The notes under the pieces are model-generated. The model searched no databases, had not been told where the DNA came from, and saw nothing but the letters and a program-made list of their open reading frames with translations. This document shows positions 1 through 64,000 of a stretch of DNA of 64,000 nucleotides, piece by piece. Origin of the DNA: Odiellus spinosus (Eukaryota; Arthropoda; Arachnida; Opiliones; Phalangiidae). The DNA lies in assembly GCA_963920705.1 (NCBI GenBank), contig OY987239.1, positions 9,453,504 to 9,517,503 on the forward strand, read 5' to 3'. How positions within the stretch are numbered: the stretch's first letter is position 1; each line of letters begins with the position of its first letter. The position numbers and the translations under genes are program-made.

Positions 1-2154
1 TTGAAACAAACCCAACTAGTTGTATTATTATATTCTAGGAATATTGTCTCTCTATTTGCGACTGTTAAGACGTAATTATCTACGAAATATATAGTTTAAT
101 AGACGTCAGGAAAAATTGCCTTTTAAACTTGGCTAAAGGGAGACTGGACATGGAAAATCATATTATCTCGGAAATGAGCCATAAATAGAATTATTTTGGC
201 CTTAATCGGGTCGTCAACGCCACGTTCGATGTCCATATATCGATCAACTTTCCTTATCAGCCTCCCTTTGTATTTTATTAAAATCCATTTATAGTCTAGG
301 TCAAAATATCTGGTCGTAACAAAAGTTATTAGTAGCGCTCAATTTTGAAGTAAAGGTGACAAGAATTTGCATCTTTGGGCTCTATTCGGTGGAATGGGAT
401 AGTCTGTCAAATGAGATTTGGCCGAATAGAACAGGATCAATACACCATTTAACCATTACTTGGGGCGCTATAGCGGCATAGGGCGAAGTTTCACTTGGTG
501 AAAATGGCAGGGAAAAAAACCTTCATGGGATAATACGCGCGCCTCACCAAGTGAACGTTTTTTGTTTTTTTTCGCCACTAGGAAACGTTTCGAGCGCGGG
601 CATGCGCACAGTGGAAGAGCAAAGTATTGTATTATACTCAACAACCGTTGGGTGTTTCGTTTATTACAGCTTCCTCTTAGGGCTGAGATTGCAACCAATT
701 AAATTCTTCCCGGAAATAACGTAAAACCCCTTCGTGGCAAGGGTTGTAAAGGTACAGATTAAGAAGACTCTGCCCAGTCACGTGACTGTTTGGAATCCGG
801 GCTTGAATTCCAAAGCGCGGCCATTTTAATTTCTACTGACAATTGGTTACCTAAGGTTGAGCAACCTTTAGCAATTTTAAAGCAGCTAGTGGTTGAGCAA
901 CTTTTAGGAGATTTTGAGCAGCGTTAGGGTGATTATAAACAACTATCGGCAACTCGAAAGTTTCTGAATACTTTTCAACAAGATTTAAGGCACATGATTG
1001 GCAATTTATCGTCGATTATTTGGCTTTCATTTGTCGACTAGGGTTGCGGTATTTTAGCGAAATAAATTTAGCTTTTCTGGTGAATTTTAGCCTCGCGATT
1101 GGTGCGTGACGTCAGTAAACGAGAACTTTACCTACTCAGATTTAGACTATAGGATAGTCGTCGCGTTACCGGCGCTTGAAGCCAAAAGGTAAAAGTTTAG
1201 AAAGTTATTATTTCCGCGTTTCTTAATAGCGAGCGATAAAAGCCGTTAATGATTTGAAACACGATATTATATAACGGGAAATTGTCGTCATTTCAAAATA
1301 CGAGCTTGATTAAATCGCCTATAATAGGGTATTCATTTTTATTGCCGGCCATTTAAAACTCATTTCGTTTTTGGAGAATGTTTGCTGATTTTTCGACGGC
1401 TATAGTTTTGTCCCTTATATTCTAGCGAGGGGGTGGGATTTCCGCCGTGATTGTGTCTCTCTCTCTCTCGTCATACTTTACCCAATCAGAATGCTTAGTA
1501 CCAAAACGTCACCTCCTAACAGATTCATGCAATACGAGTTACCCCTTTGGTGCCCCTCCCCTGAAAGTTCCTCTTCTATCCAATATTGTCTATCAAGTTT
1601 CTACGAAGAAATTACTCGTATTCAAACGTATAACGATGGATAAGAAACATTCGCGTTTCCAGAATTAGTCTAAAATATAAGAAAAATATTTCAAAATTGA
1701 CTTTTAATTCGATGAATATAAATAAAACGACGAAACTAAGATTTTAAATCATCTTTTTAATCGTTAATTTTCACGAAAATAAATTTTGAATGTTTTTTAT
1801 CCGAACGTATAACGCGGATAATATTCTAAGATAAGGCCATTTTTGGATAAAAACGGATATGGATTAGGTTATTTTACTTTACCTTCGAATAAGTTAACTC
1901 GAATGAAAAATAGTCTATTTTTAATCAAACGGATAATATACATCAAAATTTACTAGATTTTATCCAATTAATAAAAATTATACGAATTCCGAGCTCTAAC
2001 ATTGAGTAAAAGCAGTTTGCAAATAATATTTATTCATATTCGTGACAGCGCGGCTTTAAATTTCGTAGCTTTGTTATTTTGGTTACCTAGGCAACGAGAA
2101 GCCAGTAATTAAGTTCCCAAGTGCTTATTTAAAATTATAATTTGACAATAACGG
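1..2154. other. Inter-gene spacer of a unit lying left of the window (U0 spacer)
   Basis: Spacer between IR copies, equivalent to 36197-38344 and 62400-64000. I see no supported gene. It contains a short pyrimidine microsatellite near 1458-1470, a partly duplicated motif (ggttgagcaac) near 853-902, and a palindromic E-box at 775-788. Short open frames here are broken or change frame between paralogous spacers, so I read them as noncoding. The gene this spacer precedes lies off the left edge. Confidence 0.7.
775..788. promoter_or_regulatory. 14-bp perfect E-box palindrome (CAGTCACGTGACTG)
   Basis: A perfect palindrome centred on CACGTG. It is retained in the other full-length spacers at 14029-14042, 22407-22420, 36964-36977, 48395-48408 and 62794-62807, and is absent from the deleted U3 spacer. 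CACGTG cores bind bHLH-type factors in animals. Retention may only reflect recent duplication, so a regulatory role is inferred. Confidence 0.35.
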
Positions 2155-2204
2155 GACAAGACCCGGGAGTAATAGACTTCAAAGGAGGGTTTCATCGGCT
2201 TCTG
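2155..2204 (-). repeat. Truncated end of MITE2 (TIR remnant)
   Basis: About 50 bp matching the reverse complement of the MITE2 left end, including the TIR that ends in cggcttctg. No partner end lies nearby, so this is a solo terminal remnant. Equivalent remnants sit at 15281-15330, 23643-23692, about 38345-38394 and 49647-49696. Confidence 0.6.
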
Positions 2205-2848
2205 GTAGAACTGGGAATAAATTTTAAAGGAAAGGTCCAATGATTGTCAGAAATAAGTTGCTTTGATTTCCCTGAACTCAGTTACTCGCAAGTTTATTAT
2301 TTAATAATTTTAACAAAGAGACACTGCACTATGGTAATACAATTAAAATTTATTAAACACTTAATCATCATGTCCATTATACAATTTAGCTAATTTACAA
2401 AACAACCTAACCTTTTAAAAAAACAAAAATAAATTATACCAAATACAGATTATTAATTTTGAATTTTCTAAATTTAGAATCCATGGTAATATAGAGCAAT
2501 ATTTTCAAACATTTTTTTGAGGGAGTTAGGAAAGTTTTGGTTCCAGCCTCGCAACAATGTATTCGGTCTTAGCTGTGTAGTAATTACTGTTCCATGTACG
2601 CTGCCATCTTTCTACAAATCCTGGCGATGGTCCTGCCGAATCCATCATTGTGTCTAGGGAAAAATATATAATATTAATTTGAAAAACAGACTAAGACATG
2701 AACAAGATGAACGAAGGAGGCCACTGGAACAACGAACTGTTGCCTGGTCGAAGCTTGGGCTAAGAAACGATAAATCCAGGACATGACTCTTCTCTGTTCG
2801 AGGGAATAAAATTCTCGTTCGGCCAAACAAACAACTTTCGTACAGCGT

Positions 2849-2868
2849 GTGACGTCGTATGACGTCAC
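2849..2868. promoter_or_regulatory. Double CRE-like site, one base off the palindrome
   Basis: Two TGACGTC-type sites in the left-edge unit, equivalent to the perfect 20-bp palindrome at 15932-15951. Here one central base differs (TGACGTCG then TGACGTCA), so the left half-site is weakened. Confidence 0.3.
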
Positions 2869-3234
2869 TTTGCTCCCAAAACGCCACAGCTTTAATTGTA
2901 CAAAATTGACTTCAAAAAACGCGTCATCACGGGTTGGTGATGACGTAGCCTGTTTCTTTTTGTAGACTCTAGCGTCATGTCCTGGATTCATAGTTTCTTG
3001 GCCCATGGTCGAAGTAAAGGCGGCAAAGGTTCCTCCTAGCACCAAATTGCGCCTTTTCCTTTTCTCTTTTTCGTCATTCCTCGTTCAAAGTGGAAAAGTG
3101 TTAATGTCCCCCATTTGATGAAGTCAACAGCGGGATGAAGATTTTGCAAACAGGTTTAGGTTTTACATCTTTTAAAGAATGGAATGATAGGAAAATTGGT
3201 CTCATTTCGCTCTTCTTAAAAAGGTACGTTTATG

Positions 3235-4104
3235 CTAAATGTGGTGTTCACTTAATACGGACCTTTTTCGCCAACCTTCATTCGTTAAACATTCGACGCA
3301 AAAGGTTAAAATGCCCAATGAAAGACCGATAATCCAAACACGAAAAAGGTTCGTCAGGTACACTTCGTTGATGGACTTGTAAGATACTGAAGTGGAGCCA
3401 GAATTATCCGATTCCAATACGTATCCACGTCTAAGTCTCGTAACTGATCTGTAAAAGTGTTCCGTCTGTCTCGTTTCAGTTATTCTCGTTGCCCTGAAAA
3501 ATAACAAGTTGGGAAACCAAAAATTACCTCTTCGACAATGTTAACCTAACCTAACCCTACTTCAAATAATAGATGGACACAATGAAATATTTATTTTAAA
3601 TGTAAATAAGTGGAATTCGAATTCTAACAATATAAATAAATGCATCGGTATCATTAGGCTGCACTGCGCAGGATATCCGCTTACGCGGGAAGTGACACAC
3701 ACACAGACACGACCAGTGTAAAACCTCCCCCTGAACTAAAGTTTAGTCGGGGAGGTAAAAAGCTATAATTTACTATTACGTGTTAGTGTACGTCTAAGAG
3801 TGTGACTCTTATCTGAGGTAGTTTCTTACAGATAGTCGATGTTCTCCTTGATGTCGCGAGGCAGTCGTTTATTGAATAACATGTGCGTGTAGAACGTTTC
3901 GTATTCTCTCTTTCCCACGTAGAGTTTCCTCTTACTTCGTTTCAGCATCTTGAAATAGGTAGGAGTCAGTTTCGAGAAGGTTTCGTGGATTATTGTAGCT
4001 TCCCCGCTGACAAATTTTTCACTAATTGTTTTGTCCTCTAACCATGGCCGACTTTCGACGCTTCGGAGCTGCACCAACAAATTGCGGCTCTTGGTCACGA
4101 AGTC
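3235..4104 (-). pseudogene. Duplicated 3' exon pair (S2 and TM3) of the U1 ionotropic receptor
   Basis: Extra copy of the last two coding exons of U1: S2 at 3830-4104 and TM3 with stop at 3235-3493. Both are open with intact splice signals. It lies downstream of the complete U1 gene on the same strand and has no S1, TM1 or TM2 exon of its own. It is therefore either a dead fragment or an alternative set of terminal exons. The tail reads NEGWRKRSVLSEHHI, the U1 version rather than the NQGW...SDHHI version of the other copies, which agrees with local duplication. Confidence 0.7.
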
Positions 4105-4690
4105 CTGCAATAGAAATTTAATTGTTTAATTAGGCTTTCTAAAACCTAGATTTCAAATTTGAATTTTCTGGCTAACACCTATGTTTTATTTTAAAGGATA
4201 GTGCAGGCTGCCACCTTGGGAACCGGTATATGTCTACTCTATGTGTACGTTACCTAGACTTCAACGTATAAGAGTAATTCCACAAATTGTAATCAAGCCA
4301 ATTACCCAAATATTTCTTTTTGGCAGCTCCTCCCACAAACGAAGTTTGAAATTGTTAATAATTATCATTTGCTTTGAAATTAGGCCTACTTAATAGTCCT
4401 GGTCGATTTCCAAAACCGGAAGTCTAGAGACCCTGGCGAAAATTTTGGGGGGAAAACTTTTTGTCACGTGATCGTCCGCCATCTTTTTGTAGTGTGAAAA
4501 TAGCGACAGACTAAAAAACGCCTCCAATATTTTATCATATAGGAAGCGTTGGACCAATAATAGATTCAACACAAGAATATCGAACCGAACGCTATACCTC
4601 TCGTATAACGCTAGTTTCGAACGGGAGGAGCTTACTAGTTTTGACGTTGTATGCGTTATGATTTTCACCCTATCACAAGCTTTCGAGGTC

Positions 4691-5046
4691 CAGTGGCGCC
4701 GCCAGGAATTTTTCTCACGTAGGCACGGCTTTTTTTGGGGGGCCCCAGTGGCCCTGACAATAGCTATCGTTTCCTTTGCTATTTCTGATTCTCAAATCTC
4801 TCTCTGAAAGTTTTAGTTTTGGTTTTAGCCACTGCCCCGCTAACACTGGCACGACGCCAGTAATTAAGCTTATATGTCTACAGGTGTGCAACTCTATACT
4901 GAATTATACAAAAAAGAGGTTGCTTCGCACCCTTAAAAAAACTCTTTATCTAACTCGAATCAAACCCGTGAAGGGACAGAAATTATTTGTTAGAGAAAGA
5001 GCAATTTCATATCTTTAAAATCTACTAACTATAATTTTAAAGATAT
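4691..5046 (+). mobile_element. Truncated left end of the hAT-like element
   Basis: Begins with the 15-bp TIR CAGTGGCGCCGCCAG, preceded by the TCGAGGTC flank. It ends inside the central palindrome, at the edge of the 2,040-bp duplication. It has no right TIR and cannot move alone. It was produced by the duplication, not by transposition. Confidence 0.85.
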
Positions 5047-5047
5047 A

Positions 5048-7086
5048 GTCGAAGTAAAGGCGGCAAAGGTTCCTCCTAGCACCAAATTGCGCCTTTTCCT
5101 TTTCTCTTTTTCGTCATTCCTCGTTCAAAGTGGAAAAGTGTTAATGTCCCCCATTTGATGAAGTCAACAGCGGGATGAAGATTTTGCAAACAGGTTTAGG
5201 TTTTACATCTTTTAAAGAATGGAATGATAGGAAAATTGGTCTCATTTCGCTCTTCTTAAAAAGGTACGTTTATGCTAAATGTGGTGTTCACTTAATACGG
5301 ACCTTTTTCGCCAACCTTCATTCGTTAAACATTCGACGCAAAAGGTTAAAATGCCCAATGAAAGACCGATAATCCAAACACGAAAAAGGTTCGTCAGGTA
5401 CACTTCGTTGATGGACTTGTAAGATACTGAAGTGGAGCCAGAATTATCCGATTCCAATACGTATCCACGTCTAAGTCTCGTAACTGATCTGTAAAAGTGT
5501 TCCGTCTGTCTCGTTTCAGTTATTCTCGTTGCCCTGAAAAATAACAAGTTGGGAAACCAAAAATTACCTCTTCGACAATGTTAACCTAACCTAACCCTAC
5601 TTCAAATAATAGATGGACACAATGAAATATTTATTTTAAATGTAAATAAGTGGAATTCGAATTCTAACAATATAAATAAATGCATCGGTATCATTAGGCT
5701 GCACTGCGCAGGATATCCGCTTACGCGGGAAGTGACACACACACAGACACGACCAGTGTAAAACCTCCCCCTGAACTAAAGTTTAGTCGGGGAGGTAAAA
5801 AGCTATAATTTACTATTACGTGTTAGTGTACGTCTAAGAGTGTGACTCTTATCTGAGGTAGTTTCTTACAGATAGTCGATGTTCTCCTTGATGTCGCGAG
5901 GCAGTCGTTTATTGAATAACATGTGCGTGTAGAACGTTTCGTATTCTCTCTTTCCCACGTAGAGTTTCCTCTTACTTCGTTTCAGCATCTTGAAATAGGT
6001 AGGAGTCAGTTTCGAGAAGGTTTCGTGGATTATTGTAGCTTCCCCGCTGACAAATTTTTCACTAATTGTTTTGTCCTCTAACCATGGCCGACTTTCGACG
6101 CTTCGGAGCTGCACCAACAAATTGCGGCTCTTGGTCACGAAGTCCTGCAATAGAAATTTAATTGTTTAATTAGGCTTTCTAAAACCTAGATTTCAAATTT
6201 GAATTTTCTGGCTAACACCTATGTTTTATTTTAAAGGATAGTGCAGGCTGCCACCTTGGGAACCGGTATATGTCTACTCTATGTGTACGTTACCTAGACT
6301 TCAACGTATAAGAGTAATTCCACAAATTGTAATCAAGCCAATTACCCAAATATTTCTTTTTGGCAGCTCCTCCCACAAACGAAGTTTGAAATTGTTAATA
6401 ATTATCATTTGCTTTGAAATTAGGCCTACTTAATAGTCCTGGTCGATTTCCAAAACCGGAAGTCTAGAGACCCTGGCGAAAATTTTGGGGGGAAAACTTT
6501 TTGTCACGTGATCGTCCGCCATCTTTTTGTAGTGTGAAAATAGCGACAGACTAAAAAACGCCTCCAATATTTTATCATATAGGAAGCGTTGGACCAATAA
6601 TAGATTCAACACAAGAATATCGAACCGAACGCTATACCTCTCGTATAACGCTAGTTTCGAACGGGAGGAGCTTACTAGTTTTGACGTTGTATGCGTTATG
6701 ATTTTCACCCTATCACAAGCTTTCGAGGTCCAGTGGCGCCGCCAGGAATTTTTCTCACGTAGGCACGGCTTTTTTTGGGGGGCCCCAGTGGCCCTGACAA
6801 TAGCTATCGTTTCCTTTGCTATTTCTGATTCTCAAATCTCTCTCTGAAAGTTTTAGTTTTGGTTTTAGCCACTGCCCCGCTAACACTGGCACGACGCCAG
6901 TAATTAAGCTTATATGTCTACAGGTGTGCAACTCTATACTGAATTATACAAAAAAGAGGTTGCTTCGCACCCTTAAAAAAACTCTTTATCTAACTCGAAT
7001 CAAACCCGTGAAGGGACAGAAATTATTTGTTAGAGAAAGAGCAATTTCATATCTTTAAAATCTACTAACTATAATTTTAAAGATAT
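5048..7086. repeat. Tandem duplication, right copy (2,040-bp period)
   Basis: Second copy of the block at 3008-5046. It continues directly into the complete hAT-like element, so this copy is colinear with U5 and U6 and is taken as part of the full-length U1 gene. Confidence 0.9.
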
Positions 7087-10000
7087 GAAATTGCTCTTTC
7101 TCTAACAAATAATTTCTGTCCCTTCACGGGTTTGATTCGAGTTAGATAAAGAGTTTTTTTAAGGGTGCGAAGCAACCTCTTTTTTGTATAATTTCTGTCC
7201 TTTTTTCTCCAAAAATATACACCTTTTCCACATTTCACTATTTTGCTTTATAGGTTTATTGAACTTTAATTCTTACTAATGCTGAATAAAAATTAAAGCG
7301 TTTAATTGAGGCTTCAATCTATTCGTAATTGAGACCCTGGTACAAATCTCGAAAGGCAGAGATTAACTAACCTAACCTTACCTAAGTTGTAAAACAGGGA
7401 TGGGCTAGTTCAATTGATTAACTAACCTAAACTAATCTTACCTAAAATACTACAAGAGGAACGGGTTAGCCCGAGTTGTAGGGATTACCTAGTTGGAGGG
7501 ATGGGCTATTTCCAGTGTTTAATTAACCTAATTTAACCTTAAAGATTACTTGATGGAATGGGTAACCCGAGGGATTAACTAGTTGGAACGATGGGCTAAT
7601 TCGAGGAATTAACTAACCTAACCTAGCCTTACCTAAAATATTACAAATAGCCCGAGCTAAGGATTAACTAGTTGGAAGGATTGGCTAATTAGAGGGATTA
7701 ACTAACCTAACCTCACCTTAAAGATTACCAGATGGACGGGGGAGGTCGAGGGATTAACTAACCTAGCCTTACCTAAAATATTACAAGAGGGACGGGCTAG
7801 ACCGAGCTAGAGATTAAATTTATAATATTGAATCGCATCGACAAAAAATGAGCATGGAAAGCGAAACAATTCTTTAAAGCAGCATGAGAACATAATTCTG
7901 GAGGCCAGAAGTATGTGGCCGTTTATTTAACTCGCCGACATCAATTTCCGTTTCGTATATCCTATTTAAAATTCTAAATCTTTATTTTTTATTATAATTG
8001 AGTTAGACGTGATTTAGATACAGACTTCAATAATTGGTCAACTACTTAATAGCAACGTTATTACGTAGTTGTAATGACGAAGCTATTGGATCTAAAGCAC
8101 ATCCTAGTCGCTAAACTCAAGTATTTTAAAAAATAAAGTAGAGATTGAAAACGTTAAACTATAAATTTCATGTGTAATCGAGCACTTGGCAGGATATGAA
8201 GTCCAACTCGAGTGATATTTAATCCCTAGAACTCTCATAGTGAAATTTTTTTACAGTGACTTACTATATTATATTGGCCACATTTCTAGGTAAGGCGATT
8301 TACATTCAATCGCTTCGGTTTATTCGAGTACTCTACCCAAAAGATCGTGAGAAATGAGTCTCTTATCACCGAAATATAGGTGAGAAACGATTGCCTAAAC
8401 AATCGAAGACGTCACCATTGCACAAACGAGAGGGCTCCCCACAATTTTAAACGCTAACGTAAACCACGCGTTGGTACAGTGCATCTGTGAGTACTGAATA
8501 TGCAAATCTCGTTTATATAGGCCGAGAAGAGATATATTATTAAAGTTAAAAAATCAAATGATAAGAAAATCATTCCAACTTTTTAATTACGGTGAATTAA
8601 GGTGAATATAATGGGATACTCATGATATGACATAATAGTCAAAATTAGACGGCTGAAGAGGGCTACCCTAGTAAAAGAACCCAATAAATGCAATTTTCCG
8701 TTAACGATAAAAAATGCCATTAAAAAAAACTTATCAACTGTTTAATAAAATCAATTTTTGTTTATCAATTTAAAGCCAATTAATAAAGCTCGGCTAGTTA
8801 TATGTTTTACCCTTTTCGTCACCCATACAGGCATCTGTCTCTCTATTAACTCGAATTCGATGGATATTCATTATCATTCTACTGTTTAAGAAATAAAATT
8901 TTGTTTACCATTTTGAAGCAATTAATAAAGCTCGGCTAAGCTTATGATTTCACCCTTTTGTAACCCATTCAGGCGCCTTACTTTCTATTAACTCGAATTC
9001 GATGGATATTCCTTATCATTCTACTGTTTAAGAAATAAAATTTTTGATTATTCATTTTGAAGCAATTAGTAAAGCTCGGCTAAGCTTAAGATTTCACCCT
9101 TTTGTAACCCATTCAGGTACCTTACTTTCTATTACTTCGTATACTTAATCAACATTTCATTATTGAAATCTGTGTTTAACTAGAGATACTCTTGTACCTG
9201 ATCGAAGTCTTATCAAATTTTTTCAAAAGTACCTTTGTCTGTATTAATTCGAATTCAGTGGACGGTGGGAAGAGGGAAACGACGACGACGACGACGACGA
9301 CGCTTTCAGTTATCAATCGCCGCGGGTCCATTGGAAAAGGCATTACGGTTTCTGATGAAATTCGAGTTCAGATAAAGGGATAAACACGAACGTGTTTATC
9401 CTAATACGCCAGAGGGCCAGAGTCCAGAGAGCTTCGGCTACTAGAGGGTAGTACCTCAGTAAAAAAACGTAAAGGAAACTCGTAGGGGAAGGGGGCGAAT
9501 TTTTAAATCTTACATTCGCGCTCGAATACTGCGCAGTTTTAACTTTTTAAGCGCAAAATAAATGCAACCAACAATTTTCTTTCCAAACTTTTCGACATTT
9601 TCGTTCGGCTTATGAAATCTGCCACTTAACTGGGAATAAATGAGGCCGCTCGGTCTGAAATCAGGGGCCCCCTTTCTAAAAATTGGGGGGCCCTTCCAAA
9701 TTTTACACGTAGGCACGACAAATTTACACGTAGGCACGTGCCTACGTGTGCCTACTGCTGGCGGCGCCACTGTCGAGGTCCGCGAGACCCCGACAGAGAG
9801 CTAACTCTACCGGCAGCGCCTATCCCCGCAGCCTGATATCCTCCCCCCCGCACTTATCGTAGAAAACAGCCAACCGCTTCCTGCGCACGTGACATGACGC
9901 GCGGCGTAGACCTCCGTAGGCTCCATCCGCTTGAGACTAGCGCGCGGACAAAGGTATAGCTCTTCCATATTCTTGTGTTGAATCTATTCTTGGTTGGACT

Positions 10001-12654
10001 AACAACTTGAATTTGGTTTGTGGGAAATAAAATTAGAAATAGTCTGGCAGTCTGTTACTACAAAAAGAAGGCGGCGCGGCTATGAGACAAGGGCCCTTTT
10101 CCGGCAAATCGACCAGGACTATATTTCGTTTAGTACCGCTATACTTTAAGCCTTAGTACGGTTACCTCGAGGAATCTCTCTTCCCGAGAATTATCCCTGT
10201 AATAGCAAAGAAGATTTGGTTTGGCCAATAAATCCTCCAGAGAATCGATGAAGAAATTGTCGTCGACGATTTGTTGACTCGTGAAGTTACCACACCAGTT
10301 GAAAATTATAACCGTTACTCCCAAGAGCCAACAGGCTCGGACTAGCCTTAATGTCGCTTTCTTCGCGTCCGCTACGGCTGCCAATAGAAAAATTAGAATC
10401 ACCAAATATTACGGGACAATTGAACTCGAGGGTAGCTTGTTAATTTTAGTATCTCGGACATAAATTCTAAATTAATTGATATAGAAGTTGTTGATTCATA
10501 AAGGAGTTTCAGGAGTATACGATTAAAAATAATTTCTGTCCCGTAAGGGGGCGCGACGCTTTTGAGAAGTCTAGTTTATTATTAGTTGTTAAATTTGCGA
10601 TACTTAACAGTTGTTTAGAATATCAGCCGTGTGAGTCCAGAGGGACTCGGCGAACGAAGAAAAACGACTTTCACGACGCATCCTCTTTCTGAAGCCGATA
10701 AAAGAAGAAAAGGCGGATATCACGAGCATCGAAAGAGCCACCAAAACCCAAACCAGGTCACCGAGTCCCTGGATTGACAGTAATTCCGAAGCATCCCTCT
10801 GATTAGTTTCAACAGACGAATATATTACGAAGGAAACAATAAACGAAAACGGAGGTACGTGATGAAGACTCGGCGCATCCTCGTCCACATTATAGAAACG
10901 AAGCGTTGAATCGGTTATCTGCCCTCGACGAAAAGGAATGTATAAACTTGATTATTTGAGCGAGAGTGGGGCCAGGTTGCGGTAAAAGTTAGATGGAGGT
11001 CATAAGTTACTCCAAGTTACTCTCACGTTGGATCCCCCGTTTAAATATGATTGTTTCATAATTAATCATTATCCTTATAGTCTACTTACGCCGTATTCAA
11101 CACCCAAGTTATGTATTTCGTGCCTATCCGCCCGTTTTGCATTGCTGAAGTTTGAGAGACGTTTCCGTAATTCAAAATCGTTCATAGATACGAGTTTGAC
11201 ATTTTTTAAATTTTGGAAAATGAGCCAAGTCCAAAAAAATATGCGTTGGCTATGAATGGTGTATGGCCACTTGGTAAAAGCCCTCACAAACCCAAGCGTA
11301 AACTGAAAATTTTGCAATCGGATTGGAATACTTGTAATTACAATTAGAAGCCGATTAAACCCTCCTTTGATGTCTATTACTCCCGGCCCCCGGGTCTTAT
11401 CTACCCCTCTCTGTATGGGTTCGTCTCAAAAATCGCGATTCGTACGCCTCCTAACGGTAGATATTTTCGGAGCGGGAATTCGTCTAGCAACCTTGGAGTT
11501 CGTCAACCAAACGTCGTCGTTTGTGGAGAGAGAGAGAGAATTTCCAATTTTGGGTAGACAGGGGGAAATGAAGTAGGACCCCTCCGATCTCGTAAAATTG
11601 GGAATTTTACCCATACAGAGAGGAGCGCTATATGGAACATTAGAGTAGTAGACTTCAAAGGAGGGTTTCATGGGCTCCCCAAAAAAACTGTTACACCATG
11701 AAGTATGGGTCTTTTAAATAATTAGTTAATTTCATTTATATTTCATCATGGTCAATCATTTTAATATTAAGGACGTAGATTATGTTTTTGTCTTTCCATA
11801 TGTCGGGTTTTTTGTTTGTTAGTTTGTAAATACACTGGCCTTTATTAATTTAATGATATTATTAACAAATACAATCAGATATTATCATTTATAACAAGAT
11901 ACCAATTTAGTATATTCATTTCAATTTAAATTAGAATTTTACTCTTTGCTCCAATCTTTGCCATATGAAATTTTCCTATTTGGTTGATTTTTGTCAAACC
12001 AGAAGCCGATTAAACCCTCCTTTGAAGTCTATTACTCCCGGGTCTTGTCTACCCCTCTCTGTATGGGTTAGTTTCAAAAAGCGCGATTCGTACGCCTCCT
12101 AACGGTAGATATTTTCGGAGCGGGAGTTCGTCCAGCGAATATCTCTAGCAGCCTCGGAGTTCGTCAACCAAACGTCGTCGTTTGTGGAGAGAGAGAATTT
12201 CCAATTTTTCGTAGACAGGGGGGTATGAAGTAGGACCCCTCTGATCTCGTAAAATTGTGGATTTTACCCATACAGAGAGGAGCGCTATATGGAACATTAG
12301 AGTATTAGACTTCAAAGGAGGGTTTCATCTACTTCTGGTCAAACTAAAATGGAATTTTCCCTTTGATAATGTAGTGGAATTTTACAGTGCCAAGTGTGGC
12401 TAGTTTTGGTTACTTAGAGGGATTACTTTAATTCAAATCTCAACTCTAAATCTCTTCTGATTTTTCTTACAATTCAGAATGCTTCTCGAAGGGCTCTTAT
12501 TCGCTTCAGCACGTACGATTATTGCTTTAGCTCACCGGATGATTAGCGGTAATTCAAAATCAAGCGGTAACGGCAATCAGAAAAATTTTCTTACCTCTGG
12601 TAGACTGTAAGTGAAATTATAGGGGTTTGCCAAAGTAAATTTTTCATTTTCCAT
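5275..12654 (-). CDS. Divergent ionotropic receptor, copy U1 (type A)
   Basis: Predicted ligand-gated cation channel of chemosensory neurons, in the IR branch of the glutamate receptor superfamily. Coding exons 5'-3': 12595-12654 (candidate first exon, MENEKFTLANPYNFTYSLPE), 11090-11302 (S1), 10609-10918 (S1 end, TM1, pore start), 10166-10377 (TM2), 5870-6144 (S2) and 5275-5533 (TM3, stop). Junction phases agree throughout: 0, 0, 1, 0, 2. TM1 is VWVLVALSMLVISAFSSFIG. The pore segment is ESLWTHTADILNN. TM2 contains RLVRACWLLGVTVIIF, followed by the superfamily-like CGNFTSQQ and DSLEDLL. TM3 is LFRVWIIGLSLGILTFCVE with a short tail. The glutamate-binding Arg of S1 is not in its usual place after ITDST, as is common in tuning IRs. 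No ATD or signal peptide was found. A 3,042-bp hAT-like element sits in the TM2-S2 intron. The five 3' exons are well supported; the first exon is tentative. Confidence 0.75.
6723..6730. repeat. 8-bp target-site duplication of the hAT-like element in U1
   Basis: TCGAGGTC here and again at 9773-9780 flanks the element. The single unduplicated copy is visible at the empty sites of U2-U4, for example near 18024. Confidence 0.9.
6942..7193. repeat. Perfect inverted repeat, 120-bp arms, 12-bp spacer
   Basis: Left arm 6942-7061 and right arm 7074-7193 are exact reverse complements by my reading; the spacer is 7062-7073. As RNA or single-stranded DNA this would fold into a very long hairpin. The same structure occurs at 41309-41560, 53010-53261 and 55684-55935. 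The 2,040-bp duplication in U1 ends inside the equivalent right arm. Confidence 0.92.
7360..7830. repeat. Degenerate TAACC-rich tandem repeats inside the hAT-like element
   Basis: Irregular repeats of ggattaactaacctaacct-type units. CCTAA is the insect telomere unit (TTAGG on the other strand), but the array is degenerate with long interruptions, so it is telomere-like rather than telomeric. Equivalents lie near 41727-42197, 52373-52843 (inverted) and 56102-56572. Confidence 0.7.
8745..9175. repeat. Triplicated ~143-bp direct repeat inside the hAT-like element
   Basis: The anchor aaagctcggcta recurs at about 8785, 8927 and 9071. Each copy is followed by a shared block that includes acccttttgtaacccattcagg. 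The copies are diverged, so the triplication is older than the spread of the element in this array. It is also present near 43112-43542 and 57487-57917, and inverted in the 50407-53472 copy. Confidence 0.8.
9279..9302. repeat. (ACG)n microsatellite
   Basis: Eight consecutive ACG triplets inside the hAT-like element. The run is also present in the U5, U6 and inverted copies. Confidence 0.9.
9726..9749. repeat. 24-bp perfect palindrome in the hAT right subterminal region
   Basis: Built from two head-to-head copies of ACACGTAGGCAC meeting at CACGTG. A further direct copy lies just to the left, and one copy of the core is near the left end of the element. Repeated subterminal motifs are often transposase binding sites in hAT elements; that role is inferred. 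Equivalents are at 44093-44116, 50430-50453 and 58492-58515. Confidence 0.75.
11345..11671. mobile_element. MITE2a, right end truncated (U1)
   Basis: Short TIR element starting near agaagccgattaaaccctcc, just upstream of the S1 exon. The right end stops at gggtttcat and lacks the final cggcttctg seen in type B copies, so the element is broken. It is noncoding. Confidence 0.75.
12000..12337. mobile_element. MITE2b, complete, TSD GTCAAAC (U1)
   Basis: A 338-bp noncoding element with ~32-bp imperfect TIRs (CAGAAGCCGATTAAACCCTC at the left), flanked by the 7-bp duplication GTCAAAC at 11993-11999 and 12338-12344. The type B units carry a related element at a different nearby target (TTTGGTC), so this is a separate insertion. 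The superfamily is not assigned; a 7-bp duplication does not fit typical hAT (8 bp) or Tc1 (TA). Confidence 0.85.
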
Positions 12655-15280
12655 CTTGGTGTTGGATAGCTTCAAAGACGCCCTTGTTACGCGTTAATTC
12701 CGCCTGAAAGTTTTTTCAATATTTCAAAATATTATTTAGTGCTGTAGCATTTACCAACTGGTCTAAAAAGGTTATATGCAGATTTTGTTGCCTTAATTGT
12801 TCTCATCTATTGGCCTTCCTTCGCAAAAAGTCTACCAATCGCGTCGTTTTAACGATATAATATCATTTCCATTTTAGTTTTAAGGTTTGTAACTGCAACT
12901 CGCGCGCTTCGAGTTTAATTTAAAACCTCTCGTTTCAATTAAAACTCGAGAGAATTTGCATCGATTGCCATAATTGGCAATGAAGTTTAAAACTGGTAAT
13001 TAAGTCGATGGTTCTTTTTTTTTTTATTTTCCGAGCGTCGCGGGTAAACTTACGCGTTTCCGTCTGACAGACAGATAGACGTATATAGCTCAACGATGCC
13101 CTCAATCGTGCTTTTTTTTTGCAATTAGATTTCTTTAAGATAGCGCTTGCAAATGAAACAAACTGAAAAATTTGCAACGAACCGAAAACTGAATTTTTCA
13201 CTTTGACAGTTATGTAAAAATCTTAACCACTACTAATATCATTTCGAAAAATATAGAATATAATAATTGGATTATTATATTCTAGGAATATTGTCTCTCT
13301 ATTCGCGACTGTTAAGACGTAATTATCTAGGAAATATATAGTTTAATAGACGTCAGGAAAAATTGCCTTTTAAACTTGGCTAAAGGGAGACTGGATATGG
13401 AAAATCAAATTATCTCGGAAATGAGCCATAAGTAGAATTATTTTGGCCTTAATCGGGTCGTCAACGCCACGTTCGATGTCCATATATCGGTCAAGTTTCC
13501 TTATCAGCCTCCCTTTGTATTTTATTCAAATCCATTTATACAGTCTAGGTCAAAATATCTGGTCGTAACAGACGTTATTAGTACTTAGCGCTCAATTTTG
13601 AAGTAAAGGTGACAAGAATTTGCATCTTTGGGCTATATTCGGTGGAATGGGATAATCTGTCAAATGAGATTCGGCCGAATAGAACAAGATCAATACACCA
13701 TTTAACCATTACTTGGGGCGCTATAGCGGCATAGAGCGAACTTTCACTTGGTGAAAATGGCAGGGAAAAAAACCTTCATGGGGTAATACGCGCGCCTCAC
13801 CAAGTGAACGTTTTTTGTTTTTTTTTCGCCACTAGGAAGCGTTTCGAGCGCGGGCATGCGCACAGTGGAAGAGCAAAGTATTGTATTATACTCAACAACC
13901 GTTGGGTGTTTCGTTTATTACAGCTTCCTCTTAGGGCTGAGATTGCAACCAATTAAATTCTTCCCGAAAATAACGTAAAACCCCTTCGTGGCAAGGTTAG
14001 TAAAGATACTATTTAAGAAGACTCTGCCCAGTCACGTGACTGTTTGGAATCCGGGCTTGAATTCCAAAGCGCGGCCATTTTAATTTCTACTTACAATTGG
14101 CTACCTAAGGTTGAGCAACCTTTAGCAATTTTAAAGCAGCTAGTGGTTGAGCAACTTTTAGGAGATTTTGAGCAGCGTTAGGGTGATTATAAACAACTAT
14201 CGGCAACTCGAAAGTTTCTGAATACTTTTCAACAAGATTTAAGGCACATGATTGGCAATTTATCGTCGATTATTTGGCTTTCATTTGTCGACTAGGGTTA
14301 CGGTATTTTAGCGAAATAAATTGAGCTTTTTTGGTGAATTTTAGCCTCGCGATTGGTGCGTGACGTCAGTAAACGAGAACTTTACCTACTCAGATTTAGA
14401 TGAAAGAGTGCAGTGGGCTATAGGATAGTCGTCGCGTTACCGGCGATTGAAGCCAAAAGGTAAAAGTTTAGAAAGTTATTATTTCCGCGTCTCTTAATAG
14501 CGAGCGATAAAAGCCGTTAATGATTTGAAACACGATATTATATAACGGAAAATTGTCGTCATTTCAAAATACGAGCTTGATTAAATTGCCTATAATAGGG
14601 TATTCATTTTTATTGCCGGCCATTTAAAACTCATTTCGTTTTGGGAGAATGTTTGCTGATTTTTCGACGGCTCCAGTTTTGTCAAGGGCTTATATTCTAG
14701 CGAGGGGGTGTGATTTCCGCCGTGATTGTGTCTCTCTCTCTCTCTCGTCATACTTTACCCAATCAGAATGCTTAGTACCAAGGCGCCACCTCCTAACTGA
14801 TTCATGCAATACGAGTTACCCCATTGGTGCGCCTCCCCTGGAAGTTCCTCTTCTATCCAATATTGTCTATCAAGTTTCCACGAACAAATTACTCGTATTC
14901 AAACGTATAACGATGGATAAGAAAATTCACGTTTCAAGAATTAGTCTAAAATATAAGAAAAATATTTCAAAATTGACTTTTAATTCGAAGAATATAAATA
15001 AAACGACGAAACTAAGATTTTAAATCATCTTTTTAATCGTTAATTTCCACGAAAATAAATTTTGAAAGTTTTTTATCCGAACGTATAACGCGGATAATAT
15101 TCTAAGATAAGGCCATTTTTGGATAAAAACGGATATGGATTAGGTTATTTTACTTTATCTTTGAATTATTTAACTCGAATGAAAAATAGTCTATTTTTAA
15201 TCAAACAGATAATATACATCAGAGAAGCCAGTAATTAAGTTCCCAAGTGCTTATTTAAAATTATAATTTGACAATAACGG
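12655..15280. other. U1 spacer, no supported gene
   Basis: Spacer between the U1 candidate first exon and the U2 gene. It contains poly-T runs, a (TC)n run near 14731-14746, the E-box palindrome at 14029-14042 and unannotated AT-rich sequence. A plus-strand open frame at 14649-15023 is not kept at equal length in paralogous spacers, so I do not call it. Confidence 0.65.
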
Positions 15281-15330
15281 GACAAGACCCGGGAGTAATA
15301 GACTTCAAAGGAGGATTTCATCGGCTTCTG
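15281..15330 (-). repeat. MITE2 end remnant (U1 spacer)
   Basis: Same solo TIR remnant as at 2155-2204, with one base change in the TIR (ggaggattt instead of ggagggttt). Confidence 0.6.
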
Positions 15331-16154
15331 GTAGAACTGGAAAAAATTTTAAAGGAAAGGTCCAATGATTGTCAGAAATAAGTTGCTTTGATTTCCCTGA
15401 ACTCAGTTACTCGCAAGTTTATTATTTAATAATTTTAACAAGGAGACAGTGCACTATGGTAATACAATTAAAATTTATTAAACACTTAATCATCATGTCC
15501 ATTATACAAACTAGCTAATTTACAAAACAACCTAACCTTTTACAAAAACAAAAATAAATTATACCAAATACAGATTATTAACTTTGAATTTTCTAAATTT
15601 AGAATCCATGGTAATATAGAGCAATATTTTCAAGCAACAATGTATTCGGTCTTAGCTTTGTAGTAATTACTGTTCCATGTACGCTGCTATCTTGCTGCAA
15701 ATCCTGGCGATGGTCCTGCGGAATCTATCATTGTGTCTAGGAAAAAATATATAATATTCATTTGAAAAACCGACTAAGACATGAACAAGATGAACGAAGG
15801 AGGCCACTGAAACAACGAACTGTTGCCTGGTCGAAGCTTGGGCTAAGAAACGATAAATCCAGGACATGACTCTTCTCTGTTTGAGGGAATAAAATTCTCG
15901 GTCGGCCAAACAAACAGCCTTCGTACAGCGTGTGACGTCATATGACGTCACTTTGCTCCCAAAACGCCACAGCTTTGATTGACAGGCACGGTGATGACGT
16001 AGCCTGTTTCTTTTTGTAGACTCTAGAGTCATGTCCTGGATTCGTAGTTTCTTGGCCCATGGTCGAAGTAAAGGCGGCAAAGGCTCCCCCTAGCACCAAA
16101 TTGCGCCTTTTCCTTCTGTTTTTTAGCATTCCTCGTTTAAAGTGGATCAAGAAG
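15331..16154. other. Distal spacer with a minus-strand open frame of unknown status
   Basis: Holds a minus-strand frame at 15667-16080 containing MSWIYRFLAQASTRQQF and ending IAAYMEQ. Paralogues lie at 24030-24443 and 38732-39145; the 50033 copy is interrupted by the inverted hAT, and the left-edge version is broken by stops. Nothing in it is recognisable, and changes between copies do not favour one frame. Low-confidence as coding. It also contains the double CRE palindrome at 15932-15951. Confidence 0.35.
15932..15951. promoter_or_regulatory. 20-bp palindrome of two CRE sites
   Basis: GTGACGTCATATGACGTCAC is a perfect palindrome holding two full TGACGTCA cyclic-AMP response elements. A further TGACGT lies about 40 bases to the right. 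It is also perfect at 24295-24314, 38997-39016 and 50298-50317, altered at 2849-2868 and deleted from the U3 spacer. The binding sequence is plain; activity and target gene are inferred. Confidence 0.5.
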
Positions 16155-16161
16155 TTTTGAT

Positions 16162-16453
16162 CAAGAAGGATCAGACAAGGAGAGGAAAAGTGAGGACGGC
16201 GCGGTTCCTACTGCGTCGGCCTAAACTCCCACTGTGGGAGAACGGGGGTAGAGACGTTTCGTGGTAAATTTTTGTCGCGTGGGTAAAACGGATCCTTTAT
16301 GAGGCGCGTAGTAGTCGACGACGCTAGTGACCACGTGACAACAGTTTTCCTCGAGAATTTCCTATCCCCCCTTTCCACCCGAGTGGGAGGTTGGCTCTTC
16401 TCTCTCTAACTCAACGCAGCCCCACTTTTCCTCTCCTTGTCTGATCCTTCTTG
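16162..16453. mobile_element. MITE1, 292 bp, TSD TTTTGAT (5' of U2 TM3)
   Basis: Perfect 31-bp terminal inverted repeats beginning CAAGAAGGATCAGACAAGG, flanked by 7-bp direct repeats TTTTGAT at 16155-16161 and 16454-16460. U1 has no element at the equivalent place (3100-3125, catttgatgaagtc), which acts as an empty site. Noncoding; superfamily unassigned. Confidence 0.9.
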
Positions 16454-16574
16454 TTTTGATGAAGTCAGCAGCGGGATGAAGATTTTGCAAACAGGTTTAG
16501 GTTTTACATCTTATAAAGAATGGAATGATAGGAAAATTAGTCTCATTTCGCTCTTCTTAAAATGTACGCTTATG

Positions 16575-19500
16575 CTAAATGTGGTGATCACTTAATACGG
16601 ACCTTTTTCGCCAACCTTGATTCGTTAAACATTCGACGCAAAAGGTTAAAATGCCCAATGAAAGACCGATAATCCAAACACGAAAAAGGTTCGTCAGGTA
16701 CACTTCGTTGATGGACTTGTAAGATACTGTAGTGGAGCCAGAATTATCCGATTCCAATACGTATCCACGTCTAAGTCTCGTAACTGATCTGTAAAAGTGT
16801 TCCGTCTGTCTCGTTTCAGTTATTCTCGTTGCCCTGAAAAATAACAAGTTGGGAAACCAAAATATTACCTCTTCGACAATGTTAACCTAACCTAACCCTA
16901 CTTCAAATAATAGATGGACACAATGAAATATTTATTTTAAATGTAAATAAGTGGAATTCGAATTCTAACAATATAAATAAATGCATCGGTATCATTAGGC
17001 TGCACTGCGCTGGATATCCGCTTACGCGGGAAGTGACACACACACAGACACGACCAGTGTAAAACCTCCCCCTGAACTAAAGTTTAGTCGGGGAGGTAAA
17101 AAGCTATAATTTACTATTACGTGTTAGTGTACGTCTAAGAGTGTGACTCTTATCTGAGGTAGTTTCTTACAGATAGTCGATGTTCTCCTTGATGTCGCGA
17201 GGCAGTCGTTTATTGAATAACATGTGCGTGTAGAACGTTTCGTATTCTCTCTTTCCCACGTAGAGTTTCCGCTTACTTCGTTTCAGCATCTTGAAATAGG
17301 TAGGAGTCAGTTTCGAGAAGGTTTCGTGGATTATTGTAGCTTCCCCGCTGACAAATTTTTCACTAATTGTTTTGTCCTCTAACCATGACCGACTTTCGAC
17401 GCTTCGGAGCTGCACCAACAAATTGCGGTTCTTGGTGACGAAGTCCTGCAATAGAAATTTAATTGTTTAATTTAGGCTTTCTAAAACCTAGATTTCAAAT
17501 TTGAATTTTCTGGCTAACACCTATGTTTTATTTTAAAGGATAGTGCAGGCTGCCACCTTGGGAACCGGTATATGTCTACTCTATGTGTACGTTACCTAGA
17601 CTTCAACGTATAAGAGTAATTCCACAAATTGTAATCAAGCCAATTACCCAAATATTTCTTTTTGGCAGCTCCTCCCACAAACGAAGTTTGAAATTGTTAA
17701 TAATTATCATTTGCTTTGAAATTAGGCCTACTTAATAGTCCTGGTCGATTTCCAAAACCGGAAGTCTAGAGACCCTGGCGAAAATTTTTGCGGGGAAAAC
17801 TTTTTGTCACGTGATCGTCCGCCATCTTTTTGTAGTGTGAAAATAGCGACAGACTAACCAACGCCTCCAATATTTTATCATATAGGAAGCGTTGGACCAA
17901 TAATATATTCAACACAACAATATCGAACCGTACGCTATACCTCTGGTATAACGCTAGTTTCGAACGGGAGGAGCTTACTAGATTTGACGTTGTATGCGTT
18001 ATGATTTTCACCCTATCACAAGCTTTCGAGGTCCGCGAGACCGCGACAGAGAGCTAGCTCTACCGGCAGCGCCTATCCCCGCAGCCTGATATCCTCCCCC
18101 CCGCACTTATCGTAGAAAACAGCCAACCGCTTCCTGCGCACGTGACATGACGCGCGGCGTAGACCTCCGTAGGCTCCATCCGCTTGAGACTAGCGCGCGG
18201 ACAAAGGTATAGCTCTTCCATATTCTTGTGTTGAATCTATTCTTGGTTGGACTAACAACTTGAATTTGGTTTGTGGGAAATAAAATTAGAAATAGTCTGG
18301 CAGTCTGTTACTACAAAAAGATGGCGGCGCGGCTATGAGACAAGGGCCCTTTTCCGGCAAATCGACCAGGACTATATTTCGTTTAGTACCGCTATACTTA
18401 AAGCCTTAGTACGGTTACCTCGAGGAATCTCTCTGCCCGAGATCCTTCCTTGTAATAGCAAAGAAGATTTGGTTTGGCCAACAAATCCTCCAGAGAATCG
18501 ATGAAGAAATTGTCGTCGACGATTTGTTGACTCGTGAAGTTACCACACCAGTTGAAAATTATAGCCGTTACTCCCAAGAGCCAACAGGCTCGGACGAGCC
18601 TTAATGTCGCTTTCTTCGCGTCCGCTACGGCTGCCAATAGAAAAATTAGAATCACCAAATATTACGGGACAATTAAACTCGAGGGTAGCTTGTTAATTTT
18701 AGTATCTAGGACATAAATTCTAAATTAATTGATATAGAAGTTGTTGATTCATAAAGGAGTTTCAGGAGTATACGATTAAAAATAATTACTGTCCTGTAAG
18801 GGGGCGCGACGCTTTTGAGAAGTCTAGTTTATTATTAGTTGTTAAATTTGCGATACTTAACAGTTGTTTAGAATATCAGCCGTGTGAGTCCAGAGGGACT
18901 CGGCGAACGAAGAAAAACGACTTTCACGACGCATCCTCTTTCTGAAGCCGATAAAAGAAGAAAAGGCGGATATCGCGAGCATCGACAGAGCCACCAAAAC
19001 CCAAACCGAGTCACTGAGTCCCTGGATTGACAGCAATTCCGAAGCATCCCTCTGATTAGTTTCAACAGACGAATATATTACGAAGGAAACAATAAACGAA
19101 TACGGAGGTACGTGATGAAGACTCGGCGCATCCTCGTCCACATTATAGAAACGAAGCGTTGAATCGGTTATCTGCCCGCGACGAAAAGGAATGTATAAAC
19201 TTGATTATTTGAGCGAGAGTGGGGCCAGGTTGCGGTAAAAGTTAGATGGAGGTCATAAGTTACTCCAAGTTACTCTCACGTTGGATCCCCCGTTTAAATA
19301 TGATTGTTTCATAATTAATCATTATCCTTATAGTCTACTTACGCCGTATTCAACACCCCAGTTGTGTATTTCGTGCCTATCCGCCGATTTTGCATCGCTG
19401 AAGTTTGAGAGACGTTTCCGTAATTCAAAATCGTTCATAGATATGAGTTTGACATTTTTTAAATTTTGGAAAATGAGCCAAGTCCAAAAAAATATGCTTT

Positions 19501-21133
19501 GGCTATGAATGGTGTATGGCCACTTGGTAAAAGCCCTCACAAACCCAAGCGTAAACTGAAAATTTCGCAATCGGATTGGAATACTTGTAATTACAATTAG
19601 AAGCCGATTAAACCCTCCTTTGATGTCTATTACTCCCGGCCCCCGGGTCTTATCTACCCCTCTCTGTATGGGTTCGTCTCAAGAATCGCGATTCGTACGC
19701 CTCCTCACGGTAGATATTTTCGGAGCGGGAATTCGTCTAGCAACCTTGGAGTTCGTCAAAAAACCGTCGTCGTTTGTGGAGAGAGAAAATTTCCAATTTT
19801 CCGTAGACAGGGGGGTATGAAATAGGACCCCTCTGATCTCGTAAAATTGTGATTTTTACCCATACAGAGAGGAGCGCTATATGGGACATTAGAGTAGTAG
19901 ACTTCGAAGGAGGGTGTCATCGGCTTCTGTTACAAGTAACACTAAAAAATAGAAATCGCCCGCTGTCCAGTGAACTACCACCTTGGTAGCTGGGTCTGAA
20001 TGTCTTTTAAACTTGCCTTTCCCACACTAAAGCGCATTGGTGTGTTTTTATCGATTATTCTACTAGCAAGTTGGAAACCAAAATATTACCTTTATTATTA
20101 AGCGTGATTTCTTAGTCACACACTCGTAATCACGCGGATTTATACCGTATAGGCTTAATGGCTATACGCCTATAATATTTTCAACCTTTTGCGGGTATTT
20201 ATTTAATCCAAGCTGTGTATTCATCACGAATAGTTTTCACTTACCCCGTTGCAAATATTGCTGCGGGCACCAATGGACGTAGAATATGTTTTTGTCTTCC
20301 CCTAGAGCCGGTTTTTTTGTTTGTTTGTTGGTAAATACACTGACCATTATTAATTTAATGATATTATTAACAATTACAATCTCATATTATCATTTGTAAA
20401 AAGATACTTTCCAATTTAGTATATTCATTTCAATTTAAATTAGAATTTTACCCTTTGGTCCAGAAGCCGATGAAACCCTCCTTTGAAGTCTATTACTCCC
20501 TGGTCTTGTCTACCCCTCTCTGTATGGGTTAGTTTCAAAAAGCGCGATAGATATTTTCGGAGCGGGAGTTCGTCGAGCGAATATCTCTAGCAGCCTTGGA
20601 GTTCGTCAAAAAAACGTCGTCGTTTGTGGAGAGAGAGAATTTCCAATTTTCCGTAGACAGGGGGTATGAAGTAGGACCCCTCCGATCTCGTAAAATTGTG
20701 AATTTTACCCATACAGAGAGGAGCGCTATATGGAACATTAGAGTAGTAGACTTCAAAGGAGGGTTTCATCTACTTCTGTTTGGTCCAATTTTGCCATATT
20801 TGGTTCATTTAAATTGTCAGATTAAAATGGAATTTTCCATTTGATAATGTAGTGGAATTTTACAGTGCCAAGTGTCGCGAGTTATGATTACTTGGAGGGA
20901 TTACTTTATTTCAAATCTCAACTCTAAATCTCTTCTGATTTTTCTTACAATTCAGAACGCTTCTCGAAGGGCTCTTATTCGCTTCAGCACGTACGATTAT
21001 TGTTTTAGCTCACCGGATGATTAGCGGTAATTCAAAATCAAGCGGTAACGGCAATGAGAAAATGTTTTCTTACCTCTGGTAGACTGTAAGTGAAATTATA
21101 GGGATTTGCCGAAGTGAATTTTTCGTTTTCCAT
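16575..21133 (-). CDS. Divergent ionotropic receptor, copy U2 (type B)
   Basis: Same predicted ligand-gated channel as U1 but without the hAT insertion. Exons 5'-3': 21074-21133 (candidate first exon, MENEKFTSANPYNFTYSLPE), possible 20245-20301 (57 nt, type B only), 19343-19555 (S1), 18862-19171 (TM1 and pore start), 18419-18630 (TM2), 17171-17445 (S2) and 16575-16833 (TM3, stop). Introns in the 3' half are about 171, 231, 973 and 337 bases. Against U1, TM2 has VTAIIF for VTVIIF, and the exon end reads YKEGSRAERFLE for YRDNSREERFLE. The S1 exon has mostly replacement changes, suggesting relaxed or diversifying selection. The first-exon frame has three silent changes and one replacement against U1, favouring coding. 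The 57-nt exon keeps phase 0 in and out, but its best-looking frame (EDKNIFYVHWCPQQYLQRG) is a different one, so its use is unresolved. Confidence 0.75.
19598..19929. mobile_element. MITE2a, complete (U2)
   Basis: About 332 bp with ~37-bp imperfect TIRs (agaagccgat at the left, atcggcttctg at the right), next to the S1 exon. The flanks ttacaat (19591-19597) and ttacaag (19930-19936) agree at 6 of 7 bases, consistent with a decayed 7-bp target duplication. Confidence 0.75.
20461..20778. mobile_element. MITE2b-like element, TSD TTTGGTC (U2)
   Basis: 318 bp, with TIRs starting CAGAAGCCGATGAAACCCTC at the left and the inverted match ending catctacttctg at the right. Flanked by TTTGGTC at 20454-20460 and 20779-20785. 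The target differs from the GTCAAAC of U1, U5 and U6, so it is an independent insertion of the same family. Confidence 0.85.
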
Positions 21134-23642
21134 CTTGGTGTTGGATAGCTTCTAAGACCCCCTTGTTACGCGTTAATTCCACCTGAAAGCTTTTTCAATA
21201 TTTCAAAATATTATTTAGTGCTTAATTGTTCTCATCTATTGACCTTCCTTCGCAAAGAAGTTGAGAAATCGCGTCACTTTATGTGAACGATATAATATCA
21301 TTTTAATTTTAAGGTTTGGAACTGCAACTCGCGCGCTTCGAGTTTAATTTAAAACCTCTCGTTTCAATTAAAACTCAAGAGAATTTGCATCAATTGGCAA
21401 TGAAGTTTAAAACTGGTTATTAAGTCGATGGATCCTTTTTTTTTTTATTTTCCGAGCGTCACGGGTAAACTTACGCGTTTCCGCCTGACAGACAGATAGT
21501 CGTGTTTAGCTCAACGATGCCCTCAATCGTGCTTTTTTTTTTTTTTGCAATTAGATTTCTTTAAGATAGCGTTTTCACCTTGACAGTTATGTCAAAATCT
21601 TAACCACTAGTAACATCATTTCGAAAAATGTCCACGATTTGAAACAAACCCAACTAGTTGTATTATTATATTCTAGGAATATTGTCTCTCTATTTGCGAC
21701 TGTTAAGACGTAATTATCTACGAAATATATAGTTTAATAGACGTCAGGAAAAATTGCCTTTTAAACTTGGCTAAAGGGAGACTGGACATGGAAAATCATA
21801 TTATCTCGGAAATGAGCCATAAATAGAATTATTTTGGCCTTAATCGGGTCGTCAACGCCACGTTCGATGTCCATATATCGATCAACTTTCCTTATCAGCC
21901 TCCCTTTGTATTTTATTAAAATCCATTTATAGTCTAGGTCAAAATATCTGGTCGTAACAAAAGTTATTAGTAGCGCTCAATTTTGAAGTAAAGGTGACAA
22001 GAATTTGCATCTTTGGGCTCTATTCGGTGGAATGGGATAGTCTGTCAAATGAGATTTGGCCGAATAGAACAGGATCAATACACCATTTAACCATTACTTG
22101 GGGCGCTATAGCGGCATAGGGCGAACTTTCTCTTGGTGGAAATGGCAGGGAAAAAATCTTCATGGGGTAATACGCGCGCCTCACCAAGTGAACGTTTTTT
22201 TTTTCGCCACTAGGAAGCGTTTCGAGCGCGGGCATGCGCACAGTGAAAGAGCAAAGTATTGTATTATACTCAACAACCGTTGGGTGTTTCGTTTATTACA
22301 GCTTCCTCTTAGGGCTGAGATTGCAACCAATTAAATTCTTCCCGGAAATAACGTAAAACCCCTTCGTGGCAAGGGTTGTAAAGGTACAGATTAAGAAGAC
22401 TCTGCCCAGTCACGTGACTGTTTGGAATCCGGGCTTGAATTCCAAAGCGCGGCCAATTTAATTTCTACTGACAATTGGTTACCTAAGGTTGAGCAACGTT
22501 TAAGCAATTTTAAAGCAGCTAGTGGTTGAGCAACTTTTAGGAGATTTTGAGCAGCGTTAGGGTGATTATGAACAACTATCGGCAACTCGAAAGTTTCTGA
22601 ATACTTTTCAACAAGATTTAAGGCACATGATTGGCAATTTATCGTCGATTATTTGGCTTTCATTTGTCGACTAGGGTTGCGGTATTTTAGCGAAATAAAT
22701 TTAGCTTTTCTGGTGAATTTTAGCCTCGCGATTGGTGCGTGATGTCAGTAAACGAGAACTTTACCTACTCAGATTTAGACTATAGGATAGCCGTCGCGTT
22801 ACCGGCGCTTGAAGCCAAAAGGTAAAAATTTAGAAAGTTATTATTCCGCGTCTCTTAATAGCGAGCGATAAAAGCCGTTAATGATTTGAAACACGATATT
22901 ATATAACGGGAAATTGTCGTCATTTCAAAATACGAGCTTGATTAAATCGCCTATAATAGGGTATTAATTTTTATTGCCGGCCATTTAAAACTCATTTCGT
23001 TTTGGGAGAATGTTTGCTGATTTTTCGACGGCTCCAGTTTTGTCAAGGGCTTATATTCTAGCGAGGGGGTGGGATTTCCGCCGTGATTGTGTCTCTCTCT
23101 CTCTCTCGTCATACTTTACCCAATCAGAATGCTTAGTACCAAAACGTCACCTCCTAACAGATTCATGCAATACGAGTTACCCCATTGGTGCGCCTCCCCT
23201 GGAAGTTCCTCTTCTATCCAATATTGTCTATCAAGTTTCTACGAAGAAATTACTCGTATTCAAACGTATAACGATGGATAAGAAAAATTCGCGTTTCTAG
23301 AATTAGTCTAAAATATAAGAAAAATATTTCAAAATTGACTTTTAATTCGAAGAATATAAATAAAACGACGAAACTAAGATTTTAAATCATCTTTTTAATC
23401 GTTAATTTTCACGAAAATAAATTTTGAAAGTTTTTTATCCGAACGTGTAACGCGGATAATATTCTAAGATAAGGCCATTTTTGGATAAAAACAGATATGG
23501 ATTAGGTTATTTTACTTTATCTTGGAATAATTTAACTCGAATGAAAAACAGTATATTTTTAATCAAACAGATAATATACATCAGAGAAGCCAGTAATTAA
23601 GTTCCCAAGTGCTTATTTAAAATTATAATTTGACAATAACTT
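21134..23642. other. U2 spacer, no supported gene
   Basis: Spacer equivalent to the U0 and U1 spacers, with poly-T runs, a (TC)n tract near 23095-23107 and the E-box palindrome at 22407-22420. Minus-strand frames at 22020-22241 and 22391-22585 resemble nothing known and are not kept in all spacers. Confidence 0.6.
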
Positions 23643-23692
23643 GACAAGACCCGGGAGTAATAGACTTCAAAGGAGGGTTTCATCGGCTTCTG
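23643..23692 (-). repeat. MITE2 end remnant (U2 spacer)
   Basis: Solo TIR remnant equivalent to 2155-2204. Confidence 0.6.
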
Positions 23693-24294
23693 GTAGAACT
23701 GGGAATAAATTTTAAAGGAAATGTCCAATGATTGTCAGAAATAAGTTGCTTTGATTTCCCTGAACTCAGTTACTCGCAAGTTTATTATTTAATAATTTTA
23801 ACAAGGAGACAGTGCACTATGGTAATACAATTAAAATTTATTAAACACTTAATCATCATGTCCATTATACAAACTAGCTAATTTACAAAACAACCTAACC
23901 TTTTACAAAAACAAAAATAAATTATACCAAATACAGATTATTAACTTTGAATTTTCTAAATTTAGAATCCATGGTACTATAGAGCAATATTTTCAAGCAA
24001 CAATGTATTCGGTCTTAGCTTTGTAGTAATTACTGTTCCATGTACGCTGCTATCTTGCTGCAAATCCTGGCGATGGTCCTGCGGAATCTATCATTGTGTC
24101 TAGGAAAAAATATATAATATTCATTTGAAAAACCGACTAAGACATGAACAAGATGAACGAAGGAGGTCACTGGAACAACGAACTGTTGCCTGGTCGAAGC
24201 TTGGGCTAAGAAACGATAAATCCAGGACATGACTCTTCTCTGTTTGAGGGAATAAAATTCTCGGTCGGCCAAACAAACAGCCTTCGTACAGCGT

Positions 24295-24314
24295 GTGACG
24301 TCATATGACGTCAC
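24295..24314. promoter_or_regulatory. 20-bp double CRE palindrome
   Basis: Identical to 15932-15951. Lies about 230 bases left of MITE1, between the U2 and U3 genes. Confidence 0.5.
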
Positions 24315-24524
24315 TTTGCTCCCGAAACGCCACAGCTTTGATTGACAGGCACGGTGATGACGTAGCCTGTTTCTTTTTGTAGACTCTAGAGTCATGTCCT
24401 GGATTCGTAGTTTCTTGGCCCATGGTCGAAGTAAAGGCGGCAAAGGCTCCCCCTAGCACCAAATTGCGCCTTTTCCTTCTCTTTTTTAGCATTCCTCGTT
24501 TAAAGTGGATCAAGAAGTTTTGAT

Positions 24525-24816
24525 CAAGAAGGATCAGACAAGGAGAGGAAAAGTGAGGACGGCGCGGTTCCTACTGCGTCGGCCTAAACTCCCACTGTGG
24601 GAGAACGGGGGTAGAGACGTTTCGTGGTAAATTTTTGTCGCGTGGGTAAAATGGATCCTTTATGAGGCGCGTAGTAGTCGACGACGCTAGTGACCACGTG
24701 ACAACAGTTTTCCTCGAGAATTTCCTATCCCCCCTTTCCACCCGAGTGGGAGGTTGGCTCTTCTCTCTCTAACTCAACGCAGCCCCACTTTTCCTCTCCT
24801 TGTCTGATCCTTCTTG
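24525..24816. mobile_element. MITE1 (5' of U3 TM3)
   Basis: Same 292-bp element and same TTTTGAT flanks as at 16162-16453, inherited by tandem duplication rather than a new insertion. Confidence 0.9.
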
Positions 24817-24937
24817 TTTTGATGAAGTCAGCAGCGGGATGAAGATTTTGCAAACAGGTTTAGGTTTTACATCTTATAAAGAATGGAATGATAGGAAAAT
24901 TAGTCTCATTTCGCTCTTCTTAAAATGTACGCTTATG

Positions 24938-27900
24938 CTAAATGTGGTGATCACTTAATACGGACCTTTTTCGCCAACCTTGATTCGTTAAACATTCGAC
25001 GCAAAAGGTTAAAATGCCCAATGAAAGACCGATAATCCAAACACGAAAAAGGTTCGTCAGGTACACTTCGTTGATGGACTTGTAAGATACTGAAGTGGAG
25101 CCAGAATTATCCGATTCCAATACGTTTCCACGTCTAAGTCTCATAACTGATCTGTAAAAGTGTTCCGTCTGTCTCGTTTCAGTTATTCTCGTTGCCCTGA
25201 AAAATAACAAGTTGGGAAACCAAAATATTACCTCTTCGACAATGTTAACCTAACCTAACCCTACTTCAAATAATAGATGGACACAATGAAATATTTATTT
25301 TAAATGTAAATAAGTGGAATTCGAATTCTAACAATATAAATAAATGCATCGGTATCATTAGGCTGCACTGCGCAGGATATCCGCTTACGCGGGAAGTGAC
25401 ACACACACAGACACGACCAGTGTAAAACCTCCCCCTGAACCTAAGTTTAGTCGGGGAGGTAAAAAGCTATAATTTACTATTACGTGTTAGTGTACGTCTA
25501 AGAGTGTGACTCTTATCTGAGGTAGTTTCTTACAGATAGTCGATGTTCTCCTTGATGTCGCGAGGCAGTCGTTTATTGAATAACATGTGCGTGTAGAACG
25601 TTTCGTATTCTCTCTTTCCCACGTAGAGTTTCCGCTTACTTCGTTTCAGCATCTTGAAATAGGTAGGAGTCAGTTTCGAGAAGGTTTCGTGGATTATTGT
25701 AGCTTCCCCGCTGACAAATTTTTCACTAATTGTTTTGTCCTCTAACCATGACCGACTTTCGACGCTTCGGAGCTGCACCAACAAATTGCGGTTCTTGGTG
25801 ACGAAGTCCTGCAATAGAAATTTAATTGTTTAATTTAGGCTTTCTAAAACCTAGATTTCAAATTTGAATTTTCTGGCTAACACCTATGTTTTATTTTAAA
25901 GGATAGTGCAGGCTGCCACCTTGGGAACCGGTATATGTCTACTCTATGTGTACGTTACCTAGACTTCAACGTATAAGAGTAATTCCACAAATTGTAATCA
26001 ACCCAATTACCCAAATATTTCTTTTTGGCAGCTCCTCCCACAAACGAAGTTTGAAATTGTTAATAATTATCATTTGCTTTGAAATTAGGCCTACTTAATA
26101 GTCCTGGTCGATTTCCAAAACCGGAAGTCTAGAGACCCTGGCGAAAATTTTGGGGGGAAAACTTTTTGTCACGTGATCGTCCGCCATCTTTTTGTAGTGT
26201 GAAAATAGCGACAGACTAACCAACGCCTCCAATATTTTATCATATAGGAAGCGTTGGACCAATAATATATTCAACACAACAATATCGAACCGTACGCTAT
26301 ACCTCTGGTATAACGCTAGTTTCGAACGGGAGGAGCTTACTAGATTTGACGTTGTATGCGTTATGATTTTCACCCTATCACAAGCTTTCGAGGTCCGCGA
26401 GACCGCGACAGAGAGCTAGCTCTACCGGCAGCGCCTATCCCCGCAGTCTGATATCCTCCCCCCCCCGCACTTATCGTAGAAAACAGCCAACCGCTTCCTG
26501 CGCACGTGACATGACGCGCGGCGTAGACCTCCGTAGGCTCCATCCGCTTGAGACTAGCGCGCGGACAAAGGTATAGCTCTTCCATATTCTTGTGTTGAAT
26601 CTATTCTTGGTTGGACTAACAACTTGAATTTGGTTTGTGGGAAATAAAATTAGAAATAGTCTGGCAGTCTGTTACTACAAAAAGATGGCGGCGCGGCTAT
26701 GAGACAAGGGCCCTTTTCCGGCAAATCGACCAGGACTATATTTCGTTTAGTACCGCTATACTTTAAGCCTTAGTACGGTTACCTCGAGGAATCTCTCTGC
26801 CCGAGATCCTTCCTTGTAATAGCAAAGAAGATTTGGTTTGGCCAACAAATCCTCCAGAGAATCGATGAAGAAATTGTCGTCGACGATTTGTTGACTCGTG
26901 AAGTTACCACACCAGTTGAAAATTATAGCCGTTACTCCCAAGAGCCAACAGGCTCGGACGAGCCTTAATGTCGCTTTCTTCGCGTCCGCTACGGCTGCCA
27001 ATAGAAAAATTAGAATCACCAAATATTACGGGACAATTAAACTCGAGGGTAGCTTGTTAATTTTAGTATCTAGGACATAAATTCTAAATTAATTGATATA
27101 GAAGTTGTTGATTCATAAAGGAGTTTCAGGAGTATACGATTAAAAATAATTACTGTCCTGTAAGGGGGCGCGACGCTTTTGAGAAGTCTAGTTTATTATT
27201 AGTTGTTAAATTTGCGATACTTAACAGTTGTTTAGAATATCAGCCGTGTGAGTCCAGAGGGACTCGGCGAACGAAGAAAAACGACTTTCACGACGCATCC
27301 TCTTTCTGAAGCCGATAAAAGAAGAAAAGGCGGATATCGCGAGCATCGACAGAGCCACCAAAACCCAAACCGAGTCACTGAGTCCCTGGATTGACAGCAA
27401 TTCCGAAGCATCCCTCTGATTAGTTTCAACAGACGAATATATTACGAAGGAAACAATAAACGAATACGGAGGTACGTGATGAAGACTCGGCGCATCCTCG
27501 TCCACATTATAGAAACGAAGCGTTGAATCGGTTATCTGCCCGCGACGAAAAGGAATGTATAAACTTGATTATTTGAGCGAGAGTGGGGCCAGGTTGCGGT
27601 AAAAGTTAGATGGAGGTCATAAGTTACTCCAAGTTACTCTCACGTTGGATCCCCCGTTTAAATATGATTGTTTCATAATTAATCATTATCCTTATAGTCT
27701 ACTTACGCCGTATTCAACACCCCAGTTGTGTATTTCGTGCCTATCCGCCGATTTTGCATCGCTGAAGTTTGAGAGACGTTTCCGTAATTCAAAATCGTTC
27801 ATAGATATGAGTTTGACATTTTTTAAATTTTGGAAAATGAGCCAAGTCCAAAAAAATATGCTTTGGCTATGAATGGTGTATGGCCACTTGGTAAAAGCCC

Positions 27901-29497
27901 TCACAAACCCAAGCGTAAACTGAAAATTTCGCAATCGGATTGGAATACTTGTAATTACAATTAGAAGCCGATTAAACCCTCCTTTGATGTCTATTACTCC
28001 CGGCCCCCGGGTCTTATCTACCCCTCTCTGTATGGGTTCGTCTCAAGAATCGCGATTCGTACGCCTCCTCACGGTAGATATTTTCGGAGCGGGAATTCGT
28101 CTAGCAACCTTGGAGTTCGTCAAAAAACCGTCGTCGTTTGTGGAGAGAGAAAATTTCCAATTTTCCGTAGACAGGGGGGTATGAAATAGGACCCCTCTGA
28201 TCTCGTAAAATTGTGATTTTTACCCATACAGAGAGGAGCGCTATATGGGACATTAGAGTAGTAGACTTCGAAGGAGGGTGTCATCGGCTTCTGTTACAAG
28301 TAACACTAAAAAATAGAAATCGCCCGCTGTCCAGTGAACTACCACCTTGGTAGCTGGGTCTGAATGTCTTTTAAACTTGCCTTTCCCACACTAAAGCGCA
28401 TTGGTGTGTTTTTATCGATTATTCTACTAGCAAGTTGGAAACCAAAATATTACCTTTATTATTAAGCGTGATTTCTTAGTCACACACTCGTAATCACGCG
28501 GATTTATACCGTATAGGCTTAATGGCTATACGCCTATAATATTTTCAACCTTTTGCGGGTATTTATTTAATCCAAGCTGTGTATTCATCACGAATAGTTT
28601 TCACTTACCCCGTTGCAAATATTGCTGCGGGCACCAATGGACGTAGAATATGTTTTTGTCTTCCCCTAGAGCCGGTTTTTTTGTTTGTTTGTTGGTAAAT
28701 ACACTGACCATTATTAATTTAATGATATTATTAACAATTACAATCTCATATTATCATTTGTAAAAAGATACTTTCCAATTTAGTATATTCATTTCAATTT
28801 AAATTAGAATTTTACCCTTTGGTCCAGAAGCCGATGAAACCCTCCTTTGAAGTCTATTACTCCCTGGTCTTGTCTACCCCTCTCTGTATGGGTTAGTTTC
28901 AAAAAGCGCGATAGATATTTTCGGAGCGGGAGTTCGTCGAGCGAATATCTCTAGCAGCCTTGGAGTTCGTCAAAAAAACGTCGTCGTTTGTGGAGAGAGA
29001 GAATTTCCAATTTTCCGTAGACAGGGGGTATGAAGTAGGACCCCTCCGATCTCGTAAAATTGTGAATTTTACCCATACAGAGAGGAGCGCTATATGGAAC
29101 ATTAGAGTAGTAGACTTCAAAGGAGGGTTTCATCTACTTCTGTTTGGTCCAATTTTGCCATATTTGGTTCATTTAAATTGTCAGATTAAAATGGAATTTT
29201 CCATTTGATAATGTAGTGGAATTTTACAGTGCCAAGTGTCGCGAGTTATGATTACTTGGAGGGATTACTTTATTTCAAATCTCAACTCTAAATCTCTTCT
29301 GATTTTTCTTACAATTCAGAACGCTTCTCGAAGGGCTCTTATTCGCTTCAGCACGTACGATTATTGTTTTAGCTCACCGGATGATTAGCGGTAATTCAAA
29401 ATCAAGCGGTAACGGCAATGAGAAAATGTTTTCTTACCTCTGGTAGACTGTAAGTGAAATTATAGGGATTTGCCGAAGTGAATTTTTCGTTTTCCAT
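24938..29497 (-). CDS. Divergent ionotropic receptor, copy U3 (type B)
   Basis: Exons 5'-3': 29438-29497 (candidate first exon), possible 28609-28665, 27707-27919 (S1), 27226-27535 (TM1), 26783-26994 (TM2), 25534-25808 (S2) and 24938-25196 (TM3, stop). The S1-to-S2 proteins are the same as U2. The TM3 exon differs at two residues, SVMRLRRGNVLE in place of SVTRLRRGYVLE, and has S rather than T in NSGSTSVSYKS. The TM2-S2 intron carries the hAT empty site. Near identity to U2 and U4 indicates very recent duplication or conversion. The amino-terminal half is unresolved, as in U2. Confidence 0.75.
27962..28293. mobile_element. MITE2a (U3)
   Basis: Same element and flanks as 19598-19929, shifted by the unit length. 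Confidence 0.75.
28825..29142. mobile_element. MITE2b-like element, TSD TTTGGTC (U3)
   Basis: Same element and flanks as 20461-20778. Confidence 0.85.
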
Positions 29498-30712
29498 CTT
29501 GGTGTTGGATAGCTTCTAAGACCCCCTTGTTACGCGTTAATTCCACCTGAAAGCTTTTTCAATATTTCAAAATATTATTTAGTGCTTAATTGTTCTCATC
29601 TATTGACCTTCCTTCGCAAAGAAGTTGAGAAATCGCGTCACTTTATGTGAACGATATAATATCATTTTAATTTTAAGGTTTGGAACTGCAACTCGCGCGC
29701 TTCGAGTTTAATTTAAAACCTCTCGTTTCAATTAAAACTCAAGAGAATTTGCATCAATTGGCAATGAAGTTTAAAACTGGTTATTAAGTCGATGGATCCT
29801 TTTTTTTTTTATTTTCCGAGCGTCACGGGTAAACTTACGCGTTTCCGCCTGACAGACAGATAGTCGTGTTTAGCTCAACGATGCCCTCAATCGTGCTTTT
29901 TTTTTTTTTTGCAATTAGATTTCTTTAAGATAGCGTTTTCACCTTGACAGTTATGTCAAAATCTTAACCACTAGTAACATCATTTCGAAAAATGTCCACG
30001 ATTTGAAACAAACCCAACTAGTTGTATTATTATATTCTAGGAATATTGTCTCTCTATTTGCGACTGTTAAGACGTAATTATCTACGAAATATATAGTTTA
30101 ATAGACGTCAGGAAAAATTGCCTTTTAAACTTGGCTAAAGGGAGACTGGACATGGAAAATCATATTATCTCGGAAATGAGCCATAAATAGAATTATTTTG
30201 GCCTTAATCGGGTCGTCAACGCCACGTTCGATGTCCATATATCGATCAACTTTCCTTATCAGCCTCCCTTTGTATTTTATTAAAATCCATTTATAGTCTA
30301 GGTCAAAATATCTGGTCGTAACAAAAGTTATTAGTAGCGCTCAATTTTGAAGTAAAGGTGACAAGAATTTGCATCTTTGGGCTCTATTCGGTGGAATGGG
30401 ATAGTCTGTCAAATGAGATTTGGCCGAATAGAACAGGATCAATACACCATTTAACCATTACTTGGGGCGCTATAGCGGCATAGGGCGAACTTTCTCTTGG
30501 TGGAAATGGCAGGGAAAAAATCTTCATGGGGTAATACGCGCGCCTCACCAAGTGAACGTTTTTTTTTTCGCCACTAGGAAGCGTTTCGAGCGCGGGCATG
30601 CGCACAGTGAAAGAGCAAAGTATTGTATTATACTCAACAACCGTTGGGTGTTTCGTTTATTACAGCTTCCTCTTAGGGCTGAGATTGCAACCAATTATCA
30701 AGAAGTTTTGAT
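29498..30712. other. U3 spacer, shortened by a ~2.2-kb deletion
   Basis: Matches the U2 spacer up to gattgcaaccaatta (about 30697), then jumps to the sequence just left of MITE1. The missing part (equivalent to about 22337-24510) includes the E-box palindrome, MITE2 remnant, double CRE palindrome and MSWIYRFL frame. At most one base of homology lies at the junction. No gene seen in what remains. Confidence 0.85.
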
Positions 30713-31004
30713 CAAGAAGGATCAGACAAGGAGAGGAAAAGTGAGGACGGCGCGGTTCCTACTGCGTCGGCCTAAACTCCCACTGTGGGAGAACGGGGGT
30801 AGAGACGTTTCGTGGTAAATTTTTGTCGCGTGGGTAAAATGGATCCTTTATGAGGCGCGTAGTAGTCGACGACGCTAGTGACCACGTGACAACAGTTTTC
30901 CTCGAGAATTTCCTATCCCCCCTTTCCACCCGAGTGGGAGGTTGGCTCTTCTCTCTCTAACTCAACGCAGCCCCACTTTTCCTCTCCTTGTCTGATCCTT
31001 CTTG
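30713..31004. mobile_element. MITE1 (5' of U4 TM3)
   Basis: Same 292-bp element with TTTTGAT flanks. The U3 spacer deletion ends a few bases left of it. Confidence 0.9.
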
Positions 31005-31125
31005 TTTTGATGAAGTCAGCAGCGGGATGAAGATTTTGCAAACAGGTTTAGGTTTTACATCTTATAAAGAATGGAATGATAGGAAAATTAGTCTCATTTC
31101 GCTCTTCTTAAAATGTACGCTTATG

Positions 31126-34100
31126 CTAAATGTGGTGATCACTTAATACGGACCTTTTTCGCCAACCTTGATTCGTTAAACATTCGACGCAAAAGGTTAA
31201 AATGCCCAATGAAAGACCGATAATCCAAACACGAAAAAGGTTCGTCAGGTACACTTCGTTGATGGACTTGTAAGATACTGAAGTGGAGCCAGAATTATCC
31301 GATTCCAATACGTTTCCACGTCTAAGTCTCATAACTGATCTGTAAAAGTGTTCCGTCTGTCTCGTTTCAGTTATTCTCGTTGCCCTGAAAAATAACAAGT
31401 TGGGAAACCAAAATATTACCTCTTCGACAATGTTAACCTAACCTAACCCTACTTCAAATAATAGATGGACACAATGAAATATTTATTTTAAATGTAAATA
31501 AGTGGAATTCGAATTCTAACAATATAAATAAATGCATCGGTATCATTAGGCTGCACTGCGCAGGATATCCGCTTACGCGGGAAGTGACACACACACAGAC
31601 ACGACCAGTGTAAAACCTCCCCCTGAACCTAAGTTTAGTCGGGGAGGTAAAAAGCTATAATTTACTATTACGTGTTAGTGTACGTCTAAGAGTGTGACTC
31701 TTATCTGAGGTAGTTTCTTACAGATAGTCGATGTTCTCCTTGATGTCGCGAGGCAGTCGTTTATTGAATAACATGTGCGTGTAGAACGTTTCGTATTCTC
31801 TCTTTCCCACGTAGAGTTTCCGCTTACTTCGTTTCAGCATCTTGAAATAGGTAGGAGTCAGTTTCGAGAAGGTTTCGTGGATTATTGTAGCTTCCCCGCT
31901 GACAAATTTTTCACTAATTGTTTTGTCCTCTAACCATGACCGACTTTCGACGCTTCGGAGCTGCACCAACAAATTGCGGTTCTTGGTGACGAAGTCCTGC
32001 AATAGAAATTTAATTGTTTAATTTAGGCTTTCTAAAACCTAGATTTCAAATTTGAATTTTCTGGCTAACACCTATGTTTTATTTTAAAGGATAGTGCAGG
32101 CTGCCACCTTGGGAACCGGTATATGTCTACTCTATGTGTACGTTACCTAGACTTCAACGTATAAGAGTAATTCCACAAATTGTAATCAACCCAATTACCC
32201 AAATATTTCTTTTTGGCAGCTCCTCCCACAAACGAAGTTTGAAATTGTTAATAATTATCATTTGCTTTGAAATTAGGCCTACTTAATAGTCCTGGTCGAT
32301 TTCCAAAACCGGAAGTCTAGAGACCCTGGCGAAAATTTTGGGGGGAAAACTTTTTGTCACGTGATCGTCCGCCATCTTTTTGTAGTGTGAAAATAGCGAC
32401 AGACTAACCAACGCCTCCAATATTTTATCATATAGGAAGCGTTGGACCAATAATATATTCAACACAACAATATCGAACCGTACGCTATACCTCTGGTATA
32501 ACGCTAGTTTCGAACGGGAGGAGCTTACTAGATTTGACGTTGTATGCGTTATGATTTTCACCCTATCACAAGCTTTCGAGGTCCGCGAGACCGCGACAGA
32601 GAGCTAGCTCTACCGGCAGCGCCTATCCCCGCAGCCTGATATCCTCCCCCCCCGCACTTATCGTAGAAAACAGCCAACCGCTTCCTGCGCACGTGACATG
32701 ACGCGCGGCGTAGACCTCCGTAGGCTCCATCCGCTTGAGACTAGCGCGCGGACAAAGGTATAGCTCTTCCATATTCTTGTGTTGAATCTATTCTTGGTTG
32801 GACTAACAACTTGAATTTGGTTTGTGGGAAATAAAATTAGAAATAGTCTGGCAGTCTGTTACTACAAAAAGATGGCGGCGCGGCTATGAGACAAGGGCCC
32901 TTTTCCGGCAAATCGACCAGGACTATATTTCGTTTAGTACCGCTATACTTTAAGCCTTAGTACGGTTACCTCGAGGAATCTCTCTGCCCGAGATCCTTCC
33001 TTGTAATAGCAAAGAAGATTTGGTTTGGCCAACAAATCCTCCAGAGAATCGATGAAGAAATTGTCGTCGACGATTTGTTGACTCGTGAAGTTACCACACC
33101 AGTTGAAAATTATAGCCGTTACTCCCAAGAGCCAACAGGCTCGGACGAGCCTTAATGTCGCTTTCTTCGCGTCCGCTACGGCTGCCAATAGAAAAATTAG
33201 AATCACCAAATATTACGGGACAATTAAACTCGAGGGTAGCTTGTTAATTTTAGTATCTAGGACATAAATTCTAAATTAATTGATATAGAAGTTGTTGATT
33301 CATAAAGGAGTTTCAGGAGTATACGATTAAAAATAATTACTGTCCTGTAAGGGGGCGCGACGCTTTTGAGAAGTCTAGTTTATTATTAGTTGTTAAATTT
33401 GCGATACTTAACAGTTGTTTAGAATATCAGCCGTGTGAGTCCAGAGGGACTCGGCGAACGAAGAAAAACGACTTTCACGACGCATCCTCTTTCTGAAGCC
33501 GATAAAAGAAGAAAAGGCGGATATCGCGAGCATCGACAGAGCCACCAAAACCCAAACCGAGTCACTGAGTCCCTGGATTGACAGCAATTCCGAAGCATCC
33601 CTCTGATTAGTTTCAACAGACGAATATATTACGAAGGAAACAATAAACGAATACGGAGGTACGTGATGAAGACTCGGCGCATCCTCGTCCACATTATAGA
33701 AACGAAGCGTTGAATCGGTTATCTGCCCGCGACGAAAAGGAATGTATAAACTTGATTATTTGAGCGAGAGTGGGGCCAGGTTGCGGTAAAAGTTAGATGG
33801 AGGTCATAAGTTACTCCAAGTTACTCTCACGTTGGATCCCCCGTTTAAATATGATTGTTTCATAATTAATCATTATCCTTATAGTCTACTTACGCCGTAT
33901 TCAACACCCCAGTTGTGTATTTCGTGCCTATCCGCCGATTTTGCATCGCTGAAGTTTGAGAGACGTTTCCGTAATTCAAAATCGTTCATAGATATGAGTT
34001 TGACATTTTTTAAATTTTGGAAAATGAGCCAAGTCCAAAAAAATATGCTTTGGCTATGAATGGTGTATGGCCACTTGGTAAAAGCCCTCACAAACCCAAG

Positions 34101-35684
34101 CGTAAACTGAAAATTTCGCAATCGGATTGGAATACTTGTAATTACAATTAGAAGCCGATTAAACCCTCCTTTGATGTCTATTACTCCCGGCCCCCGGGTC
34201 TTATCTACCCCTCTCTGTATGGGTTCGTCTCAAGAATCGCGATTCGTACGCCTCCTCACGGTAGATATTTTCGGAGCGGGAATTCGTCTAGCAACCTTGG
34301 AGTTCGTCAAAAAACCGTCGTCGTTTGTGGAGAGAGAAAATTTCCAATTTTCCGTAGACAGGGGGGTATGAAATAGGACCCCTCTGATCTCGTAAAATTG
34401 TGATTTTTACCCATACAGAGAGGAGCGCTATATGGGACATTAGAGTAGTAGACTTCGAAGGAGGGTGTCATCGGCTTCTGTTACAAGTAACACTAAAAAA
34501 TAGAAATCGCCCGCTGTCCAGTGAACTACCACCTTGGTAGCTGGGTCTGAATGTCTTTTAAACTTGCCTTTCCCACACTAAAGCGCATTGGTGTGTTTTT
34601 ATCGATTATTCTACTAGCAAGTTGGAAACCAAAATATTACCTTTATTATTAAGCGTGATTTCTTAGTCACACACTCGTAATCACGCGGATTTATACCGTA
34701 TAGGCTTAATGGCTATACGCCTATAATATTTTCAACCTTTTGCGGGTATTTATTTAATCCAAGCTGTGTATTCATCACGAATAGTTTTCACTTACCCCGT
34801 TGCAAATATTGCTGCGGGCACCAATGGACGTAGAATATGTTTTTGTCTTCCCCTAGAGCCGGTTTTTTTGTTTGTTTGTTGGTAAATACACTGACCATTA
34901 TTAATTTAATGATATTATTAACAATTACAATCGGATATTATCATTTGTAAAAAGATACTTTCCAATTTAGTATATTCATTTCAATTTAAATTAGAATTTT
35001 ACCCTTTGGTCCAGAAGCCGATGAAACCCTCCTTTGAAGTCTATTACTCCCTGGTCTTGTCTACCCCTCTCTGTATGGGTTAGTTTCAAAAAGCGCGATA
35101 GATATTTTCGGAGCGGGAGTTCGTCGAGCGAATATCTCTAGCAGCCTTGGAGTTCGTCAAAAAAACGTCGTCGTTTGTGGAGAGAGAGAATTTCCAATTT
35201 TCCGTAGACAGGGGGTATGAAGTAGGACCCCTCCGATCTCGTAAAATTGTGAATTTTACCCATACAGAGAGGAGCGCTATATGGAACATTAGAGTAGTAG
35301 ACTTCAAAGGAGGGTTTCATCTACTTCTGTTTGGTCCAATTTTGCCATATTTGGTTCATTTAAATTGTCAGATTAAAATGGAATTTTCCATTTGATAATG
35401 TAGTGGAATTTTACAGTGCCAAGTGTCGCGAGTTATGATTACTTGGAGGGATTACTTTATTTCAAATCTCAACTCTAAATCTCTTCTGATTTTTCTTACA
35501 ATTCAGAACGCTTCTCGAAGGGCTCTTATTCGCTTCAGCACGTACGATTATTGTTTTAGCTCACCGGATGATTAGCGGTAATTCAAAATCAAGCGGTAAC
35601 GGCAATGAGAAAATGTTTTCTTACCTCTGGTAGACTGTAAGTGAAATTATAGGGATTTGCCGAAGTGAATTTTTCGTTTTCCAT
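31126..35684 (-). CDS. Divergent ionotropic receptor, copy U4 (type B)
   Basis: Exons 5'-3': 35625-35684 (candidate first exon), possible 34796-34852, 33894-34106 (S1), 33413-33722 (TM1), 32970-33181 (TM2), 31722-31996 (S2) and 31126-31384 (TM3, stop). All predicted exon peptides match U3. The few differences I see are noncoding, such as a C-run length near 32650 and cggatatt for ctcatatt near 34933. This is the youngest pair in the window. The TM2-S2 intron has the hAT empty site. Confidence 0.75.
34149..34480. mobile_element. MITE2a (U4)
   Basis: Same element and flanks as 19598-19929. Confidence 0.75.
35012..35329. mobile_element. MITE2b-like element, TSD TTTGGTC (U4)
   Basis: Same element and flanks as 20461-20778. 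Confidence 0.85.
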
Positions 35685-38600
35685 CTTGGTGTTGGATAGC
35701 TTCTAAGACCCCCTTGTTACGCGTTAATTCCACCTGAAAGCTTTTTCAATATTTCAAAATATTATTTAGTGCTTAATTGTTCTCATCTATTGACCTTCCT
35801 TCGCAAAGAAGTTGAGAAATCGCGTCACTTTATGTGAACGATATAATATCATTTTAATTTTAAGGTTTGGAACTGCAACTCGCGCGCTTCGAGTTTAATT
35901 TAAAACCTCTCGTTTCAATTAAAACTCAAGAGAATTTGCATCAATTGGCAATGAAGTTTAAAACTGGTTATTAAGTCGATGGATCCTTTTTTTTTTTATT
36001 TTCCGAGCGTCACGGGTAAACTTACGCGTTTCCGCCTGACAGACAGATAGTCGTGTTTAGCTCAACGATGCCCTCAATCGTGCTTTTTTTTTTTTTTGCA
36101 ATTAGATTTCTTTAAGATAGCGTTTTCACCTTGACAGTTATGTCAAAATCTTAACCACTAGTAACATCATTTCGAAAAATGTCCACGATTTGAAACAAAC
36201 CCAACTAGTTGTATTATTATATTCTAGGAATATTGTCTCTCTATTTGCGACTGTTAAGACGTAATTATCTACGAAATATATAGTTTAATAGACGTCAGGA
36301 AAAATTGCCTTTTAAACTTGGCTAAAGGGAGACTGGACATGGAAAATCATATTATCTCGGAAATGAGCCATAAATAGAATTATTTTGGCCTTAATCGGGT
36401 CGTCAACGCCACGTTCGATGTCCATATATCGATCAACTTTCCTTATCAGCCTCCCTTTGTATTTTATTAAAATCCATTTATAGTCTAGGTCAAAATATCT
36501 GGTCGTAACAAAAGTTATTAGTAGCGCTCAATTTTGAAGTAAAGGTGACAAGAATTTGCATCTTTGGGCTCTATTCGGTGGAATGGGATAGTCTGTCAAA
36601 TGAGATTTGGCCGAATAGAACAGGATCAATACACCATTTAACCATTACTTGGGGCGCTATAGCGGCATAGGGCGAAGTTTCACTTGGTGAAAATGGCAGG
36701 GAAAAAAACCTTCATGGGATAATACGCGCGCCTCACCAAGTGAACGTTTTTTGTTTTTTTTCGCCACTAGGAAACGTTTCGAGCGCGGGCATGCGCACAG
36801 TGGAAGAGCAAAGTATTGTATTATACTCAACAACCGTTGGGTGTTTCGTTTATTACAGCTTCCTCTTAGGGCTGAGATTGCAACCAATTAAATTCTTCTT
36901 GGAAATAACGTAAAACCCCTTCGTGGCAATTATAGTAAAGGTACAGGTTAAGAAGACTCTGCCCAGTCACGTGACTGTTTGGAATCCGGGCTTGAATTCC
37001 AAAGCGCGGCCATTTTAATTTCTACTGACAATTGGTTACCTAAGGTTGAGCATCGTTTAAGCAATTTTAAAGCAGCTAGTGGTTGAGCAACTTTTAGGAG
37101 ATTTTGAGCAGCGTTAGGGTGATTATAAACAACTATCGGCAACTCGAAAGTTTCTGAATACTTTTCAACAAGATTTAAGGCACATGATTGGCAATTTATC
37201 GTCGATTATTTGGCTTTCATTTGTCGACTAGGGTTGCGGTATTTTAGCGAAATAAATTTAGCTTTTCTGGTGAATTTTAGCCTCGCGATTGGTGCGTGAC
37301 GTCAGTAAACGAGAACTTTACCTACTCAGATTTAGACTATAGGATAGTCGTCGCGTTACCGGCGCTTGAAGCCAAAAGGTAAAAGTTTAGAAAGTTATTA
37401 TTTCCGCGTTTCTTAATAGCGAGCGATAAAAGCCGTTAATGATTTGAAACACGATATTATATAACGGGAAATTGTCGTCATTTCAAAATACGAGCTTGAT
37501 TAAATCGCCTATAATAGGGTATTCATTTTTATTGCCGGCCATTTAAAACTCATTTCGTTTTTGGAGAATGTTTGCTGATTTTTCGACGGCTATAGTTTTG
37601 TCCCTTATATTCTAGCGAGGGGGTGGGATTTCCGCCGTGATTGTGTCTCTCTCTCTCTCGTCATACTTTACCCAATCAGAATGCTTAGTACCAAAACGTC
37701 ACCTCCTAACAGATTCATGCAATACGAGTTACCCCTTTGGTGCCCCTCCCCTGAAAGTTCCTCTTCTATCCAATATTGTCTATCAAGTTTCTACGAAGAA
37801 ATTACTCGTATTCAAACGTATAACGATGGATAAGAAACATTCGCGTTTCCAGAATTAGTCTAAAATATAAGAAAAATATTTCAAAATTGACTTTTAATTC
37901 GATGAATATAAATAAAACGACGAAACTAAGATTTTAAATCATCTTTTTAATCGTTAATTTTCACGAAAATAAATTTTGAATGTTTTTTATCCGAACGTAT
38001 AACGCGGATAATATTCTAAGATAAGGCCATTTTTGGATAAAAACGGATATGGATTAGGTTATTTTACTTTACCTTCGAATAAGTTAACTCGAATGAAAAA
38101 TAGTCTATTTTTAATCAAACGGATAATATACATCAAAATTTACTAGATTTTATCCAATTAATAAAAATTATACGAATTCCGAGCTCTAACATTGAGTAAA
38201 AGCAGTTTGCAAATAATATTTATTCATATTCGTGACAGCGCGGCTTTAAATTTCGTAGCTTTGTTATTTTGGTTACCTAGGCAACGAGAAGCCAGTAATT
38301 AAGTTCCCAAGTGCTTATTTAAAATTATAATTTGACAATAACGGGACAAGACCCGGGAGTAATAGACTTCAAAGGAGGGTTTCATCGGCTTCTGGTAGAA
38401 CTGGGAATAAATTTTAAAGGAAAGGTCCAATGATTGTCAGAAATAAGTTGCTTTGATTTCCCTGAACTCAGTTACTCGCAAGTTTATTATTTAATAATTT
38501 TAACAAGGAGACACTGCACTATGGTAATACAATTAAAATTTATTAAACACTTAATCATCATGTCCATTATACAATTTAGCTAATTTACAAAACAACCTAA

Positions 38601-38731
38601 CCTTTTAAAAAAACAAAAATAAATTATACCAAATACAGATTATTAATTTTGAATTTTCTAAATTTAGAATCCATGGTACTATAGAGCAATATTTTCAAGC
38701 AACAATGTATTCGGTCTTAGCTTTGTAGTAA
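35685..38731. other. U4 spacer (U0-type), no supported gene
   Basis: Starts like the U2 spacer and from about 36200 follows the left-edge spacer closely. Near 38680-38700 it switches back to the U2-like version (tggtactatag, attttcaagcaacaatg). Contains the E-box palindrome at 36964-36977 and a MITE2 remnant near 38345-38394. Confidence 0.65.
38345..38394 (-). repeat. MITE2 end remnant (U4 spacer)
   Basis: Solo TIR remnant equivalent to 2155-2204. Confidence 0.6.
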
Positions 38732-38996
38732 TTACTGTTCCATGTACGCTGCTATCTTGCTGCAAATCCTGGCGATGGTCCTGCGGAATCTATCATTGTG
38801 TCTAGGAAAAAATATATAATATTCATTTGAAAAACCGACTAAGACATGAACAAGATGAACGAAGGAGGCCACTGAAACAACGAACTGTTGCCTGGTCGAA
38901 GCTTGGGCTAAGAAACGATAAATCCAGGACATGACTCTTCTCTGTTTGAGGGAATAAAATTCTCGGTCGGCCAAACAAACAGCCTTCGTACAGCGT

Positions 38997-39016
38997 GTGA
39001 CGTCATATGACGTCAC
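38997..39016. promoter_or_regulatory. 20-bp double CRE palindrome
   Basis: Identical to 15932-15951, between the U4 and U5 genes. Confidence 0.5.
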
Positions 39017-39226
39017 TTTGCTCCCAAAACGCCACAGCTTTGATTGACAGGCACGGTGATGACGTAGCCTGTTTCTTTTTGTAGACTCTAGAGTCATGTC
39101 CTGGATTCGTAGTTTCTTGGCCCATGGTCGAAGTAAAGGCGGCAAAGGCTCCCCCTAGCACCAAATTGCGCCTTTTCCTTCTGTTTTTTAGCATTCCTCG
39201 TTTAAAGTGGATCAAGAAGTTTTGAT

Positions 39227-39518
39227 CAAGAAGGATCAGACAAGGAGAGGAAAAGTGAGGACGGCGCGGTTCCTACTGCGTCGGCCTAAACTCCCACTGT
39301 GGGAGAACGGGGGTAGAGACGTTTCGTGGTAAATTTTTGTCGCGTGGGTAAAACGGATCCTTTATGAGGCGCGTAGTAGTCGACGACGCTAGTGACCACG
39401 TGACAACAGTTTTCCTCGAGAATTTCCTATCCCCCCTTTCCACCCGAGTGGGAGGTTGGCTCTTCTCTCTCTAACTCAACGCAGCCCCACTTTTCCTCTC
39501 CTTGTCTGATCCTTCTTG
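39227..39518. mobile_element. MITE1 (5' of U5 TM3)
   Basis: Same 292-bp element with TTTTGAT flanks. Confidence 0.9.
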
Positions 39519-39639
39519 TTTTGATGAAGTCAGCAGCGGGATGAAGATTTTGCAAACAGGTTTAGGTTTTACATCTTATAAAGAATGGAATGATAGGAAA
39601 ATTAGTCTCATTTCGCTCTTCTTAAAATGTACGCTTATG

Positions 39640-42600
39640 CTAAATGTGGTGATCACTTAATACGGACCTTTTTCGCCAACCTTGATTCGTTAAACATTCG
39701 ACGCAAAAGGTTAAAATGCCCAATGAAAGACCGATAATCCAAACACGAAAAAGGTTCGTCAGGTACACTTCGTTGATGGACTTGTAAGATACTGTAGTGG
39801 AGCCAGAATTATCCGATTCCAATACGTATCCACGTCTAAGTCTCGTAACTGATCTGTAAAAGTGTTCCGTCTGTCTCGTTTCAGTTATTCTCGTTGCCCT
39901 GAAAAATAACAAGTTGGGAAACCAAAATATTACCTCTTCGACAATGTTAACCTAACCTAACCCTACTTCAAATAATAGATGGACACAATGAAATATTTAT
40001 TTTAAATGTAAATAAGTGGAATTCGAATTCTAACAATATAAATAAATGCATCGGTATCATTAGGCTGCACTGCGCTGGATATCCGCTTACGCGGGAAGTG
40101 ACACACACACAGACACGACCAGTGTAAAACCTCCCCCTGAACTAAAGTTTAGTCGGGGAGGTAAAAAGCTATAATTTACTATTACGTGTTAGTGTACGTC
40201 TAAGAGTGTGACTCTTATCTGAGGTAGTTTCTTACAGATAGTCGATGTTCTCCTTGATGTCGCGAGGCAGTCGTTTATTGAATAACATGTGCGTGTAGAA
40301 CGTTTCGTATTCTCTCTTTCCCACGTAGAGTTTCCGCTTACTTCGTTTCAGCATCTTGAAATAGGTAGGAGTCAGTTTCGAGAAGGTTTCGTGGATTATT
40401 GTAGCTTTCCCGCTGACAAATTTTTCACTAATTGTTTTGTCCTCTAACCATGACCGACTTTCGACGCTTCGGAGCTGCACCAACAAATTGCGGTTCTTGG
40501 TCACGAAGTCCTGCAATAGAAATTTAATTGTTTAATTTAGGCTTTCTAAAACCTAGATTTCAAATTTGAATTTTCTGGCTAACACCTATGTTTTATTTTA
40601 AAGGATAGTGCAGGCTGCCACCTTGGGAACCGGTATATGTCTACTCTATGTGTACGTTACCTAGACTTCAACGTATAAGAGTAATTCCACAAATTGTAAT
40701 CAACCCAATTACCCAAATATTTCTTTTTGGCAGCTCCTCCCACAAACGAAGTTTGAAATTGTTAATAATTATCATTTGCTTTGAAATTAGGCCTACTTAA
40801 TAGTCCTGGTCGATTTCCAAAACCGGAAGTCTAGAGACCCTGGCGAAAATTTTGGGGGGAAAACTTTTTGTCACGTGATCGTCCGCCATCTTTTTGTAGT
40901 GTGAAAATAGCGACAGACTAAAAAACGCCTCCAATATTTTATCATATAGGAAGCGTTGGACCAATAATAGATTCAACACAAGAATATCGAACCGAACGCT
41001 ATACCTCTCGTATAACGCTAGTTTCGAACGGGAGGAGCTTACTAGTTTTGACGTTGTATGCGTTATGATTTTCACCCTATCACAAGCTTTCGAGGTCCAG
41101 TGGCGCCGCCAGGAATTTTTCTCACGTAGGCACGGCTTTTTTTGGGGGGCCCCAGTGGCCCTGACAATAGCTATCGTTTCCTTTGCTATTTCTGATTCTC
41201 AAATCTCTCTCTGAAAGTTTTAGTTTTGGTTTTAGCCACTGCCCCGCTAACACTGGCACGACGCCAGTAATTAAGCTTATATGTCTACAGGTGTGCAACT
41301 CTATACTGAATTATACAAAAAAGAGGTTGCTTCGCACCCTTAAAAAAACTCTTTATCTAACTCGAATCAAACCCGTGAAGGGACAGAAATTATTTGTTAG
41401 AGAAAGAGCAATTTCATATCTTTAAAATCTACTAACTATAATTTTAAAGATATGAAATTGCTCTTTCTCTAACAAATAATTTCTGTCCCTTCACGGGTTT
41501 GATTCGAGTTAGATAAAGAGTTTTTTTAAGGGTGCGAAGCAACCTCTTTTTTGTATAATTTCTGTCCTTTTTTCTCCAAAAATATACACCTTTTCCACAT
41601 TTCACTATTTTGCTTTATAGGTTTATTGAACTTTAATTCTTACTAATGCTGAATAAAAATTAAAGCGTTTAATTGAGGCTTCAATCTATTCGTAATTGAG
41701 ACCCTGGTACAAATCTCGAAAGGCAGAGATTAACTAACCTAACCTTACCTAAGTTGTAAAACAGGGATGGGCTAGTTCAATTGATTAACTAACCTAAACT
41801 AATCTTACCTAAAATACTACAAGAGGAACGGGTTAGCCCGAGTTGTAGGGATTACCTAGTTGGAGGGATGGGCTATTTCCAGTGTTTAATTAACCTAATT
41901 TAACCTTAAAGATTACTTGATGGAATGGGTAACCCGAGGGATTAACTAGTTGGAACGATGGGCTAATTCGAGGAATTAACTAACCTAACCTAGCCTTACC
42001 TAAAATATTACAAATAGCCCGAGCTAAGGATTAACTAGTTGGAAGGATTGGCTAATTAGAGGGATTAACTAACCTAACCTCACCTTAAAGATTACCAGAT
42101 GGACGGGGGAGGTCGAGGGATTAACTAACCTAGCCTTACCTAAAATATTACAAGAGGGACGGGCTAGACCGAGCTAGAGATTAAATTTATAATATTGAAT
42201 CGCATCGACAAAAAATGAGCATGGAAAGCGAAACAATTCTTTAAAGCAGCATGAGAACATAATTCTGGAGGCCAGAAGTATGTGGCCGTTTATTTAACTC
42301 GCCGACATCAATTTCCGTTTCGTATATCCTATTTAAAATTCTAAATCTTTATTTTTTATTATAATTGAGTTAGACGTGATTTAGATACAGACTTCAATAA
42401 TTGGTCAACTACTTAATAGCAACGTTATTACGTAGTTGTAATGACGAAGCTATTGGATCTAAAGCACATCCTAGTCGCTAAACTCAAGTATTTTAAAAAA
42501 TAAAGTAGAGATTGAAAACGTTAAACTATAAATTTCATGTGTAATCGAGCACTTGGCAGGATATGAAGTCCAACTCGAGTGATATTTAATCCCTAGAACT

Positions 42601-45600
42601 CTCATAGTGAAATGTTTTTACAGTGACTTACTATATTATATTGGCCACATTTCTAGGTAAGGCGATTTACATTCAATCGCTTCGGTTTATTCGAGTACTC
42701 TACCCAAAAGATCGTGAGAAATGAGTCTCTTATCACCGAAATATAGGTGAGAAACGATTGCCTAAACAATCGAAGACGTCACCATTGCACAAACGAGAGG
42801 GCTCCCCACAATTTTAAACGCTAACGTAAACCACGCGTTGGTACAGTGCATCTGTGAGTACTGAATATGCAAATCTCGTTTATATAGGCCGAGAAGAGAT
42901 ATATTATTAAAGTTAAAAAATCAAATGATAAGAAAATCATTCCAACTTTTTAATTACGGTGAATTAAGGTGAATATAATGGGATACTCATGATATGACAT
43001 AATAGTCAAAATTAGACGGCTGAAGAGGGCTACCCTAGTAAAAGAACCCAATAAATGCAATTTTCCGTTAACGATAAAAAATGCCATTAAAAAAAACTTA
43101 TCAACTGTTTAATAAAATCAATTTTTGTTTATCAATTTAAAGCCAATTAATAAAGCTCGGCTAGTTATATGTTTTACCCTTTTCGTCACCCATACAGGCA
43201 TCTGTCTCTCTATTAACTCGAATTCGATGGATATTCATTATCATTCTACTGTTTAAGAAATAAAATTTTGTTTACCATTTTGAAGCAATTAATAAAGCTC
43301 GGCTAAGCTTATGATTTCACCCTTTTGTAACCCATTCAGGCGCCTTACTTTCTATTAACTCGAATTCGATGGATATTCCTTATCATTCTACTGTTTAAGA
43401 AATAAAATTTTTGATTATTCATTTTGAAGCAATTAGTAAAGCTCGGCTAAGCTTAAGATTTCACCCTTTTGTAACCCATTCAGGTACCTTACTTTCTATT
43501 ACTTCGTATACTTAATCAACATTTCATTATTGAAATCTGTGTTTAACTAGAGATACTCTTGTACCTGATCGAAGTCTTATCAAATTTTTTCAAAAGTACC
43601 TTTGTCTGTATTAATTCGAATTCAGTGGACGGTGGGAAGAGGGAAACGACGACGACGACGACGACGACGCTTTCAGTTATCAAGCGCCGCGGGTCCATTG
43701 GAAAAGGCATTACGGTTTCTGATGAAATTCGAGTTCAGATAAAGGGATAAACACGAACGTGTTTATCCTAATACGCCAGAGGGCCAGAGTCCAGAGAGCT
43801 TCGGCTACTAGAGGGTAGTACCTCAGTAAAAAAACGTAAAGGAAACTCGTAGGGGAAGGGGGCGAATTTTTAAATCTTACATTCGCGCTCGAATACTGCG
43901 CAGTTTTAACTTTTTAAGCGCAAAATAAATGCAACCAACAATTTTCTTTCCAAACTTTTCGACATTTTCGTTCGGCTTATGAAATCTGCCACTTAACTGG
44001 GAATAAATGAGGCCGCTCGGTCTGAAATCAGGGGCCCCCTTTCTAAAAATTGGGGGGCCCTTCCAAATTTTACACGTAGGCACGACAAATTTACACGTAG
44101 GCACGTGCCTACGTGTGCCTACTGCTGGCGGCGCCACTGTCGAGGTCCGCGAGACCCCGACAGAGAGCTAACTCTACCGGCAGCGCCTATCCCCGCAGCC
44201 TGTATCCTCCCCCCCGCACTTATCGTAGAAAACAGCCAACCGCTTCCTGCGCACGTGACATGACGCGCGGCGTAGACCTCCGTAGGCTCCATCCGCTTGA
44301 GACTAGCGCGCGGACAAAGGTATAGCTCTTCCATATTCTTGTGTTGAATCTATTCTTGGTTGGACTAACAACTTGAATTTGGTTTGTGGGAAATAAAATT
44401 AGAAATAGTCTGGCAGTCTGTTACTACAAAAAGAAGGCGGCGCGGCTATGAGACAAGGGCCCTTTTCCGGCAAATCGACCAGGACTATATTTCGTTTAGT
44501 ACCGCTATACTTTAAGCCTTAGTACGGTTACCTCGAGGAATCTCTCTTCCCGAGAATTATCCCTGTAATAGCAAAGAAGATTTGGTTTGGCCAATAAATC
44601 CTCCAGAGAATCGATGAAGAAATTGTCGTCGACGATTTGTTGACTCGTGAAGTTACCACACCAGTTGAAAATTATAACCGTTACTCCCAAGAGCCAACAG
44701 GCTCGGACTAGCCTTAATGTCGCTTTCTTCGCGTCCGCTACGGCTGCCAATAGAAAAATTAGAATCACCAAATATTACGGGACAATTGAACTCGAGGGTA
44801 GCTTGTTAATTTTAGTATCTCGGACATAAATTCTAAATTAATTGATATAGAAGTTGTTGATTCATAAAGGAGTTTCAGGAGTATACGATTAAAAATAATT
44901 TCTGTCCCGTAAGGGGGCGCGACGCTTTTGAGAAGTCTAGTTTATTATTAGTTGTTAAATTTGCGATACTTAACAGTTGTTTAGAATATCAGCCGTGTGA
45001 GTCCAGAGGGACTCGGCGAACGAAGAAAAACGACTTTCACGACGCATCCTCTTTCTGAAGCCGATAAAAGAAGAAAAGGCGGATATCACGAGCATCGAAA
45101 GAGCCACCAAAACCCAAACCAGGTCACCGAGTCCCTGGATTGACAGTAATTCCGAAGCATCCCTCTGATTAGTTTCAACAGACGAATATATTACGAAGGA
45201 AACAATAAACGAAAACGGAGGTACGTGATGAAGACTCGGCGCATCCTCGTCCACATTATAGAAACGAAGCGTTGAATCGGTTATCTGCCCTCGACGAAAA
45301 GGAATGTATAAACTTGATTATTTGAGCGAGAGTGGGGCCAGGTTGCGGTAAAAGTTAGATGGAGGTCATAAGTTACTCCAAGTTACTCTCACGTTGGATC
45401 CCCCGTTTAAATATGATTGTTTCATAATTAATCATTATCCTTATAGTCTACTTACGCCGTATTCAACACCCAAGTTATGTATTTCGTGCCTATCCGCCCG
45501 TTTTGCATTGCTGAAGTTTGAGAGACGTTTCCGTAATTCAAAATCGTTCATAGATACGAGTTTGACATTTTTTAAATTTTGGAAAATGAGCCAAGTCCAA

Positions 45601-47020
45601 AAAAATATGCGTTGGCTATGAATGGTGTATGGCCACTTGGTAAAAGCCCTCACAAACCCAAGCGTAAACTGAAAATTTTGCAATCGGATTGGAATACTTG
45701 TAATTACAATTAGAAGCCGATTAAACCCTCCTTTGATGTCTATTACTCCCGGCCCCCGGGTCTTATCTACCCCTCTCTGTATGGGTTCGTCTCAAAAATC
45801 GCGATTCGTACGCCTCCTAACGGTAGATATTTTCGGAGCGGGAATTCGTCTAGCAACCTTGGAGTTCGTCAACCAAACGTCGTCGTTTGTGGAGAGAGAG
45901 AGAGAATTTCCAATTTTGGGTAGACAGGGGGAAATGAAGTAGGACCCCTCCGATCTCGTAAAATTGGGAATTTTACCCATACAGAGAGGAGCGCTATATG
46001 GAACATTAGAGTAGTAGACTTCAAAGGAGGGTTTCATGGGCTCCCCAAAAAAACTGTTACACCATGAAGTATGGGTCTTTTAAATAATTAGTTAATTTCA
46101 TTTATATTTCATCATGGTCAATCATTTTAATATTAAGGACGTAGATTATGTTTTTGTCTTTCCATATGTCGGGTTTTTTGTTTGTTAGTTTGTAAATACA
46201 CTGGCCTTTATTAATTTAATGATATTATTAACAAATACAATCAGATATTATCATTTATAACAAGATACCAATTTAGTATATTCATTTCAATTTAAATTAG
46301 AATTTTACTCTTTGCTCCAATCTTTGCCATATGAAATTTTCCGATTTGGTTGATTTTTGTCAAACCAGAAGCCGATTAAACCCTCCTTTGAAGTCTATTA
46401 CTCCCGGGTCTTGTCTACCCCTCTCTGTATGGGTTAGTTTCAAAAAGCGCGATTCGTACGCCTCCTAACGGTAGATATTTTCGGAGCGGGAGTTCGTCCA
46501 GCGAATATCTCTAGCAGCCTCGGAGTTCGTCAACGAAACGTCGTCGTTTGTGGAGAGAGAGAATTTCCAATTTTTCGTAGACAGGGGGGTATGAAGTAGG
46601 ACCCCTCTGATCTCGTAAAATTGTGGATTTTACCCATACAGAGAGGAGCGCTATATGGAACATTAGAGTATTAGACTTCAAAGGAGGGTTTCATCTACTT
46701 CTGGTCAAACTAAAATGGAATTTTCCCTTTGATAATGTAGTGGAATTTTACAGTGCCAAGTGTGGCTAGTTTTGGTTACTTAGAGGGATTACTTTAATTC
46801 AAATCTCAACTCTAAATCTCTTCTGATTTTTCTTACAATTCAGAATGCTTCTCGAAGGGCTCTTATTCGCTTCAGCACGTACGATTATTGCTTTAGCTCA
46901 CCGGATGATTAGCGGTAATTCAAAATCAAGCGGTAACGGCAATCAGAAAAATTTTCTTACCTCTGGTAGACTGTAAGTGAAATTATAGGGGTTTGCCAAA
47001 GTAAATTTTTCATTTTCCAT
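39640..47020 (-). CDS. Divergent ionotropic receptor, copy U5 (mosaic, type A body)
   Basis: Exons 5'-3': 46961-47020 (candidate first exon), 45456-45668 (S1), 44975-45284 (TM1), 44532-44743 (TM2), 40236-40510 (S2) and 39640-39898 (TM3, stop). S1, TM1 and TM2 peptides equal U1, while the TM3 exon equals U2 (NQGWRKRSVLSDHHI). S2 is U2-like with VSGKATII for VSGEATII, a change shared only with U6. The hAT-like element lies in the TM2-S2 intron at the same site as in U1. The type change falls in the intron between about 40700 and 40920. All junction phases remain intact. Confidence 0.75.
41098..44139 (+). mobile_element. Non-autonomous hAT-like element, 3,042 bp (U5 copy)
   Basis: Same length, TIRs and TCGAGGTC duplication (41090-41097 and 44140-44147) as the U1 copy, so it was spread by duplication of the host unit. 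Contains the 120-bp-arm palindrome at 41309-41560, TAACC repeats near 41727-42197, the triplicated block near 43112-43542 and the subterminal palindrome at 44093-44116. Confidence 0.9.
41309..41560. repeat. Perfect inverted repeat, 120-bp arms (U5 hAT)
   Basis: Same structure as 6942-7193. Confidence 0.9.
45711..46037. mobile_element. MITE2a, right end truncated (U5)
   Basis: Same truncated form as 11345-11671 in U1. Confidence 0.75.
46366..46703. mobile_element. MITE2b, TSD GTCAAAC (U5)
   Basis: Same element and target as 12000-12337 in U1. Confidence 0.85.
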
Positions 47021-49646
47021 CTTGGTGTTGGATAGCTTCAAAGACGCCCTTGTTACGCGTTAATTCCGCCTGAAAGTTTTTTCAATATTTCAAAATATTA
47101 TTTAGTGCTGTAGCATTTACCAACTGGTCTAAAAAGGTTATATGCAGATTTTGTTGCCTTAATTGTTCTCATCTATTGGCCTTCCTTCGCAAAAAGTCTA
47201 CCAATCGCGTCGTTTTAACGATATAATATCATTTCCATTTTAGTTTTAAGGTTTGTAACTGCAACTCGCGCGCTTCGAGTTTAATTTAAAACCTCTCGTT
47301 TCAATTAAAACTCGAGAGAATTTGCATCGATTGCCATAATTGGCAATGAAGTTTAAAACTGGTAATTAAGTCGATGGTTCTTTTTTTTTTTATTTTCCGA
47401 GCGTCGCGGGTAAACTTACGCGTTTCCGTCTGACAGACAGATAGACGTATATAGCTCAACGATGCCCTCAATCGTGCTTTTTTTTTGCAATTAGATTTCT
47501 TTAAGATAGCGCTTGCAAATGAAACAAACTGAAAAATTTGCAACGAACCGAAAACTGAATTTTTCACTTTGACAGTTATGTAAAAATCTTAACCACTACT
47601 AATATCATTTCGAAAAATATAGAATATAATAATTGGATTATTATATTCTAGGAATATTGTCTCTCTATTCGCGACTGTTAAGACGTAATTATCTAGGAAA
47701 TATATAGTTTAATAGACGTCAGGAAAAATTGCCTTTTAAACTTGGCTAAAGGGAGACTGGATATGGAAAATCAAATTATCTCGGAAATGAGCCATAAGTA
47801 GAATTATTTTGGCCTTAATCGGGTCGTCAACGCCACGTTCGATGTCCATATATCGGTCAAGTTTCCTTATCAGCCTCCCTTTGTATTTTATTCAAATCCA
47901 TTTATACAGTCTAGGTCAAAATATCTGGTCGTAACAGACGTTATTAGTACTTAGCGCTCAATTTTGAAGTAAAGGTGACAAGAATTTGCATCTTTGGGCT
48001 ATATTCGGTGGAATGGGATAGTCTGTCAAATGAGATTCGGCCGAATAGAACAAGATCAATACACCATTTAACCATTACTTGGGGCGCTATAGCGGCATAG
48101 AGCGAACTTTCACTTGGTGAAAATGGCAGGGAAAAAAACCTTCATGGGGTAATACGCGCGCCTCACCAAGTGAACGTTTTTTGTTTTTTTTTCGCCACTA
48201 GGAAGCGTTTCGAGCGCGGGCATGCGCACAGTGGAAGAGCAAAGTATTGTATTATACTCAACAACCGTTGGGTGTTTCGTTTATTACAGCTTCCTCTTAG
48301 GGCTGAGATTGCAACCAATTAAATTCTTCCCGAAAATAACGTAAAACCCCTTCGTGGCAAGGTTAGTAAAGATACTATTTAAGAAGACTCTGCCCAGTCA
48401 CGTGACTGTTTGGAATCCGGGCTTGAATTCCAAAGCGCGGCCATTTTAATTTCTACTTACAATTGGCTACCTAAGGTTGAGCAACCTTTAGCAATTTTAA
48501 AGCAGCTAGTGGTTGAGCAACTTTTAGGAGATTTTGAGCAGCGTTAGGGTGATTATAAACAACTATCGGCAACTCGAAAGTTTCTGAATACTTTTCAACA
48601 AGATTTAAGGCACATGATTGGCAATTTATCGTCGATTATTTGGCTTTCATTTGTCGACTAGGGTTACGGTATTTTAGCGAAATAAATTGAGCTTTTTTGG
48701 TGAATTTTAGCCTCGCGATTGGTGCGTGACGTCAGTAAACGAGAACTTTACCTACTCAGATTTAGATGAAAGAGTGCAGTGGGCTATAGGATAGTCGTCG
48801 CGTTACCGGCGATTGAAGCCAAAAGGTAAAAGTTTAGAAAGTTATTATTTCCGCGTCTCTTAATAGCGAGCGATAAAAGCCGTTAATGATTTGAAACACG
48901 ATATTATATAACGGAAAATTGTCGTCATTTCAAAATACGAGCTTGATTAAATTGCCTATAATAGGGTATTCATTTTTATTGCCGGCCATTTAAAACTCAT
49001 TTCGTTTTGGGAGAATGTTTGCTGATTTTTCGACGGCTCCAGTTTTGTCAAGGGCTTATATTCTAGCGAGGGGGTGTGATTTCCGCCGTGATTGTGTCTC
49101 TCTCTCTCTCTCGTCATACTTTACCCAATCAGAATGCTTAGTACCAAGGCGCCACCTCCTAACTGATTCATGCAATACGAGTTACCCCATTGGTGCGCCT
49201 CCCCTGGAAGTTCCTCTTCTATCCAATATTGTCTATCAAGTTTCCACGAACAAATTACTCGTATTCAAACGTATAACGATGGATAAGAAAATTCACGTTT
49301 CAAGAATTAGTCTAAAATATAAGAAAAATATTTCAAAATTGACTTTTAATTCGAAGAATATAAATAAAACGACGAAACTAAGATTTTAAATCATCTTTTT
49401 AATCGTTAATTTCCACGAAAATAAATTTTGAAAGTTTTTTATCCGAACGTATAACGCGGATAATATTCTAAGATAAGGCCATTTTTGGATAAAAACGGAT
49501 ATGGATTAGGTTATTTTACTTTATCTTTGAATTATTTAACTCGAATGAAAAATAGTCTATTTTTAATCAAACAGATAATATACATCAGAGAAGCCAGTAA
49601 TTAAGTTCCCAAGTGCTTATTTAAAATTATAATTTGACAATAACGG
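47021..49646. other. U5 spacer (U1-type), no supported gene
   Basis: Nearly the same as the U1 spacer 12655-15280, including the E-box palindrome at 48395-48408 and the (TC)n run near 49097-49112. Confidence 0.65.
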
Positions 49647-49696
49647 GACAAGACCCGGGAGTAATAGACTTCAAAGGAGGATTTCATCGGCTTCTG
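49647..49696 (-). repeat. MITE2 end remnant (U5 spacer)
   Basis: Solo TIR remnant equivalent to 15281-15330, with the same base change. Confidence 0.6.
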
Positions 49697-50297
49697 GTAG
49701 AACTGGAAAAAATTTTAAAGGAAAGGTCCAATGATTGTCAGAAATAAGTTGCTTTGATTTCCCTGAACTCAGTTACTCGCAAGTTTATTATTTAATAATT
49801 TTAACAAGGAGACAGTGCACTATGGTAATACAATTAAAATTTATTAAACACTTAATCATCATGTCCATTATACAAACTAGCTAATTTACAAAACAACCTA
49901 ACCTTTTACAAAAACAAAAATAAATTATACCAAATACAGATTATTAACTTTGAATTTTCTAAATTTAGAATCCATGGTAATATAGAGCAATATTTTCAAG
50001 CAACAATGTATTCGGTCTTAGCTTTGTAGTAATTACTGTTCCATGTACGCTGCTATCTTGCTGCAAATCCTGGCGATGGTCCTGCGGAATCTATCATTGT
50101 GTCTAGGAAAAAATATATAATATTCATTTGAAAAACCGACTAAGACATGAACAAGATGAACGAAGGAGGCCACTGAAACAACGAACTGTTGCCTGGTCGA
50201 AGCTTGGGCTAAGAAACGATAAATCCAGGACATGACTCTTCTCTGTTTGAGGGAATAAAATTCTCGGTCGGCCAAACAAACAGCCTTCGTACAGCGT

Positions 50298-50317
50298 GTG
50301 ACGTCATATGACGTCAC
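50298..50317. promoter_or_regulatory. 20-bp double CRE palindrome
   Basis: Identical to 15932-15951. It now lies about 80 bases left of the inverted hAT insertion, which separates it from the U6 gene. Confidence 0.5.
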
Positions 50318-50406
50318 TTTGCTCCCAAAACGCCACAGCTTTGATTGACAGGCACGGTGATGACGTAGCCTGTTTCTTTTTGTAGACTCTAGAGTCATGT
50401 CCTGGA

Positions 50407-53400
50407 CAGTGGCGCCGCCAGCAGTAGGCACACGTAGGCACGTGCCTACGTGTAAATTTGTCGTGCCTACGTGTAAAATTTGGAAGGGCCCCCCAATTTT
50501 TAGAAAGGGGGCCCCTGATTTCAGACCGAGCGGCCTCATTTATTCCCAGTTAAGTGGCAGATTTCATAAGCCGAACGAAAATGTCGAAAAGTTTGGAAAG
50601 AAAATTGTTGGTTGCATTTATTTTGCGCTTAAAAAGTTAAAACTGCGCAGTATTCGAGCGCGAATGTAAGATTTAAAAATTCGCCCCCTTCCCCTACGAG
50701 TTTCCTTTACGTTTTTTTACTGAGGTACTACCCTCTAGTAGCCGAAGCTCTCTGGACTCTGGCCCTCTGGCGTATTAGGATAAACACGTTCGTGTTTATT
50801 AGGATAAACACGTTCGTGTTTATCCCTTTATCTGAACTCGAATTTCATCAGAAACCGTAATGCCTTTTCCAATGGACCCGCGGCGCTTGATAACTGAAAG
50901 CGTCGTCGTCGTCGTCGTCGTCGTTTCCCTCTTCCCACCGTCCACTGAATTCGAATTAATACAGACAAAGGTACTTTTGAAAAAATTTGATAAGACTTCG
51001 ATCAGGTACAAGAGTATCTCTAGTTAAACACAGATTTCAATAATGAAATGTTGATTAAGTATACGAAGTAATAGAAAGTAAGGTACCTGAATGGGTTACA
51101 AAAGGGTGAAATCTTAAGCTTAGCCGAGCTTTACTAATTGCTTCAAAATGAATAATCAAAAATTTTATTTCTTAAACAGTAGAATGATAAGGAATATCCA
51201 TCGAATTCGAGTTAATAGAAAGTAAGGCGCCTGAATGGGTTACAAAAGGGTGAAATCATAAGCTTAGCCGAGCTTTATTAATTGCTTCAAAATGGTAAAC
51301 AAAATTTTATTTCTTAAACAGTAGAATGATAATGAATATCCATCGAATTCGAGTTAATAGAGAGACAGATGCCTGTATGGGTGACGAAAAGGGTAAAACA
51401 TATAACTAGCCGAGCTTTATTAATTGGCTTTAAATTGATAAACAAAAATTGATTTTATTAAACAGTTGATAAGTTTTTTTTAATGGCATTTTTTATCGTT
51501 AACGGAAAATTGCATTTATTGGGTTCTTTTACTAGGGTAGCCCTCTTCAGCCGTCTAATTTTGACTATTATGTCATATCATGAGTATCCCATTATATTCA
51601 CCTTAATTCACCGTAATTAAAAAGTTGGAATGATTTTCTTATCATTTGATTTTTTAACTTTAATAATATATCTCTTCTCGGCCTATATAAACGAGATTTG
51701 CATATTCAGTACTCACAGATGCACTGTACCAACGCGTGGTTTACGTTAGCGTTTAAAATTGTGGGGAGCCCTCTCGTTTGTGCAATGGTGACGTCTTCGA
51801 TTGTTTAGGCAATCGTTTCTCACCTATATTTCGGTGATAAGAGACTCATTTCTCACGATCTTTTGGGTAGAGTACTCGAATAAACCGAAGCGATTGAATG
51901 TAAATCGCCTTACCTAGAAATGTGGCCAATATAATATAGTAAGTCACTGTAAAAACATTTCACTATGAGAGTTCTAGGGATTAAATATCACTCGAGTTGG
52001 ACTTCATATCCTGCCAAGTGCTCGATTACACATGAAATTTATAGTTTAACGTTTTCAATCTCTACTTTATTTTTTAAAATACTTGAGTTTAGCGACTAGG
52101 ATGTGCTTTAGATCCAATAGCTTCGTCATTACAACTACGTAATAACGTTGCTATTAAGTAGTTGACCAATTATTGAAGTCTGTATCTAAATCACGTCTAA
52201 CTCAATTATAATAAAAAATAAAGATTTAGAATTTTAAATAGGATATACGAAACGGAAATTGATGTCGGCGAGTTAAATAAACGGCCACATACTTCTGGCC
52301 TCCAGAATTATGTTCTCATGCTGCTTTAAAGAATTGTTTCGCTTTCCATGCTCATTTTTTGTCGATGCGATTCAATATTATAAATTTAATCTCTAGCTCG
52401 GTCTAGCCCGTCCCTCTTGTAATATTTTAGGTAAGGCTAGGTTAGTTAATCCCTCGACCTCCCCCGTCCATCTGGTAATCTTTAAGGTGAGGTTAGGTTA
52501 GTTAATCCCTCTAATTAGCCAATCCTTCCAACTAGTTAATCCTTAGCTCGGGCTATTTGTAATATTTTAGGTAAGGCTAGGTTAGGTTAGTTAATTCCTC
52601 GAATTAGCCCATCGTTCCAACTAGTTAATCCCTCGGGTTACCCATTCCATCAAGTAATCTTTAAGGTTAAATTAGGTTAATTAAACACTGGAAATAGCCC
52701 ATCCCTCCAACTAGGTAATCCCTACAACTCGGGCTAACCCGTTCCTCTTGTAGTATTTTAGGTAAGATTAGTTTAGGTTAGTTAATCAATTGAACTAGCC
52801 CATCCCTGTTTTACAACTTAGGTAAGGTTAGGTTAGTTAATCTCTGCCTTTCGAGATTTGTACCAGGGTCTCAATTACGAATAGATTGAAGCCTCAATTA
52901 AACGCTTTAATTTTTATTCAGCATTAGTAAGAATTAAAGTTCAATAAACCTATAAAGCAAAATAGTGAAATGTGGAAAAGGTGTATATTTTTGGAGAAAA
53001 AAGGACAGAAATTATACAAAAAAGAGGTTGCTTCGCACCCTTAAAAAAACTCTTTATCTAACTCGAATCAAACCCGTGAAGGGACAGAAATTATTTGTTA
53101 GAGAAAGAGCAATTTCATATCTTTAAAATTATAGTTAGTAGATTTTAAAGATATGAAATTGCTCTTTCTCTAACAAATAATTTCTGTCCCTTCACGGGTT
53201 TGATTCGAGTTAGATAAAGAGTTTTTTTAAGGGTGCGAAGCAACCTCTTTTTTGTATAATTCAGTATAGAGTTGCACACCTGTAGACATATAAGCTTAAT
53301 TACTGGCGTCGTGCCAGTGTTAGCGGGGCAGTGGCTAAAACCAAAACTAAAACTTTCAGAGAGAGATTTGAGAATCAGAAATAGCAAAGGAAACGATAGC

Positions 53401-53472
53401 TATTGTCAGGGCCACTGGGGCCCCCCAAAAAAAGCCGTGCCTACGTGAGAAAAATTCCTGGCGGCGCCACTG
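50407..53472 (-). mobile_element. Non-autonomous hAT-like element, 3,066 bp, inverted, new target site
   Basis: Full-length copy in opposite orientation, with the same 15-bp TIRs, flanked by GTCCTGGA at 50399-50406 and 53473-53480. Paralogous units show the uninterrupted site (gtcctggattcg), for example near 16034, 24397 and 39097. It shares with the U6 copy an extra 24-bp tandem duplication (at about 50781-50822 here) that U1 and U5 lack. It was therefore mobilised from a U6-like copy or the reverse. It interrupts the minus-strand frame discussed at 15667-16080. Confidence 0.92.
53010..53261. repeat. Perfect inverted repeat, 120-bp arms (inverted hAT)
   Basis: Same structure as 6942-7193; the spacer is reversed, as expected from the orientation. 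Confidence 0.9.
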
Positions 53473-53601
53473 GTCCTGGATTCGTAGTTTCTTGGCCCAT
53501 GGTCGAAGTAAAGGCGGCAAAGGCTCCCCCTAGCACCAAATTGCGCCTTTTCCTTCTGTTTTTTAGCATTCCTCGTTTAAAGTGGATCAAGAAGTTTTGA
53601 T

Positions 53602-53893
53602 CAAGAAGGATCAGACAAGGAGAGGAAAAGTGAGGACGGCGCGGTTCCTACTGCGTCGGCCTAAACTCCCACTGTGGGAGAACGGGGGTAGAGACGTTTC
53701 GTGGTAAATTTTTGTCGCGTGGGTAAAACGGATCCTTTATGAGGCGCGTAGTAGTCGACGACGCTAGTGACCACGTGACAACAGTTTTCCTCGAGAATTT
53801 CCTATCCCCCCTTTCCACCCGAGTGGGAGGTTGGCTCTTCTCTCTCTAACTCAACGCAGCCCCACTTTTCCTCTCCTTGTCTGATCCTTCTTG
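53602..53893. mobile_element. MITE1 (5' of U6 TM3)
   Basis: Same 292-bp element with TTTTGAT flanks. Confidence 0.9.
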
Positions 53894-54014
53894 TTTTGAT
53901 GAAGTCAGCAGCGGGATGAAGATTTTGCAAACAGGTTTAGGTTTTACATCTTATAAAGAATGGAATGATAGGAAAATTAGTCTCATTTCGCTCTTCTTAA
54001 AATGTACGCTTATG

Positions 54015-57000
54015 CTAAATGTGGTGATCACTTAATACGGACCTTTTTCGCCAACCTTGATTCGTTAAACATTCGACGCAAAAGGTTAAAATGCCCAATG
54101 AAAGACCGATAATCCAAACACGAAAAAGGTTCGTCAGGTACACTTCGTTGATGGACTTGTAAGATACTGTAGTGGAGCCAGAATTATCCGATTCCAATAC
54201 GTATCCACGTCTAAGTCTCGTAACTGATCTGTAAAAGTGTTCCGTCTGTCTCGTTTCAGTTATTCTCGTTGCCCTGAAAAATAACAAGTTGGGAAACCAA
54301 AATATTACCTCTTCGACAATGTTAACCTAACCTAACCCTACTTCAAATAATAGATGGACACAATGAAATATTTATTTTAAATGTAAATAAGTGGAATTCG
54401 AATTCTAACAATATAAATAAATGCATCGGTATCATTAGGCTGCACTGCGCTGGATATCCGCTTACGCGGGAAGTGACACACACACAGACACGACCAGTGT
54501 AAAACCTCCCCCTGAACTAAAGTTTAGTCGGGGAGGTAAAAAGCTATAATTTACTATTACGTGTTAGTGTACGTCTAAGAGTGTGACTCTTATCTGAGGT
54601 AGTTTCTTACAGATAGTCGATGTTCTCCTTGATGTCGCGAGGCAGTCGTTTATTGAATAACATGTGCGTGTAGAACGTTTCGTATTCTCTCTTTCCCACG
54701 TAGAGTTTCCGCTTACTTCGTTTCAGCATCTTGAAATAGGTAGGAGTCAGTTTCGAGAAGGTTTCGTGGATTATTGTAGCTTTCCCGCTGACAAATTTTT
54801 CACTAATTGTTTTGTCCTCTAACCATGACCGACTTTCGACGCTTCGGAGCTGCACCAACAAATTGCGGTTCTTGGTCACGAAGTCCTGCAATAGAAATTT
54901 AATTGTTTAATTTAGGCTTTCTAAAACCTAGATTTCAAATTTGAATTTTCTGGCTAACACCTATGTTTTATTTTAAAGGATAGTGCAGGCTGCCACCTTG
55001 GGAACCGGTATATGTCTACTCTATGTGTACGTTACCTAGACTTCAACGTATAAGAGTAATTCCACAAATTGTAATCAACCCAATTACCCAAATATTTCTT
55101 TTTGGCAGCTCCTCCCACAAACGAAGTTTGAAATTGTTAATAATTATCATTTGCTTTGAAATTAGGCCTACTTAATAGTCCTGGTCGATTTCCAAAACCG
55201 GAAGTCTAGAGACCCTGGCGAAAATTTTGGGGGGAAAACTTTTTGTCACGTGATCGTCCGCCATCTTTTTGTAGTGTGAAAATAGCGACAGACTAAAAAA
55301 CGCCTCCAATATTTTATCATATAGGAAGCGTTGGACCAATAATAGATTCAACACAAGAATATCGAACCGAACGCTATACCTCTCGTATAACGCTAGTTTC
55401 GAACGGGAGGAGCTTACTAGTTTTGACGTTGTATGCGTTATGATTTTCACCCTATCACAAGCTTTCGAGGTCCAGTGGCGCCGCCAGGAATTTTTCTCAC
55501 GTAGGCACGGCTTTTTTTGGGGGGCCCCAGTGGCCCTGACAATAGCTATCGTTTCCTTTGCTATTTCTGATTCTCAAATCTCTCTCTGAAAGTTTTAGTT
55601 TTGGTTTTAGCCACTGCCCCGCTAACACTGGCACGACGCCAGTAATTAAGCTTATATGTCTACAGGTGTGCAACTCTATACTGAATTATACAAAAAAGAG
55701 GTTGCTTCGCACCCTTAAAAAAACTCTTTATCTAACTCGAATCAAACCCGTGAAGGGACAGAAATTATTTGTTAGAGAAAGAGCAATTTCATATCTTTAA
55801 AATCTACTAACTATAATTTTAAAGATATGAAATTGCTCTTTCTCTAACAAATAATTTCTGTCCCTTCACGGGTTTGATTCGAGTTAGATAAAGAGTTTTT
55901 TTAAGGGTGCGAAGCAACCTCTTTTTTGTATAATTTCTGTCCTTTTTTCTCCAAAAATATACACCTTTTCCACATTTCACTATTTTGCTTTATAGGTTTA
56001 TTGAACTTTAATTCTTACTAATGCTGAATAAAAATTAAAGCGTTTAATTGAGGCTTCAATCTATTCGTAATTGAGACCCTGGTACAAATCTCGAAAGGCA
56101 GAGATTAACTAACCTAACCTTACCTAAGTTGTAAAACAGGGATGGGCTAGTTCAATTGATTAACTAACCTAAACTAATCTTACCTAAAATACTACAAGAG
56201 GAACGGGTTAGCCCGAGTTGTAGGGATTACCTAGTTGGAGGGATGGGCTATTTCCAGTGTTTAATTAACCTAATTTAACCTTAAAGATTACTTGATGGAA
56301 TGGGTAACCCGAGGGATTAACTAGTTGGAACGATGGGCTAATTCGAGGAATTAACTAACCTAACCTAGCCTTACCTAAAATATTACAAATAGCCCGAGCT
56401 AAGGATTAACTAGTTGGAAGGATTGGCTAATTAGAGGGATTAACTAACCTAACCTCACCTTAAAGATTACCAGATGGACGGGGGAGGTCGAGGGATTAAC
56501 TAACCTAGCCTTACCTAAAATATTACAAGAGGGACGGGCTAGACCGAGCTAGAGATTAAATTTATAATATTGAATCGCATCGACAAAAAATGAGCATGGA
56601 AAGCGAAACAATTCTTTAAAGCAGCATGAGAACATAATTCTGGAGGCCAGAAGTATGTGGCCGTTTATTTAACTCGCCGACATCAATTTCCGTTTCGTAT
56701 ATCCTATTTAAAATTCTAAATCTTTATTTTTTATTATAATTGAGTTAGACGTGATTTAGATACAGACTTCAATAATTGGTCAACTACTTAATAGCAACGT
56801 TATTACGTAGTTGTAATGACGAAGCTATTGGATCTAAAGCACATCCTAGTCGCTAAACTCAAGTATTTTAAAAAATAAAGTAGAGATTGAAAACGTTAAA
56901 CTATAAATTTCATGTGTAATCGAGCACTTGGCAGGATATGAAGTCCAACTCGAGTGATATTTAATCCCTAGAACTCTCATAGTGAAATGTTTTTACAGTG

Positions 57001-60000
57001 ACTTACTATATTATATTGGCCACATTTCTAGGTAAGGCGATTTACATTCAATCGCTTCGGTTTATTCGAGTACTCTACCCAAAAGATCGTGAGAAATGAG
57101 TCTCTTATCACCGAAATATAGGTGAGAAACGATTGCCTAAACAATCGAAGACGTCACCATTGCACAAACGAGAGGGCTCCCCACAATTTTAAACGCTAAC
57201 GTAAACCACGCGTTGGTACAGTGCATCTGTGAGTACTGAATATGCAAATCTCGTTTATATAGGCCGAGAAGAGATATATTATTAAAGTTAAAAAATCAAA
57301 TGATAAGAAAATCATTCCAACTTTTTAATTACGGTGAATTAAGGTGAATATAATGGGATACTCATGATATGACATAATAGTCAAAATTAGACGGCTGAAG
57401 AGGGCTACCCTAGTAAAAGAACCCAATAAATGCAATTTTCCGTTAACGATAAAAAATGCCATTAAAAAAAACTTATCAACTGTTTAATAAAATCAATTTT
57501 TGTTTATCAATTTAAAGCCAATTAATAAAGCTCGGCTAGTTATATGTTTTACCCTTTTCGTCACCCATACAGGCATCTGTCTCTCTATTAACTCGAATTC
57601 GATGGATATTCATTATCATTCTACTGTTTAAGAAATAAAATTTTGTTTACCATTTTGAAGCAATTAATAAAGCTCGGCTAAGCTTATGATTTCACCCTTT
57701 TGTAACCCATTCAGGCGCCTTACTTTCTATTAACTCGAATTCGATGGATATTCCTTATCATTCTACTGTTTAAGAAATAAAATTTTTGATTATTCATTTT
57801 GAAGCAATTAGTAAAGCTCGGCTAAGCTTAAGATTTCACCCTTTTGTAACCCATTCAGGTACCTTACTTTCTATTACTTCGTATACTTAATCAACATTTC
57901 ATTATTGAAATCTGTGTTTAACTAGAGATACTCTTGTACCTGATCGAAGTCTTATCAAATTTTTTCAAAAGTACCTTTGTCTGTATTAATTCGAATTCAG
58001 TGGACGGTGGGAAGAGGGAAACGACGACGACGACGACGACGACGCTTTCAGTTATCAAGCGCCGCGGGTCCATTGGAAAAAGCATTACGGTTTCTGATGA
58101 AATTCGAGTTCAGATAAAGGGATAAACACGAACGTGTTTATCCTAATAAACACGAACGTGTTTATCCTAATACGCCAGAGGGCCAGAGTCCAGAGAGCTT
58201 CGGCTACTAGAGGGTAGTACCTCAGTAAAAAAACGTAAAGGAAACTCGTAGGGGAAGGGGGCGAATTTTTAAATCTTACATTCGCGCTCGAATACTGCGC
58301 AGTTTTAACTTTTTAAGCGCAAAATAAATGCAACCAACAATTTTCTTTCCAAACTTTTCGACATTTTCGTTCGGCTTATGAAATCTGCCACTTAACTGGG
58401 AATAAATGAGGCCGCTCGGTCTGAAATCAGGGGCCCCCTTTCTAAAAATTGGGGGGCCCTTCCAAATTTTACACGTAGGCACGACAAATTTACACGTAGG
58501 CACGTGCCTACGTGTGCCTACTGCTGGCGGCGCCACTGTCGAGGTCCGCGAGACCCCGACAGAGAGCTAACTCTACCGGCAGCGCCTATCCCCGCAGCCT
58601 GATATCCTCCCCCCCGCACTTATCGTAGAAAACAGCCAACCGCTTCCTGCGCACGTGACATGACGCGCGGCGTAGACCTCCGTAGGCTCCATCCGCTTGA
58701 GACTAGCGCGCGGACAAAGGTATAGCTCTTCCATATTCTTGTGTTGAATCTATTCTTGGTTGGACTAACAACTTGAATTTGGTTTGTGGGAAATAAAATT
58801 AGAAATAGTCTGGCAGTCTGTTACTACAAAAAGAAGGCGGCGCGGCTATGAGACAAGGGCCCTTTTCCGGCAAATCGACCAGGACTATATTTCGTTTAGT
58901 ACCGCTATACTTTAAGCCTTAGTACGGTTACCTCGAGGAATCTCTCTTCCCGAGAATTATCCCTGTAATAGCAAAGAAGATTTGGTTTGGCCAATAAATC
59001 CTCCAGAGAATCGATGAAGAAATTGTCGTCGACGATTTGTTGACTCGTGAAGTTACCACACCAGTTGAAAATTATAACCGTTACTCCCAAGAGCCAACAG
59101 GCTCGGACTAGCCTTAATGTCGCTTTCTTCGCGTCCGCTACGGCTGCCAATAGAAAAATTAGAATCACCAAATATTACGGGACAATTGAACTCGAGGGTA
59201 GCTTGTTAATTTTAGTATCTCGGACATAAATTCTAAATTAATTGATATAGAAGTTGTTGATTCATAAAGGAGTTTCAGGAGTATACGATTAAAAATAATT
59301 TCTGTCCCGTAAGGGGGCGCGACGCTTTTGAGAAGTCTAGTTTATTATTAGTTGTTAAATTTGCGATACTTAACAGTTGTTTAGAATATCAGCCGTGTGA
59401 GTCCAGAGGGACTCGGCGAACGAAGAAAAACGACTTTCACGACGCATCCTCTTTCTGAAGCCGATAAAAGAAGAAAAGGCGGATATCACGAGCATCGAAA
59501 GAGCCACCAAAACCCAAACCAGGTCACCGAGTCCCTGGATTGACAGTAATTCCGAAGCATCCCTCTGATTAGTTTCAACAGACGAATATATTACGAAGGA
59601 AACAATAAACGAAAACGGAGGTACGTGATGAAGACTCGGCGCATCCTCGTCCACATTATAGAAACGAAGCGTTGAATCGGTTATCTGCCCTCGACGAAAA
59701 GGAATGTATAAACTTGATTATTTGAGCGAGAGTGGGGCCAGGTTGCGGTAAAAGTTAGATGGAGGTCATAAGTTACTCCAAGTTACTCTCACGTTGGATC
59801 CCCCGTTTAAATATGATTGTTTCATAATTAATCATTATCCTTATAGTCTACTTACGCCGTATTCAACACCCAAGTTATGTATTTCGTGCCTATCCGCCCG
59901 TTTTGCATTGCTGAAGTTTGAGAGACGTTTCCGTAATTCAAAATCGTTCATAGATACGAGTTTGACATTTTTTAAATTTTGGAAAATGAGCCAAGTCCAA

Positions 60001-61420
60001 AAAAATATGCGTTGGCTATGAATGGTGTATGGCCACTTGGTAAAAGCCCTCACAAACCCAAGCGTAAACTGAAAATTTTGCAATCGGATTGGAATACTTG
60101 TAATTACAATTAGAAGCCGATTAAACCCTCCTTTGATGTCTATTACTCCCGGCCCCCGGGTCTTATCTACCCCTCTCTGTATGGGTTCGTCTCAAAAATC
60201 GCGATTCGTACGCCTCCTAACGGTAGATATTTTCGGAGCGGGAATTCGTCTAGCAACCTTGGAGTTCGTCAACCAAACGTCGTCGTTTGTGGAGAGAGAG
60301 AGAGAATTTCCAATTTTGGGTAGACAGGGGGAAATGAAGTAGGACCCCTCCGATCTCGTAAAATTGGGAATTTTACCCATACAGAGAGGAGCGCTATATG
60401 GAACATTAGAGTAGTAGACTTCAAAGGAGGGTTTCATGGGCTCCCCAAAAAAACTGTTACACCATGAAGTATGGGTCTTTTAAATAATTAGTTAATTTCA
60501 TTTATATTTCATCATGGTCAATCATTTTAATATTAAGGACGTAGATTATGTTTTTGTCTTTCCATATGTCGGGTTTTTTGTTTGTTAGTTTGTAAATACA
60601 CTGGCCTTTATTAATTTAATGATATTATTAACAAATACAATCAGATATTATCATTTATAACAAGATACCAATTTAGTATATTCATTTCAATTTAAATTAG
60701 AATTTTACTCTTTGCTCCAATCTTTGCCATATGAAATTTTCCTATTTGGTTGATTTTTGTCAAACCAGAAGCCGATTAAACCCTCCTTTGAAGTCTATTA
60801 CTCCCGGGTCTTGTCTACCCCTCTCTGTATGGGTTAGTTTCAAAAAGCGCGATTCGTACGCCTCCTAACGGTAGATATTTTCGGAGCGGGAGTTCGTCCA
60901 GCGAATATCTCTAGCAGCCTCGGAGTTCGTCAACCAAACGTCGTCGTTTGTGGAGAGAGAGAATTTCCAATTTTTCGTAGACAGGGGGGTATGAAGTAGG
61001 ACCCCTCTGATCTCGTAAAATTGTGGATTTTACCCATACAGAGAGGAGCGCTATATGGAACATTAGAGTATTAGACTTCAAAGGAGGGTTTCATCTACTT
61101 CTGGTCAAACTAAAATGGAATTTTCCCTTTGATAATGTAGTGGAATTTTACAGTGCCAAGTGTGGCTAGTTTTGGTTACTTAGAGGGATTACTTTAATTC
61201 AAATCTCAACTCTAAATCTCTTCTGATTTTTCTTACAATTCAGAATGCTTCTCGAAGGGCTCTTATTCGCTTCAGCACGTACGATTATTGCTTTAGCTCA
61301 CCGGATGATTAGCGGTAATTCAAAATCAAGCGGTAACGGCAATCAGAAAAATTTTCTTACCTCTGGTAGACTGTAAGTGAAATTATAGGGGTTTGCCAAA
61401 GTAAATTTTTCATTTTCCAT
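54015..61420 (-). CDS. Divergent ionotropic receptor, copy U6 (mosaic, type A body)
   Basis: Exons 5'-3': 61361-61420 (candidate first exon), 59856-60068 (S1), 59375-59684 (TM1), 58932-59143 (TM2), 54611-54885 (S2) and 54015-54273 (TM3, stop). All exon peptides match U5, including VSGKATII in S2 and SDHHI at the end, so U5 and U6 come from one mosaic ancestor. The TM2-S2 intron carries a 3,066-bp hAT-like copy at the TCGAGGTC site. The type B extra exon (20245-20301 equivalent) is lost, as in U1 and U5. Confidence 0.75.
55473..58538 (+). mobile_element. Non-autonomous hAT-like element, 3,066 bp (U6 copy)
   Basis: TIRs as in U1. TCGAGGTC duplication at 55465-55472 and 58539-58546. It is 24 bp longer than U1 and U5 because the inverted motif GATAAACACG-AA-CGTGTTTATC is tandemly duplicated near 58121-58170. 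Contains the palindrome at 55684-55935, TAACC repeats near 56102-56572, the triplicated block near 57487-57917 and the subterminal palindrome at 58492-58515. Confidence 0.9.
55684..55935. repeat. Perfect inverted repeat, 120-bp arms (U6 hAT)
   Basis: Same structure as 6942-7193. Confidence 0.9.
60111..60437. mobile_element. MITE2a, right end truncated (U6)
   Basis: Same truncated form as 11345-11671. Confidence 0.75.
60766..61103. mobile_element. MITE2b, TSD GTCAAAC (U6)
   Basis: Same element and target as 12000-12337. Confidence 0.85.
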
Positions 61421-64000
61421 CTTGGTGTTGGATAGCTTCAAAGACGCCCTTGTTACGCGTTAATTCCGCCTGAAAGTTTTTTCAATATTTCAAAATATTA
61501 TTTAGTGCTGTAGCATTTACCAACTGGTCTAAAAAGGTTATATGCAGATTTTGTTGCCTTAATTGTTCTCATCTATTGGCCTTCCTTCGCAAAAAGTCTA
61601 CCAATCGCGTCGTTTTAACGATATAATATCATTTCCATTTTAGTTTTAAGGTTTGTAACTGCAACTCGCGCGCTTCGAGTTTAATTTAAAACCTCTCGTT
61701 TCAATTAAAACTCGAGAGAATTTGCATCGATTGCCATAATTGGCAATGAAGTTTAAAACTGGTAATTAAGTCGATGGTTCTTTTTTTTTTTATTTTCCGA
61801 GCGTCGCGGGTAAACTTACGCGTTTCCGTCTGACAGACAGATAGACGTATATAGCTCAACGATGCCCTCAATCGTGCTTTTTTTTTGCAATTAGATTTCT
61901 TTAAGATAGCGCTTGCAAATGAAACAAACTGAAAAATTTGCAACGAACCGAAAACTGAATTTTTCACTTTGACAGTTATGTAAAAATCTTAACCACTACT
62001 AATATCATTTCGAAAAATATAGAATATAATAATTGGATTATTATATTCTAGGAATATTGTCTCTCTATTCGCGACTGTTAAGACGTAATTATCTAGGAAA
62101 TATATAGTTTAATAGACGTCAGGAAAAATTGCCTTTTAAACTTGGCTAAAGGGAGACTGGATATGGAAAATCAAATTATCTCGGAAATGAGCCATAAGTA
62201 GAATTATTTTGGCCTTAATCGGGTCGTCAACGCCACGTTCGATGTCCATATATCGGTCAAGTTTCCTTATCAGCCTCCCTTTGTATTTTATTCAAATCCA
62301 TTTATACAGTCTAGGTCAAAATATCTGGTCGTAACAGACGTTATTAGTACTTAGCGCTCAATTTTGAAGTAAAGGTGACAAGAATTTGCATCTTTGGGCT
62401 CTATTCGGTGGAATGGGATAGTCTGTCAAATGAGATTTGGCCGAATAGAACAGGATCAATACACCATTTAACCATTACTTGGGGCGCTATAGCGGCATAG
62501 GGCGAAGTTTCACTTGGTGAAAATGGCAGGGAAAAAAACCTTCATGGGATAATACGCGCGCCTCACCAAGTGAACGTTTTTTGTTTTTTTTCGCCACTAG
62601 GAAACGTTTCGAGCGCGGGCATGCGCACAGTGGAAGAGCAAAGTATTGTATTATACTCAACAACCGTTGGGTGTTTCGTTTATTACAGCTTCCTCTTAGG
62701 GCTGAGATTGCAACCAATTAAATTCTTCCCGGAAATAACGTAAAACCCCTTCGTGGCAAGGGTTGTAAAGGTACAGATTAAGAAGACTCTGCCCAGTCAC
62801 GTGACTGTTTGGAATCCGGGCTTGAATTCCAAAGCGCGGCCATTTTAATTTCTACTGACAATTGGTTACCTAAGGTTGAGCAACCTTTAGCAATTTTAAA
62901 GCAGCTAGTGGTTGAGCAACTTTTAGGAGATTTTGAGCAGCGTTAGGGTGATTATAAACAACTATCGGCAACTCGAAAGTTTCTGAATACTTTTCAACAA
63001 GATTTAAGGCACATGATTGGCAATTTATCGTCGATTATTTGGCTTTCATTTGTCGACTAGGGTTGCGGTATTTTAGCGAAATAAATTTAGCTTTTCTGGT
63101 GAATTTTAGCCTCGCGATTGGTGCGTGACGTCAGTAAACGAGAACTTTACCTACTCAGATTTAGACTATAGGATAGTCGTCGCGTTACCGGCGCTTGAAG
63201 CCAAAAGGTAAAAGTTTAGAAAGTTATTATTTCCGCGTTTCTTAATAGCGAGCGATAAAAGCCGTTAATGATTTGAAACACGATATTATATAACGGGAAA
63301 TTGTCGTCATTTCAAAATACGAGCTTGATTAAATCGCCTATAATAGGGTATTCATTTTTATTGCCGGCCATTTAAAACTCATTTCGTTTTTGGAGAATGT
63401 TTGCTGATTTTTCGACGGCTATAGTTTTGTCCCTTATATTCTAGCGAGGGGGTGGGATTTCCGCCGTGATTGTGTCTCTCTCTCTCTCGTCATACTTTAC
63501 CCAATCAGAATGCTTAGTACCAAAACGTCACCTCCTAACAGATTCATGCAATACGAGTTACCCCTTTGGTGCCCCTCCCCTGAAAGTTCCTCTTCTATCC
63601 AATATTGTCTATCAAGTTTCTACGAAGAAATTACTCGTATTCAAACGTATAACGATGGATAAGAAACATTCGCGTTTCCAGAATTAGTCTAAAATATAAG
63701 AAAAATATTTCAAAATTGACTTTTAATTCGATGAATATAAATAAAACGACGAAACTAAGATTTTAAATCATCTTTTTAATCGTTAATTTTCACGAAAATA
63801 AATTTTGAATGTTTTTTATCCGAACGTATAACGCGGATAATATTCTAAGATAAGGCCATTTTTGGATAAAAACGGATATGGATTAGGTTATTTTACTTTA
63901 CCTTCGAATAAGTTAACTCGAATGAAAAATAGTCTATTTTTAATCAAACGGATAATATACATCAAAATTTACTAGATTTTATCCAATTAATAAAAATTAT
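61421..64000. other. U6 spacer, chimeric, runs off the window
   Basis: Follows the U1/U5-type spacer to about 62360, then the U0-type spacer from about 62400 to the end; 62400-64000 matches about 381-1981. Contains the E-box palindrome at 62794-62807. No supported gene. Confidence 0.7.

Follow-up and report, generated by a model that had tools for sequence, protein, structure and literature searches.

The locus raises the question of what kind of gene is repeated here, how its near-identical copies arose, and whether they still encode working proteins. Self-alignment and exon search of the window, by which we mean the whole stretch of 64,000 nucleotides analysed (C17:9453504-9517503), revealed six copies of a minus-strand multi-exon gene arranged head to tail, as the original prediction had held, with exons A to E present once in each of the six (Table 1). 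Reading the minus strand of one unit gave exon lengths of 213 nt for A, 310 for B, 212 for C, 275 for D, and 259 for E, which together make up 422 codons plus a stop; the predicted joining in phases 0, 1, 0, 2 without an in-frame stop was borne out in 6/6 copies, with AG/GT at the A-to-E borders. The spliced proteins fall into the same classes that had been proposed from the exon peptides, U3 being identical to U4 and U5 to U6, while U1 and U2 are each distinct, and the window units share ~93-100% DNA identity over aligned pieces of 0.4-11 kb, far above chance. The proposed start of the array at position 3235 falls in a spare D+E pair of U1 that had escaped attention, as had a further 5' exon, X0. 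The spare pair stems from a 2.04-kb tandem duplication (3005-5046 = 5045-7086, 99.95% identity), and the spacer between U3 and U4 is ~2.2 kb shorter. Overall, the array is built of units of 6-16 kb, each with one gene and six recognisable exons (X0, A-E). MITE-like inverted-repeat elements of ~340 bp are found as a pair between X0 and exon A in each window unit, and relatives of this element also occur at L054, the locus of the dispersed paralog p1, and at L056, that of the left-edge copy of the array.

Table 1. Features of the array in the window, with positions counted from its first nucleotide; exon positions are given per unit.
Feature	Position	Strand	Remarks
Extra exon pair of U1	3235..4104	-	D 3830-4104, E 3235-3493; from the 2.04-kb tandem duplication
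U1	5275..12701	-	X0 12595-12701, A 11090-11302, B 10609-10918, C 10166-10377, D 5870-6144, E 5275-5533; protein class 4
U2	16575..21182	-	X0 21074-21182, A 19343-19555, B 18862-19171, C 18419-18630, D 17171-17445, E 16575-16833; protein class 2
U3	24938..29546	-	X0 29438-29546, A 27707-27919, B 27226-27535, C 26783-26994, D 25534-25808, E 24938-25196; protein class 3
U4	31126..35733	-	X0 35625-35733, A 33894-34106, B 33413-33722, C 32970-33181, D 31722-31996, E 31126-31384; protein class 3, same protein as U3
U5	39640..47067	-	X0 46961-47067, A 45456-45668, B 44975-45284, C 44532-44743, D 40236-40510, E 39640-39898; protein class 5
U6	54015..61467	-	X0 61361-61467, A 59856-60068, B 59375-59684, C 58932-59143, D 54611-54885, E 54015-54273; protein class 5, same protein as U5
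hAT-like element, intron C-D of U1	6731..9772		TSD TCGAGGTC
Same hAT-like insertion, intron C-D of U5	41098..44139		
Same hAT-like insertion, intron C-D of U6	55473..58538		
Second hAT-like insertion, inverted, between U5 and U6	50407..53472		TSD GTCCTGGA; 99.87% identical to the copy at 55465-58544
MITE-like element pairs	11480-12347, 19729-20788, 28093-29152, 34280-35339, 45846-46713, 60246-61113		

Judged by its sequence, the protein encoded by the array is a divergent ionotropic receptor (IR). The Lig_chan profile (PF00060) matched one window copy over residues 126-358 (E 8.5e-7, 29.3 bits) and the left-edge copy over profile positions 3-145 of 146 (33.7 bits), in agreement with the predicted ionotropic-receptor-like gene; only the left-edge copy passes the profile clearly, the tested window copy falling just below the cut-off of 30.8 bits. 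The partial paralog p1 reached 16.3 bits (E 0.0089), below the cut-off. Assigned by eye, exons A-E carry the end of S1, TM1 with the pore, TM2, S2, and TM3. The Lig_chan domain across TM1-pore-TM2-S2-TM3, by which the iGluR/IR superfamily is recognised, is present at the scores given above. Sequence searches of the PDB returned chance matches only and no receptor, and an NCBIfam search gave nothing useful. When Lig_chan was run exon by exon across the genome, at least 77 matches were obtained at E 0.001 (best 150 of 314 candidates scored), and the array exons were absent among the matches listed from these 150; such a family is missed by an exon-by-exon search, and IR counts in genomes may thus be too low. 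IRs are known as a large, fast-evolving, and species-specific family, whose members have a signal peptide and a complete extracellular S1. Loss of the glutamate-binding R, T, and D/E, a feature that sets IRs apart from synaptic iGluRs, is mentioned in a study of the barnacle Balanus improvisus (PMC6497305).

The newly recognised exon X0 ends with MENEKFTSANPYNFTYSLPE, is followed by the donor gtaaga, and precedes exon A by ~1.3-1.5 kb in every unit; it can also be recognised in p1 and in the copies at the two edges of the array. Units can be sorted into types I, II, and III according to haplotypes 1, 2, and 3 of segment A-C, and in types I and II the ATG of X0 is preceded by in-frame stops, in p1 by a 2-base indel, which suggests that translation probably starts at this ATG. 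On the same grounds, we rejected X0 as an internal exon with coding sequence upstream for these units. X0 itself is without clear constraint, with 1 synonymous and 10 non-synonymous differences between the left copy and p1. Crude hydrophobicity scanning, which an exon far upstream could escape, covered U3, U4, U5, the two edge copies, and p1 and detected no signal-peptide-like exon common to all upstream of X0. Short hydrophobic ATG frames were picked up by the same scan, namely one common to U3, U4, and U5 (score 1.78) and one of 26 codons in U4 and U5 only, both without a GT[AG]AG donor, as well as several in the right-edge copy, some of them with a donor. A candidate first exon of the right-edge copy (MERTKVAVHWTAGAFYFLVLLV...), with a signal peptide and in frame with exon A, looked real, but we rejected it as coding: its indels are not divisible by three and the paralogs share no ATG, which suggests a conserved intron, and the TTTCAG/TTTTTAG acceptor kept in the copies compared speaks against it as well. 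At L054, L055, and L056, an intron block ~100 bases upstream of exon A can be aligned among paralogs, unlike other parts of the intron, and holds a second acceptor-like TTTTAG or TTTCAG. With no shared signal-peptide exon, the copies would, going by IR anatomy, lack a signal peptide as well as the beginning of S1. The array copies may be S1-truncated, or an upstream exon may have been missed, and it is this that most calls their function into question.

The window covers part of a ~300-kb run of ~30 nearly identical IR genes, a very young expansion of a known type. Using a 103-aa paralog exon B as query against the 443-Mb assembly (best 150 of 264 candidates scored), we found that the array extends past the window on both sides, with at least 30 exon-B copies at C17:9322018-9622115; all 30 among the matches listed lie on one strand and are free of stops. 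A six-frame search with the 422-aa protein placed array exon matches from C17:9318348 to 9622118 among the matches listed. The six copies originally predicted understate the array, being a fifth of the 30 array exon-B copies among the matches listed. Within a contiguous 214 kb (C17:9433504-9647503) there are 18 complete copies, of which 17 are open through X0 and A-E and represent 11 protein classes; the remaining pieces are one copy truncated at the end of this interval and one spare D+E pair. The eighteenth complete copy, at the right edge of the array, carries a one-base deletion in exon A, visible as a one-base alignment gap with a change of frame. The left-edge copy, 71% identical, is open and has the same exon structure; it is without the array's stop codon, its frame continuing beyond the 40 bases examined. 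Outside the array, at least 120 exon-B matches are scattered over many contigs with identity to the query down to 28%, a few of them containing stops, and the dispersed paralogs p1 (X0 and A-C seen) and p2 (A and B seen) keep their frames and splice sites. One paralog exon B is found at 100% amino-acid identity on both C9:1153945 and C280:519056, perhaps as an uncollapsed haplotype. With an array of at least 30 copies, at least 120 further exon-B matches, and dN/dS of 0.39-0.97 among diverged copies, the family is large and fast-evolving in this genome.

The wider chemosensory repertoire bears on the host. The insect setting of the original prediction is not supported: the odorant-receptor model 7tm_6 has a single match in the genome, within a 403-codon frame for which the gustatory model 7tm_7 gives the better score, and OS-D, PBP_GOBP, and Hemocyanin_M each gave 0 matches, zero matches not being proof of absence. 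Arthropod cuticle proteins (Chitin_bind_4), with 89 matches, mark the host as an arthropod, and, taken together, these profiles indicate that it is probably not an insect; a crustacean, for instance a barnacle, would be compatible with them, though as no more than a guess. The genome further contains 67 matches to 7tm_7, most of them in one array on C15 and many apparently single-exon. This array (C15:11707755-11829689) comprises dozens of gustatory-receptor-like genes, many of which cover most of the 370-position profile with a single open frame. A run of cuticle-protein exons at C8:10817749-10859428, five of them with identical scores, is perhaps another young tandem array.

Transposon insertions, large duplicate blocks, and reassorted exons bear on how the copies arose. 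The predicted transposon polymorphisms are real: a hAT-like element of 3.04-3.07 kb, with 15-bp ends (TIR CAGTGGCGCCGCCAG) and 8-bp target duplications, sits at two different sites, and sister units show clean, intact empty sites. The insertion in intron C-D is found in U1, U5, and U6 and is absent from U2-U4, and across the 214 kb it occurs in 10/18 complete copies, which are those with A-C type 1, the other 8 being without it. No open frame over 168 codons overlaps the four window copies of the element, which contains an internal 142-bp repeat of 2.8 units. Multi-unit blocks, counted at ≥99.5% identity and ≥9 kb, recur at different offsets, with lengths of 25.7 kb (99.61% identity), 25.0 kb (99.82%), and 20.7 kb (99.89%). 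Exons have been reassorted as well, in that A-C type 1 or 2 is combined with exon E type 1 or 2 in all four possible ways (g9, g13, g2, g3), which points to recombination between C and E.

At a finer scale, segment A-C shows 38 variable sites in 735 exon bases vs 5 in 402 intron bases and only 3 distinct sequences, whereas segment D-E has no such contrast (11/534 exon vs 9/337 intron) and 8 distinct sequences (in both cases 18 copies, right-edge copy excluded). The contrast between exons and introns belongs to one pair of types, II and III, and rests on three A-C haplotypes: this pair differs at 21/1269 exon sites, of which 5 fall in A, 13 in B, 3 in E, and none in C or D, vs 11/3229 intron sites (p=1e-5), with 0/171 differences in intron A-B. 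It is absent between types I and II (28/1269 vs 77/2836, p=0.39), between I and III (p=0.68), and between the right-edge copy and each type (p=0.37-0.83). All exon-B differences between II and III sit in the first 157 bases; at 10/13 of them type III has the base of the right-edge copy, and at 11/13 types I and II agree. Introns group II with III and exon B groups I with II, a pattern best explained by exchange of short, exon-scale tracts, to which selection on S1 may add. Synonymous sites in A+B also look raised between II and III (3 of an estimated ~115 vs 11/3229 intron sites, p=0.011), which fits imported tracts. The near-identical units and blocks, together with the exon-focused differences between II and III, are in line with the very recent duplication and conversion that had been proposed.

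To gauge constraint, we calculated dN/dS by the Nei-Gojobori method, leaving out exon A of the right-edge copy and covering some exons only for p1 and p2. Values were 0.39-0.65 against p1 and p2, 0.54-0.62 for U2 or U4 (type II) vs U1 or U5 (type I), 0.56-0.84 for the right-edge copy vs the array, and 0.85-0.97 for the left copy vs the array. Near-identical pairs (U4 or U2 vs g15, U1 vs U5), with 7-21 changes each, gave 1.39-1.67. These estimates indicate weak long-term constraint on the family; the values for the two edge copies and those above 1 in near-identical pairs do not show recent constraint.

Our preferred reading, which we regard as very probable, is that of a young head-to-tail array of ~30 divergent IR genes on one chromosome, born by unequal crossing-over with exon-scale gene conversion. 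Units and blocks that are up to 99.9% identical could also come from mis-assembly or from uncollapsed haplotypes that multiplied a few real copies, and the exon B shared by C9 and C280 hints that uncollapsed haplotigs may exist in this assembly. Such an artefact is highly improbable, as the 214 kb contain no N and the copies carry distinct marks, including presence or absence of the hAT-like element with its target duplications, the inverted second insertion, the 2.04-kb duplication, the shortened U3-U4 spacer, and the reassorted exon alleles, and the big duplicate blocks lie at several offsets, unlike a single haplotype switch. The exon-focused differences between II and III might owe to positive selection on the ligand-binding S1 lobe and not to conversion, given that A+B differ by 15 non-synonymous to 3 synonymous changes and that exon density is about five times intron density. 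We consider this somewhat unlikely, since 15:3 is close to the site ratio of ~3.6:1, synonymous sites look raised as well, and the match of type III to the right-edge copy in exon B fits exchange of an old segment.

A further possibility is that the array is mostly an expanding genomic by-product, made of N-terminally truncated, non-functional receptors too young to have decayed. The missing signal-peptide exon in the scanned copies, a level of exon conservation that does not exceed that of introns in the comparison of types I and II, and the frameshift of the right-edge copy would all fit, and large IR families elsewhere contain 37-44% pseudogenes according to the relevant passages of two genome studies (PMC6938034, PMC6175461). 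Against this stand the intact frames of 17/18 complete copies, the stop-free exon B in 30/30 array copies among the matches listed, the conservation of X0 and the exon structure in the left copy and p1 and of the exon A acceptor in p2, and dN/dS of 0.39-0.65 against p1 and p2, and we judge this reading to be unlikely.

The kind of system is already known. Croset et al. 2010, in the passages on divergent IRs (PMC2924276), describe them as iGluR-type channels that are species-specific and under weaker purifying selection than other IRs, and attribute their tandem clusters to non-allelic homologous recombination; the array resembles them in its channel type and weak constraint. According to the same passages, the divergent IRs of Drosophila are mostly single-exon, form arrays of at most 7 genes, and have a median dN/dS of 0.149, unlike the ~30 multi-exon, near-identical genes in one run with dN/dS of 0.39 or more observed here. 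Large and recent IR expansions, in families of much greater size, are reported for the dipluran Campodea augens, with 2,431 IRs (PMC6938034), and for Blattella germanica, with 897 (PMC6175461), and an expansion to 69 genes for a centipede (PMC4244043). Campodea also has no odorant receptors, and segmental duplications are noted in its genome; its IRs are mostly intronless, commonly lie on both strands within arrays, and include 37% pseudogenes (PMC6938034), while pseudogenes make up 43.8% in Blattella (PMC6175461). The present array is, in contrast, multi-exon, of one orientation among the matches listed, and open in 17/18 complete copies. For cyprid antennules of Balanus improvisus, divergent IRs are reported (PMC6497305), and the search there for OR, CSP, and OBP came up empty, which parallels the present genome; the transcripts resolved no more than four divergent IRs and some partial gustatory-like receptors (PMC6497305), compared with 67 7tm_7 matches here. 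Our searches of open-licence PMC papers met no description of such an array. What distinguishes it is the number of genes in one run, their near identity, the multi-exon structure, the single orientation, and the few dead copies.

Under the reading that we favour, unequal crossing-over would multiply single units and blocks of 20-26 kb, and conversion over short tracts, whose limits perhaps coincide with those of exon homology, would move exon alleles between units, such that it may keep the array homogeneous and at the same time introduce variation in the S1 lobe. A bolder version, which we think quite unlikely, sees the array as a receptor-diversifying cassette bank, whose units are kept near-identical by unequal crossing-over while the S1 exons A and B are swapped among units and with the more than 100 dispersed relatives by exon-limited conversion. 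If this were true, a common channel body could acquire new ligand specificities at a far higher rate than point mutation would allow.

A chemosensory receptor is recognised by expression in sensory neurons together with IR25a/IR8a/IR76b. By analogy with the known family, we infer a chemosensory function for the array proteins, which might serve as tuning subunits of heteromeric chemoreceptor cation channels for taste or smell. The array would then supply dose and a few S1 variants, not thirty different receptors. The 214 kb examined form a gapless record of a very young IR expansion, in which the birth of units, the duplication of blocks, transposon insertions next to their empty counterparts, and the exchange of exons are each discernible, and the array offers a test of whether near-identical receptors are there for dose or for variation of S1.
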